Source: an uncultured Bacteroidales bacterium
Lineage (GTDB): Bacteria; Bacteroidota; Bacteroidia; Bacteroidales; Muribaculaceae
Length of the DNA stretch: 36,017 nucleotides
Assembly (NCBI GenBank): GCA_902776955.1
Contig: CACYSG010000029.1
Location: 1-36,017 of the forward strand
Reading direction: 5' to 3'
Under the pieces are notes generated by a model. The model did no database searches. It saw only the letters and a list, made by a program, of their open reading frames with translations, and was not told the origin of the DNA. This document shows, one piece after another, positions 1-36,017 of the stretch. How positions within the stretch are numbered: the stretch's first letter is position 1; every line of letters begins with the position of its first letter. The position numbers and the translations under genes were made by a program.

Positions 1-4
1 GACA

Positions 5-64
5 GTACCCGTGGTGATGCTGACTCTCTCGCTACGCTCGTTCGCCAGCATTACCACGGGTTAC
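5..64. repeat. Palindromic hairpin element, copy 1
   Basis: Arms at 7-22 and 46-61 (ACCCGTGGTGATGCTG against CAGCATTACCACGGGT) pair almost perfectly around a loop at 23-45. Read on the minus strand, the loop contains CGAGCGTAGCGAG. The same arms and a very similar loop recur at 34404-34456, so this is a dispersed intergenic element of REP type and not a simple terminator: no T-tract follows. It lies next to a 57-bp tandem repeat. No protein-coding signal was seen here. Confidence 0.75.
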
Positions 65-70
65 TCAAAT

Positions 71-257
71 GGCCGCCCTTCGGGCGTCTACCTCGCCCAA
101 TCCTGCCAACACACGGGCTACCCGGATGACTGCCCTTCGGGCGTCTACCTCGCCCATTCCTGCCTACACACGGGCTACCCGGATGGTCGCCCTCCGGGCG
201 TCTACCTCGCCCATTCCTGCCTACACACGGGCTACCCGGATGGTCGCCCTCCGGGCG
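71..257. repeat. 57-bp tandem repeat, about 3.3 copies
   Basis: Three full 57-bp units lie at 84-140, 141-197 and 198-254. Units 2 and 3 are identical, and unit 1 differs at a few positions. A partial unit precedes at 71-83. Each unit carries a small hairpin of the type GCCCTTCGGGC. Because 57 is a multiple of three, a reading frame stays open through it and gives a repetitive Thr/Ala/Arg-rich peptide, but there is no start context or family resemblance, so I treat it as non-coding. Between 258 and 420 I see only small hairpins, for example TCGGCCGTTAGGCCGA at 286-301. Confidence 0.8.
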
Positions 258-424
258 TTTTGCCTAGATATTGAGGTTTATTTCTCGGCCGTTAGGCCGA
301 TTTAAACTGTGTCAAGTGGAGTTTTGCAACGGCCTCGTGGCCCCGGCAGTTATCCGGTGTGTGGAAATTCAGTCCTAAGAGGGTCCGATGGTGATAAAAT
401 GTCAAAATTGCGGGGCTAAAATTT

Positions 425-453
425 TTGTTTTATCAATAAAATTGCTATATTTG
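425..453 (+). promoter_or_regulatory. Bacteroidetes-type promoter of the 493 gene
   Basis: TTG at 425-427 (within TTTTTG) and TATATTTG at 446-453 match the Bacteroidetes primary sigma consensus of a -33 TTG and a -7 TAnnTTTG, with an 18-nt spacer. Transcription would begin near 460, giving a leader of about 30 nt that is AT-rich and has no Shine-Dalgarno sequence, as is usual in this phylum. Confidence 0.7.
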
Positions 454-492
454 CGACAAAAATACTATTAACTTTATTAAAACTGAAAGAAT

Positions 493-3400
493 ATGATGAA
501 ACGACTACTTTTTAAACTGTTTACCCTTGCGGCTGTCTTGTCGACGCTGCAGGCGAGTGCCGCCATGTCTAGTGATACGTTCGGCGATCAGGATATTACC
601 AGCAGTCTCCAGATGACTGATGGTGGCGGCGAATCCAATCAGTTCAGTAGTGACATGAATCATACGTTAGGCGCTCTCACCGATGATGCTGAGTATGATT
701 TCCTGTACTGGAATCTCAAGTTTGTCATTACGAGTTCCACCACGGTCATGTGCATCGGACCGGCGACAGCGCCTAACGGAAGCTGGGTAATTCCCAACAT
801 TGCCAACGGTTACAGGGTTACCGAAATTGGTAGAGAGGCCTTCCTTGAGTGCTATAATCTCACGGGTATAATCCTGGGAGATTATGTCGAGACGATTGGG
901 TCATATGCTTTCTATGAATGTAGCGCTTTGAAGCAAGTGGATCTTGCCAATGTCCAAACTATTCAGCCTTGTGCCTTCGGTGAATGTGTTGCCCTGAAGT
1001 CGGTTAAGCTGCCTTCCAGTCTGACCTACCTTGGCCATTATGCATTTGGATACAGTGGATTAACTTCTGTTTCCATTCCCTCCACGTTGTTGAACTTTGA
1101 TAGGAACCCGTTCTACAACTGCCCGTGGTTGACCGAAATCAATGTGAGCAGCAACCACCCATACTACTGTTCGGTAGACGGTGTCGTGTTCAGGAAGGAC
1201 ATGACCAGACTGATCATTTATCCCGCCGGCAAGAACAATGCATCTTACATCATTCCCGAGAGTGTGACCTCCCTTGCCTCCCACTCATTCGGATATAGTA
1301 AATTGCACCAAGTGACTTTGCCTTCACGGGTGACCCAGGTGCCCTATCTGGGTTTTGGCTACAATGAATCGCTGACCCGTATAACTTGTCTTGCCCAAAC
1401 GCCACCTACCGTTGAAACCTATGGATTCACGGGGACGAATGATAATGCGGGCATCATCGTCGTCGTGCCCAGGGATTGCAAGAGCAGCTATGAGTCGGCT
1501 GACGTTTGGCGGGACTTCCCCACTATCCAGGAGCAGAATTACGACTTTGAGAAGGACGGCATCTATTACAACATCACGGGCGAGAATACCGTCGAGGTGA
1601 CCTTCAGCAACGATGAGGGTGGCAGTTACAGCGGTACGGTTACCATCCCCGAGACCGTGGAGTATGCCAATAAGGAGTTCACTGTCACGTCTATTGGCTG
1701 GACGGCATTCTACAAGTGTCATGACTTGACTCATGTCAACCTGCCCTCGACATTGACCCGTATCGGTGTCTATGCCTTCTATGACTGCTATAACCTGGAT
1801 AATGTGACGATTCCCAAGAGTGTTACCGAGATTGAAACCTATGCCTTCTGCCTGTGCTCGGGCGAAAATTTCACCGAGGTGGTCATTCCCGAGAATGTCA
1901 CCTATGTCAACTACGGGGCGTTCTACGGTTGCACCAACCTGGAAAAGGTGACCATCGGTGGCCACGTCAATGTCATGGGCCAGAATGTTTTCTATTCCTG
2001 CCCGTCGCTCTCCAAGGTCATCTGCCAAGCCAACACGCCGCCCACAATCCAGAGCACCACCTTCACCTCTAGTCACTACAGCAGCGTGCAGCTGTTCGTG
2101 TCCCCGTCGAGTAAGTCGGCCTATCAGGCAGCCAACTATTGGAAGAACTTCACGAACATCTCGACGATGCACTACGACTTTGAGAAGGATGGTGTCTTCT
2201 ACAACATCCTCAGCATCAATCCCCCAACGGTCACGGTGACCTACATGACCAGCGACTACGACAGCTATAGCGGTGATGTGATCATTCCCGCTACCGTGGA
2301 GCACAATGGTTTGACTTATACCGTGACGTCCATCGGCTCGAATGCGTTCCGTAACAGCAAAGGCTTGACCTCGGTAACGCTGCCCAACACCATCACGACG
2401 ATCAACGCCTATGCCTTCGCCCACTGCGAGGGCCTTACCGGCGTGGTCATCCCCAATTCGGTCCGGAGCATTGGCTCCGATGCCTTCTGGGTATGTACTA
2501 AATTGACCGATGTGGTTGTCCCCAACTCGGTACAGACCATCGGCACTGATGCCTTCCGCAACTGTTCGGCTCTGAAGCGAATAGTGATTGGCAAGAATGT
2601 GACCTCGATAGGCTCGACCTGCTTCCTCTATAACTTCAATCTCTCCGAAGTCATCTGCTTGTCACCGACACCTCCCACGGTGAGCAATGCTCAATACTTC
2701 TTCAGTTACTATGACAGCGTCACGGTGAGGGTACCCTATGACTCTCATGATGCCTACCGCAACGCGGCAGCCTGGAGCCAAGTGGCCCACATCGTCAGCA
2801 TCAAGCCTGTGCAACAGGTCACTGTGGGCGACGTGAATGCCGACGGTGAGGTCAACATCACCGACGTGACCGTTCTCATCAACTGCGTGCTTCAGGATAG
2901 CGCGCCCGAGAACAGCGCGGGAGCCGACGTCAATGGCGATGGCGAAATCAACATCACCGACGTGACCCTGCTCATCGCCAACGTGCTCGGCGGGGACAGC
3001 GGGGCAGGCATTTCCAGCGATAACAATAAGACGGTGATGGTCTACTACCTGATTGACGGTATCCCCTTCACGATGGTCAATGTCGAGGGCGGCACCTTCA
3101 TGATGGGACATGAGGGAGTCAGCGTTGCGATGCCCATCCATCAGGTGACGGTCTCGGACTACAGCATCGGCGAGACCGAGGTGACTCAGGGCCTGTGGCA
3201 GGCCGTGATGGGCAGCAACCCGAGCTATTTCCAGAGCAGTATCGATCTGCCTGTCGAGAACATGAACTGGTATGACTGCCAGGCGTTTGCCTCGAAGCTC
3301 AGCGAGTTGACGGGAATGTACTTCCGCCTGCCCACCGAGGCCGAGTGGGAATTCGCTGCCCGTGGCGGCAACAAGAGCCAGGGCTATACTTATCCCGGCA

Positions 3401-4407
3401 GCAACAATGTGGCCGAGGTGGCATGGTATTACAACAACTCGGGTAATAAGACCCATGTTGTCGCTACCAAGGCGCCTAACGAGTTGGGCCTGTATGACAT
3501 GAGCGGCAACGTGTGGGAGTGGTGTCAGGACATCTGGGGCTCGTACACCAGCGCGTCCCAGGTCGATCCTCAAGGTGCCGCTAGCGGTGACGATAGGGTG
3601 TGCCGCAGTGCCGCCTTTAACCGTACCCTTAGTAACTGGTTCGAGTGTGGTGGCCGCACCTTTGATGACCCCAATATCAGATACAATGACTCGGGTATGC
3701 GTCTGGCCTGTGGCGCCAACGGCGAGGTGTCGATTTACAACGATGGCAATATGGTCAACGACCACTTGTTCGTGCGTATGGGCGACACCGACAATGAGGT
3801 GACCATCAGCGAGACCGGAACGACGCGTGTGGCCTTCTGGCTCGATGATGACCAGATTTACACCAACACTGCAGTACAAGCGCTCACGCCTCAGGCCTAT
3901 AATTCCAATGGCGACCCGTACAACGAGATCACCTACAACAGTATGCAATTTGACCTGTATGTGCCTCAAAATCTTGAGATTGATTCCAATGAAAGAGCGT
4001 ACTTCATCTCCGGTGGTGTGCGTATGCCCAGCAGCGCTATACTCTACGTTGGTAAAATCGATGAAACCAAGGTTATTGAAGGAGTGTATTATGACCGATA
4101 TGTAGTATTGGTTTATAACTCAAGAAATTTCGGCACTCACTTCTCGGGCAGCAATCCTGCCGATTATGACCAGGGCGGCGCGATGAAGAAAAACGATGGG
4201 CCGCTGTTTTATATCGATTTCAAGAGGGTTCCTCACATGGCCACTCCCGATGGCGACCAGCAGATCATCATTGCCAACACGCTGTTCAACATTCAGGAAA
4301 CCTTTGGTTCAGAGTGGACTTCAAGTATCAAATTTATCTACGGCACTGGCGGCAACAATGCGTCGCCGCGCTTCCAAAAGTACGTCCGCGTGAAGGTTAA
4401 GCGTTAG
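493..4407 (+). CDS. Secreted BspA-type LRR protein with dockerin, FGE-like and C-terminal beta-sandwich modules
   Basis: A 1304-residue exported protein. Residues 1-24 form a signal peptide ending in a small-residue run. Three blocks of BspA-type leucine-rich repeats (pattern IPxSVTxIGxxAFxxCxxL) cover roughly 75-330, 385-560 and 600-780; such repeats usually bind host or matrix ligands. A dockerin-like pair of calcium loops (GDVNADGEVNITDVT, then ADVNGDGEINITDVT) sits at about 779-834. It is followed by a formylglycine-generating-enzyme/SUMF1-like lectin-type fold at about 861-1075 (GGTFMMG, RLPTEAEWEFAARGG, YDMSGNVWEW). The usual RVxRGGSW segment reads DRVCRSAAF, so catalysis is doubtful. 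The C-terminal 1086-1304 looks like a beta-sandwich, possibly cohesin-like. Own promoter upstream. The domain calls are firm except for the last one; the ligand is unknown. Confidence 0.85.
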   Translation: MMKRLLFKLFTLAAVLSTLQASAAMSSDTFGDQDITSSLQMTDGGGESNQFSSDMNHTLGALTDDAEYDFLYWNLKFVITSSTTVMCIGPATAPNGSWVIPNIANGYRVTEIGREAFLECYNLTGIILGDYVETIGSYAFYECSALKQVDLANVQTIQPCAFGECVALKSVKLPSSLTYLGHYAFGYSGLTSVSIPSTLLNFDRNPFYNCPWLTEINVSSNHPYYCSVDGVVFRKDMTRLIIYPAGKNNASYIIPESVTSLASHSFGYSKLHQVTLPSRVTQVPYLGFGYNESLTRITCLAQTPPTVETYGFTGTNDNAGIIVVVPRDCKSSYESADVWRDFPTIQEQNYDFEKDGIYYNITGENTVEVTFSNDEGGSYSGTVTIPETVEYANKEFTVTSIGWTAFYKCHDLTHVNLPSTLTRIGVYAFYDCYNLDNVTIPKSVTEIETYAFCLCSGENFTEVVIPENVTYVNYGAFYGCTNLEKVTIGGHVNVMGQNVFYSCPSLSKVICQANTPPTIQSTTFTSSHYSSVQLFVSPSSKSAYQAANYWKNFTNISTMHYDFEKDGVFYNILSINPPTVTVTYMTSDYDSYSGDVIIPATVEHNGLTYTVTSIGSNAFRNSKGLTSVTLPNTITTINAYAFAHCEGLTGVVIPNSVRSIGSDAFWVCTKLTDVVVPNSVQTIGTDAFRNCSALKRIVIGKNVTSIGSTCFLYNFNLSEVICLSPTPPTVSNAQYFFSYYDSVTVRVPYDSHDAYRNAAAWSQVAHIVSIKPVQQVTVGDVNADGEVNITDVTVLINCVLQDSAPENSAGADVNGDGEINITDVTLLIANVLGGDSGAGISSDNNKTVMVYYLIDGIPFTMVNVEGGTFMMGHEGVSVAMPIHQVTVSDYSIGETEVTQGLWQAVMGSNPSYFQSSIDLPVENMNWYDCQAFASKLSELTGMYFRLPTEAEWEFAARGGNKSQGYTYPGSNNVAEVAWYYNNSGNKTHVVATKAPNELGLYDMSGNVWEWCQDIWGSYTSASQVDPQGAASGDDRVCRSAAFNRTLSNWFECGGRTFDDPNIRYNDSGMRLACGANGEVSIYNDGNMVNDHLFVRMGDTDNEVTISETGTTRVAFWLDDDQIYTNTAVQALTPQAYNSNGDPYNEITYNSMQFDLYVPQNLEIDSNERAYFISGGVRMPSSAILYVGKIDETKVIEGVYYDRYVVLVYNSRNFGTHFSGSNPADYDQGGAMKKNDGPLFYIDFKRVPHMATPDGDQQIIIANTLFNIQETFGSEWTSSIKFIYGTGGNNASPRFQKYVRVKVKR

Positions 4408-4416
4408 TAACCTCTC

Positions 4417-4490
4417 CAGAGCCGATGCCCCCCTGGACGTCGCCCCACGAGACATCAGGGGGAGGCATTTAGGGGGGCATCAGTGCTCTG
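4417..4490 (+). repeat. Hairpin with one left arm and two alternative right arms
   Basis: GATGCCCCCCT at 4424-4434 pairs perfectly with AGGGGGGCATC at 4471-4481, extended by CAGAG at 4417-4421 against CTCTG at 4486-4490. The same left arm can instead pair with CAGGGGGAGGCAT at 4456-4468. The structure lies between the stop of the first LRR gene and the start of the second. It may end the first transcript or stabilise its 3' end, or it may be a REP-type element. No TAnnTTTG promoter is obvious between it and 4539, so the second gene may be read through from the first. Confidence 0.6.
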
Positions 4491-4538
4491 ATAAAAAACG
4501 AAATACAATATCAATATAAACATTAAAACAGATTTGTT

Positions 4539-7238
4539 ATGAAAAAGACATTACTTCTCCTGGTGGCGGTGATGATGGCATCAATGGCAGCGCGTGCCGA
4601 CTTGCTCATCAATGAGACCACCTTCCCTGACGCGAACTTCCGCGCCTACATGATGAGCGAGTATCCCAGCGGTGTCATCCCTTCGATAGATCTCATCATG
4701 CGCACCGAGCTGAACCTGAGTAGCAAACAGATTTCGGATGCTACCGGTATCAAACACTTCCGCAATCTGACTCATCTTGATTTATACAGTAATAATCTGT
4801 CATCGATTGATGTGAGCCAGAATACCAAGTTGACTTATCTCAACGTGGGTTACAACCATCTGACTACAATCGATGTTTCCAACAACAGGGACTTGGAGGA
4901 GCTATATTGTCAGAGCAATCAGTTCACCACGCTCCAGATTACCGATATGCCCCGGCTCAGGACATTCTGGGTGTTCAAGAACCCTTTGTTGACGGGTCTT
5001 TACTGTTGGCGTAACGTATTGACCAGTCTCGACGTGAACAATTGCCCTGAGTTAATACAACTCAAGTGTTACAACAATGCCGATTTGAACAAGATCTATG
5101 GCCTGGCCGGTTGCACCAAACTGACGTGGCTGGACTGTGAGGATTGCTCATTCACTACCTTGCCCGAACTCAGCAGCCTGACCAACCTGGAAACGCTCCT
5201 GGTGGGCAACAACTACTTTACCTCACTGGATGTGTCGCAGCATTATCATCTCAAGTCGCTCTATTCGGCTGGTAACACCAGCTTGACCGAACTCAACTGC
5301 GGTCAGTGCCAGCTGACCACTCTCAGAATCACGAACTGTACCGCCCTGACCAATCTGTATTGCTATGGGAATCGCAACCTTGAGACGATCACGGGTTTAG
5401 CCACTTGCACAGCGCTCGAGAGATTATCGTGTTACAGCTGTTCGTTTTCCAGCCTTGATGAGCTGCAGAACATGGAGAATCTGCAGACCCTCGTCTGCTC
5501 GGATAACAAACTCGTCACACTCTCGCTCACCGAATTGCCTAACCTGTGGCAGATCTGGGTTGACGATAATGAGTTGCTCACCAGTCTGGAGTGCAATCGC
5601 AATGACTTGACCTCGCTCAACGTGACCAACTGTACCGCCTTGACTTCGCTGGATTGTATTTTGAACCACAACCTGCCCGAAATCATGGGTCTGGAAACTT
5701 GCAGCGCCATGACAATGTTGAATTGTATCGATTGTTCCTTGACCGACTTGAGCAGCGTGGCCAATATGCCCAACTTGCAATACCTCTACTGCACCGATAA
5801 TCAATTGACCTCACTCGATGTCTCAAGCAACAATCAGCTGGTCTATCTGCATTGCTACAATAATGATTTGACCTCGCTCAACGTGACGGGATGCACAGCA
5901 TTGACCAACCTGCAATGCTATGATAACGAAAACCTGCCCGAAATCACGGGTTTGGAAACTTGCACAGCGATGATCTTCCTGGACTGCGAGAATTGTGCGC
6001 TCACCAGCCTGCCCTTGTCCGGCATGAACAATCTGGTACAGTTGCTTTGCCGTTTCAACCAGTTCGAAACTCTTCAGGTGAACGATAAACCCAATCTGAC
6101 CGTTCTGCTGGTCTCGGACAACCCGTTGCTTGAGAATTTAGAATGTTATAGTTGTGCCTTGACCGTATTGGACTTGTCCGATTGCCCGTCACTCTATTAC
6201 CTTGATTGTTCTGAGAACCAGTTGAGTAGCTTGGATGTCAGCGACAGGCCATCTCTCTATTACCTTGATTGTTCTGATAACCAGCTGAGTAGCTTGGATA
6301 TCAGTCAGTGTCCCGAGCTTTATTACCTCTTGTGCAACAGAAATCAGTTGAGTGAGATAGACCTCAGTGGCACTAAAGTGAGCCTGCTCTGGTGCAACTC
6401 CAACCAATTGACAAGCTTGGACTTGAGCCCTTGTCCCGACAGCTTCTATTCCCTGGATTGCCGCCAGAACCAGATATCCGGAAGCTTTGACTTCGCCAAC
6501 TTCCCGGATATGTATCAGCTCTATTGCAGTTATAACCAGATTACCGAGTTGAAGAATCTCACCAACCATGCCAGCCTAATAGATATTAATTGCCATGCCA
6601 ATGAATTGACCAGTCTGGACGCTAGCGGCTGCAGCAATCTTCAGACCATCGCTTGTGCGGGTAACCACCTCAGCGAGCTGCGTGCCGATAATTGCCCCTC
6701 GTTATTGACGTTGCAGATCTATTACAACAAGATAAAAGCGCCCAAAATGGGACAGTTGGTCGCTGATCTGCCCACCCGGTCAGCGGATAAAATGGGCATC
6801 ATGTATGTAATCGGTAACTATGACGGATTTTATGAAGAGGCTAACGTCATCACTGTTCCTCAGGTCAACGAGGCTACTTCCAAGTACTGGAATGTTGTGC
6901 ACTATGTTAATAATTCAGGATGGCAGCCCTATGCCGGCAGTGAATTCCTGCCGGGTGACCTGAACAATGACGGCGTCGTGAATGTGACCGACGTGACGAT
7001 TCTGGTCAACATTCTTGCCAACGGCAATCCCACCGTCGACGAGTACCCCACCGCCGACGTCAACGGCAGCGGGGATATCAGTATCACCGATGTGACCATA
7101 TTGATCAACCAGGTGTTGAACAATGCCCAAAAGGCGCCTCAACCGGTGACCAAGGGCGGCGGCAACATGGTCAAGAATGAACTGTTCACCGACGGTGACG
7201 GCCCCGTCTTCCTGGAACGCAAACCCATCCGCCGTTAA
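4539..7238 (+). CDS. Secreted leucine-rich-repeat protein with dockerin-like module
   Basis: An 899-residue exported protein with a signal peptide at about 1-20 (ends MAARA). Residues 25-730 are almost entirely leucine-rich repeats of the LTxLDVxxCxxLxxLxC type, with Cys and Asn ladders; this differs from the BspA-type repeats of the preceding gene. A dockerin-like pair of calcium loops (GDLNNDGVVNVTDVT and ADVNGSGDISITDVT) lies at about 806-862. The last 30 residues are short and basic. They begin GNMVKNELF and continue GDGPVFLERK, resembling the start (GNMVNDHLF) and an internal strand (DGPLFYIDFKR) of the preceding protein's C-terminal module, as if most of that module had been deleted. 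The likely role is surface binding; the ligand is unknown. Confidence 0.85.
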   Translation: MKKTLLLLVAVMMASMAARADLLINETTFPDANFRAYMMSEYPSGVIPSIDLIMRTELNLSSKQISDATGIKHFRNLTHLDLYSNNLSSIDVSQNTKLTYLNVGYNHLTTIDVSNNRDLEELYCQSNQFTTLQITDMPRLRTFWVFKNPLLTGLYCWRNVLTSLDVNNCPELIQLKCYNNADLNKIYGLAGCTKLTWLDCEDCSFTTLPELSSLTNLETLLVGNNYFTSLDVSQHYHLKSLYSAGNTSLTELNCGQCQLTTLRITNCTALTNLYCYGNRNLETITGLATCTALERLSCYSCSFSSLDELQNMENLQTLVCSDNKLVTLSLTELPNLWQIWVDDNELLTSLECNRNDLTSLNVTNCTALTSLDCILNHNLPEIMGLETCSAMTMLNCIDCSLTDLSSVANMPNLQYLYCTDNQLTSLDVSSNNQLVYLHCYNNDLTSLNVTGCTALTNLQCYDNENLPEITGLETCTAMIFLDCENCALTSLPLSGMNNLVQLLCRFNQFETLQVNDKPNLTVLLVSDNPLLENLECYSCALTVLDLSDCPSLYYLDCSENQLSSLDVSDRPSLYYLDCSDNQLSSLDISQCPELYYLLCNRNQLSEIDLSGTKVSLLWCNSNQLTSLDLSPCPDSFYSLDCRQNQISGSFDFANFPDMYQLYCSYNQITELKNLTNHASLIDINCHANELTSLDASGCSNLQTIACAGNHLSELRADNCPSLLTLQIYYNKIKAPKMGQLVADLPTRSADKMGIMYVIGNYDGFYEEANVITVPQVNEATSKYWNVVHYVNNSGWQPYAGSEFLPGDLNNDGVVNVTDVTILVNILANGNPTVDEYPTADVNGSGDISITDVTILINQVLNNAQKAPQPVTKGGGNMVKNELFTDGDGPVFLERKPIRR

Positions 7239-7248
7239 TGACTCGAGG

Positions 7249-7424
7249 CGGTGTGTCATCATTGCAACTAGGTAAATATAACCGTGCTGTCGCACGGGAA
7301 ATTAAACAAATTTTTAAATTAAAATTAATATTCTATTTATATTAATAAAATTTTAATAATTAATTTGTTTAATTTCCCGCCCGCAGGGCGGTTATAGTTC
7401 TAGCCTTTGAATGATGACGCACCG
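7249..7424. mobile_element. 176-bp imperfect palindrome, MITE-like
   Basis: The two halves of this non-coding element are reverse complements over most of their length. The outer ends CGGTGTGTCATCATT and AATGATGACGCACCG pair with one mismatch. Further in, TATAACCG pairs with CGGTTATA, and CGGGAAATTAAACAAATT with AATTTGTTTAATTTCCCG. The centre, near 7336, is very AT-rich. It begins just after the stop of the 4539 gene. It could act as a strong terminator, but its length and terminal inverted repeats fit a miniature inverted-repeat element. No flanking target duplication is clear to me. It has no open reading frame of its own. Confidence 0.6.
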
Positions 7425-7514
7425 TCAACTTCCTGCGGCTTCTAACCAATGCGTTTTTTACCGGAGCTAATGATAAAAAACGGGATGAAAAGCTGATGGT
7501 TGTTAAGTTTTTCA

Positions 7515-7522
7515 TATCTTTG
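7515..7522 (+). promoter_or_regulatory. -7 box upstream of the 7556 amidase gene
   Basis: TATCTTTG matches the Bacteroidetes -7 consensus TAnnTTTG and lies 33 nt before the ATG at 7556. I do not see a well-spaced TTG -33 element: the nearest, at 7500-7502, is only 12 nt upstream. The assignment therefore rests on the -7 box and its position. Confidence 0.5.
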
Positions 7523-7555
7523 CCTGTTAAAACGTAATTTCAATGACAAAGTGAT

Positions 7556-9502
7556 ATGAAAAGAATCTTTTTGGTGATGACGGTACTGTGCCTGTGGGCG
7601 CTGGGAGCGACTGCGGCAGGAGTGAAGGCCGGGGGACAGAAGACCCTGGTGGACAGCTGCGGCTTTTTCCCGCAATTGAGCCCCGACGGCCAGTGGCTGC
7701 TTTACTCGCCCACCGAGGCGACGTCCCTGCAGCTGAAGAACCTCTCGACGGGCGCCGTGACCACGGTGGCGAGCGTGGGCTACCCGGGATTTGACGCCAT
7801 CTTCGGCGTCGACGGCAAGGTGTATTATATCACCCAGGAGCGCAAGAAGAACGGCCTGGTCTATCGCACGGCCCACTGCTATGACCCCGCGACGGGCAAG
7901 AGTCAGGTCGTGCTCAAGGCGCAGCACGGCCGCGTGCAGGCCATCAACGCCGCGAACGGTGTGGTCATCAACGGCGAGCGACAGGTCTATCACAGCAACA
8001 GCCAGGTGGGCGCCTATGCCTACACCCGCGGCGACATTCTCTACCTCGTGGATGCGGGAGGCGTGACGCGCGCCCTGAAACCGGTGAAGGACAGCAACGG
8101 CTACCTGTGGGCCTCGCTCTCGCCCGACGGCACCCGGGTGCTGTTTGAGGCGGCCTCGCGCGGACTGTTCGTGTGCGACCTCAACGGCCGTGTCATCGCC
8201 GAGCTGGACCAGTACCTGATGCCGTGCTGGTACAATAACGACTACATCATCGCCATGAGCAACGCGGGCAATGTGCGCACCAGCGGCTCGCGCATCTGGC
8301 TGCTGTCGGTCGACGGCGAGACCGTCAAGCCCATCTCGCCCAAGGAGGACCGCGCCGTGCAGCCCATGGCCGCTGCCGGCAAGGTGGTCTATACCATCCT
8401 GTACAGCGGCGAGGTTAAGCAGCTGGAGCTGGACGTCGCCCCCGCTGCGCCGTCGCCCGTTGCTACGGGTAAGGCCCGGGTGGTGAAGGTCAAGGACCCG
8501 GTGAGCCGCAAGGATGTGCCCCGCGTGTTCATCAACCCCGGTCATAGCGGCCACGACAGCGACGACCGCCACATCCCCACGTGGGTCATCGGCGCGAACG
8601 ACACCCTGCACTACTACGAGTCCAATTCCAACCTGACCAAGGCCCTGGCGCTGGAGGAGATTTTGAATAACAAGGGCTACGAGACCGCGCTCTCGCGCCG
8701 CACCAACAACACCGAGGACGACCTGGACCTGTTTGAGATCGTCTCGCTGGCGGCCAACAGCGGTGCCGACGTCTTCTTCTCGATACACAGCAACGCCACG
8801 GGCATCGATAAGCGCATCAACTTCCCGCTGGGCCTGTTCCGCGGCTGGGACGGCCAGCCCGTCGTCGACGGCAGCCTCAAGTTGAGCCAGGCGGTGATGA
8901 AGCACCTCTACGCCAACCAGGCGACCGTGTGGACCCACAACGAGCGTAGCCGCGGCGACTGGTCGTTCTATGACTGGGGTTACAAGGTGGGACTGGGTGT
9001 GCTGCGTTTCAACAAGCTGCCCGGATTCCTGAGCGAGGGCTCCTTCCACGACTATCTGCCCGAGCGCGAGCGCCTGCTCAACGACAGTTACTGCTGGCTC
9101 GAGGCCTGGAACCAGTCGCTGGGCTTTGACGAGTACTTCGGCCGCAAGGGCAAGTTCAAGAACGGCGTTCTCGCGGGTACGGTGCGCTGGAGCGATAAAG
9201 AACGCACCGACGACGACCAGCGCCTGTTCGGCGAGGACCAGCTCAAACCCGTCAACGGGGCGTTGCTGCGCCTCTACACCGGCCGCGGCGTGCTAGCGCG
9301 CATCTTCACGCTCGACAACCTTGACAACGGCGTGTTTGTGTTCACCAACCTGCCCAAGGACAAGTACAAGCTCGAACTGTACTACGGCAACGAGGACCTC
9401 TACGAGACCACCAAGGTCAAGACCAAGAAGAACGGCTCGGTCTACAAGAACCTGAAACTAAAAACCGACCAAAAACCCAAGAAGAAGAAAAGTAGACGTT
9501 AG
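7556..9502 (+). CDS. Propeller-fused N-acetylmuramoyl-L-alanine amidase
   Basis: A 648-residue exported protein predicted to cut the bond between MurNAc and L-Ala in peptidoglycan. Signal peptide 1-21. Residues about 30-300 carry TolB/PD40-like propeller repeats (FFPQLSPDGQWLLYS, LWASLSPDGTRVLFE). The Amidase_3 domain spans about 322-525 with its zinc and catalytic residues in place: His in NPGHSGHDSDD (from 323), Glu in YESNSNLTKAL, His in SIHSNAT and Glu in LSEGSFHDY. Residues 540-630 look like a carboxypeptidase-regulatory-like beta domain, and the tail is lysine-rich. The final SRR codons and the stop lie inside a heptamer array. The next two genes encode the same modules separately. The enzyme family is clear; the role of the propeller is unknown. 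Confidence 0.88.
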   Translation: MKRIFLVMTVLCLWALGATAAGVKAGGQKTLVDSCGFFPQLSPDGQWLLYSPTEATSLQLKNLSTGAVTTVASVGYPGFDAIFGVDGKVYYITQERKKNGLVYRTAHCYDPATGKSQVVLKAQHGRVQAINAANGVVINGERQVYHSNSQVGAYAYTRGDILYLVDAGGVTRALKPVKDSNGYLWASLSPDGTRVLFEAASRGLFVCDLNGRVIAELDQYLMPCWYNNDYIIAMSNAGNVRTSGSRIWLLSVDGETVKPISPKEDRAVQPMAAAGKVVYTILYSGEVKQLELDVAPAAPSPVATGKARVVKVKDPVSRKDVPRVFINPGHSGHDSDDRHIPTWVIGANDTLHYYESNSNLTKALALEEILNNKGYETALSRRTNNTEDDLDLFEIVSLAANSGADVFFSIHSNATGIDKRINFPLGLFRGWDGQPVVDGSLKLSQAVMKHLYANQATVWTHNERSRGDWSFYDWGYKVGLGVLRFNKLPGFLSEGSFHDYLPERERLLNDSYCWLEAWNQSLGFDEYFGRKGKFKNGVLAGTVRWSDKERTDDDQRLFGEDQLKPVNGALLRLYTGRGVLARIFTLDNLDNGVFVFTNLPKDKYKLELYYGNEDLYETTKVKTKKNGSVYKNLKLKTDQKPKKKKSRR

Positions 9503-9541
9503 ACTTTAGACGTTAGACTTTAGACGTTAGACTTTAGACAA
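9493..9541 (+). repeat. Heptamer array TAGACKT, 7 units
   Basis: Seven head-to-tail 7-bp units: TAGACGT and TAGACTT alternate six times, then TAGACAA. The first unit is inside the amidase reading frame, and the TAG at 9500-9502 in the second unit is its stop codon. The 7-bp period places TAG in all three frames. The same heptamer family flanks the 23175 gene. A nonamer array follows with no gap. Confidence 0.95.
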
Positions 9542-9586
9542 GGACCTTAAGGACCTTAAGGACCTTAAAGACTTTAAGGACCTTAA
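9542..9586 (+). repeat. Nonamer array GGACCTTAA, 5 units
   Basis: Five 9-bp units (four GGACCTTAA and one AGACTTTAA) directly abut the preceding heptamer array and end 34 nt before the ATG at 9621. CCTTAAGG forms a short dyad across each junction. Related nonamers occur at 21513-21557 and 26020-26082. Confidence 0.95.
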
Positions 9587-9620
9587 CGAGAGGCAAGCAA
9601 TACAATAACAAGATACAACT

Positions 9621-10517
9621 ATGAGAGGAACAAGAATTACTATCATGGTGCTGCTGGCGGCGATGTTGCTGCCGGTGATGGCACAGGAGGTCGAGGTGGC
9701 CTCGCAGCGGCGCCTGCTCGAGGGCGTCGAGGGACCGGCCTATTACCCCGTGCTGAACAAGTCGGGCGACCGCTTGTTGTTTATGTCCGAGGCCGGCGGC
9801 CTCAAGATGTATGACCTGGTAGACGACGTCACCACCGTCGTGACGCGTGACCGCGTGGCGGGCAACGACGCCTGCTGGGGCGGTGACGGCAAGGTCTATT
9901 TTGTGACCCAGCGGGTAGGGGAGGATAACCTGATCTACCGCACGGGCTGCAGTTATGATGTCGAGACGCGTCAGACCACCGCGCTCACCGAGGCTCAGCA
10001 CGGTGCCGTGCGGGCCGTGCCCGCGACGCGCGGCGGTGCCCTGAAGGCCCCCGGTCGCGGCTACACGTCGTCGAGCGACATCGGCAGTGCGGCCTGGACC
10101 GAGGGCAACCGCGTGCACGTCACCGTGGGTGGCGACGAGCGCGTCTTTAGCCCCGTGGACTCGTGGGCGGGCTACCTGTGGGCTTCGCTCTCGCCCGACG
10201 GAAAGCGCGTTGCGTTTTTTGCCGCTGGCAAGGGCATCGTGGTGATTGACCTGCGCGGCCAGATGCTCGCCATGCTGGGCAACTACGAGATGCCGTGCTG
10301 GTACAACGACGACTACCTGGTCGCCCAGAACGCCAAGGACGACGGCCACCAGTTCACCTCGTCCCAGATCGTGCTGCTCAAGGCCGACGGCACCTTCATG
10401 GCCGAGTTGAACAAGCCGGCCTCGATGGCGATGCACCCCACCTGTGGCGGCGGCCGCATCGTCTATACGACCATCGACGGCCTGCTCTATGAGATGAAAA
10501 TCAACATTCACGAATAA
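9621..10517 (+). CDS. Secreted TolB/PD40-like propeller protein
   Basis: A 298-residue exported protein with a signal peptide at about 1-21 (ends PVMAQ). The rest is a six-to-seven-bladed propeller fragment similar in order and wording to the N-terminal half of the 7556 product: LWASLSPDGKRVAFF against LWASLSPDGTRVLFE, and EMPCWYNDDYLVA against LMPCWYNNDYIIA. No catalytic motif is visible. The stop is 15 nt before the start of the next amidase gene, so the two are almost certainly co-transcribed and may act as a pair, as the fused version suggests. The probable role is to bind or orient the cell-wall substrate; this is inference. Confidence 0.8.
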   Translation: MRGTRITIMVLLAAMLLPVMAQEVEVASQRRLLEGVEGPAYYPVLNKSGDRLLFMSEAGGLKMYDLVDDVTTVVTRDRVAGNDACWGGDGKVYFVTQRVGEDNLIYRTGCSYDVETRQTTALTEAQHGAVRAVPATRGGALKAPGRGYTSSSDIGSAAWTEGNRVHVTVGGDERVFSPVDSWAGYLWASLSPDGKRVAFFAAGKGIVVIDLRGQMLAMLGNYEMPCWYNDDYLVAQNAKDDGHQFTSSQIVLLKADGTFMAELNKPASMAMHPTCGGGRIVYTTIDGLLYEMKINIHE

Positions 10518-10532
10518 TAAACGCCGGCAGTC

Positions 10533-12932
10533 ATGAAAAAGAAATTCCTTCAATCGACAATGATGACGCTGCTGGCGGCGATGGCCGTGAATGTGGCAAG
10601 TGCCCAGCAGCCCCACGTGTATATCAACCCCGGTCACGGCGGCTACGACAGTGATGACCGCAACATGGTCATCTATCCCTTCCATCAGGGCGACAGCGCC
10701 GGCTCCTGGGAGTCGAAGTCCAACCTCAGGAAGGGTCTGGCCCTGCAGGAAATCCTGCAGAAGAAAGGTTACAAGACCAGTATCTCGCGCGTGACCAACA
10801 CCACCGCCGACGACCTGGCGCTCTCGACCATCGTCGCCCTGTGCAACCAGAGCGGTGCCGACGTGTTCATCTCGATCCACAGCAACGCCACGGGCACCAG
10901 TGCGGTGAACAATTTCCCGATGGTGTTCTACCGTGGCTATACCGGCAGCCCCCAGATCGCCAACGCCGACGTGCTCGCGGCGGCCCTGGAGCCATACCTG
11001 TATGCCAGCCAAACCACCGTGTGGACCCACAACTACCAGATTTGGGGCGACTGGTCCTTCCGTCCCGAGTGGGGCACCCAGGGCTATGGCGTGCTGCGCG
11101 GCAACCGTGCGGTGGCCAACCTGAGCGAGGGCTCCTTCCATGACTACATCCCCGAGGCCTACCGCCTGCTGGGACTCCAGTACTGCTGGATGGAGGGCTG
11201 GAACCTCTCGCTGGGCGCCGACCAGTATTTCAACCGTCTGGGCTACTTCAGTCAGGGCGTTGTGAGCGGCAACGTGCGTGATGACCGCATCAAGCGCCTG
11301 CAGGAGAATCCGCAGCCGTTCATTGTCTATGGCGACGACAACCTGAAGCCTATCCACGGTGCCACAGTCCGCCTGCTCGACGACAACGGTACTGAGGTAC
11401 AACGCACCATGACCGATACCCTCAGGAACGGCATCTACACCTTCAAGTATGTCAATCCCGGCATTTATACCGTCGAGGTGACTGAACCGTCACATTTCAC
11501 CCAGACCGCAACGGTCACCGTACAGGCCAATGCGTCGACCTACCAGAACTTCTACCTCAAGCGCGTGCGCGACACGCCCCCCGTGGTGGTGAACTACAGC
11601 CCCGTGTGGCACGAGGGCGACCCTGCCGTGAAGTGCAGCACGCCCATCGTCTTGTCCTTCAACTGGGACATGGACAGCGCGACCACGTGCGGCGCCTTCA
11701 CGCTCGACCCGCCCGTCGAGGGCACTTTCCGCTGGGAAGATTCCTACTACAGGCTCGTGTTTGAGCCCGTGGACGCCTTTGACGTGAACACCCTCTACAC
11801 GCTCACGCTCAAGAAGAGCGCCGAGCACGGTGGCGGCACGCCCATGGAGGAGGACTTTGTGATGCGGTTCTACACCCAGCAGCGCAACCACCTCGAGGAG
11901 CTGGCCGTCTTCCCCTATGAGGGCGCGCCGGTGCACTACACCAAGCCCACCGTCGAACTGCGCGTGGACTCGCTGCTGGATACCTACAACCTGTTCAATC
12001 GCCTGCGTGTGCTCGACAGCGAGGGCAATGAACTGCCCTGGAACAAGCGCAGCATCAAGTACAACAAGAGTGGCGACGATTACGGCTACGTGCGCATCCC
12101 CTTGACGCGCGACATCGAGGTGGGCAAGCAGTACCACCTCATCCTTGACGTAGACATCGCCGACACCGCCGGCATCCACCTGCCCGCGGCCCGCGACATC
12201 GCCTTCACCGGCGTTGACGCCGGCGCCGACAAGCCGGGCATGGAGGTCGTTGAGCCGTTTGAGAATGCCGATGACTATGCCATCAGCGACTATCCCGAGG
12301 CTCCCGCTACCCTGAACCTGGCCACGTCCACCGAGCGGCTCTTCGGCAGCAAGTCGCTGCAGTTGACCTATGACTACGGCGACCGCGACGCCTTCCTGCT
12401 GACCCATCTCAACGGGACCTGGAACACGTCGTTCGTTCGTGGCGACACGCTAGGCCTGCACGTCTGGGGCGATATGGGCTATACCGAGATTCTGGCTAAC
12501 TTCTCCTCGGCTAGCGGGCGTGTCTCCGTGCCGATGTGCGTCGTGGACTTCCACGGCTGGCGCTATGTGACGGCACCACTCGACGCGCTGTTGCCGGGTG
12601 AGGACTACGGATTCTCGGGCTTCACGCTGCGCCGCACCCATGAGGTAATGGGCAAGAGCGGCGCGATACGCTTCGACAACCTGCTCAAGATGGAGTGCAG
12701 CGGCATCGACGAGGTCCGTCTGGCCAATATGCAGGTGAGCGTCAATGGCGACTACATCGTCGTGAGCGCCGACACCTGGGTGCAGGGCGTGGAATTGCTC
12801 GACATCCAGGGCCGCAGCCTCAAGGCCACGGGCGGTAACTGCCTGAACGTTTCACAGGCAGCCCCTGGCATCTATCTCGTGCGCGTCCACATCAACGGCC
12901 GCACCGCGACCCAAAAGATCGCCATCCAGTAA
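10533..12932 (+). CDS. N-acetylmuramoyl-L-alanine amidase with type IX secretion C-terminal domain
   Basis: A 799-residue exported amidase. Signal peptide 1-24 (ends NVASAQ). Amidase_3 domain at about 28-230 with the expected metal and catalytic residues: His in NPGHGGYDSDD, Glu in WESKSNLRKGL, His in SIHSNAT and Glu in LSEGSFHDY. A carboxypeptidase-regulatory-like beta domain follows (about 250-345), then Ig-like modules (about 350-470 and 470-560) and a probable carbohydrate-binding-like region at 580-730. The last 65 residues (VELLDIQGRSLKATGG, APGIYLVRVHINGRTATQKIAI) match the Por/type IX secretion sorting domain. The protein is therefore probably exported across the outer membrane, either anchored there or released. 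It could act on exogenous peptidoglycan. Confidence 0.88.
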   Translation: MKKKFLQSTMMTLLAAMAVNVASAQQPHVYINPGHGGYDSDDRNMVIYPFHQGDSAGSWESKSNLRKGLALQEILQKKGYKTSISRVTNTTADDLALSTIVALCNQSGADVFISIHSNATGTSAVNNFPMVFYRGYTGSPQIANADVLAAALEPYLYASQTTVWTHNYQIWGDWSFRPEWGTQGYGVLRGNRAVANLSEGSFHDYIPEAYRLLGLQYCWMEGWNLSLGADQYFNRLGYFSQGVVSGNVRDDRIKRLQENPQPFIVYGDDNLKPIHGATVRLLDDNGTEVQRTMTDTLRNGIYTFKYVNPGIYTVEVTEPSHFTQTATVTVQANASTYQNFYLKRVRDTPPVVVNYSPVWHEGDPAVKCSTPIVLSFNWDMDSATTCGAFTLDPPVEGTFRWEDSYYRLVFEPVDAFDVNTLYTLTLKKSAEHGGGTPMEEDFVMRFYTQQRNHLEELAVFPYEGAPVHYTKPTVELRVDSLLDTYNLFNRLRVLDSEGNELPWNKRSIKYNKSGDDYGYVRIPLTRDIEVGKQYHLILDVDIADTAGIHLPAARDIAFTGVDAGADKPGMEVVEPFENADDYAISDYPEAPATLNLATSTERLFGSKSLQLTYDYGDRDAFLLTHLNGTWNTSFVRGDTLGLHVWGDMGYTEILANFSSASGRVSVPMCVVDFHGWRYVTAPLDALLPGEDYGFSGFTLRRTHEVMGKSGAIRFDNLLKMECSGIDEVRLANMQVSVNGDYIVVSADTWVQGVELLDIQGRSLKATGGNCLNVSQAAPGIYLVRVHINGRTATQKIAIQ

Positions 12933-12937
12933 TCTTT

Positions 12938-13036
12938 CTAGCCTCTCTAGAACCTCTAGATAATCTAGATAATCTAGAATCTCTAGAAAATCTAGATAAT
13001 CTAGATAATCTAGAGCCTCTAGATCCTCTAGAAATT
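12938..13036 (+). repeat. Nonamer array CTAGATAAT, 11 units
   Basis: Eleven 9-bp units begin 6 nt after the amidase stop. All start with CTAG; CTAGATAAT occurs four times and the others vary in the last five bases. CTAGATAATCTAG across a junction is itself a palindrome. A terminator hairpin follows at 13049, so this array is in the 3' untranslated region and not in a leader. Confidence 0.95.
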
Positions 13037-13048
13037 CCAGCCTTCTAT

Positions 13049-13092
13049 AACAAGAAACTGACAAAATGTCAGTTTCTTGTTTAATTTTTGTA
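13049..13092 (+). terminator. Rho-independent terminator after the amidase genes
   Basis: AACAAGAAACTGACA at 13049-13063 pairs perfectly with TGTCAGTTTCTTGTT at 13067-13081 around an AAA loop, followed by TTAATTTTTG. It probably ends transcription of the 9621-12932 pair. A weaker AAAAACCT/AGGTTTTT stem follows near 13093-13121. The rest of the spacer to 13258 is AT-rich, and no TAnnTTTG box is evident. Confidence 0.8.
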
Positions 13093-13244
13093 AAAAACCT
13101 GACACGGTGGCTGAGGTTTTTAACGGTGGTTAAACTTTGGCCCTTTGGCACCGGTTTTGCTTGTTAGGAGGGTGCGAACGGGTTGCAAAACCTGCGAGTG
13201 AATCAAGAAATAATTAATAAGACTCATAAAAAAATAAAACAATT

Positions 13245-13251
13245 AGGAGGT
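13245..13251 (+). promoter_or_regulatory. Consensus Shine-Dalgarno of the Hsp20 gene
   Basis: AGGAGGT, an exact anti-16S match, lies 7 nt before the ATG at 13259. None of the neighbouring genes has one. Most Bacteroidetes genes start without such a site, so this stands out and fixes the start. Confidence 0.8.
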
Positions 13252-13258
13252 TAAGATT

Positions 13259-13711
13259 ATGTATTATCCTGTAATTCGTAACAATCGCAACAACTGGTTA
13301 GACACCGCATTTAATGACTTCTTTGATATGGACTGGACGCCGCGCCACGTCGCTACCGCTCCCGCCGTCAACGTCAAGGAGACTGAGAAGGCCTTCACCA
13401 TGGAGGTCGCCGCTCCGGGCCTGAAGAAGGAATTCTGCAAGGTGAACATCAACAACGAGGGTAACCTGGTTGTCAAGATTGAGAACAAGGCCGAGCACGA
13501 GGAGAAGTCCTGCAAGGACAAGGGCGAGCAGTGCCACTACATCCGCCGCGAGTTCTCCTACACCAACTACGAGCAGACCTACATCCTGCCCGACGAGGTG
13601 AACAAGGAGGCCATCAGCGCCAAGGTCGAGGACGGCATTCTGTCCATTGAGCTGCCCAAACTCGCTCCCGAGCCTGAGAAGAAGATGGACCGCACCATCG
13701 AGATTGGCTAA
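13259..13711 (+). CDS. Small heat shock protein, Hsp20/alpha-crystallin family
   Basis: A 150-residue cytoplasmic ATP-independent chaperone that holds unfolding proteins for refolding. The N-terminus (MYYPVIRNNRNNWLDTAFNDFFDMDW) is the usual variable arm. The alpha-crystallin domain spans about 38-140 (VNVKETEKAFTMEVAAPGLKKEFCKVNI, and ISAKVEDGILSIELPK with the ILSIELPK strand typical of the family). Length is normal. The start is fixed by a perfect AGGAGGT at 13245-13251, 7 nt before the ATG, which is unusual in this phylum and suggests strong translation. It stands alone between a terminator on each side and is likely stress-induced. Confidence 0.93.
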   Translation: MYYPVIRNNRNNWLDTAFNDFFDMDWTPRHVATAPAVNVKETEKAFTMEVAAPGLKKEFCKVNINNEGNLVVKIENKAEHEEKSCKDKGEQCHYIRREFSYTNYEQTYILPDEVNKEAISAKVEDGILSIELPKLAPEPEKKMDRTIEIG

Positions 13712-13755
13712 ACGGCATTGACCCGATAATCGGGCCGCACACACACACACAAGAC

Positions 13756-13812
13756 CCGCCAGGTTCATGGGGACGATGATCGTCGCCGTGAACCCGGCGG
13801 CTTCGTTTTCTC
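13756..13812 (+). terminator. Terminator after the Hsp20 gene
   Basis: CCGCC (13756-13760) with GGTTCA and GACGAT inside pairs with ATCGTC, TGAACC and GGCGG (to 13800). A pyrimidine tract, CTTCGTTTTCTCTC, follows. A short (AC)n run precedes it at 13738-13751. Confidence 0.75.
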
Positions 13813-13824
13813 TCAAAACATCTT

Positions 13825-14143
13825 GCCCCACGCTAAGGCGCCAAGACGCGAAGTAAATGGGATTGCTCGCTAGTGCTCGCAAGAAATCAAATAAATATTT
13901 TCAACAGTAATTCTTGGCGTCTTTCTGTATTACACGTTCCACGAGTGAGAGCACGGGTGCCATCAGCTGGGACGGTTCTAATGATGCGGTAAGCGAAGCG
14001 GCGCTATCAGTTAGAACCGTCCCAATGATGCACCGTCCTCGCTGCTGTCACCATAACCAGAAAATTCCACAAGTGTCATTACCATCACTTCTCAGTTTTT
14101 CGGGCAGGACTTTGCTTAGCGCCTTAGCGCCTTTGCGTGGGGC
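13825..14143. repeat. Nested inverted-repeat region between the Hsp20 and kinase genes
   Basis: GCCCCACGCTAAGGCGC at the left end pairs, with one mismatch, with GCGCCTTTGCGTGGGGC at the right end, bracketing 319 bp of non-coding DNA. Inside it is a second palindrome with arms at 13969-13981 (GGGACGGTTCTAA) and 14011-14023 (TTAGAACCGTCCC). Its loop includes AGCGAAGCG. The inner palindrome shares its outer arms with the one at 28807-28852. I see no gene in 13712-14371; short open frames there lack starts and resemblance. Confidence 0.6.
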
Positions 14144-14288
14144 CAACCGATGCCAGGCAAGGCGCGGGGGCTGACCAAAGGGGCGCCTTTGGTGATAAAT
14201 TATTGTTAAGGAACGGAAATGTATGTTAAATATTCTGTAATATCGTGAATATTAATTGTTTTTTCTGGGTTTTTATTGAAACTTTGCT

Positions 14289-14296
14289 TAACTTTG
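14289..14296 (+). promoter_or_regulatory. -7 box upstream of the 14372 kinase gene
   Basis: TAACTTTG fits TAnnTTTG and is 76 nt before the ATG. The -33 region is T-rich but lacks a TTG at the best spacing, so confidence is moderate. Confidence 0.45.
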
Positions 14297-14371
14297 TGAC
14301 TTTAAGAGTCGGCGTGATGCTGGCTTTAACAGAAAATTAACAGAAAAGTACATCCGTTAACTGACTAGGAT

Positions 14372-15232
14372 ATGGTTAAAGGTCAAAACATTACCCTAAT
14401 AGCCGAGAGTAGCACGACACGCACCGAGTGGGCGCTGATTGATAGCGGTGAGGTGCTGGCGCATGCTTTCACGTCGGGTTTGAACCCGTTCTTCATGACA
14501 CGCCGCGAGATCAGCCACAGTATTCGTTTGGAACTGCCCCCCGAATTCTTTAAGCGCCGTTGGAGCCACCTGTATTTCTATGGTGCGGGTTGCTCAGGCC
14601 CCGAGAAGAACAAGATCATCGAGTCGTCGCTGGTGGCGCAGTTCAAGACGCCCGTGACGGTGATGAGCGACCTGCTGGGCGCCGCCCGCGGCCTGCTGGT
14701 GCGCGAGTCGGGACTGGCGTGCATCCTGGGTACGGGCAGCAACTCGTGCTTCTATGACGGCCAGGACATTGTCAAGAATGTGCCTGCGCTGGGCTTCATC
14801 CTGGGTGACGAGGGCAGCGGTGCCGCGCTGGGCCGCGTGTTCCTGGGCGATGCGCTCAAGGGGCTGGCTCCTGCCGACTTGACCGAGGCCTTCTTTGAGA
14901 AATACAAGGTGACGCGGGCCGAGGTGCTCGATGCCGTGCTCAACAATCCCGCCGCCACGCGCAACCTGCGTGCCTACTCGTTCTTCCTGAGCGAGCACCT
15001 GGACAATCAGTACGTCCATGACCTGATTGCCCGCGAGTTCCGGCGCTTCTTTGAGCGCAACGTGTCGCAATACGACTACAAGAGTTATCCCGTGAGCTTT
15101 GTGGGCCCCATCGCGACGGCCTACAGCGAGATTCTGCTCGAGGTGGCCAACGACTTCGGCGCCACCGTGAAGAAAATCCTCCTCAGCTCCATGCCGGGCC
15201 TCATCGCCTACCACAGCGACCAGACCACCTGA
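14372..15232 (+). CDS. BadF/BadG-type sugar kinase, MurK paralogue with altered first phosphate loop
   Basis: A 286-residue cytoplasmic ASKHA-fold kinase-like protein, closest in this window to the MurK at 30200; the two are similar end to end. The phosphate-2 loop ACILGTGSNSCFYDG and the following LGDEGSGAALG are intact. The first phosphate loop reads LIAESSTTRTEW where the 30200 protein has LIADCGSTKINW, so the usual Asp is Glu12 and the Gly is Ser. It may phosphorylate GlcNAc, MurNAc or a related amino sugar, or it may be a sensor; the sequence does not decide. It stands apart from murQ with its own upstream -7 box. Confidence 0.75.
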   Translation: MVKGQNITLIAESSTTRTEWALIDSGEVLAHAFTSGLNPFFMTRREISHSIRLELPPEFFKRRWSHLYFYGAGCSGPEKNKIIESSLVAQFKTPVTVMSDLLGAARGLLVRESGLACILGTGSNSCFYDGQDIVKNVPALGFILGDEGSGAALGRVFLGDALKGLAPADLTEAFFEKYKVTRAEVLDAVLNNPAATRNLRAYSFFLSEHLDNQYVHDLIAREFRRFFERNVSQYDYKSYPVSFVGPIATAYSEILLEVANDFGATVKKILLSSMPGLIAYHSDQTT

Positions 15233-15333
15233 GCCGCTGTCCGAAAATAAACTACGAATTACGCGAATTAAACAAATTGGCATCCGCGTACTTATTTATC
15301 TCGAATTCCACGAATGCCAATGGCTCCTTAAAA

Positions 15334-15384
15334 TAACGCCGATTATCGCGAAATAATCGGCGTTAATTCGCATAATCGGCGTTA
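15334..15384 (+). terminator. Hairpin with duplicated right arm after the 14372 gene
   Basis: TAACGCCGATTAT at 15334-15346 pairs perfectly with ATAATCGGCGTTA at 15353-15365. The same right arm is repeated at 15372-15384, so two mutually exclusive hairpins are possible. A further inverted pair, ATTGGCAT at 15276-15283 and ATGCCAAT at 15314-15321, lies just upstream. AAAAATAT follows. The structure may terminate the kinase transcript. The rest of 15233-15554 shows no gene and no clear promoter. Confidence 0.5.
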
Positions 15385-15554
15385 AAAATATACAACTTGC
15401 CTCATTGCGGCCACGCCAAGGCGAGGCCCTACATCCTGAGGATTATCCACGGATGCGTTTTTCCGGTGCAATAAATGAGAATAGTATTGTTGTAATCCAT
15501 TAAACCTTTTTAACATGTTCTGGTCAAAATATCAAGAAGAAAAAACCTCTAATT

Positions 15555-18200
15555 ATGAGAAATAGGATATTGCACTTGATCATCATGGCGCTGACTATTG
15601 TGTCGAGCGCCCGAGCCCAGGATGTCCAGGCCATTGCCGAGCGGCTCGACCTTCAACGCTACGAATTTCCACAGGAGAAGATACACGTGATGACCGATCG
15701 CGGCGCTTACCTGAGTGGCGACACCATCAGGCTCAGGGCCTGGGTGGTGGATGCCGCGACCCATCAGCCGGTGACGGCCAGCAAGTTTGTGTACGTTGAA
15801 CTACTGTCGCCCACCGACTCGGTGTGCGAGCGCGTGAAAATCCATCAGGGCGATGACGGCGTGTGTGAGGGCTATCTGCCCATTCCCGATGACCTGCCCG
15901 AGGGCCGTTACCAGCTGACGGCCTACACCCTGTTCATGCAGAATGCCGGCTATGACTACTTCTGCCGCCAGCCGGTCGATATCGCGTGCCTGATGTCGTT
16001 GAAACAGCGCGTCGTCTCCCAGTGTGTGCGCTTTGACAATGAGGTGGAAGTGAGGTTGCGTTACATGGATTTATCGGGTCAGCCCTGTGAGTTCACGGGC
16101 TTCTATTATCAGAACCAGTATGGGTTTATGAAATCCCATGACGGCGGCTTTGGTGAAACGCAATTCACCCTCAAGGGCAAGGAGGCCCAGGAGCCGTTTG
16201 TGCTCGTCGAGATTGACGGATACGCCAAGTATATCCCGCTGCCCCCAAGCCGCAAGGTGCTGGTGGACTTCTATCCCGAGGGCGGCTATCTGGTGCCGGG
16301 AGTGGAAAATGCCGTGGCCTTCAAGATGCACGACCCCGGTAACCTGACGGTCAAGGCTTCGGGCGAACTGGTGGACGAGCTGGGCATGGTTGTCGCACCC
16401 CTACAGGTCGAGCATGACGGCATGGGCGTGGTGAGGTTCACACCGCGGGCCGATGGCCGCTACACGGCGCGGTGGCGCGACAACTTTGATAAGTTCGCCA
16501 CCTTTGACCTGCCACAGGTGCGTCCCGACGCCACGGTGTTGCAGGTGCTGCACAATACTGACGGTGGAGTGACGCTGCAGGCCGCCGGAGCCCATGTCGA
16601 CGGGTCGGTGCTGGTGGTGCAGCAACGGGGTTGCCTGGTTGCGGCATCACAGGAGTCCATCACCATGAGTGATAGCGAGTTCTCGCCTGGCGTGGTGCAG
16701 GCACTGCTGCTGGATGAGAGCGGCCGTTGCCTGAGCGAGCGCCTCTTCTTTGCCGGTCAGGGAACCCTGGCGGCGACCCCTGTCGAGACGCCACGTCCCG
16801 AATATGGCAACCGCGAGGCGGTGAAGGTGAGCGTGGACCTGAGCCAGTTGGCTGCAAAAGCCGCTGGCGGCGACTGTGCGGTGACCGTCGTTGACGACCA
16901 TGCCGCCATCGTCAGCGAGGGCGACATCTGGTCCAACCTGCTGCTGCAGAGCGACCTGCGCGGCAACATTCATGACCCGGGATACTACTTTGAGCAGGGC
17001 GACAGCGTGGATGCCGGCGAGCGTGCCCGCCATCTCGACATGCTCATGCTCACCCAGGGATGGCGCCGCTATGACATCCCCCGCGTGCTCAAGGGACTCG
17101 TCGCCGAGCCGCAATACCCCCTCGAGGTCTCGCAGGTGGTGACCGGCCGCGTGTTGAGCGAGTTCCGCAAGAAGCCGCTTGCCAATGCCGAGGTGGGCCT
17201 GATTATCCCCAAATTGGAATTTGCCGATGTGGCCACGACCGACTCGCTGGGCCGCTTCTCGGTCCCGGTGCCCCTGATGCCCGATGGCGTGGATTGTGTG
17301 GTCATCGCCATGAACGACAAGGGAAAGAAGCAGACCAATCTGGAACTGGCCAAAGAACAGTATCCCGACACTTATTATCTGATTGATGCCGACGCCTCCA
17401 ACGGATTGACGGCCAATGTGCAGGAAGAGCAGGCCTGGCGACTGATCAATGAGAATGACTGGCGGCACATCAGGCTCGATGAACTGGTGGTGACTGCAGC
17501 CTGGCGTAGGCACCAACCCTCGGTCGAGACAAAACGTTATCTGACGGCCGATGACATTCAAAAATTGGGCATCACCTCGGTCGATGGAGCCTTGAGGGCG
17601 ATAGGTGTGACCAACTTTGAAAAGGTCAATATCACCATCGACGGTGAACCGCTCAGTGACCTCTATTTCACCGATACCGAGACCTTCAAACAGGCATTGA
17701 CCTTGACGCTGGCACAAACCGATTGGAAAAATGATAAGCTCAAGCGCATCAAGTACGCGCCATTTGAAACGGGCACTGACTATGATTTGTCGAATGTCTC
17801 GATTGCCGATGGGTTTATCAGCATGCAGAATGTCGACTATATCGATTTCAGACGTGCTCGTGGAGGAAAGGTATCGGTAAACTTCAGCAGTAAAGCGGTC
17901 ACTGACAAAGTGTGGAAGGAACCCAGCCGATATGTCAAGATTGCCCACCCGATGGGGGCGCAGCAACCCGTGGAATTTTACTCGCCGCGCTACGATCAGG
18001 GAGATTGCGGCATCGAGCCCGGAAACGACCTGCGCCGTGTGCTCTACTGGAACCCCAGCGTGAAAGTGGGAGAGGACGGTAAGGCCAGCTTCGACTTCTA
18101 CAGCAGCGATGCCCGCAACACCAGCTACACCATCCTGGTCGAGGGTGTCACCGCCAGCGGTGAACTCGTCCACGGCAAGCAAGTGGTGGGGAAGAGATAA
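15555..18200 (+). CDS. Exported MG2-domain protein with TonB-plug-like region and no barrel
   Basis: An 881-residue exported protein with a signal peptide at 1-22 (ends SARAQ). Residues about 38-135 form an MG2-like alpha-2-macroglobulin domain (KIHVMTDRGAYLSGDTIRLRAWV, DDLPEGRYQLTAYT). The middle is built of beta-rich modules, including a carboxypeptidase-regulatory-like one near 525-590. Residues about 646-760 resemble a TonB-receptor plug (LDELVVTA, then DIQKLGITSVDGALRAIGV, INITIDGEPL-type strands), but the protein ends about 120 residues later without room for a 22-strand barrel. Such proteins are widespread in Bacteroidales and are often annotated only by these domains; their function is unknown. 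The stop codon lies in a heptamer array. Confidence 0.75.
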   Translation: MRNRILHLIIMALTIVSSARAQDVQAIAERLDLQRYEFPQEKIHVMTDRGAYLSGDTIRLRAWVVDAATHQPVTASKFVYVELLSPTDSVCERVKIHQGDDGVCEGYLPIPDDLPEGRYQLTAYTLFMQNAGYDYFCRQPVDIACLMSLKQRVVSQCVRFDNEVEVRLRYMDLSGQPCEFTGFYYQNQYGFMKSHDGGFGETQFTLKGKEAQEPFVLVEIDGYAKYIPLPPSRKVLVDFYPEGGYLVPGVENAVAFKMHDPGNLTVKASGELVDELGMVVAPLQVEHDGMGVVRFTPRADGRYTARWRDNFDKFATFDLPQVRPDATVLQVLHNTDGGVTLQAAGAHVDGSVLVVQQRGCLVAASQESITMSDSEFSPGVVQALLLDESGRCLSERLFFAGQGTLAATPVETPRPEYGNREAVKVSVDLSQLAAKAAGGDCAVTVVDDHAAIVSEGDIWSNLLLQSDLRGNIHDPGYYFEQGDSVDAGERARHLDMLMLTQGWRRYDIPRVLKGLVAEPQYPLEVSQVVTGRVLSEFRKKPLANAEVGLIIPKLEFADVATTDSLGRFSVPVPLMPDGVDCVVIAMNDKGKKQTNLELAKEQYPDTYYLIDADASNGLTANVQEEQAWRLINENDWRHIRLDELVVTAAWRRHQPSVETKRYLTADDIQKLGITSVDGALRAIGVTNFEKVNITIDGEPLSDLYFTDTETFKQALTLTLAQTDWKNDKLKRIKYAPFETGTDYDLSNVSIADGFISMQNVDYIDFRRARGGKVSVNFSSKAVTDKVWKEPSRYVKIAHPMGAQQPVEFYSPRYDQGDCGIEPGNDLRRVLYWNPSVKVGEDGKASFDFYSSDARNTSYTILVEGVTASGELVHGKQVVGKR

Positions 18201-18235
18201 GAGTTAAGAGATAAAAGATAAGAGATAAAAGATAA
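18194..18235 (+). repeat. Heptamer array RAGATAA, 6 units
   Basis: GAGATAA, GAGTTAA, GAGATAA, AAGATAA, GAGATAA, AAGATAA. The TAA at 18198-18200 in the first unit is the stop codon of the 15555 gene. Confidence 0.92.
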
Positions 18236-18325
18236 TAGGTGGGGGCTTGGGTGTTGGCTTTTCCTTAAAAAATGTAGTTAATTTATAAAAAATGTTGTAA
18301 AACGGGGGTGTAGAGGGGCTTTGTT

Positions 18326-18355
18326 TTGGTTTTTCGGTTGATTTGAGTAATTTTG
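18326..18355 (+). promoter_or_regulatory. Bacteroidetes promoter of the salvage cluster
   Basis: TTG at 18326-18328 and TAATTTTG at 18348-18355 with a 19-nt spacer are a near-ideal match to the -33/-7 consensus. Transcription should start near 18361, so the whole nonamer array that follows would lie in the 5' untranslated leader of the 18480 gene. Confidence 0.75.
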
Positions 18356-18367
18356 TTGCATTAGAAA

Positions 18368-18466
18368 TTGGTCGAATTGGTCGAATTGGTCGAATTGGTC
18401 AAATTGGTCGAATTGGTCAAATTAGACAAATTGGTCCAATAAGTCCAATTGGTCCAATGAGTGAAA
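18368..18466 (+). repeat. Nonamer array TTGGTCGAA, 11 units, in the mRNA leader
   Basis: Eleven 9-bp units: TTGGTCGAA four times, then TTGGTCAAA, TTAGACAAA, TTGGTCCAA and TAAGTCCAA variants ending with TGAGTGAAA. It begins about 7 nt after the likely transcription start and ends 13 nt before the ATG at 18480. No Shine-Dalgarno is present, so the array occupies the region where a leader would contact the ribosome. Confidence 0.95.
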
Positions 18467-18479
18467 TACGAGAATCAAG

Positions 18480-21400
18480 ATGAAGAAAACAAGCCAAGTA
18501 TTGTTGAGCCTTGCTGCCTGCCTGTCGATGGCCTTGCCGATGCAGGCCCAGGACCAGACGTTCACCCAGGAGCAGCAGGATGCCATCCAGCGCATAGTGG
18601 CCGGCAAATTGCCCGAGCACATGGGGGTGGGCGACCTGAAGGTGCGCTCCCTGACATTTGAGAACGACACCGTCAAGGTGGACGTGAGTGAGAACTTCGG
18701 CGACGTGCCGTTTACCGAGGCCGGCGTGGAGCAGATGCGCGACGAGATACGTGAGGCGCTCGGCGCCCAGTACGATGACAGCCCGGTGCTCGTCACCATC
18801 ATGGGCAACGACATCAACAAGTATTTTGCCGACTACGAGCCCGCCTATAAGCGTTCGCACAAACCTTTTATCAGCGAACTTGACGCCAACCGCCACTACA
18901 AGCATGGCCTGGACGGCAACATCGTGGCGATGTGGCCGAGCCACGGCTGGTACTTCGAGCCCCTGCTCAACCGCTGGGAGTGGCAACGTGCCCGCCTGAT
19001 GCAGACCGTCGAGGACATGTACACCCACAGCTATGTGCTGCCGTTCCTCATCCCGATGCTCGAGAATGCCGGTGCCTATGTGTGGAACGCCCGTGAGCGT
19101 GACACCCACAATGTGGGCGTCGTGGTCGATAACGACGGCGGCGAGGCCCAGCAGGGCTACGCCGAGCACAACGGCAAGCAGAAGTGGCAGCCCGGCCAGG
19201 ACGCCGGCTTCGCCTACCTGCGTCCGCAATACAAAGACTTTGAGAATCCGTTTACCGAGGGCACCTACCGCATGGTCAAGGCCGAGAGAGACAAGAAGAA
19301 ACTCTCGACCGCCACGTGGGACGTCGATATGCCCGAGGCTGGCGAGTTTGCCGTATATGTATCCTACAAGTCCCTGCCCAACAGCGCCCGCGACGTGACC
19401 TATACTGTCAACAGCCTGAGCGGGAAGCGTCAGTTCCGCGTCGACCAGACGATGGCGGGCGGCGTGTGGGTCTATCTGGGCACCTTCCCCCTGGCCCAGG
19501 GCATGAACCAGGCCGTTGTCGAGGTTTCCAACCTGAGCGACGACAAGGATGCCGTCATCACCGCCGATGCCATCCATGTGGGCGGTGGCAAGGGCAACAT
19601 CGCGCGCCGCGTGGCATTGCCCACCGAGGAGAACCGCCGCATTGCCGCCGAGCAGGAGAACGAGAAGTACCTGGGCAAGGCGGGCGTGAATTATAGCTAC
19701 ATCGGCAGCGGTGAGCATCCCTGGTTCCACTTGGGATCGCGATATTACCTGCAGTGGGCAGGCTTCCCCGACAGCGTCTATTCCACCTCCCACGGCATCA
19801 ATGACTATGTGGACGATTACCGCAGCCGTGGCGAGTGGGTCAACTATCTGGCCGGGGGCAGCGACGTGTTGCCCGACCGTGGCGGACTCAGGGTGCCGGT
19901 GGATATCTCCTTCTGCCTGCACACCGATGCCGGCACCACGCCCGACGACGAGATCGTGGGCACCCTGCTGATCTACTGCACCAGCAGCGGCGGCAAGAAA
20001 TTCGGTAAGTATGCCAACGGCACGCCCCGCGAACTCTCGCGCCGCTACTGCAACCTGCTCTCGACCGAGATTGTCAAGGACATTCGCGCCAAGTGGGAAC
20101 CCAACTGGACCCGCCGCGGCATGTGGGACAGGAGCTACTATGAGGCACGCGTGCCCGAGGTACCCGCCGTGTTGATGGAGCTGCTGTCGCACCAGAATTT
20201 CGCCGACATGAAGTACGGCCTCGACCCGATGTTCCGCTTCGACGTGAGCCGCGCCATCTATAAGGGTATGTTGAAATTCATCGCCCAGCGCGACCACCGC
20301 TCCTATGTCGTGCAGCCGTTGCCCGTCAACACCTTTGCCATCAGCAAGATCGAGAAGGGGCATTACCTGCTCACGTGGAACCCCACCCACGACGACTTGA
20401 GCGACAACGCCGATGCCACGTCCTATATCGTGTGTGAGCGCGTGGGCCTCGACGGCGCGTTCAAGGAGATTGCCACCGTCAAGGGTCCGCAGTACAGTGT
20501 GCGCATCAGCGACAACAAGTTACACTCCTACCGCATCATTGCCATGAACGACGGCGGCCGCAGCTTCCCCAGCGAGACCTTGAGCCTGGGTGAGGCGGCA
20601 GGCAGCTTCGGCGATGTGCTGGTGGTGAACGGGTTCACCCGCGTGAGCGCTCCCGACTGGTTTGACGGTCCCGATCGCGCCGGCTTTGACGATGACAAGG
20701 ACCACGGCGTGCCCTACATCCAGCAAATCAATTACCTGGGCTCGCAGTATGAGTTCCGCCGCGCGCTGGAATGGAAGGACGACGATGCACCGGGATTTGG
20801 CAGTAGCCGCAGCAACTACGAGACGATGAACGTGGCGGGTAACAACTTCGACTATCCCGCGGTGCACGGCGAGGCGCTGATGAACACCGGCTACTCCTTC
20901 GTTTCCTGCAGCCAGCAGGCGCTCGAGGCAGGGTATAACACCGACGGTTACCACCTGATGGACCTCATCCTGGGTAAGCAGAAGGAGATCAAGACGGGCA
21001 GCGGCAAGATGCCCACCCGCTTCAAGATTTATACCGCGGGCCTGAAGGACGCCCTGAGACGCTTCACCTCTGGCGGCGGCAGCGTGATGCTGTCCGGAGC
21101 CTATGTGGGCAGCGACCTGTGGGACAATGCCGCGGGCAACAACGACGAGGCCGGGAAGAAATTTGTCAAGGAAGTCCTCGGCTTCGAGGGCCTGCACGGC
21201 AGGGCGTCGCTCGATGGCACGGTCAATGCCACCGACAGCCCGTCCAACCCCCTGTCCTCGCCTGGTGCCTGGAGTTTCACCAACAGGTTGAACAGCAAGA
21301 CCTATGCTGTCGAGTCGCCCGACGCGATACGCGCCAGCGACGACCGCGGCTTCACGTGGATGCGCTACGGCGAGAACGGCCTGCCCGCCGCCATCGCCAG

Positions 21401-21512
21401 CGACCGCGGCACCTACCGCACTGTGGTCATGGGCTTCCCCCTGGAGACAGTGACCACCCTGCAGGAACGCACCAGCCTGATGAGCCGCATCATGGAATTC
21501 CTGGGCGACTAA
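18480..21512 (+). CDS. Amidase with inserted golvesin domain and C-terminal modules
   Basis: A 1010-residue exported protein of the Bacteroidetes group often misnamed xanthan lyase. Signal peptide 1-21 (ends PMQAQ). An N-terminal domain at 25-115 is followed by the first part of an Amidase_3-like fold (MWPSHGWYFEP with His154, then RWEWQRARLMQTVEDMYT with Glu). A golvesin-like beta domain is inserted at about 255-365. The amidase resumes with FCLHTDAG (about 478) and VLMELLSHQNFAD (about 564), which supply the second His and the catalytic Glu. A fibronectin-III-like domain (about 605-700) and a 300-residue alpha/beta C-terminal domain follow. The predicted role is cleavage of peptidoglycan stem peptides outside the inner membrane. 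It is the first gene after the 18326 promoter, so it probably leads the cluster. Confidence 0.82.
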   Translation: MKKTSQVLLSLAACLSMALPMQAQDQTFTQEQQDAIQRIVAGKLPEHMGVGDLKVRSLTFENDTVKVDVSENFGDVPFTEAGVEQMRDEIREALGAQYDDSPVLVTIMGNDINKYFADYEPAYKRSHKPFISELDANRHYKHGLDGNIVAMWPSHGWYFEPLLNRWEWQRARLMQTVEDMYTHSYVLPFLIPMLENAGAYVWNARERDTHNVGVVVDNDGGEAQQGYAEHNGKQKWQPGQDAGFAYLRPQYKDFENPFTEGTYRMVKAERDKKKLSTATWDVDMPEAGEFAVYVSYKSLPNSARDVTYTVNSLSGKRQFRVDQTMAGGVWVYLGTFPLAQGMNQAVVEVSNLSDDKDAVITADAIHVGGGKGNIARRVALPTEENRRIAAEQENEKYLGKAGVNYSYIGSGEHPWFHLGSRYYLQWAGFPDSVYSTSHGINDYVDDYRSRGEWVNYLAGGSDVLPDRGGLRVPVDISFCLHTDAGTTPDDEIVGTLLIYCTSSGGKKFGKYANGTPRELSRRYCNLLSTEIVKDIRAKWEPNWTRRGMWDRSYYEARVPEVPAVLMELLSHQNFADMKYGLDPMFRFDVSRAIYKGMLKFIAQRDHRSYVVQPLPVNTFAISKIEKGHYLLTWNPTHDDLSDNADATSYIVCERVGLDGAFKEIATVKGPQYSVRISDNKLHSYRIIAMNDGGRSFPSETLSLGEAAGSFGDVLVVNGFTRVSAPDWFDGPDRAGFDDDKDHGVPYIQQINYLGSQYEFRRALEWKDDDAPGFGSSRSNYETMNVAGNNFDYPAVHGEALMNTGYSFVSCSQQALEAGYNTDGYHLMDLILGKQKEIKTGSGKMPTRFKIYTAGLKDALRRFTSGGGSVMLSGAYVGSDLWDNAAGNNDEAGKKFVKEVLGFEGLHGRASLDGTVNATDSPSNPLSSPGAWSFTNRLNSKTYAVESPDAIRASDDRGFTWMRYGENGLPAAIASDRGTYRTVVMGFPLETVTTLQERTSLMSRIMEFLGD

Positions 21513-21557
21513 AGACCCTAAGGTCCTTAAAGTCCTTAAAGACCTTAAGGTCCTTAT
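21513..21557 (+). repeat. Nonamer array RGNCCTTAA, 5 units
   Basis: AGACCCTAA, GGTCCTTAA, AGTCCTTAA, AGACCTTAA, GGTCCTTAT, starting immediately after the stop of the 18480 gene and ending 51 nt before the ATG at 21609. Same family as 9542-9586 and 26020-26082. Confidence 0.93.
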
Positions 21558-21608
21558 CAAGAGAAGAAAAATAAATCAATAACAATTATATAAAAAGAAA
21601 AAGAAGTC

Positions 21609-23108
21609 ATGGGAAGAATTAATTGCTTTATCCCGTTTGCCAACGCCGAGCAGGCTGCGCAAACCATCCAGAACCTCAAGGAGCAGGAGCTGGTGAACAA
21701 GATTTACCTCCTCGCCACCGAGGAAGGTGCCACCGCCGTCGAGGGCTGCGAGCTGGTGCCCGTCAAGGGCCTGACCTCGAGCGCCACGATGCGTGCCGTC
21801 GCCGAGCGTGCCGACGCCGACTATGTGCTGCTCTACACCAAGTTTGACACCCTGAAGATGGGTCCGTTCTCGCTGGAGCGTTTTGCCAAGCTGGGTGACG
21901 ACACCTGCTCGGGTATGCTCTATGCCGACCACTACAACGTGACCGAGAAGGGCGCCGACAAGGCCCCGGTCATCGATTACCAGATGGGCAGCCTCAGGGA
22001 CGACTTCGACTTTGGCTCGGTGCTGTTCTTCTGCGGCGAGTGCTTCAAGCGGGCTGCGGGCGCGATGAAGGCCGACTATGAGTTCGCCGGCCTGTACGAC
22101 CTGCGCCTCAAGCTGTCGCAGTTTGCCCCCATCACCCACATCAACGAGTTCCTGTACAGCGATGTCGAGCTCGACACCCGCAAGAGCGGCGAGAAGATCT
22201 TCGACTACGTTGATCCGCGCAACCGTGGCCGCCAGATCGAGATGGAGCAGGCCTGCACCGAGCACCTCAAGGAAATCGGCGGCTATCTGGCTTCCACACG
22301 CATCGTCGACGGCAAGGAAGTGCCCAACTTCCGCCACATCGAGTTTGACCAGGACGACTTCGAGGTCGAGGCCACGGTGATGATTCCCGTGCGCAACCGC
22401 ATCCGCACCATCCGCGACGCCATCGACTCGGTGCTCAAGCAGCAGTGCGACTTCAAGTTCAACCTGATGGTTGTGGACAATTTCTCGACCGACGGCACCC
22501 GCGAGGCCATCGCCGAGTATAACGACCCGCGCCTGATTCACATCATCGCCGACTTCTATGACATGGGCATCGGCGGCTACTGGAACCTGGCCGCCCACCG
22601 CAAGAACGCCGGCAAGTTTATCGTGCAGCTCGACAGCGACGACATGTACAAGGACGAGCACACGCTGCAGACGATGGTCAACGCCTTCTACGAGCAGAAC
22701 GTGGCGATGGTCGTGGGCACCTACCAGATGACCGACATCCACCTCAATCCCATTCCCCCCGGCATCATCGACCACAAGGAGTGGACCCCCGAGAATGGCC
22801 GCAACAACGCCCTGCGCATCAACGGCCTGGGCGCGCCGCGTGCGTTCTACACCCCCGTGCTGCGCGAGGTGAAGATTCCTAACACGAGCTACGGCGAGGA
22901 CTATGCCCTGGGCCTGAACATCTCGCGCCATTACCAGATTGGCCGCGTCTATACGCCCGTGTACCTGTGCCGCCGCTGGGACGACAACAGCGACGCCTCG
23001 CTCGACGTCGAGAAGATGAACCGCAACAACCTCTACAAGGACCGCATCCGCACCTGGGAACTCCAGGCCCGTATTGCATTGAATAAGACTTTAGACTTTA
23101 GACATTAG
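21609..23108 (+). CDS. Two-domain family 2 glycosyltransferase
   Basis: A 499-residue cytoplasmic protein with no signal or membrane segment. The C-terminal half, from about 251, is a typical GT2 GT-A domain: ATVMIPVRNRIRTIRDAIDSVL, VVDNFSTDGTREAI and the metal-binding motif QLDSDDMY near 340. The N-terminal half (1-200) also looks GT-A-like (INCFIPFANAEQAAQTIQNL, DADYVLLYTKFDTLKMG) but lacks a clear DXD, so it may be degenerate or bind a donor or regulator. The acceptor is unknown; its place among salvage genes suggests an amino-sugar substrate, as inference. The last seven residues (KTLDFRH) and the stop are encoded by a heptamer array that has run into the gene. Confidence 0.8.
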   Translation: MGRINCFIPFANAEQAAQTIQNLKEQELVNKIYLLATEEGATAVEGCELVPVKGLTSSATMRAVAERADADYVLLYTKFDTLKMGPFSLERFAKLGDDTCSGMLYADHYNVTEKGADKAPVIDYQMGSLRDDFDFGSVLFFCGECFKRAAGAMKADYEFAGLYDLRLKLSQFAPITHINEFLYSDVELDTRKSGEKIFDYVDPRNRGRQIEMEQACTEHLKEIGGYLASTRIVDGKEVPNFRHIEFDQDDFEVEATVMIPVRNRIRTIRDAIDSVLKQQCDFKFNLMVVDNFSTDGTREAIAEYNDPRLIHIIADFYDMGIGGYWNLAAHRKNAGKFIVQLDSDDMYKDEHTLQTMVNAFYEQNVAMVVGTYQMTDIHLNPIPPGIIDHKEWTPENGRNNALRINGLGAPRAFYTPVLREVKIPNTSYGEDYALGLNISRHYQIGRVYTPVYLCRRWDDNSDASLDVEKMNRNNLYKDRIRTWELQARIALNKTLDFRH

Positions 23109-23126
23109 ACTTTAGACATTAGATGG
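23085..23126 (+). repeat. Heptamer array TAGACTT, 6 units, left flank of the four-helix-bundle gene
   Basis: AAGACTT, TAGACTT, TAGACAT, TAGACTT, TAGACAT, TAGATGG. Units 1-3 lie inside the GT2 reading frame, and its TAG stop (23106-23108) starts the fourth unit. The orientation is opposite to the array at 23532-23615, so the two form an inverted pair around the 23175 gene. Confidence 0.93.
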
Positions 23127-23174
23127 TCTTTAGTCTGTTGGAAAGATTGGCATATCGCTCAAAAAATATCAATA

Positions 23175-23546
23175 ATGAAATCTAGTGACTTTAGAAAATT
23201 AATCGTTTGGCAGAAGGCCATGGATCTGACGATAGAAGTTTATTCATTAGTGAAATTACTTCCTCGTGAGGAAACGTTCTCCTTGTGTGACCAGATGCGT
23301 AGATCGGCTGTCTCTATACCAGCTAATATTGCTGAAGGTCAAGGGAGAGATACCGATAAAGAATATAACCGGTTTATTTCTATAGCACGAGGCTCTCTTT
23401 GGGAGCTATTGACTCATATTGAAATTTGTGAACGGTTGAGTTATATTAGCGCTGACCGATCATCCAAGGCAAGGAATTTGATTACCGAAATCAGCAAAAT
23501 GCTATTAGCATTATCCAATGCCATTTCCCCCAAGTCTAACGTCTAA
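23175..23546 (+). CDS. Four-helix-bundle protein, S23/IVP family
   Basis: A 123-residue all-helical protein of the family first seen as intervening-sequence proteins in 23S rRNA genes and related to the Avd accessory protein of diversity-generating retroelements. Diagnostic stretches are FRKLIVWQKAMDLTIEVY, DQMRRSAVSIPANIAEGQGR and YNRFISIARGSLWELLTHIEI. Length is normal. Its molecular role is not established; members are basic and thought to bind nucleic acid. It is clearly more AT-rich than its neighbours and separates GT2 from DUF4922 in an otherwise metabolic cluster. Inverted heptamer arrays flank it, and its last residues (KSNV) and stop are encoded by the right array. I infer a recent insertion. 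Confidence 0.88.
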   Translation: MKSSDFRKLIVWQKAMDLTIEVYSLVKLLPREETFSLCDQMRRSAVSIPANIAEGQGRDTDKEYNRFISIARGSLWELLTHIEICERLSYISADRSSKARNLITEISKMLLALSNAISPKSNV

Positions 23547-23615
23547 CGTCTAAAATCTAACGTCTAGAATCTAACGTCTAAAGTCTAAGGTCTAAGGTCT
23601 AAAGTCTAACATCTA
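23532..23615 (+). repeat. Heptamer array ANGTCTA, 12 units, right flank of the four-helix-bundle gene
   Basis: Twelve 7-bp units of the form NNRTCTA or NNATCTA (AAGTCTA, ACGTCTA, AGGTCTA, AAATCTA, GAATCTA, ACATCTA). They start inside the end of the 23175 gene and finish 5 nt before the ATG at 23621. The unit is the reverse complement of the TAGACNN family at 23085-23126 and 9493-9541. Confidence 0.95.
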
Positions 23616-23620
23616 ATCAA

Positions 23621-24571
23621 ATGGACTATAGCAGGGTAATTGACCGACTCATTGTCAGGCAGCTGCGTGACTGGGATGTGGCAGGCGCCAATTATGAGGC
23701 GCTTGCCGGTGCCGTCACGCGCACGCTGCATCTGGGAGAGGCCACCATCACGCTGCAGTTCAATCCCGAACGTCGTCGCTCGTCGGCCGCCGCCATTGAC
23801 AAGAAGTCGATCTCGAGCCGCAAGTGCTTCCTGTGCAGCGAGAACCAGCCTGCCAAGCAAAAAGCGATGCTGTGGGGGGAACATTACAAGATTCAGGTCA
23901 ACCCATATCCCATTTTCTCGCGTCACCTCACCATCGCCGACCTGCGCCATGTGCCGCAGCGCCTGGCGGGCAGGGTGGGGGACATGCTGTCCCTCGCCAA
24001 GGCCTTGCCCGACTTTGTGGTCTTCTACAACGGACCGCAGTGCGGTGCCTCGGCGCCCGACCATGCCCATTTCCAGGCCGGTGCCAAGGGCGAGATGCCG
24101 CTGTGTGGCGAGATTCTTCATGCGACGACCCATCTGCTGACCGATGGCGACGAGGGCTTTATCGGCTATGTCGACACCTTGGGCCGCAGCCTGTTCACCA
24201 TCGAGACGACAACCGTGCGCGCCGCCGAGCGATATTCCCTGCGGCTGCTCGACCTGTTGCCGCCGACCGAAGGCGGTGACGAACCGATGGTCAACGTGCT
24301 GTGCTGGTGGGACACTACCGACCGTGCCTGGCGCATGGTGATTTTCCCGCGCCGCAAGCACCGTCCCGCCTGCTACGGAGAGGGCGAAGGCCGCCTGCTC
24401 CTCAGCCCCGGGGCCGTCGATATGGGCGGCTTGTGGGCCGTCCCCGAGTTTAAGGACTATGATACGCTCACGGCCGCTCAGGTTCAAGCCCTGTACGACG
24501 AGTTGTGCCTGTCGCGCGACGAGCTATCCCCGATAATACGCCGTTACAACAACCCATGGGACTACGCCTGA
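23621..24571 (+). CDS. DUF4922 protein, GalT/HIT-superfamily-like
   Basis: A 316-residue cytoplasmic protein with no signal peptide. It has a KCFLC motif near residue 68, a GEHYKIQVNPYPIFSRHLTI segment near 86, and an NGPQCGASAPDHAHFQAG segment carrying His148-Ala-His150-Phe-Gln152. The HxHxQ motif is the nucleotidylated-histidine site of GalT and GDP-galactose phosphorylase relatives in the HIT superfamily. Family knowledge therefore points to nucleotidyl transfer or phosphorolysis of a nucleotide or nucleotide-sugar, but no reaction has been assigned to DUF4922 that I know of. Between GT2 and SpoIID/AmpG/MurK genes, it could handle an amino-sugar phosphate; this is inference. Confidence 0.75.
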   Translation: MDYSRVIDRLIVRQLRDWDVAGANYEALAGAVTRTLHLGEATITLQFNPERRRSSAAAIDKKSISSRKCFLCSENQPAKQKAMLWGEHYKIQVNPYPIFSRHLTIADLRHVPQRLAGRVGDMLSLAKALPDFVVFYNGPQCGASAPDHAHFQAGAKGEMPLCGEILHATTHLLTDGDEGFIGYVDTLGRSLFTIETTTVRAAERYSLRLLDLLPPTEGGDEPMVNVLCWWDTTDRAWRMVIFPRRKHRPACYGEGEGRLLLSPGAVDMGGLWAVPEFKDYDTLTAAQVQALYDELCLSRDELSPIIRRYNNPWDYA

Positions 24572-24619
24572 GGGGGGTGATAAGGACGGTTTTGATGACA
24601 AAAACGACAACTAAGGACA

Positions 24620-24668
24620 AGAAACTAGAAACTAGGGACTAGGGACTAGAAACTAATGACTAGAAACT
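24620..24668 (+). repeat. Heptamer array AGRRACT, 7 units
   Basis: AGAAACT, AGAAACT, AGGGACT, AGGGACT, AGAAACT, AATGACT, AGAAACT, with degenerate units on each side. It lies between the DUF4922 stop (48 nt upstream) and the ATG at 24685 (16 nt downstream). The unit is not related to the other heptamers, although it also carries ACTAG at junctions. Confidence 0.9.
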
Positions 24669-24684
24669 AAAAAACTATAACACT

Positions 24685-26019
24685 ATGGACGAGAAACAGA
24701 TACCGCAGGTGAGAGTCGGCATCATGAACGAGCCGACGATTGGTTTTGTGCTCAACGGCGACTATCGCGTGAACGGGACAACGTGCAGCGGTGCCCATCA
24801 GGTGCAGTGTGTCGATGGGCAGGTCGAGTGGAACGGCCAGCGCTACGGCGAACTGCTGTTTGAGCCCGTGGATGTGGAGAAAGCATCATTCACGCTCAAG
24901 GCGGTGACCATCGGTGTGAGTTTCCACTGGAAGCGCCAGGAGGACCAGACCTTCAAGGGCGCGCTTCACATCATCGTCGAGAACGGCAAACTCACGCCCG
25001 TCAACGTGCTGAGTGTCGAGGACTACCTGCTGAGCGTCATCTCGAGTGAGATGAGCGCCAACGCGTCGCTCGAGCTGCTCAAGGCCCATGCCGTCATCTC
25101 CCGCAGCTGGCTGCTGGCCCAGATCCACACCGAGGAGACCGTCAAGACGGCTGAGCGGAACCCGCATGGCGAGGGCGAAATGATGGACACCCCCGAGGAA
25201 CTTGTCAAGTGGTGGGACCGCGACGACCATGTGAACTTCGACGTGTGTGCCGACGACCATTGCCAGCGCTATCAGGGCATCACCCGCGCCTCGACCCCGA
25301 AGGTCGAGCAGGCCATCCGTGCCACGTGGGGACAGGTGCTCATGCACGGCGGCGCACTGTGCGACGCGCGTTTCAGTAAGTCGTGCGGCGGCGTGATGGA
25401 GGAATTTGAGAACTGCTGGGAGCCGCAGCATCACGACTACCTGGCGGCCCGTCGCGACAGCGAGGACGAGGAGCATTTCCCCGACCTGTCACGCGAGGAC
25501 AACGCCGCCGAGTGGATTCTGTCGAGTCCTAGCGCCTATTGCAACACCACCGACCCCGAAATCCTTTCCCAGGTCTTGAACGACTATGACCAGGAAACCA
25601 AGGACTTCTACCGCTGGAAGGTGGAATATACCCAAGACGAACTCGCCGCCCTCATCAAGGAACGCACGGGCATCGACTACGGCCGCATCCGCGACCTGCA
25701 GCCCGTGGCGCGCGGCACCAGCGGCAGGCTGTACCGCCTGCGCATCGTCGGCGAGAAGCGTGAGCGCATCATCGGCAAGGAACTGACCATCCGTTATGCC
25801 TTGTCGCCCTCGTGCCTGTACAGCTCGGCCTTTGTCGTCGAGAAGCACGACGTGGGCGAGGACGGCTATCCCGCCAAGTTCGTCCTGCGCGGAGCAGGGT
25901 GGGGCCATGGTGTGGGCCTGTGCCAGATAGGCGCTGCCGTGATGGGCGCCAAGGGCTATGACTACAAGCAGATTCTGCTGCACTACTTCGTCGGCGCCAG
26001 CATCGAGAAACGCTATTAA
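24685..26019 (+). CDS. SpoIID/LytB-domain peptidoglycan enzyme without a signal peptide
   Basis: A 444-residue protein of the SpoIID/LytB family, whose founder is a lytic transglycosylase that cleaves the glycan backbone of denuded peptidoglycan. Core motifs: LSVEDYLLSVISSEMSANAS with the candidate catalytic Glu122, KAHAVISRSWLLAQ, SKSCGGVMEEFENCWE near 231 and GAGWGHGVGLCQIGA near 404. The N-terminus (MDEKQIPQVRVGIMNEP) is hydrophilic, and the upstream DNA is a repeat array with no alternative start that would add a signal. The protein therefore appears cytoplasmic, although its substrate class is normally outside. It may act on fragments imported by the AmpG-like protein encoded next. Confidence 0.85.
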   Translation: MDEKQIPQVRVGIMNEPTIGFVLNGDYRVNGTTCSGAHQVQCVDGQVEWNGQRYGELLFEPVDVEKASFTLKAVTIGVSFHWKRQEDQTFKGALHIIVENGKLTPVNVLSVEDYLLSVISSEMSANASLELLKAHAVISRSWLLAQIHTEETVKTAERNPHGEGEMMDTPEELVKWWDRDDHVNFDVCADDHCQRYQGITRASTPKVEQAIRATWGQVLMHGGALCDARFSKSCGGVMEEFENCWEPQHHDYLAARRDSEDEEHFPDLSREDNAAEWILSSPSAYCNTTDPEILSQVLNDYDQETKDFYRWKVEYTQDELAALIKERTGIDYGRIRDLQPVARGTSGRLYRLRIVGEKRERIIGKELTIRYALSPSCLYSSAFVVEKHDVGEDGYPAKFVLRGAGWGHGVGLCQIGAAVMGAKGYDYKQILLHYFVGASIEKRY

Positions 26020-26082
26020 GGCCCTTAAAGTCCCTAAGGTCCTTTAAGTCCTTAAAGTCCTTAACGACCTTAAAGTCCTTTA
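26020..26082 (+). repeat. Nonamer array AGTCCTTAA, 7 units
   Basis: GGCCCTTAA, AGTCCCTAA, GGTCCTTTA, AGTCCTTAA, AGTCCTTAA, CGACCTTAA, AGTCCTTTA, starting at the base after the SpoIID stop and ending 33 nt before the ATG at 26116. Third copy of the RGNCCTTAA family. Confidence 0.93.
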
Positions 26083-26115
26083 AAACGATTAATCACTAAA
26101 AAACAAGATAAAGAT

Positions 26116-27450
26116 ATGAAAGAAGTTGAGGTAGAATCCAGCAAGAGAAACCCGTGGTTGTGGATTACCACGCTCTACTTTATTGAAGGAATCCCCTATT
26201 TCCTGGTTAACGAGATTTCGGTTATCCTGTTCAAGAAGATGGGTGTTCCCAATGGACAGATGGCGTTGTTCACGAGTCTGATCTATCTGCCGTGGGTGAT
26301 CAAGCCGTTGTGGAGCCCCTTTGTGGACATTATCAAGAAAAAACGCTGGTGGATCACCACGATGCAGATTATCATGGCTGCAACGCTTATCCTGCTCACC
26401 ATCACGCTGCCCTCGCCGGGCGAATCGACGATTCAGGCGGGGACGACGCCGATAAGCACGTTTACCGTGACGCTGATATTCTTCATCATCACGGCCTTTG
26501 CCAGCGCCACCCATGACATCGCCGCCGACGGCTTCTATATGCTGGCGTTGTCGCAGAAGAACCAGTCGGCCTTCGTCGGCGTGCGCTCGACGTTCTACCG
26601 TCTGGCCAACATCTTCGGCAACGGCGTTCTCGTGTGGATTGCCGGCTACCTGGAGACCAGGACGTCGATACCGCAGGCATGGAAGATCACCATGGGAATC
26701 GCGTCGGCCATCCTGTGCCTGTTCTCGTTGTACCACCTGTTCATCATTCCCCGCCCTGCAAGCGACAAGTCGTCGATCGAGGGCTCGTTCAAGTCTAACA
26801 GTGCCGCCGTCATGTCGGAGTTCGGGCGCACCATCGCCACCTATTTCACCAAGCCGGGCGTGTGGCTCGCCATTGCCTTCATGCTGCTTTACCGCCTGCC
26901 CGAGGCCTTCTTGCTGAAGATGTGCAAGCCGTTCCTGCTCGATCCCACCGACAAGGGAGGCTTGGCCATGACGACCCAGGATGTGGGTCTGGCCTACGGC
27001 ACACTGGGCGTTGCGGCCTTGCTTGCCGGTGGCATCTTGGGCGGCATCTTCTCCTCCAAGGTGGGCCTGAAAAAAGCCCTGTGGTGGATGGCCGCCTGTA
27101 TGACCCTGCCGTGCCTCACGTTTGTGTATCTGTCGATGCAGTTGCCCGTCAATTTCTATGTGATTGCCATCTGCATCATCATTGAGCAATTCGGCTACGG
27201 ATTCGGCTTCACGGCCTATATGCTGTACATGATGTACTTCTCGGAGGGCGAGTTCAAGACATCGCATTATGCCATCTGCACGGCCTTCATGTCGTTGAGC
27301 ATGATGATTCCCGGCATGTTTGCCGGCTACCTGCAGGAGTCGATGGGCTATGCGGCCTTCTTCTGGCTGTCGTTCGCCTGCAGCATCGCCACGATCGCGG
27401 TAACCTTCTACGTTGACCGCAAAATCGACCCCGACTACGGCCACAAGTAA
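26116..27450 (+). CDS. ampG: AmpG-like MFS muropeptide permease
   Basis: A 444-residue inner-membrane transporter with about 12 hydrophobic segments. The opening NPWLWITTLYFIEGIPYFLVNEISVILFKKMGV and LPWVIKPLWSPFVDIIKKKRWWI is typical of the AmpG/SLC33 branch of MFS, which brings GlcNAc-anhydroMurNAc (peptides) into the cytoplasm. FASATHDIAADGFYML is a conserved AmpG-like loop. The proven substrate is from enterobacterial AmpG; here it is inferred from family and from NamZ, MurT, MurK and MurQ downstream. Confidence 0.82.
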   Translation: MKEVEVESSKRNPWLWITTLYFIEGIPYFLVNEISVILFKKMGVPNGQMALFTSLIYLPWVIKPLWSPFVDIIKKKRWWITTMQIIMAATLILLTITLPSPGESTIQAGTTPISTFTVTLIFFIITAFASATHDIAADGFYMLALSQKNQSAFVGVRSTFYRLANIFGNGVLVWIAGYLETRTSIPQAWKITMGIASAILCLFSLYHLFIIPRPASDKSSIEGSFKSNSAAVMSEFGRTIATYFTKPGVWLAIAFMLLYRLPEAFLLKMCKPFLLDPTDKGGLAMTTQDVGLAYGTLGVAALLAGGILGGIFSSKVGLKKALWWMAACMTLPCLTFVYLSMQLPVNFYVIAICIIIEQFGYGFGFTAYMLYMMYFSEGEFKTSHYAICTAFMSLSMMIPGMFAGYLQESMGYAAFFWLSFACSIATIAVTFYVDRKIDPDYGHK

Positions 27451-27457
27451 ACATTTA

Positions 27458-27521
27458 TAATGCGAATTCCACGAATTTAACAAATTAGTGAAATAACGTG
27501 GAATTAGCGTAATTCGCATTA
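27458..27521 (+). repeat. Palindrome between ampG and namZ
   Basis: TAATGCGAATT at 27458-27468 pairs with AATTCGCATTA at 27511-27521; CCACG and CGTGG extend the stem inside. No T-tract follows, and the next start is 19 nt away. It may stabilise or partly attenuate the message. It is one of two junctions in the later cluster with a palindrome in place of a tandem array. Confidence 0.7.
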
Positions 27522-27539
27522 AAAGAAAAGAATAGGAAT

Positions 27540-28793
27540 ATGAAAAAGATATTGTTTTTGATAGTGGGTGTGATGATGGTGATGACGGCGGGAGCGGTTG
27601 TCAAGCCCGGTGTCGAGGTGCTGCGCGACGGCGGCTTTGCCCAGTTGCAGGGCAAGCGCGTCGGGCTGGTGACCAACCCCAGCGGCATCGACAACAATCT
27701 CAAGAGCACCGTCGACATCCTCAACGAGGCCCCCGGCGTGCAGTTGGTGGCCCTGTTCGGCCCCGAGCACGGCGTGCGCGGCAATGCCCATGCGGGCGAT
27801 GCCGTGGGCGACGCCGTGGACCCGATGACGGGCATCAAGATGTATTCGCTCTTTGGCAAGACCCACGAGCCCACCGCCGAGATGCTCAAGGACATCGATG
27901 TGCTGGTCTATGACATCCAGGACATCGGGTGCCGCAGCTACACGTTCTATGCCACAATGGGCGTGTGCATGCAGGCCTGTGCCAAGTATGGTACCGAATT
28001 TATGGTGCTTGACCGTCCCAATCCGCTGGGTGGCAATAAGATAGAGGGTAACTTGGTGGAACCGGGCTATTTCTCGTTTGTGAGCAAGTATGCCATTCCT
28101 TACCTGTATGGCCTCACGCCTGGCGAACTGGCGACCTTCCTCAACGAGGAGGGCATCATCGCCCAGGAATCCAAGACTGGCCGCAAGTGCAAGTTGACCG
28201 TCATCCCGATGGAAGGCTGGACGCGCGACATGAAGTTCCGCGACACCGGCATGCCCTGGGTGCTGCCCTCGCCGCAGATTCCCGCCCCCGAGAACGCCTT
28301 TTTCTATCCCGTGTCGGGCATCCTGGGTGAGTTGTACATCTTCAATACCGGCATCGGCTACACGTTGCCCTTTGAGACGTTTGCCGCCTCATGGATCAAT
28401 GCCGACTCGCTGGCCATGCGCATGAATGCCCTCAACCTGCCTGGCATGCACTTCAGGCCCATCAACTACAAGCCGTTCTATGCGCTGAGTGTTGCGGTGG
28501 ACAAGTCGCTGCAGGAGGTGCACGGCGTGCAGATCTATATCACCGACCTGGATGCCGCCAACCTGTGCCTGACGCAGTTCTACTTCCTGCAGGTCATCCA
28601 CGAGATGTACCCCACGGTGCAGCTGTTCGAGCAGAATCCCAAGCGCTACAACATGTTTGACAAGGTGTGCGGCACCAAGGAGATCCGCGAGCGCTTCATC
28701 AAGCGCTACCGCGTCGAGGACATCGCCGACTACTGGAACAAGGACGTGGACGTCTTCCGCATCCGCTCCTCAAAATATTACTTATATCACTAA
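27540..28793 (+). CDS. namZ: Exo-beta-N-acetylmuramidase, DUF1343 family (NamZ)
   Basis: A 417-residue exported enzyme, glycoside hydrolase family 171 type, which removes MurNAc from non-reducing ends of peptidoglycan fragments. Signal peptide about 1-20 (MKKILFLIVGVMMVMTAGAVV). Signature stretches are GKRVGLVTNPSGID, LFGPEHGVRG (from about 74), VYDIQDIGCRSYTFYATMG (from about 123), FMVLDRPNPLGG and EGWTRDMKFRDTGMPWVLPSPQIP. The length fits the family. It supplies MurNAc for the MurT, MurK and MurQ proteins encoded directly downstream, as in other Bacteroidetes that scavenge MurNAc. Confidence 0.9.
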   Translation: MKKILFLIVGVMMVMTAGAVVKPGVEVLRDGGFAQLQGKRVGLVTNPSGIDNNLKSTVDILNEAPGVQLVALFGPEHGVRGNAHAGDAVGDAVDPMTGIKMYSLFGKTHEPTAEMLKDIDVLVYDIQDIGCRSYTFYATMGVCMQACAKYGTEFMVLDRPNPLGGNKIEGNLVEPGYFSFVSKYAIPYLYGLTPGELATFLNEEGIIAQESKTGRKCKLTVIPMEGWTRDMKFRDTGMPWVLPSPQIPAPENAFFYPVSGILGELYIFNTGIGYTLPFETFAASWINADSLAMRMNALNLPGMHFRPINYKPFYALSVAVDKSLQEVHGVQIYITDLDAANLCLTQFYFLQVIHEMYPTVQLFEQNPKRYNMFDKVCGTKEIRERFIKRYRVEDIADYWNKDVDVFRIRSSKYYLYH

Positions 28794-28806
28794 CCCTTGG
28801 TTCAAA

Positions 28807-28852
28807 GGGACGGTTCTTTTGGACGAAAATTTTCGTCCAAAAGAACCGTCCC
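28807..28852. repeat. Perfect 46-bp palindrome
   Basis: Two 23-nt arms with no loop, centred between 28829 and 28830. The outer part is GGGACGGTTCT and its complement; the inner part ends in GGACGAAAA/TTTTCGTCC. A third partial arm (TGGACGAAAA) follows at 28855-28864. The outer arms are shared with the palindrome at 13969-14023, so it is a dispersed element inserted between namZ and murT and not a simple terminator. Confidence 0.9.
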
Positions 28853-28874
28853 CCTGGACGAAAACTGAAAGATT

Positions 28875-30035
28875 ATGGCAAAGACCGAAAAACGACTGTT
28901 GTCACTTGATATCCTGCGAGGCATCACCATTGCGGGAATGTTGCTGGTGAATAATCCCGGAACGTGGAGTTACCTTTACCGTCCGCTGGCTCATGCCGAG
29001 TGGATAGGGCTGTCGCCGACCGACCTGGTATTCCCGTTCTTCGTCTTCTGCATGGGTGTGTCGATGGCTTTCTCGTTGAAGAAGTTCAATTACAGGCTTT
29101 CGGGTCCGCTCATGTGGAAAATCGTGCGTCGCACGCTCATCCTGTTCTTCATCGGCTGGGCGGTGCAGTGGTTCGGCCACCTGGTGCGCGGCCTGTTCAA
29201 GGGCGACCCGTTTGTTGAGGCGGTGAACAACCTCGACACGTTGCGCTACATGGGTGTGTTCCAGCGGTTGGCGCTGGTCTATTTCTTCGGGTCGCTGTGC
29301 GTCGTGCTGTTCAGCCGCCGGTTCATCCCGTGGCTGGTGGGCTTGATTCTGGTGGCCTATGCGCTGATTCTGGGCTTGGGTCACGGCTATGATTTCTCGC
29401 TCGAGAACATCATTGCCCGCATCGACAACAGCGTGCTTGGAACCGACCACATGTATCACGAGTGGGCCAACGGCGAACAGCTATCCTTTGACCCCGAGGG
29501 CATCTTGAGCACCTTGCCGTGCATCGCCCATGTGCTCATCGGCTATCTGGTGGGCCGCCTGATTCTGTCGCTTTACAACAACACCGAGCGCGTTTACCGC
29601 ATGCTGTTGTGGGGCGCTGTGCTGGTGCTGGCGGGCTGGTTGCTGCAATATGGCATCCCGTGCGGCAAGAAGATGTGGTCGTCGACCTTTGTGATGATCA
29701 CCTGCGGCATGGCCATGTGCATCCAGGCGATGCTTATCCACTTTGTCGACATCAAGGGGCGCCGGGGCCGCTGGACCCGCTTCTTTGAGTCCTTCGGTGT
29801 CAATCCGTTGGCGCTGTACCTGCTGGGAACGGTGCTGGCCATCCTGTTTGGCGCTATCCCCGTGGGCCACGATGCCGACGGCGACGTCATCTCGATCCAC
29901 AGTGCGGTTTACCGCTTCTTTGAGTCGTTCTGTAACCCGTACATGGCCTCGGCGCTGTATGCGGTCTGCTTTGTGCTGCTCAACTGGGTTGTGGGCCGCG
30001 TGCTTTACAAGAAGAAGATTTTTATCAAGATATAG
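28875..30035 (+). CDS. murT: MurT-like inner-membrane protein, DUF5009/HGSNAT family
   Basis: A 386-residue polytopic membrane protein with about 10-11 hydrophobic segments. The start RLLSLDILRGITIAGMLLVNNPGTW and SPTDLVFPFFVFCMGVSMAFSL are diagnostic of the COG4299 family, related to heparan-alpha-glucosaminide N-acetyltransferase. In Tannerella forsythia the homologue next to murK and murQ is described as the MurNAc transporter MurT. Gene order here is the same. An acetyltransferase role cannot be excluded from sequence alone. The TAG stop falls in the first unit of a nonamer array. Confidence 0.82.
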   Translation: MAKTEKRLLSLDILRGITIAGMLLVNNPGTWSYLYRPLAHAEWIGLSPTDLVFPFFVFCMGVSMAFSLKKFNYRLSGPLMWKIVRRTLILFFIGWAVQWFGHLVRGLFKGDPFVEAVNNLDTLRYMGVFQRLALVYFFGSLCVVLFSRRFIPWLVGLILVAYALILGLGHGYDFSLENIIARIDNSVLGTDHMYHEWANGEQLSFDPEGILSTLPCIAHVLIGYLVGRLILSLYNNTERVYRMLLWGAVLVLAGWLLQYGIPCGKKMWSSTFVMITCGMAMCIQAMLIHFVDIKGRRGRWTRFFESFGVNPLALYLLGTVLAILFGAIPVGHDADGDVISIHSAVYRFFESFCNPYMASALYAVCFVLLNWVVGRVLYKKKIFIKI

Positions 30036-30156
30036 TATTTATAGTACCTATAGTACCTATAGTACCTATAGTACCTATAGTACCTATAGTACCTATAGTA
30101 CCTATAGTACCTATAGTACCTATAGTACCTATAGTACCTATAGTGACTATAGTGAC
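30031..30156 (+). repeat. Nonamer array TATAGTACC, 14 units
   Basis: One TATAGTATT, eleven perfect TATAGTACC (30040-30138) and two TATAGTGAC units, 126 bp in all. The TAG at 30033-30035 is the murT stop. The array ends 43 nt before the murK ATG at 30200. Its homogeneity suggests recent expansion, and copy number is likely to vary between strains. Confidence 0.97.
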
Positions 30157-30199
30157 TATAGTTGAGGTGATTAATAACTTAAAAAACGACAATAATATT

Positions 30200-31051
30200 A
30201 TGATGATTCTTATTGCTGACTGCGGCTCCACCAAGATCAACTGGACGCTGCTTAACGGAAAAGAGAAGGTAGCTCAGATTTTCACTACCGGCATGAACGC
30301 CCTCCTGCTCACCGAGGAAGAGATGAAGGAACAGATACGCCGCGAGTTGATGCCTCACCTGACCAACTACAAGGTGGACGAGATCCATTACTATGGCGCC
30401 GGCATCATATCGGACGAGATCAAGCAGCAGGTGGTCAATGCCCTGCGCGCCAACCTGCCCAGTGCCGGCCGCATCGAGGTGGCAAGCGACCTGCTGGCGG
30501 CAGCGAGGGCCGTGTGCGGCCGTAAACCCGGCATCGCCTGCATCCTGGGCACGGGCAGCAACTCGTGCTACTACGACGGCGAGAAGGTGGTCAAGAACGT
30601 GTCTCCCCTGGGCTATATCCTGGGAGACGAGGGCAGCGGTGCCGTGCTGGGCAAACTGCTCGTGGGCGATGTGTTGAAAAAGCAACTTCCCGAGCACCTG
30701 TGCGAGAAATTCATGCGGGAATACAACCTCGACTACACGACGATCATCACGTCGGTCTATCGCAAACCTGCCGCCAACCGCTTCCTGGCGCAGTTCGCGC
30801 CCTTCCTGGAGCACAACATCGAGGAGCCCTCGATTCGCCGCATCGTGCTGCGCTCGTTTACCGACTTCTTCACCCGCAACGTGGCCAGCTATCCCGGTTA
30901 CAAGGAGCTGCCCTGCAACTTCGTGGGCTCTATCGCATTCTATGAGAAGGCTGTGCTGCAAGAGGCCGCCCAAGCGCTGGGCATCACCATCGGCACCGTG
31001 ATCAAGGATCCGATGGAGGGCCTTGTGAAGTATCACTCGACCGAAGAGTAA
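30200..31051 (+). CDS. murK: N-acetylmuramate/N-acetylglucosamine kinase MurK, BadF family
   Basis: A 283-residue cytoplasmic ASKHA-fold kinase that phosphorylates MurNAc (and GlcNAc) at O-6. The phosphate-1 loop LIADCGSTKINW has Asp7. Phosphate-2 is ACILGTGSNSCYYDG near 117, followed by LGDEGSGAVLG near 143. I chose the ATG at 30200 because it begins directly before the conserved strand; an upstream GTG at 30143 would only translate repeat sequence. MurQ follows 19 nt downstream. The paralogue at 14372 is similar throughout but has an altered first loop. Confidence 0.88.
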   Translation: MMILIADCGSTKINWTLLNGKEKVAQIFTTGMNALLLTEEEMKEQIRRELMPHLTNYKVDEIHYYGAGIISDEIKQQVVNALRANLPSAGRIEVASDLLAAARAVCGRKPGIACILGTGSNSCYYDGEKVVKNVSPLGYILGDEGSGAVLGKLLVGDVLKKQLPEHLCEKFMREYNLDYTTIITSVYRKPAANRFLAQFAPFLEHNIEEPSIRRIVLRSFTDFFTRNVASYPGYKELPCNFVGSIAFYEKAVLQEAAQALGITIGTVIKDPMEGLVKYHSTEE

Positions 31052-31069
31052 CCCTAAAAAGACAGAATT

Positions 31070-31885
31070 ATGGCATTTGTGAAAATTAGCGAACAAGAGT
31101 CGCTCTACGATAACCTGGAACAGAAATCGGTGCACGAACTGCTCACCGAGATCAACCAGGAGGACCACAAGGTGGCCGATGCCGTTCAGCTGGCGATACC
31201 GCAGATTGAGCGGCTGGTCACCGGCATCGTCGAGCGCATGAAAAAGGGTGGCCGCATCTTCTATATGGGTGCGGGTACCAGCGGGCGCCTGGGCGTGCTC
31301 GACGCCAGCGAGATTCCGCCCACCTTCGGCATGTCGCCGGGGTGGATCATCGGTGTCATCGCCGGTGGTGACGAGGCGTTGCGCAATGCCGTCGAGAACG
31401 CCGAGGACGATACCGCCCAGGGGTGGAAAGACCTCCAGGAGTATCATGTGACGCCGCTCGACACGGTCATCGGCATCGCGGCATCGGGTACGACGCCCTA
31501 TGTCATCGGCGCCCTGCGCGATGCGCGCGCCAACGGCTGCCTCACCGCCGCCATCACCAGCAATCCCGATGCCCCCGTGAGCGAGGTCGCCGAGATTCCC
31601 ATCGAGATGATTGTCGGCCCCGAGTATGTCACCGGTAGCTCGCGCATGAAGAGCGGCACGGGCCAAAAACTCATCTGCAACATGATTTCGACCAGCGTGA
31701 TGATACAGATGGGCCGCGTCAAGGGCAACAAGATGGTCAACATGCAGCTCACCAACCAGAAACTCGTGGACCGCGGCACCCGCTGGCTCGTCGAGGAACT
31801 GAAACTCCCCTACGAGGACGCCAAGCGCCTGCTTCTGCTCCACGGCTCGGTCAAGAAGGCCATCGACGCCTACCGCGGCAACTAG
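31070..31885 (+). CDS. murQ: N-acetylmuramic acid 6-phosphate etherase MurQ
   Basis: A 271-residue cytoplasmic SIS-domain lyase that splits the lactyl ether of MurNAc-6-P to give GlcNAc-6-P and D-lactate. The signature GAGTSGRLGVLDASEIPPTFG starts near residue 67 and includes Glu81, the position equivalent to the catalytic glutamate of the family. GIAASGTTPYVIGAL and GSSRMKSGTGQKLICNMIST are also typical. Length is near the usual 275-300. It is tightly coupled to murK (18-nt spacer), and its TAG stop starts a heptamer array. Confidence 0.95.
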   Translation: MAFVKISEQESLYDNLEQKSVHELLTEINQEDHKVADAVQLAIPQIERLVTGIVERMKKGGRIFYMGAGTSGRLGVLDASEIPPTFGMSPGWIIGVIAGGDEALRNAVENAEDDTAQGWKDLQEYHVTPLDTVIGIAASGTTPYVIGALRDARANGCLTAAITSNPDAPVSEVAEIPIEMIVGPEYVTGSSRMKSGTGQKLICNMISTSVMIQMGRVKGNKMVNMQLTNQKLVDRGTRWLVEELKLPYEDAKRLLLLHGSVKKAIDAYRGN

Positions 31886-31917
31886 TTAATAGTTAATAGT
31901 TGAGAGATAATAGTTGA
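31883..31917 (+). repeat. Heptamer array TAGTTRA, 5 units
   Basis: TAGTTAA, TAGTTAA, TAGTTGA, GAGATAA, TAGTTGA. The first TAG is the murQ stop. The array ends 7 nt before the GTG start at 31925. Confidence 0.9.
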
Positions 31918-31924
31918 TAATCCA

Positions 31925-32578
31925 GTGAAAAGAATAGCATTGCTGGCTGTGACGGCGCTGTTGTGCCTCACGGCAATGGCCCAGGCCAACCAGGACGTTT
32001 ACTATGCCCGCCGGGCGACGCTCTTTGACGAGCTGCCCATCGGCAAGAAGGACATCGTCATGCTGGGCAATAGCCTGACCGACGGTTGCGAGTTCAACGA
32101 GTTGATGGGCAACCGCCACATCAAGAACCGCGGCATCGTGGGCGACATCGTCCAGGGCTTTATCGACCGCATCGACCCCATCATCAAGGGGCAACCCAAG
32201 AAGTTGTTCATCATGGGCGGTGTCAACGATATCTCCCACGATGTGAGCGCCGACAGTATCGCCCGGGTGATGGAGAAACTCATTGTCATGGTCAAGCAAG
32301 GGTCACCGCGGACCAAGATCTACCTCCAGAGCCTCTTGCCGTTCAACAACGAGGTGCGCGAGTGGAGACTGCTCGTGGGCCGTGAGCACGTCGTCGTCGA
32401 GGCCAACATCCTGCTCGAGCAAGTCGCCCGGCGTCAAGAAGTCACCTGGATTAACCTGTACCCCTTGTTTGCCGACGATCAGGGCCGCTTGCGTGCCGAC
32501 CTGACCAACGACGGCCTGCACCTGATGGGAAAAGGTTACCTCATCTGGCGCGACGCCTTGCGTCCCTACCTCAAGTAA
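31925..32578 (+). CDS. Exported SGNH/GDSL hydrolase
   Basis: A 217-residue exported esterase-like protein, signal peptide about 1-21 (ends AMAQA), starting at GTG. Block I is LGNSLTDG with candidate nucleophile Ser50, block II NRGIVGD, block III GGVND and block V NDGLHLMGKGY with the Asp/His pair. Family members remove acetyl or acyl groups from sugars; as the last gene of a salvage cluster it could de-O-acetylate peptidoglycan or its fragments, which is inference. It converges on the minus-strand gene at 32670. Confidence 0.85.
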   Translation: MKRIALLAVTALLCLTAMAQANQDVYYARRATLFDELPIGKKDIVMLGNSLTDGCEFNELMGNRHIKNRGIVGDIVQGFIDRIDPIIKGQPKKLFIMGGVNDISHDVSADSIARVMEKLIVMVKQGSPRTKIYLQSLLPFNNEVREWRLLVGREHVVVEANILLEQVARRQEVTWINLYPLFADDQGRLRADLTNDGLHLMGKGYLIWRDALRPYLK

Positions 32579-32599
32579 AGAAACAAGTGTCAAAAAGAA

Positions 32600-32645
32600 A
32601 CCGATAAAAGAAAAGCCAACGTTCACGCGAGCGCCGGCTTTTCGG
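32600..32645. terminator. Bidirectional terminator between convergent genes
   Basis: AACCG and AAAAGCC on the left pair with GGCTTTT and CGGTT on the right around TTCACGCGAG. The A-run on one side and T-run on the other allow it to work for both the 31925 and the 32670 genes. Confidence 0.75.
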
Positions 32646-32669
32646 TTGATTGCTATGTAATTAGAAGAA

Positions 32670-34052
32670 TTACCAGTTGCTGTTGACCAGGTAGTTGATG
32701 AGCACGGTGGCATCGGTCACGTTGACATTGCCCTCGGTGTCGAGGTCGCAGTTGGCGTTGGCCAGGCTGATGCCGGTTGCGTCGTTATAGAGCAGGTAGT
32801 TGATGAGCAAGGTGACGTCGGTCACGTTGACGTTGCCGTCCATGTTCACGTCGCCGCGCAGGCCTGTGATTTCGGGCTCTTCCTCGCCTTCAACCCACAT
32901 GTAGGCAAACAGGTAACGGTCGTCGATGTTGGCGATGCGGTTGGCCTCACCGGTGGTGATGTCCACCTCATACAGGGACGTGTCATACTTGCCGTTGGTC
33001 TTCCAGTTCTTGTCGTTGAGCGGGTTCCAGTTGCCGTAGTCGTCATATCCCATGCCGCTGTTGTAGTAGCCCATCCAGTACATCTTGGTGGGGTCGTTCT
33101 TGGAGAAACAGGCGGCCTGGCGCTTCATCTGGGAGCAGTAACCCGTGCTCATGCGGTTGTCGGCCATGATGAGGCCCGTCGTCAGGTCGAACTCATAGAC
33201 GTGGGCTCCGCTGAGGTTGCCGTCGATGTCATAGATCTTGCCATCGGCAGCCGGCATGGCGGCGGTACCGCCACCGCTGGTCAGGGCGAACGCGCGGCCC
33301 TCGCTGTTGATGGCGAAGGTCACGAAGTTGTCGTAGTAGAGGCCCGGTGTGATCTGTGAGATGCGCATCGTGGTCAGGTCGATCGTGCAGATGGCGTAGC
33401 CGCTGTCGGTCGAGTCGGCGGCTTCGTCGGCAAAGAAATCGGGGTCGTTGAGAATCGAGTCGGGCAGGTACTTGTTGGTGATGTGGAACAGGCCATAGAC
33501 CTTGCCGTCGTTGGGGTTAACAGCCATGCCGGCCGATTCCAGGCAGTCCCATGCGGGATAGATCTCGGTCTCGCTCAGCAGGTCTCCGGTTAGGGCGTCC
33601 CAGTGACGCACCGCAAAGCGGTTGGTGTCGTTGGTAACCCACTGGCCATCGGGGTTTTGCATGTCGGTGCGCGACATGATCGTGGTGAGAACGCCATCCT
33701 TGATGACAGCGCCCGAGTTGGCATACATCATATTGAAGTTGGAGGCCCACAGTGCCTTGGCGTTGTCGGTGAACTGTCCGTTGCTGTAGAAGTCGGCCTT
33801 GTTGACGGCAGGATCTTTCTCGGGCATGGTCACGCCATTGGCGCCGTCCCATTCCATCTTGTAGAGTCCCTGCTGGACGATGAAGATGGTTTTGCCCAGT
33901 TGATAATTCCATCCCACATACTCGCTATAATATCCGTTAGGATAGTCGTTGTCGCGGCTGGTCTGATAGACACCGTGGAAAGTAAGTCCTTGTGCAACAA
34001 GCGTGAAGCACGATAATGCCGATACGGCAAGCAATAAAAACTTGTTTGTCAT
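32670..34052 (-). CDS. Secreted propeller-like protein with C-terminal dockerin-like module
   Basis: A 460-residue exported protein; signal peptide about 1-20 (ends LVAQG). Residues 25-385 contain repeated beta motifs of the type DWDxLTGDLLSE, GKVYGLFH, GYAICTIDLTTMRISQI and HVYEFDLTTGLI, suggesting a beta-propeller with no catalytic signature I recognise. The last 61 residues (400-460) are two dockerin-like calcium loops, GDVNMDGNVNVTDVT and CDLDTEGNVNVTDAT, ending NYLVNSNW. It is the third dockerin-bearing protein in the window. Transcribed alone, from the promoter at 34113-34143. Confidence 0.8.
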   Translation of the reverse strand: MTNKFLLLAVSALSCFTLVAQGLTFHGVYQTSRDNDYPNGYYSEYVGWNYQLGKTIFIVQQGLYKMEWDGANGVTMPEKDPAVNKADFYSNGQFTDNAKALWASNFNMMYANSGAVIKDGVLTTIMSRTDMQNPDGQWVTNDTNRFAVRHWDALTGDLLSETEIYPAWDCLESAGMAVNPNDGKVYGLFHITNKYLPDSILNDPDFFADEAADSTDSGYAICTIDLTTMRISQITPGLYYDNFVTFAINSEGRAFALTSGGGTAAMPAADGKIYDIDGNLSGAHVYEFDLTTGLIMADNRMSTGYCSQMKRQAACFSKNDPTKMYWMGYYNSGMGYDDYGNWNPLNDKNWKTNGKYDTSLYEVDITTGEANRIANIDDRYLFAYMWVEGEEEPEITGLRGDVNMDGNVNVTDVTLLINYLLYNDATGISLANANCDLDTEGNVNVTDATVLINYLVNSNW

Positions 34053-34112
34053 AAATTAAAAAAGTTTATAATTAATGGTATTAATAAAGTAGAATTGCAA
34101 GCAATTATTCTG

Positions 34113-34143
34113 CAAAATTATGTCAAATCCAAGAAATATGCAA
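34113..34143 (-). promoter_or_regulatory. Promoter of the 32670-34052 gene
   Basis: On the minus strand, TTG (34143-34141), 20 nt, then TAATTTTG (34120-34113) fit the Bacteroidetes consensus. The leader to the ATG at 34052 is about 55 nt and AT-rich. Confidence 0.65.
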
Positions 34144-34228
34144 GATAAACCCCAATTTTTTAAACTATTTGTGTCCTGTAAACATAGTTCAAGATGGATC
34201 AGGCAGGGTAACTTGTCATGCGGGTGAA

Positions 34229-34456
34229 ACACCCGGAGGGTGTCATCTGACTAACCGGGGGTACCTGCCAATGAAACGAGCGAAGCGAGTGAAGTGGCAG
34301 GCACCCCCGGTGCCGCAATGCGTCCCTATCGTCGCTGGAGGCGACCCCAATACCCTAACCGTCAAGGGGGTCGCCTTCAGCGACATTCTTACGTACTTCC
34401 TTACCCGTGGTGATGCTGGCTCACTCGCTCCGCTCGATTGCCAGCATTACCACGGG
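34229..34456. repeat. Mosaic of four palindromic elements
   Basis: Four separate hairpins lie in tandem: 34229-34243 (ACACCC/GGGTGT); 34254-34311 (17-bp arms, one mismatch, loop with CGAGCGAAGCGAG); 34331-34384 (18-bp arms from GTCGCTGGAGGCGACCCC, one mismatch); and 34404-34456 (17-bp arms from CCCGTGGTGATGCTGGC, one mismatch, loop with CGAGCGGAGCGAG on the minus strand). The last is a second copy of the element at 5-64. The arrangement resembles a REP/BIME cluster. No gene is supported in 34053-34494. Confidence 0.8.
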
Positions 34457-34494
34457 CATTCTATGTTCATATGCAAGAAAAATGATGATTTTTT

Positions 34495-35520
34495 CTAGTT
34501 TTTTTGCATTTCACCATATAAGGTACCATTCTTGACCATAGCGACAAGGATGTGAATCATCTTGTTTTTACAGTTGTTGTGGACAATGGATATATGCTTT
34601 TTTCTCGCCAACAGGCGCTGTGCATAGTTGCTGATGTCTGGACAGAAACGGATTGCGCAAACAACCGCTTGAGAAAGCAGGGATTTCAAATAATGGTCGG
34701 CAAAGTGGGAGACATGCGGCTTACCGTTAATCGATGTCCCGGACTGATTGGCGAATGGCGCGATACCCCAGTAAGAACAGATGCGCCTGGCATCATAGTC
34801 AAAGCGTTTGAAGTTGTCCGTGTACACAATCAGGGCAACGGCATTGACCAGCGCGATGCCTTTCATCGAGGTGAGTATATCATACACCTTTTTGACCTCT
34901 GGATTCCCCTCAATGATTGACTTCATATGTGCTTCAATCTTTTCGATTTCAGCGTCAATGGCGTTGATGATCCTTTTGTCGGAGGCTAGCATCTTTTTCA
35001 GCAAAGGGTTGTCCTTGTACAGACCGGTTAACTCTTTATTGCGCCGCTGTAAGTCACTTTTCTGCTTGACCAACAGGCGCCTTTGGGTAAATAATGTTCT
35101 GAGGGCCTCTGATGTCTGTGACGGCTCCTGATAGACCACCAGCTTGTCATAGTGGCGGGCTGCATACTCTGCGATGTCGCGGGCATCTTTCTTGTCGTTC
35201 TTGCCACGCGAAATTCCCATGGAGCGCTTTATGCGCAGCGCACTCTCAAGGCATACTGTGTAACCGTCACGGGTCAACATCTTTGCCGCCAACATGCTGT
35301 AAACCCCTGTGTTTTCTCCACAGATGACGCACTCAGTGATGACGTCATTGCCACATGCCAGGCGCAGCCATTTTTCGAGTTGCTTAACTCCGTCCTTGGT
35401 GTTGCAGAACTGATTGTGCTCCCCTCTACTCACCAGGTCATCCTTACATAGGACAACCACATCAAATTTTGTCTTGGCAAAGTCAATGCCGATAAAGAAC
35501 TTTTTCATACTTTTGTACAA
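34495..35520 (-). CDS. IS110-family transposase
   Basis: A 341-residue DEDD recombinase. The N-terminal RuvC-like domain has FIGIDFAKTKFDV with Asp13, a Glu in ECVICGENTGVY, and KNDKKDARDIAEYAARH with the acidic pair. A coiled-coil linker spans about 125-205. The C-terminal Tnp domain (LTSMKGIALVNAVALIVY, RRICSYWGIAPFANQSGTSINGK) contains the conserved serine region, NQSGTS. Full length, no frameshift, so possibly active. An alternative start four codons downstream (MKKFFIG) is possible. IS110 enzymes use a structured bridge RNA from the element's end to pair donor and target. Confidence 0.92.
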   Translation of the reverse strand: MYKSMKKFFIGIDFAKTKFDVVVLCKDDLVSRGEHNQFCNTKDGVKQLEKWLRLACGNDVITECVICGENTGVYSMLAAKMLTRDGYTVCLESALRIKRSMGISRGKNDKKDARDIAEYAARHYDKLVVYQEPSQTSEALRTLFTQRRLLVKQKSDLQRRNKELTGLYKDNPLLKKMLASDKRIINAIDAEIEKIEAHMKSIIEGNPEVKKVYDILTSMKGIALVNAVALIVYTDNFKRFDYDARRICSYWGIAPFANQSGTSINGKPHVSHFADHYLKSLLSQAVVCAIRFCPDISNYAQRLLARKKHISIVHNNCKNKMIHILVAMVKNGTLYGEMQKN

Positions 35521-35718
35521 TTATTTGCGAAGTCGACCATCGGCGTCCCACGACTCAAACATTAAATAGGCTTCGAGCCTAACATTCTATCTCGTCTAAG
35601 GATGCCGCTCCTTTGAAGTATATAACCCGTGATAGACTCAAAGACTGTTACTCAAATTATTTTACTTCAAAGGAGGGTTGACTTCTTCTTTAATACGGCA
35701 AAAGTAAGAAATCCACCT
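35521..35718 (-). ncRNA. Candidate IS110 bridge RNA region
   Basis: Non-coding DNA upstream of the transposase, where IS110-group elements encode the bridge RNA. It is structured: AGTCG/CGACT at 35531-35555, AGGCT-TCG-AGCCT at 35568-35580, and a perfect 13-bp inverted repeat at 35608-35620 and 35663-35675 enclosing a 42-nt loop. Two short matches look like guides. CATTCTAT at 35583-35590 equals the element's right end at 34457-34464, and CCCGTG at 35626-35631, in the large loop, matches the minus strand of the palindrome arm beside the insertion. The exact RNA ends are not visible. Confidence 0.5.
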
Positions 35719-35726
35719 GGCATTCT

Positions 35727-36017
35727 TCGTATTGTATTAACATCATGTTTGCTTTTGGCGGACTTCGTCCGCAACGACGCTGCAAACTTAATGTTACTCA
35801 GAGGCTCGCCCGTTGGGCGAGAGCGGCCCTAAAGCAATCCCCAAGCCCAGTTGATATATATGGCCAACTATCAATCAATGAATTAGAACAATTGAATGGA
35901 TTTTACCAGACGCTAATATTTTTCCTGTTTTCCGCGGTCTCTGATTTCTGAAAAATTGGGAACTGAGAATCAGCGATTTAGCTCGCTGGATTTGCAAAAT
36001 GGCGTGTCCCGTGCTAT
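35727..36017. other. Non-coding flank with small palindromes
   Basis: TAACATCATGTTTGC (35737-35751) pairs imperfectly with GCAAACTTAATGTTA (35780-35794); GCGGACTTCGTCCGC lies between them. A second hairpin with arms GCTCGCCC/GGGCGAG follows near 35802-35820. Beyond 35830 the DNA is AT-rich; no convincing gene, tRNA or promoter is seen up to the window edge. Confidence 0.5.

What the first reader, a model, noticed from the sequence alone, without database searches (positions are those of the whole stretch)
9493..31917. Twelve intergenic tandem arrays, all with a period of exactly 7 or 9 bp, mostly with unrelated units
Arrays sit at 9493, 9542, 12938, 18194, 18368, 21513, 23085, 23532, 24620, 26020, 30031 and 31883. 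Periods are only 7 or 9 bp, never 6, 8 or 10, although at least eight distinct unit families occur. Only RGNCCTTAA (three sites) and TAGACNN/NNGTCTA (three sites) recur. Restricted period with free sequence suggests a mechanism that fixes length (for example replication slippage with a set step, or a protein or RNA-structure constraint) and is indifferent to sequence. Heptanucleotide STRRs of cyanobacteria are the nearest known parallel; I know of no named system like this in Bacteroidales.
Basis: seen in the sequence. Interest (0 to 1): 0.85.

Follow-up and report, generated by a model that had tools for sequence, protein, structure and literature searches.

The report
Repeat arrays are arms of hairpin elements
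The short DNA repeats between these bacterial genes look like the arms of small hairpin-forming elements that carry a gene for a four-helix-bundle protein, and the kind of protein goes with both the repeat length (7 or 9 letters) and its sequence, which may also account for similar repeats in cyanobacteria.

Summary
In 433 kb of this Muribaculaceae-type genome, spacers hold 30 arrays of period 7, 27 of period 9, 2 of 8, 2 of 10 and none of 1-6; five times as much coding DNA holds 1 of 7 and 3 of 9. Window ORF 23175-23546, between inverted heptamer arrays, is a 23S-rRNA-intervening-sequence (S23, four-helix-bundle) protein. Of 70 such genes, 47 have tandem arrays on both sides, 45 with equal period; ordinary genes of similar size: 8 of 88 and 2 of 82. 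Short proteins (about 120 aa) go with 7-mers, long ones (about 180-265 aa) with 9-mers, often palindromic. Protein similarity predicts unit and period, one element per site (rho 0.51 and 0.50, p<=0.001). Genus genomes with the TCTAGA-armed gene hold more TCTAGANNN triples (median 22 vs 3). S23 genes on cyanobacterial plasmids have heptamer arms too (11 of 15 on both sides). Most arrays lack a gene. How they spread is inferred, not shown.

The parts
9493..9539 (+). 7-bp array TAGACGT/TTAGACN starting inside the 3' end of the upstream gene (stop ends at 9502); same unit as the arms of the window's own element (23086/23534)
   Evidence: 7 of 7 match to the arm of L189, which is the window element
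9540..9589 (+). 9-bp array AAGGACCTT (CCTTAAGG family)
   Evidence: 9 of 9 match to the arm of L295 in G330; own-genome gene with this kind of arm at G000:C11:76014, L212/L302
12934..13034 (+). 9-bp array TCTAGANNN (palindromic core plus variable triplet) right after the stop of 10533-12932
   Evidence: 8 of 9 to L297; TCTAGA-armed genes found in sister species, none in the own draft
18192..18238 (+). 7-bp array AAGAGAT at the stop of 15555-18200
   Evidence: 7 of 7 match to arm of own-genome element L209, G000:C12:84916
18366..18458 (+). 9-bp array AATTGGTCG (CCAATTGG-like) before gene 18480
   Evidence: only 7 of 9 to arm of own-genome element L213/L291, G000:C16:72907; below the threshold used
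21509..21556 (+). 9-bp array TAAAGTCCT (CCTTAAGG family) beginning with the stop codon of 18480-21512
   Evidence: 8 of 9 to L212
23086..23123 (+). left (5') arm of the IVS-like element: 7-bp array AGACTTT/TTAGACN overlapping the stop of 21609-23108
23175..23546 (+). 123-aa four-helix-bundle (S23 / 23S rRNA intervening sequence) protein gene between the arms
   Evidence: PF05635 E 1e-39; TIGR02436 E 4.5e-38; PDB 2gsc E 3e-23
23534..23616 (+). right (3') arm: inverted 7-bp array GTCTAAC overlapping the ORF's last 13 nt and ending 4 nt before the start of 23621-24571
   Evidence: pairs with the left arm in the predicted fold (z -5.54)
24609..24673 (+). 7-bp array ACTAGAA/ACTAGGG before start 24685
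   Evidence: 7 of 7 match to arm of L182 in sister species G007
26016..26083 (+). 9-bp array CCTTAAAGT beginning with the stop codon of 24685-26019
   Evidence: 8 of 9 to L212
30031..30162 (+). 9-bp array TATAGTACC (CTATAGNNN), 14.7 copies, beginning at the stop of 28875-30035
   Evidence: 8 of 9 to L329 in G287; CTATAG-armed genes in sister species, e.g. L281/L335, none found in the own draft
31883..31919 (+). 7-bp array TAGTTAA beginning with the stop codon of 31070-31885
   Evidence: 7 of 7 match to arm of L234 in sister species G017

Best explanation
The arrays are the arms of small elements built like the intervening sequences (IVS) of bacterial 23S rRNA but placed between protein genes. 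An intact element is: tandem array, gene for a four-helix-bundle (S23/IVP) protein, and a second array, as a rule inverted. The arms can pair into a long hairpin with the gene in the loop. Most arrays in the genome are gene-less relatives: single arms, two inverted arms with a short loop, or 9-mer arrays that are self-palindromic. Period and unit belong to the element's protein class: short proteins (about 120 aa) with 7-mers, long proteins (about 180-265 aa) with 9-mers, about half of which have a core palindrome of 6 bp or more. This genus carries elements of both classes, which gives the 7-and-9 rule. Arrays lengthen and shorten by whole units. Shown here: architecture, link of protein class with period and sequence, co-occurrence of gene and array family across genomes, whole-unit indels, intercistronic placement. 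Inferred: that the protein recognises its own repeat, that the arms pair in the transcript and are cut as in rRNA IVSs, that gene-less arrays are spread by the protein of an intact copy, and that placement at stop and start codons reflects tolerance of cutting there.
For: (1) Of 70 four-helix-bundle genes, 47 have arrays on both sides, 18 on one, 5 on none; period equal in 45 of 47. Ordinary genes of 270-800 bp, same test: both sides 8 of 88 (own) and 2 of 82 (genus); all own genes 21 of 250 (these sets may include one or two such genes). (2) Flanks of the same gene are mutually complementary: 57 of the 69 with long enough flanks lie above the 95th percentile of mismatched flanks; 16 of 30 in a phylum-wide sample. 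(3) One element per insertion site (71 sites from 120 of 130 elements): protein similarity vs unit rho 0.51, vs period rho 0.50, permutation maxima 0.14 and 0.13; proteins under 150 aa have 7-mers in 30 of 38, longer ones 9-mers in 26 of 33 and 7-mers in 0. (4) Sharp match: TCTAGA lies within about 300 nt of 18 of 20 genes at least 62% identical to L297 (L297 included) and of 0 of 10 at 50-59% (30 loci handed out, some at shared sites). (5) 101 genus genomes: the 20 with a full-length gene of that group hold median 22 TCTAGANNN triples, the other 81 median 3 (p 7.6e-5, not corrected for kinship, counts). (6) Own arrays matching an element arm: 25 of 36 (period 7) and 21 of 31 (period 9), against 2.9 and 3.5 for shuffled units (a few are the arms themselves). 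(7) One site carries a short gene with 7-mer arms in L217 and L221 and a long gene with 9-mer arms in L244 (both flanks homologous) and L245 (left flank). (8) In 16 of the 21 spacers with two or more heptamer arrays (those with inverted order) left and right units match as reverse complements better than shuffled partners (4.94 vs 3.92 of 7; 0 of 2000 shuffles; at least one of these spacers is itself such an element). (9) The window element folds with its arms paired, z -5.54. (10) 16 plasmid S23 genes (15 cyanobacteria, 1 Gemmatirosa): 12 with arrays on both sides, all of equal period (eleven 7, one 8), against 2 of 138 shifted places. (11) Warrier et al. 2016 (PMC4990558; passages): a 23S rRNA IVS with an S23 ORF, terminal inverted repeats cut by RNase III, and tandem heptamers of varying number before the ORF.
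Against: No movement was observed: no empty site with target duplication was defined. The own draft (89.7% complete) shows no intact gene for its TCTAGANNN and CTATAGNNN families, although these are abundant; the nearest by sequence (C48, 55% identical to L297) has an in-frame stop. 21 of 67 own arrays match no known arm at the threshold used. RNA pairing is not proven: sense-strand core changes are G-U-compatible in 13 and incompatible in 40 cases, and co-change of the two arms between same-site relatives was not significant (8 of 13 clusters, p 0.16). Two-sided arrays are not always inverted (L349 has direct ones; only 8 of 16 plasmid genes exceed the 95th percentile of mismatched flanks). 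The extra folding of 9-mer spacers is modest (mean z -2.82, n 46) beside spacers without arrays (-1.67, n 392). In the phylum-wide sample only 3 of 30 had arrays on both sides, 14 on one.
Confidence: 0.8

Rival explanations
1. Neutral slippage: the polymerase gains and loses DNA in preferred steps of 7 and 9 nt; arrays survive only where they do no harm, that is between genes. The four-helix-bundle genes merely sit in repeat-rich spacers.
For: Whole-unit differences between sister species (9 bp L067/L069, 27 bp L077/L079); arrays almost absent from coding DNA; heptamers reported as the commonest category of 5-11 nt repeats in most genomes and a polymerase contact proposed (Mrazek 2007 as cited in the introduction of PMC4679880).
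Against: Unit sequence and period follow the protein class across sites and species; another organism also uses 10 and 11; in 27 palindromic 9-mer arrays the core columns vary 4% and the spacer columns 31%, which slippage plus drift would not give; TRF finds none in 17 loci of other genera; control genes rarely have arrays on both sides.
Confidence: 0.08
2. The arrays are intercistronic mRNA control elements kept for their effect on the host operon (hairpins that stabilise, separate or attenuate messages; A-rich heptamer leaders at starts), and the four-helix-bundle proteins are host regulators that bind them.
For: Placement at stops and just before starts, 161 in co-directional pairs, 23 convergent, 4 divergent; orientation of start-side heptamers (28 of 29 AACT/CTAA, 0 reversed) and stop-side ones (19 of 29 AGTT/TTAG, 2 reversed); palindromic 9-mer cores.
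Against: At the same junction sister species have a different family, another period or no array, so no given array is needed; 27 of 101 genus genomes have no TCTAGANNN triple.
Confidence: 0.15
3. The four-helix-bundle gene is a passenger: the mobile thing is an unknown non-coding element with array ends, into which such genes were captured repeatedly.
For: Gene-less arrays far outnumber genes (67 arrays of 7 or 9 in 13% of the genome; 8 matches to the family in the whole draft).
Against: Protein similarity predicts unit and period between different sites, so gene and arms have travelled and changed together.
Confidence: 0.1

Closest known systems
23S rRNA intervening sequences (IVS) with S23/IVP genes (Coxiella, Leptospira and others; PMC4990558)
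   Same: S23-family ORF in the loop of a stem made by terminal inverted repeats; in Coxiella also tandem heptamers before the ORF whose number varies between strains (passages).
   Different: Here the elements lie between protein genes, arms are tandem arrays usually on both sides, unit and period follow protein class, a long class with 9-mers exists, and gene-less arrays are many. Cutting by RNase III is not tested.
Heptanucleotide STRRs of cyanobacteria
   Same: Tandem heptamers in spacers. S23 genes on Nostoc, Calothrix, Anabaena and other cyanobacterial plasmids are flanked by heptamer arrays, 11 of 15 on both sides.
   Different: I compared no published STRR unit list; the arrays of this finding are in Bacteroidales and about half are 9-mers.
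Intergenic TAACTGA repeats of Beggiatoaceae, cyanobacteria and some Bacteroidetes (MacGregor 2015, PMC4679880)
   Same: Sporadic heptamer arrays, mostly just upstream of start codons in one orientation (abstract, introduction, section 10 and passages seen); AACTNNN heptamers before starts here have the same orientation.
   Different: One unit there, many here; a word search of that paper finds no 'S23' or 'four helix'.
Long simple sequence repeats of 5-11 nt (Mrazek 2007; seen only as cited in PMC4679880)
   Same: Period class and excess of heptamers.
   Different: There a polymerase contact was proposed; here a link to protein-coding elements.
Diversity-generating retroelements (Avd protein)
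   Same: Avd is a distant relative of the window protein (NF033474 34 bits; bAvd PF22296 29.8 bits).
   Different: Both are below the curated cut-offs (80 and 40); a reverse transcriptase beside the elements was not sought.

Membership tests
S23/IVP four-helix-bundle protein family | Match to PF05635 / TIGR02436 above curated cut-off | tested here: met
   Window ORF 135.4 bits (cut-off 33.8) and 129.8 bits (cut-off 24). Five long-class proteins: PF05635 28.4-29.7 bits, below its cut-off; TIGR02436 28.3-32.3 bits, above its cut-off; TIGR04258 suffix domain above cut-off in 4 of 5
23S rRNA intervening sequence (IVS) | Located inside a 23S rRNA gene | tested here: not met
   Window element lies between protein genes 21609-23108 and 23621-24571; no Rfam match at gathering score in the window
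23S rRNA intervening sequence (IVS) | Terminal complementary sequences forming a stem around the ORF | tested here: met
   Arms pair in the predicted fold, z -5.54; 57 of 69 elements with complementary flanks
23S rRNA intervening sequence (IVS) | Excision by RNase III from the transcript | not testable with these tools
   needs RNA
Cyanobacterial heptanucleotide STRRs | Tandem repeats of 7 bp in spacers | tested here: met
   30 arrays of period 7 in 68.7 kb of own spacers; about half of all arrays are 9-mers, so only part of the set fits
TAACTGA repeats | Unit TAACTGA | tested here: not met
   No window array has this unit; AACTGAA/AACTGAT units occur in relative L116 and AACTGAC/AACTGAA in L187
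Diversity-generating retroelement | Avd equivalog match above cut-off | tested here: not met
   34 bits against a cut-off of 80
Diversity-generating retroelement | Reverse transcriptase and template/variable repeats nearby | not tested
   not searched

The most novel reading that the evidence does not exclude
S23/four-helix-bundle proteins form a repeat-recognition system with a readable code: each subfamily recognises one short unit with a class-specific register (7 nt for the short class, 9 nt for the long class, 6, 8 or 10 in minor classes) and drives growth, spread and processing of arrays of that unit between genes, in Bacteroidota and cyanobacteria alike. The classical rRNA IVS would be one special case of a general class of selfish intercistronic RNA elements, and many bacterial heptamer repeats would be their relics.
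Probability: 0.4. Interest if true: 0.95.

Novelty: new variant of a known kind. Interest (0 to 1): 0.87.

Why it matters
It gives an origin and a cause of period to short tandem arrays that were put down to polymerase slippage, links them to a widespread protein family (S23/IVP; a match in 116 of 148 Bacteroidota genomes) for which PMC4990558 says no function is known (passage), and offers a dataset in which protein and repeat change together, so recognition can be tested. It may also connect repeats described separately in cyanobacteria, Beggiatoaceae and 23S rRNA IVSs. In my ten paper searches no listed title or abstract start makes this link; the library lacks most subscription journals, and I opened only three papers (passages or sections).

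Tried and rejected
Stop-codon arrays: many units contain TAA/TAG and many arrays begin with the gene's own stop codon, but stops of 9-mer arrays read by eye are often out of frame with the gene, so "back-up stops" was dropped without a formal test.

Hairpin-only model: 9-mer units are more palindromic than chance (37 of 79 with a palindrome of 6 bp or more, 14.9 expected) and some spacers fold well, but the G-U test went the other way and array-less spacers fold too. Kept as a property, not as the cause.

Polymerase step of 7 or 9: rejected as sole cause.

Chimeric assembly as the reason for TCTAGANNN in G247: the protein at its L10 locus is 79% identical to that of its genus mate and 52% to the own genome's, and it carries its own long-class gene beside a TCTAGANNN array; not a contaminant as far as seen.

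The first Mantel test (rho 0.38) mixed elements at shared sites; it was repeated with one element per site. In one search some elements occur twice under different locus ids; the site clustering merged those that share flanks. Two period-9 elements fall in its short class: L230 (114 aa) and L241 (147 aa, which starts like the long class and ends early).

Selection: the 70 genes are 30 loci handed out (one per genome) plus 40 places I chose from its list, not all places; three broken or cut ORFs (L203, L205, L210) were counted. Kept in the Mantel tests: 63 of 70 and 120 of 130, those with an array and a protein of at least 85 aa. The phylum sample is the 30 best-scoring loci handed out. Of 27 plasmid records I fetched 16; some share a site (L347, L352). 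Genes were called by my own script, trained on this window, which works poorly for the other genera (half of their DNA called coding).
Full report
What was claimed and what is there. Tandem Repeats Finder finds all of them. In 433,474 bases of the own genome (window plus 20 stretches) there are 23 arrays of period 7, 24 of 9, 1 of 8 and 2 of 10. A lag-match count gives, for 68,665 spacer bases, 7:30, 8:2, 9:27, 10:2 and none for 1-6, and for 345,123 coding bases 7:1 and 9:3; shuffled spacers give none. In 63 related loci of the same genus-level group (1.18 Mb) TRF gives 7:34, 8:4, 9:25, 10:2 (and 15 of period 14); in 17 loci of more distant relatives (302 kb) none of 7 or 9, the lag count one of 9. 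Record titles of the relatives read Muribaculaceae, Prevotellaceae, Porphyromonadaceae or Bacteroidales, many from ruminant animals; the genus name Sodaliphilus is my recollection, not a result.

Anatomy. With genes called by my own script, arrays lie mostly between co-directional genes (93 of period 7, 68 of period 9), less in convergent (18, 5) and rarely in divergent pairs (0, 4) (own plus relatives). Of the co-directional ones, 43 of 93 and 38 of 68 begin within 12 nt of the stop, and 43 of 93 heptamer arrays end within 15 nt before a start (distances listed). Start-side heptamers read AACT/CTAA in the sense strand (28 of 29, 0 reversed); stop-side ones read AGTT/TTAG (19 of 29, 2 reversed). 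Period-9 units are often palindromic: 37 of 79 contain a palindrome of 6 bp or more against 14.9 expected from shuffled units; period-7 units are not (8 of 113, 10.4 expected). In 27 palindromic 9-mer arrays the core columns vary 4% and the spacer columns 31%. Palindromic hexamers recur at spacing 9 (50 own, 85 genus pairs) and hardly at 7, 8 or 10 (0-6).

Turnover. Sister species differ by whole units: 9 bp in L067/L069, 27 bp in L077/L079. The same junction can carry a 9-mer array in one species and inverted heptamers in another (L082/L083), or different families or none. TCTAGANNN triples (overlapping matches, so long arrays count several times) occur in 74 of 101 genus genomes, 1 to 165 each, own 96, in 2 of 246 other genomes of the order (G247 with 83, G075 with 1) and in 0 of 394 others of a phylum sample.

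The key. The small ORF at 23175-23546, between inverted TTAGACN and GTCTAAN arrays, is a 23S_rRNA_IVP / four-helix-bundle protein (PF05635 E 1e-39; TIGR02436 E 4.5e-38; solved relative 2gsc). I then looked at 70 such genes from this genus and other families of the order (30 loci and 40). 47 have tandem arrays within 180 nt on both sides, 18 on one side, 5 on none; the periods are (7,7) 35, (9,9) 5, (8,8) 3, (6,6) 1, (10,10) 1, (9,10) 1, (10,9) 1. Ordinary genes of 270-800 bp: 8 of 88 (own), 2 of 82 (genus); all own genes 21 of 250, 12 of these with equal period. Own left and right flanks are complementary beyond the 95th percentile of mismatched flanks in 57 of 69, and in 16 of 30 of a phylum-wide sample in which arrays themselves are fainter (3 both sides, 14 one side). 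The window element folds with its arms paired and the gene in the loop (z -5.54).

Why 7 and 9. Two protein classes exist. Short proteins (about 120 aa) have 7-mer arms. Longer proteins (about 180-265 aa; the four-helix-bundle suffix domain TIGR04258 was above cut-off in 4 of 5 tested) have 9-mer arms, with 8 and 10 as minor cases. With one element per insertion site (71 sites, cut at 150 aa): short 7:30, 8:3, 9:2, 6:1, 10:1, 12:1; long 9:26, 10:5, 8:2, 7:0. Protein similarity predicts unit (Mantel rho 0.51) and period (0.50), with permutation maxima of 0.14 and 0.13. The link is sharp: genes at least 62% identical to L297 have TCTAGA nearby in 18 of 20 cases (L297 included), those at 50-59% in 0 of 10, several of these having CTATAG arms instead. 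At one site L217 and L221 carry a short gene with 7-mer arms, L244 a long gene with a 9-mer array between homologous flanks, and L245 another with the left flank shared.

Gene-less arrays follow the genes. Among 101 genus genomes, the 20 with a full-length TCTAGA-group gene hold median 22 TCTAGANNN triples (1 with none), the other 81 median 3 (26 with none) (one-sided p 7.6e-5, kinship not corrected). In the own sample 25 of 36 period-7 and 21 of 31 period-9 arrays match an arm of a known element (shuffled units 2.9 and 3.5), a few of them being such arms themselves; of eleven window arrays tested, ten reach that threshold (one of them, 23534, is the arm itself) and AATTGGTCG matches only 7 of 9. 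In 16 of 21 spacers with two or more heptamer arrays, those in inverted order, units match as reverse complements (4.94 of 7 against 3.92 for shuffled partners, 0 of 2000 shuffles).

Beyond Bacteroidales. A protein search of plasmid records hit 27, mainly cyanobacteria: Nostoc, Calothrix, Trichormus, Anabaena and others. I fetched 16: 15 cyanobacterial, 1 Gemmatirosa. 11 of the 15 cyanobacterial S23 genes have arrays on both sides, all of period 7, such as AACAGGG/CCCTGTT (Nostoc) and AGGGTGT/ACACCCT (Calothrix); Gemmatirosa has period 8 on both sides; at 138 shifted places in the same loci only 2 do. The flanks of 8 of the 16 are more complementary than the 95th percentile of mismatched ones, and L349 has direct rather than inverted arrays. 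Three sit between cas genes. In print, the nearest I saw is the Coxiella 23S rRNA IVS: S23 ORF, terminal inverted repeats cut by RNase III, and tandem heptamers before the ORF with strain-variable number (PMC4990558, passages). MacGregor 2015 (PMC4679880; abstract and outline, introduction, section 10, search passages) describes TAACTGA heptamers upstream of starts; a word search of it finds neither S23 nor four helix.

Interpretation and limits. The best reading is a family of intercistronic IVS-like elements whose proteins are matched to their arms, with many gene-less derivatives. Shown: architecture, match of protein and arm, co-occurrence, whole-unit change. Inferred: recognition, processing and spread. 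Against a pure RNA-stem constraint: sense-strand core changes favour G-U-incompatible types (40 to 13), arm co-change between same-site relatives is not significant (8 of 13, p 0.16), and array-less spacers fold better than shuffles too. The own draft lacks an intact gene for its TCTAGANNN and CTATAGNNN families, so some families seem to outlive their gene or the gene lies in the missing tenth. Why the two classes use 7 and 9 is not known.

Noticed in passing
window 28793-28877; also L106:7651, L110:17213: Array-less spacers hold long near-perfect hairpins; GGACGGTTCTTTTG-like words in them recur in other spacers of several species.
   Followed up: partly
L339, L342, L349 (cyanobacterial plasmids): Four-helix-bundle genes sit between cas genes (cas6|cas4, cas10|cmr3) in co-directional order; L339 and L349 have heptamer arrays on both sides, L342 an 8-mer array on one.
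   Followed up: partly
L154-L157 (G247): A species of another family has arrays of periods 7, 9, 10 and 11, with TCTAGANNN beside its own long-class gene.
   Followed up: partly
L166-L169: Four viral contigs contain TCTAGANNN x4.
   Followed up: no
L246, L300: Long-class proteins with period-8 TCGANNNN arrays; in L246 a topoisomerase-type zinc ribbon at the C-terminus.
   Followed up: no
L009:16822-17433: 12-bp array of about 50 copies (GCCTCAAAGCAA).
   Followed up: no
window 55-258 and 6192-6328: Tandem repeats of 57 and 63 bp, multiples of three.
   Followed up: no
window 7556-32578: Run of co-directional genes including Amidase_3, SpoIID, MFS and NamZ proteins, possibly peptidoglycan breakdown and recycling.
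   Followed up: no
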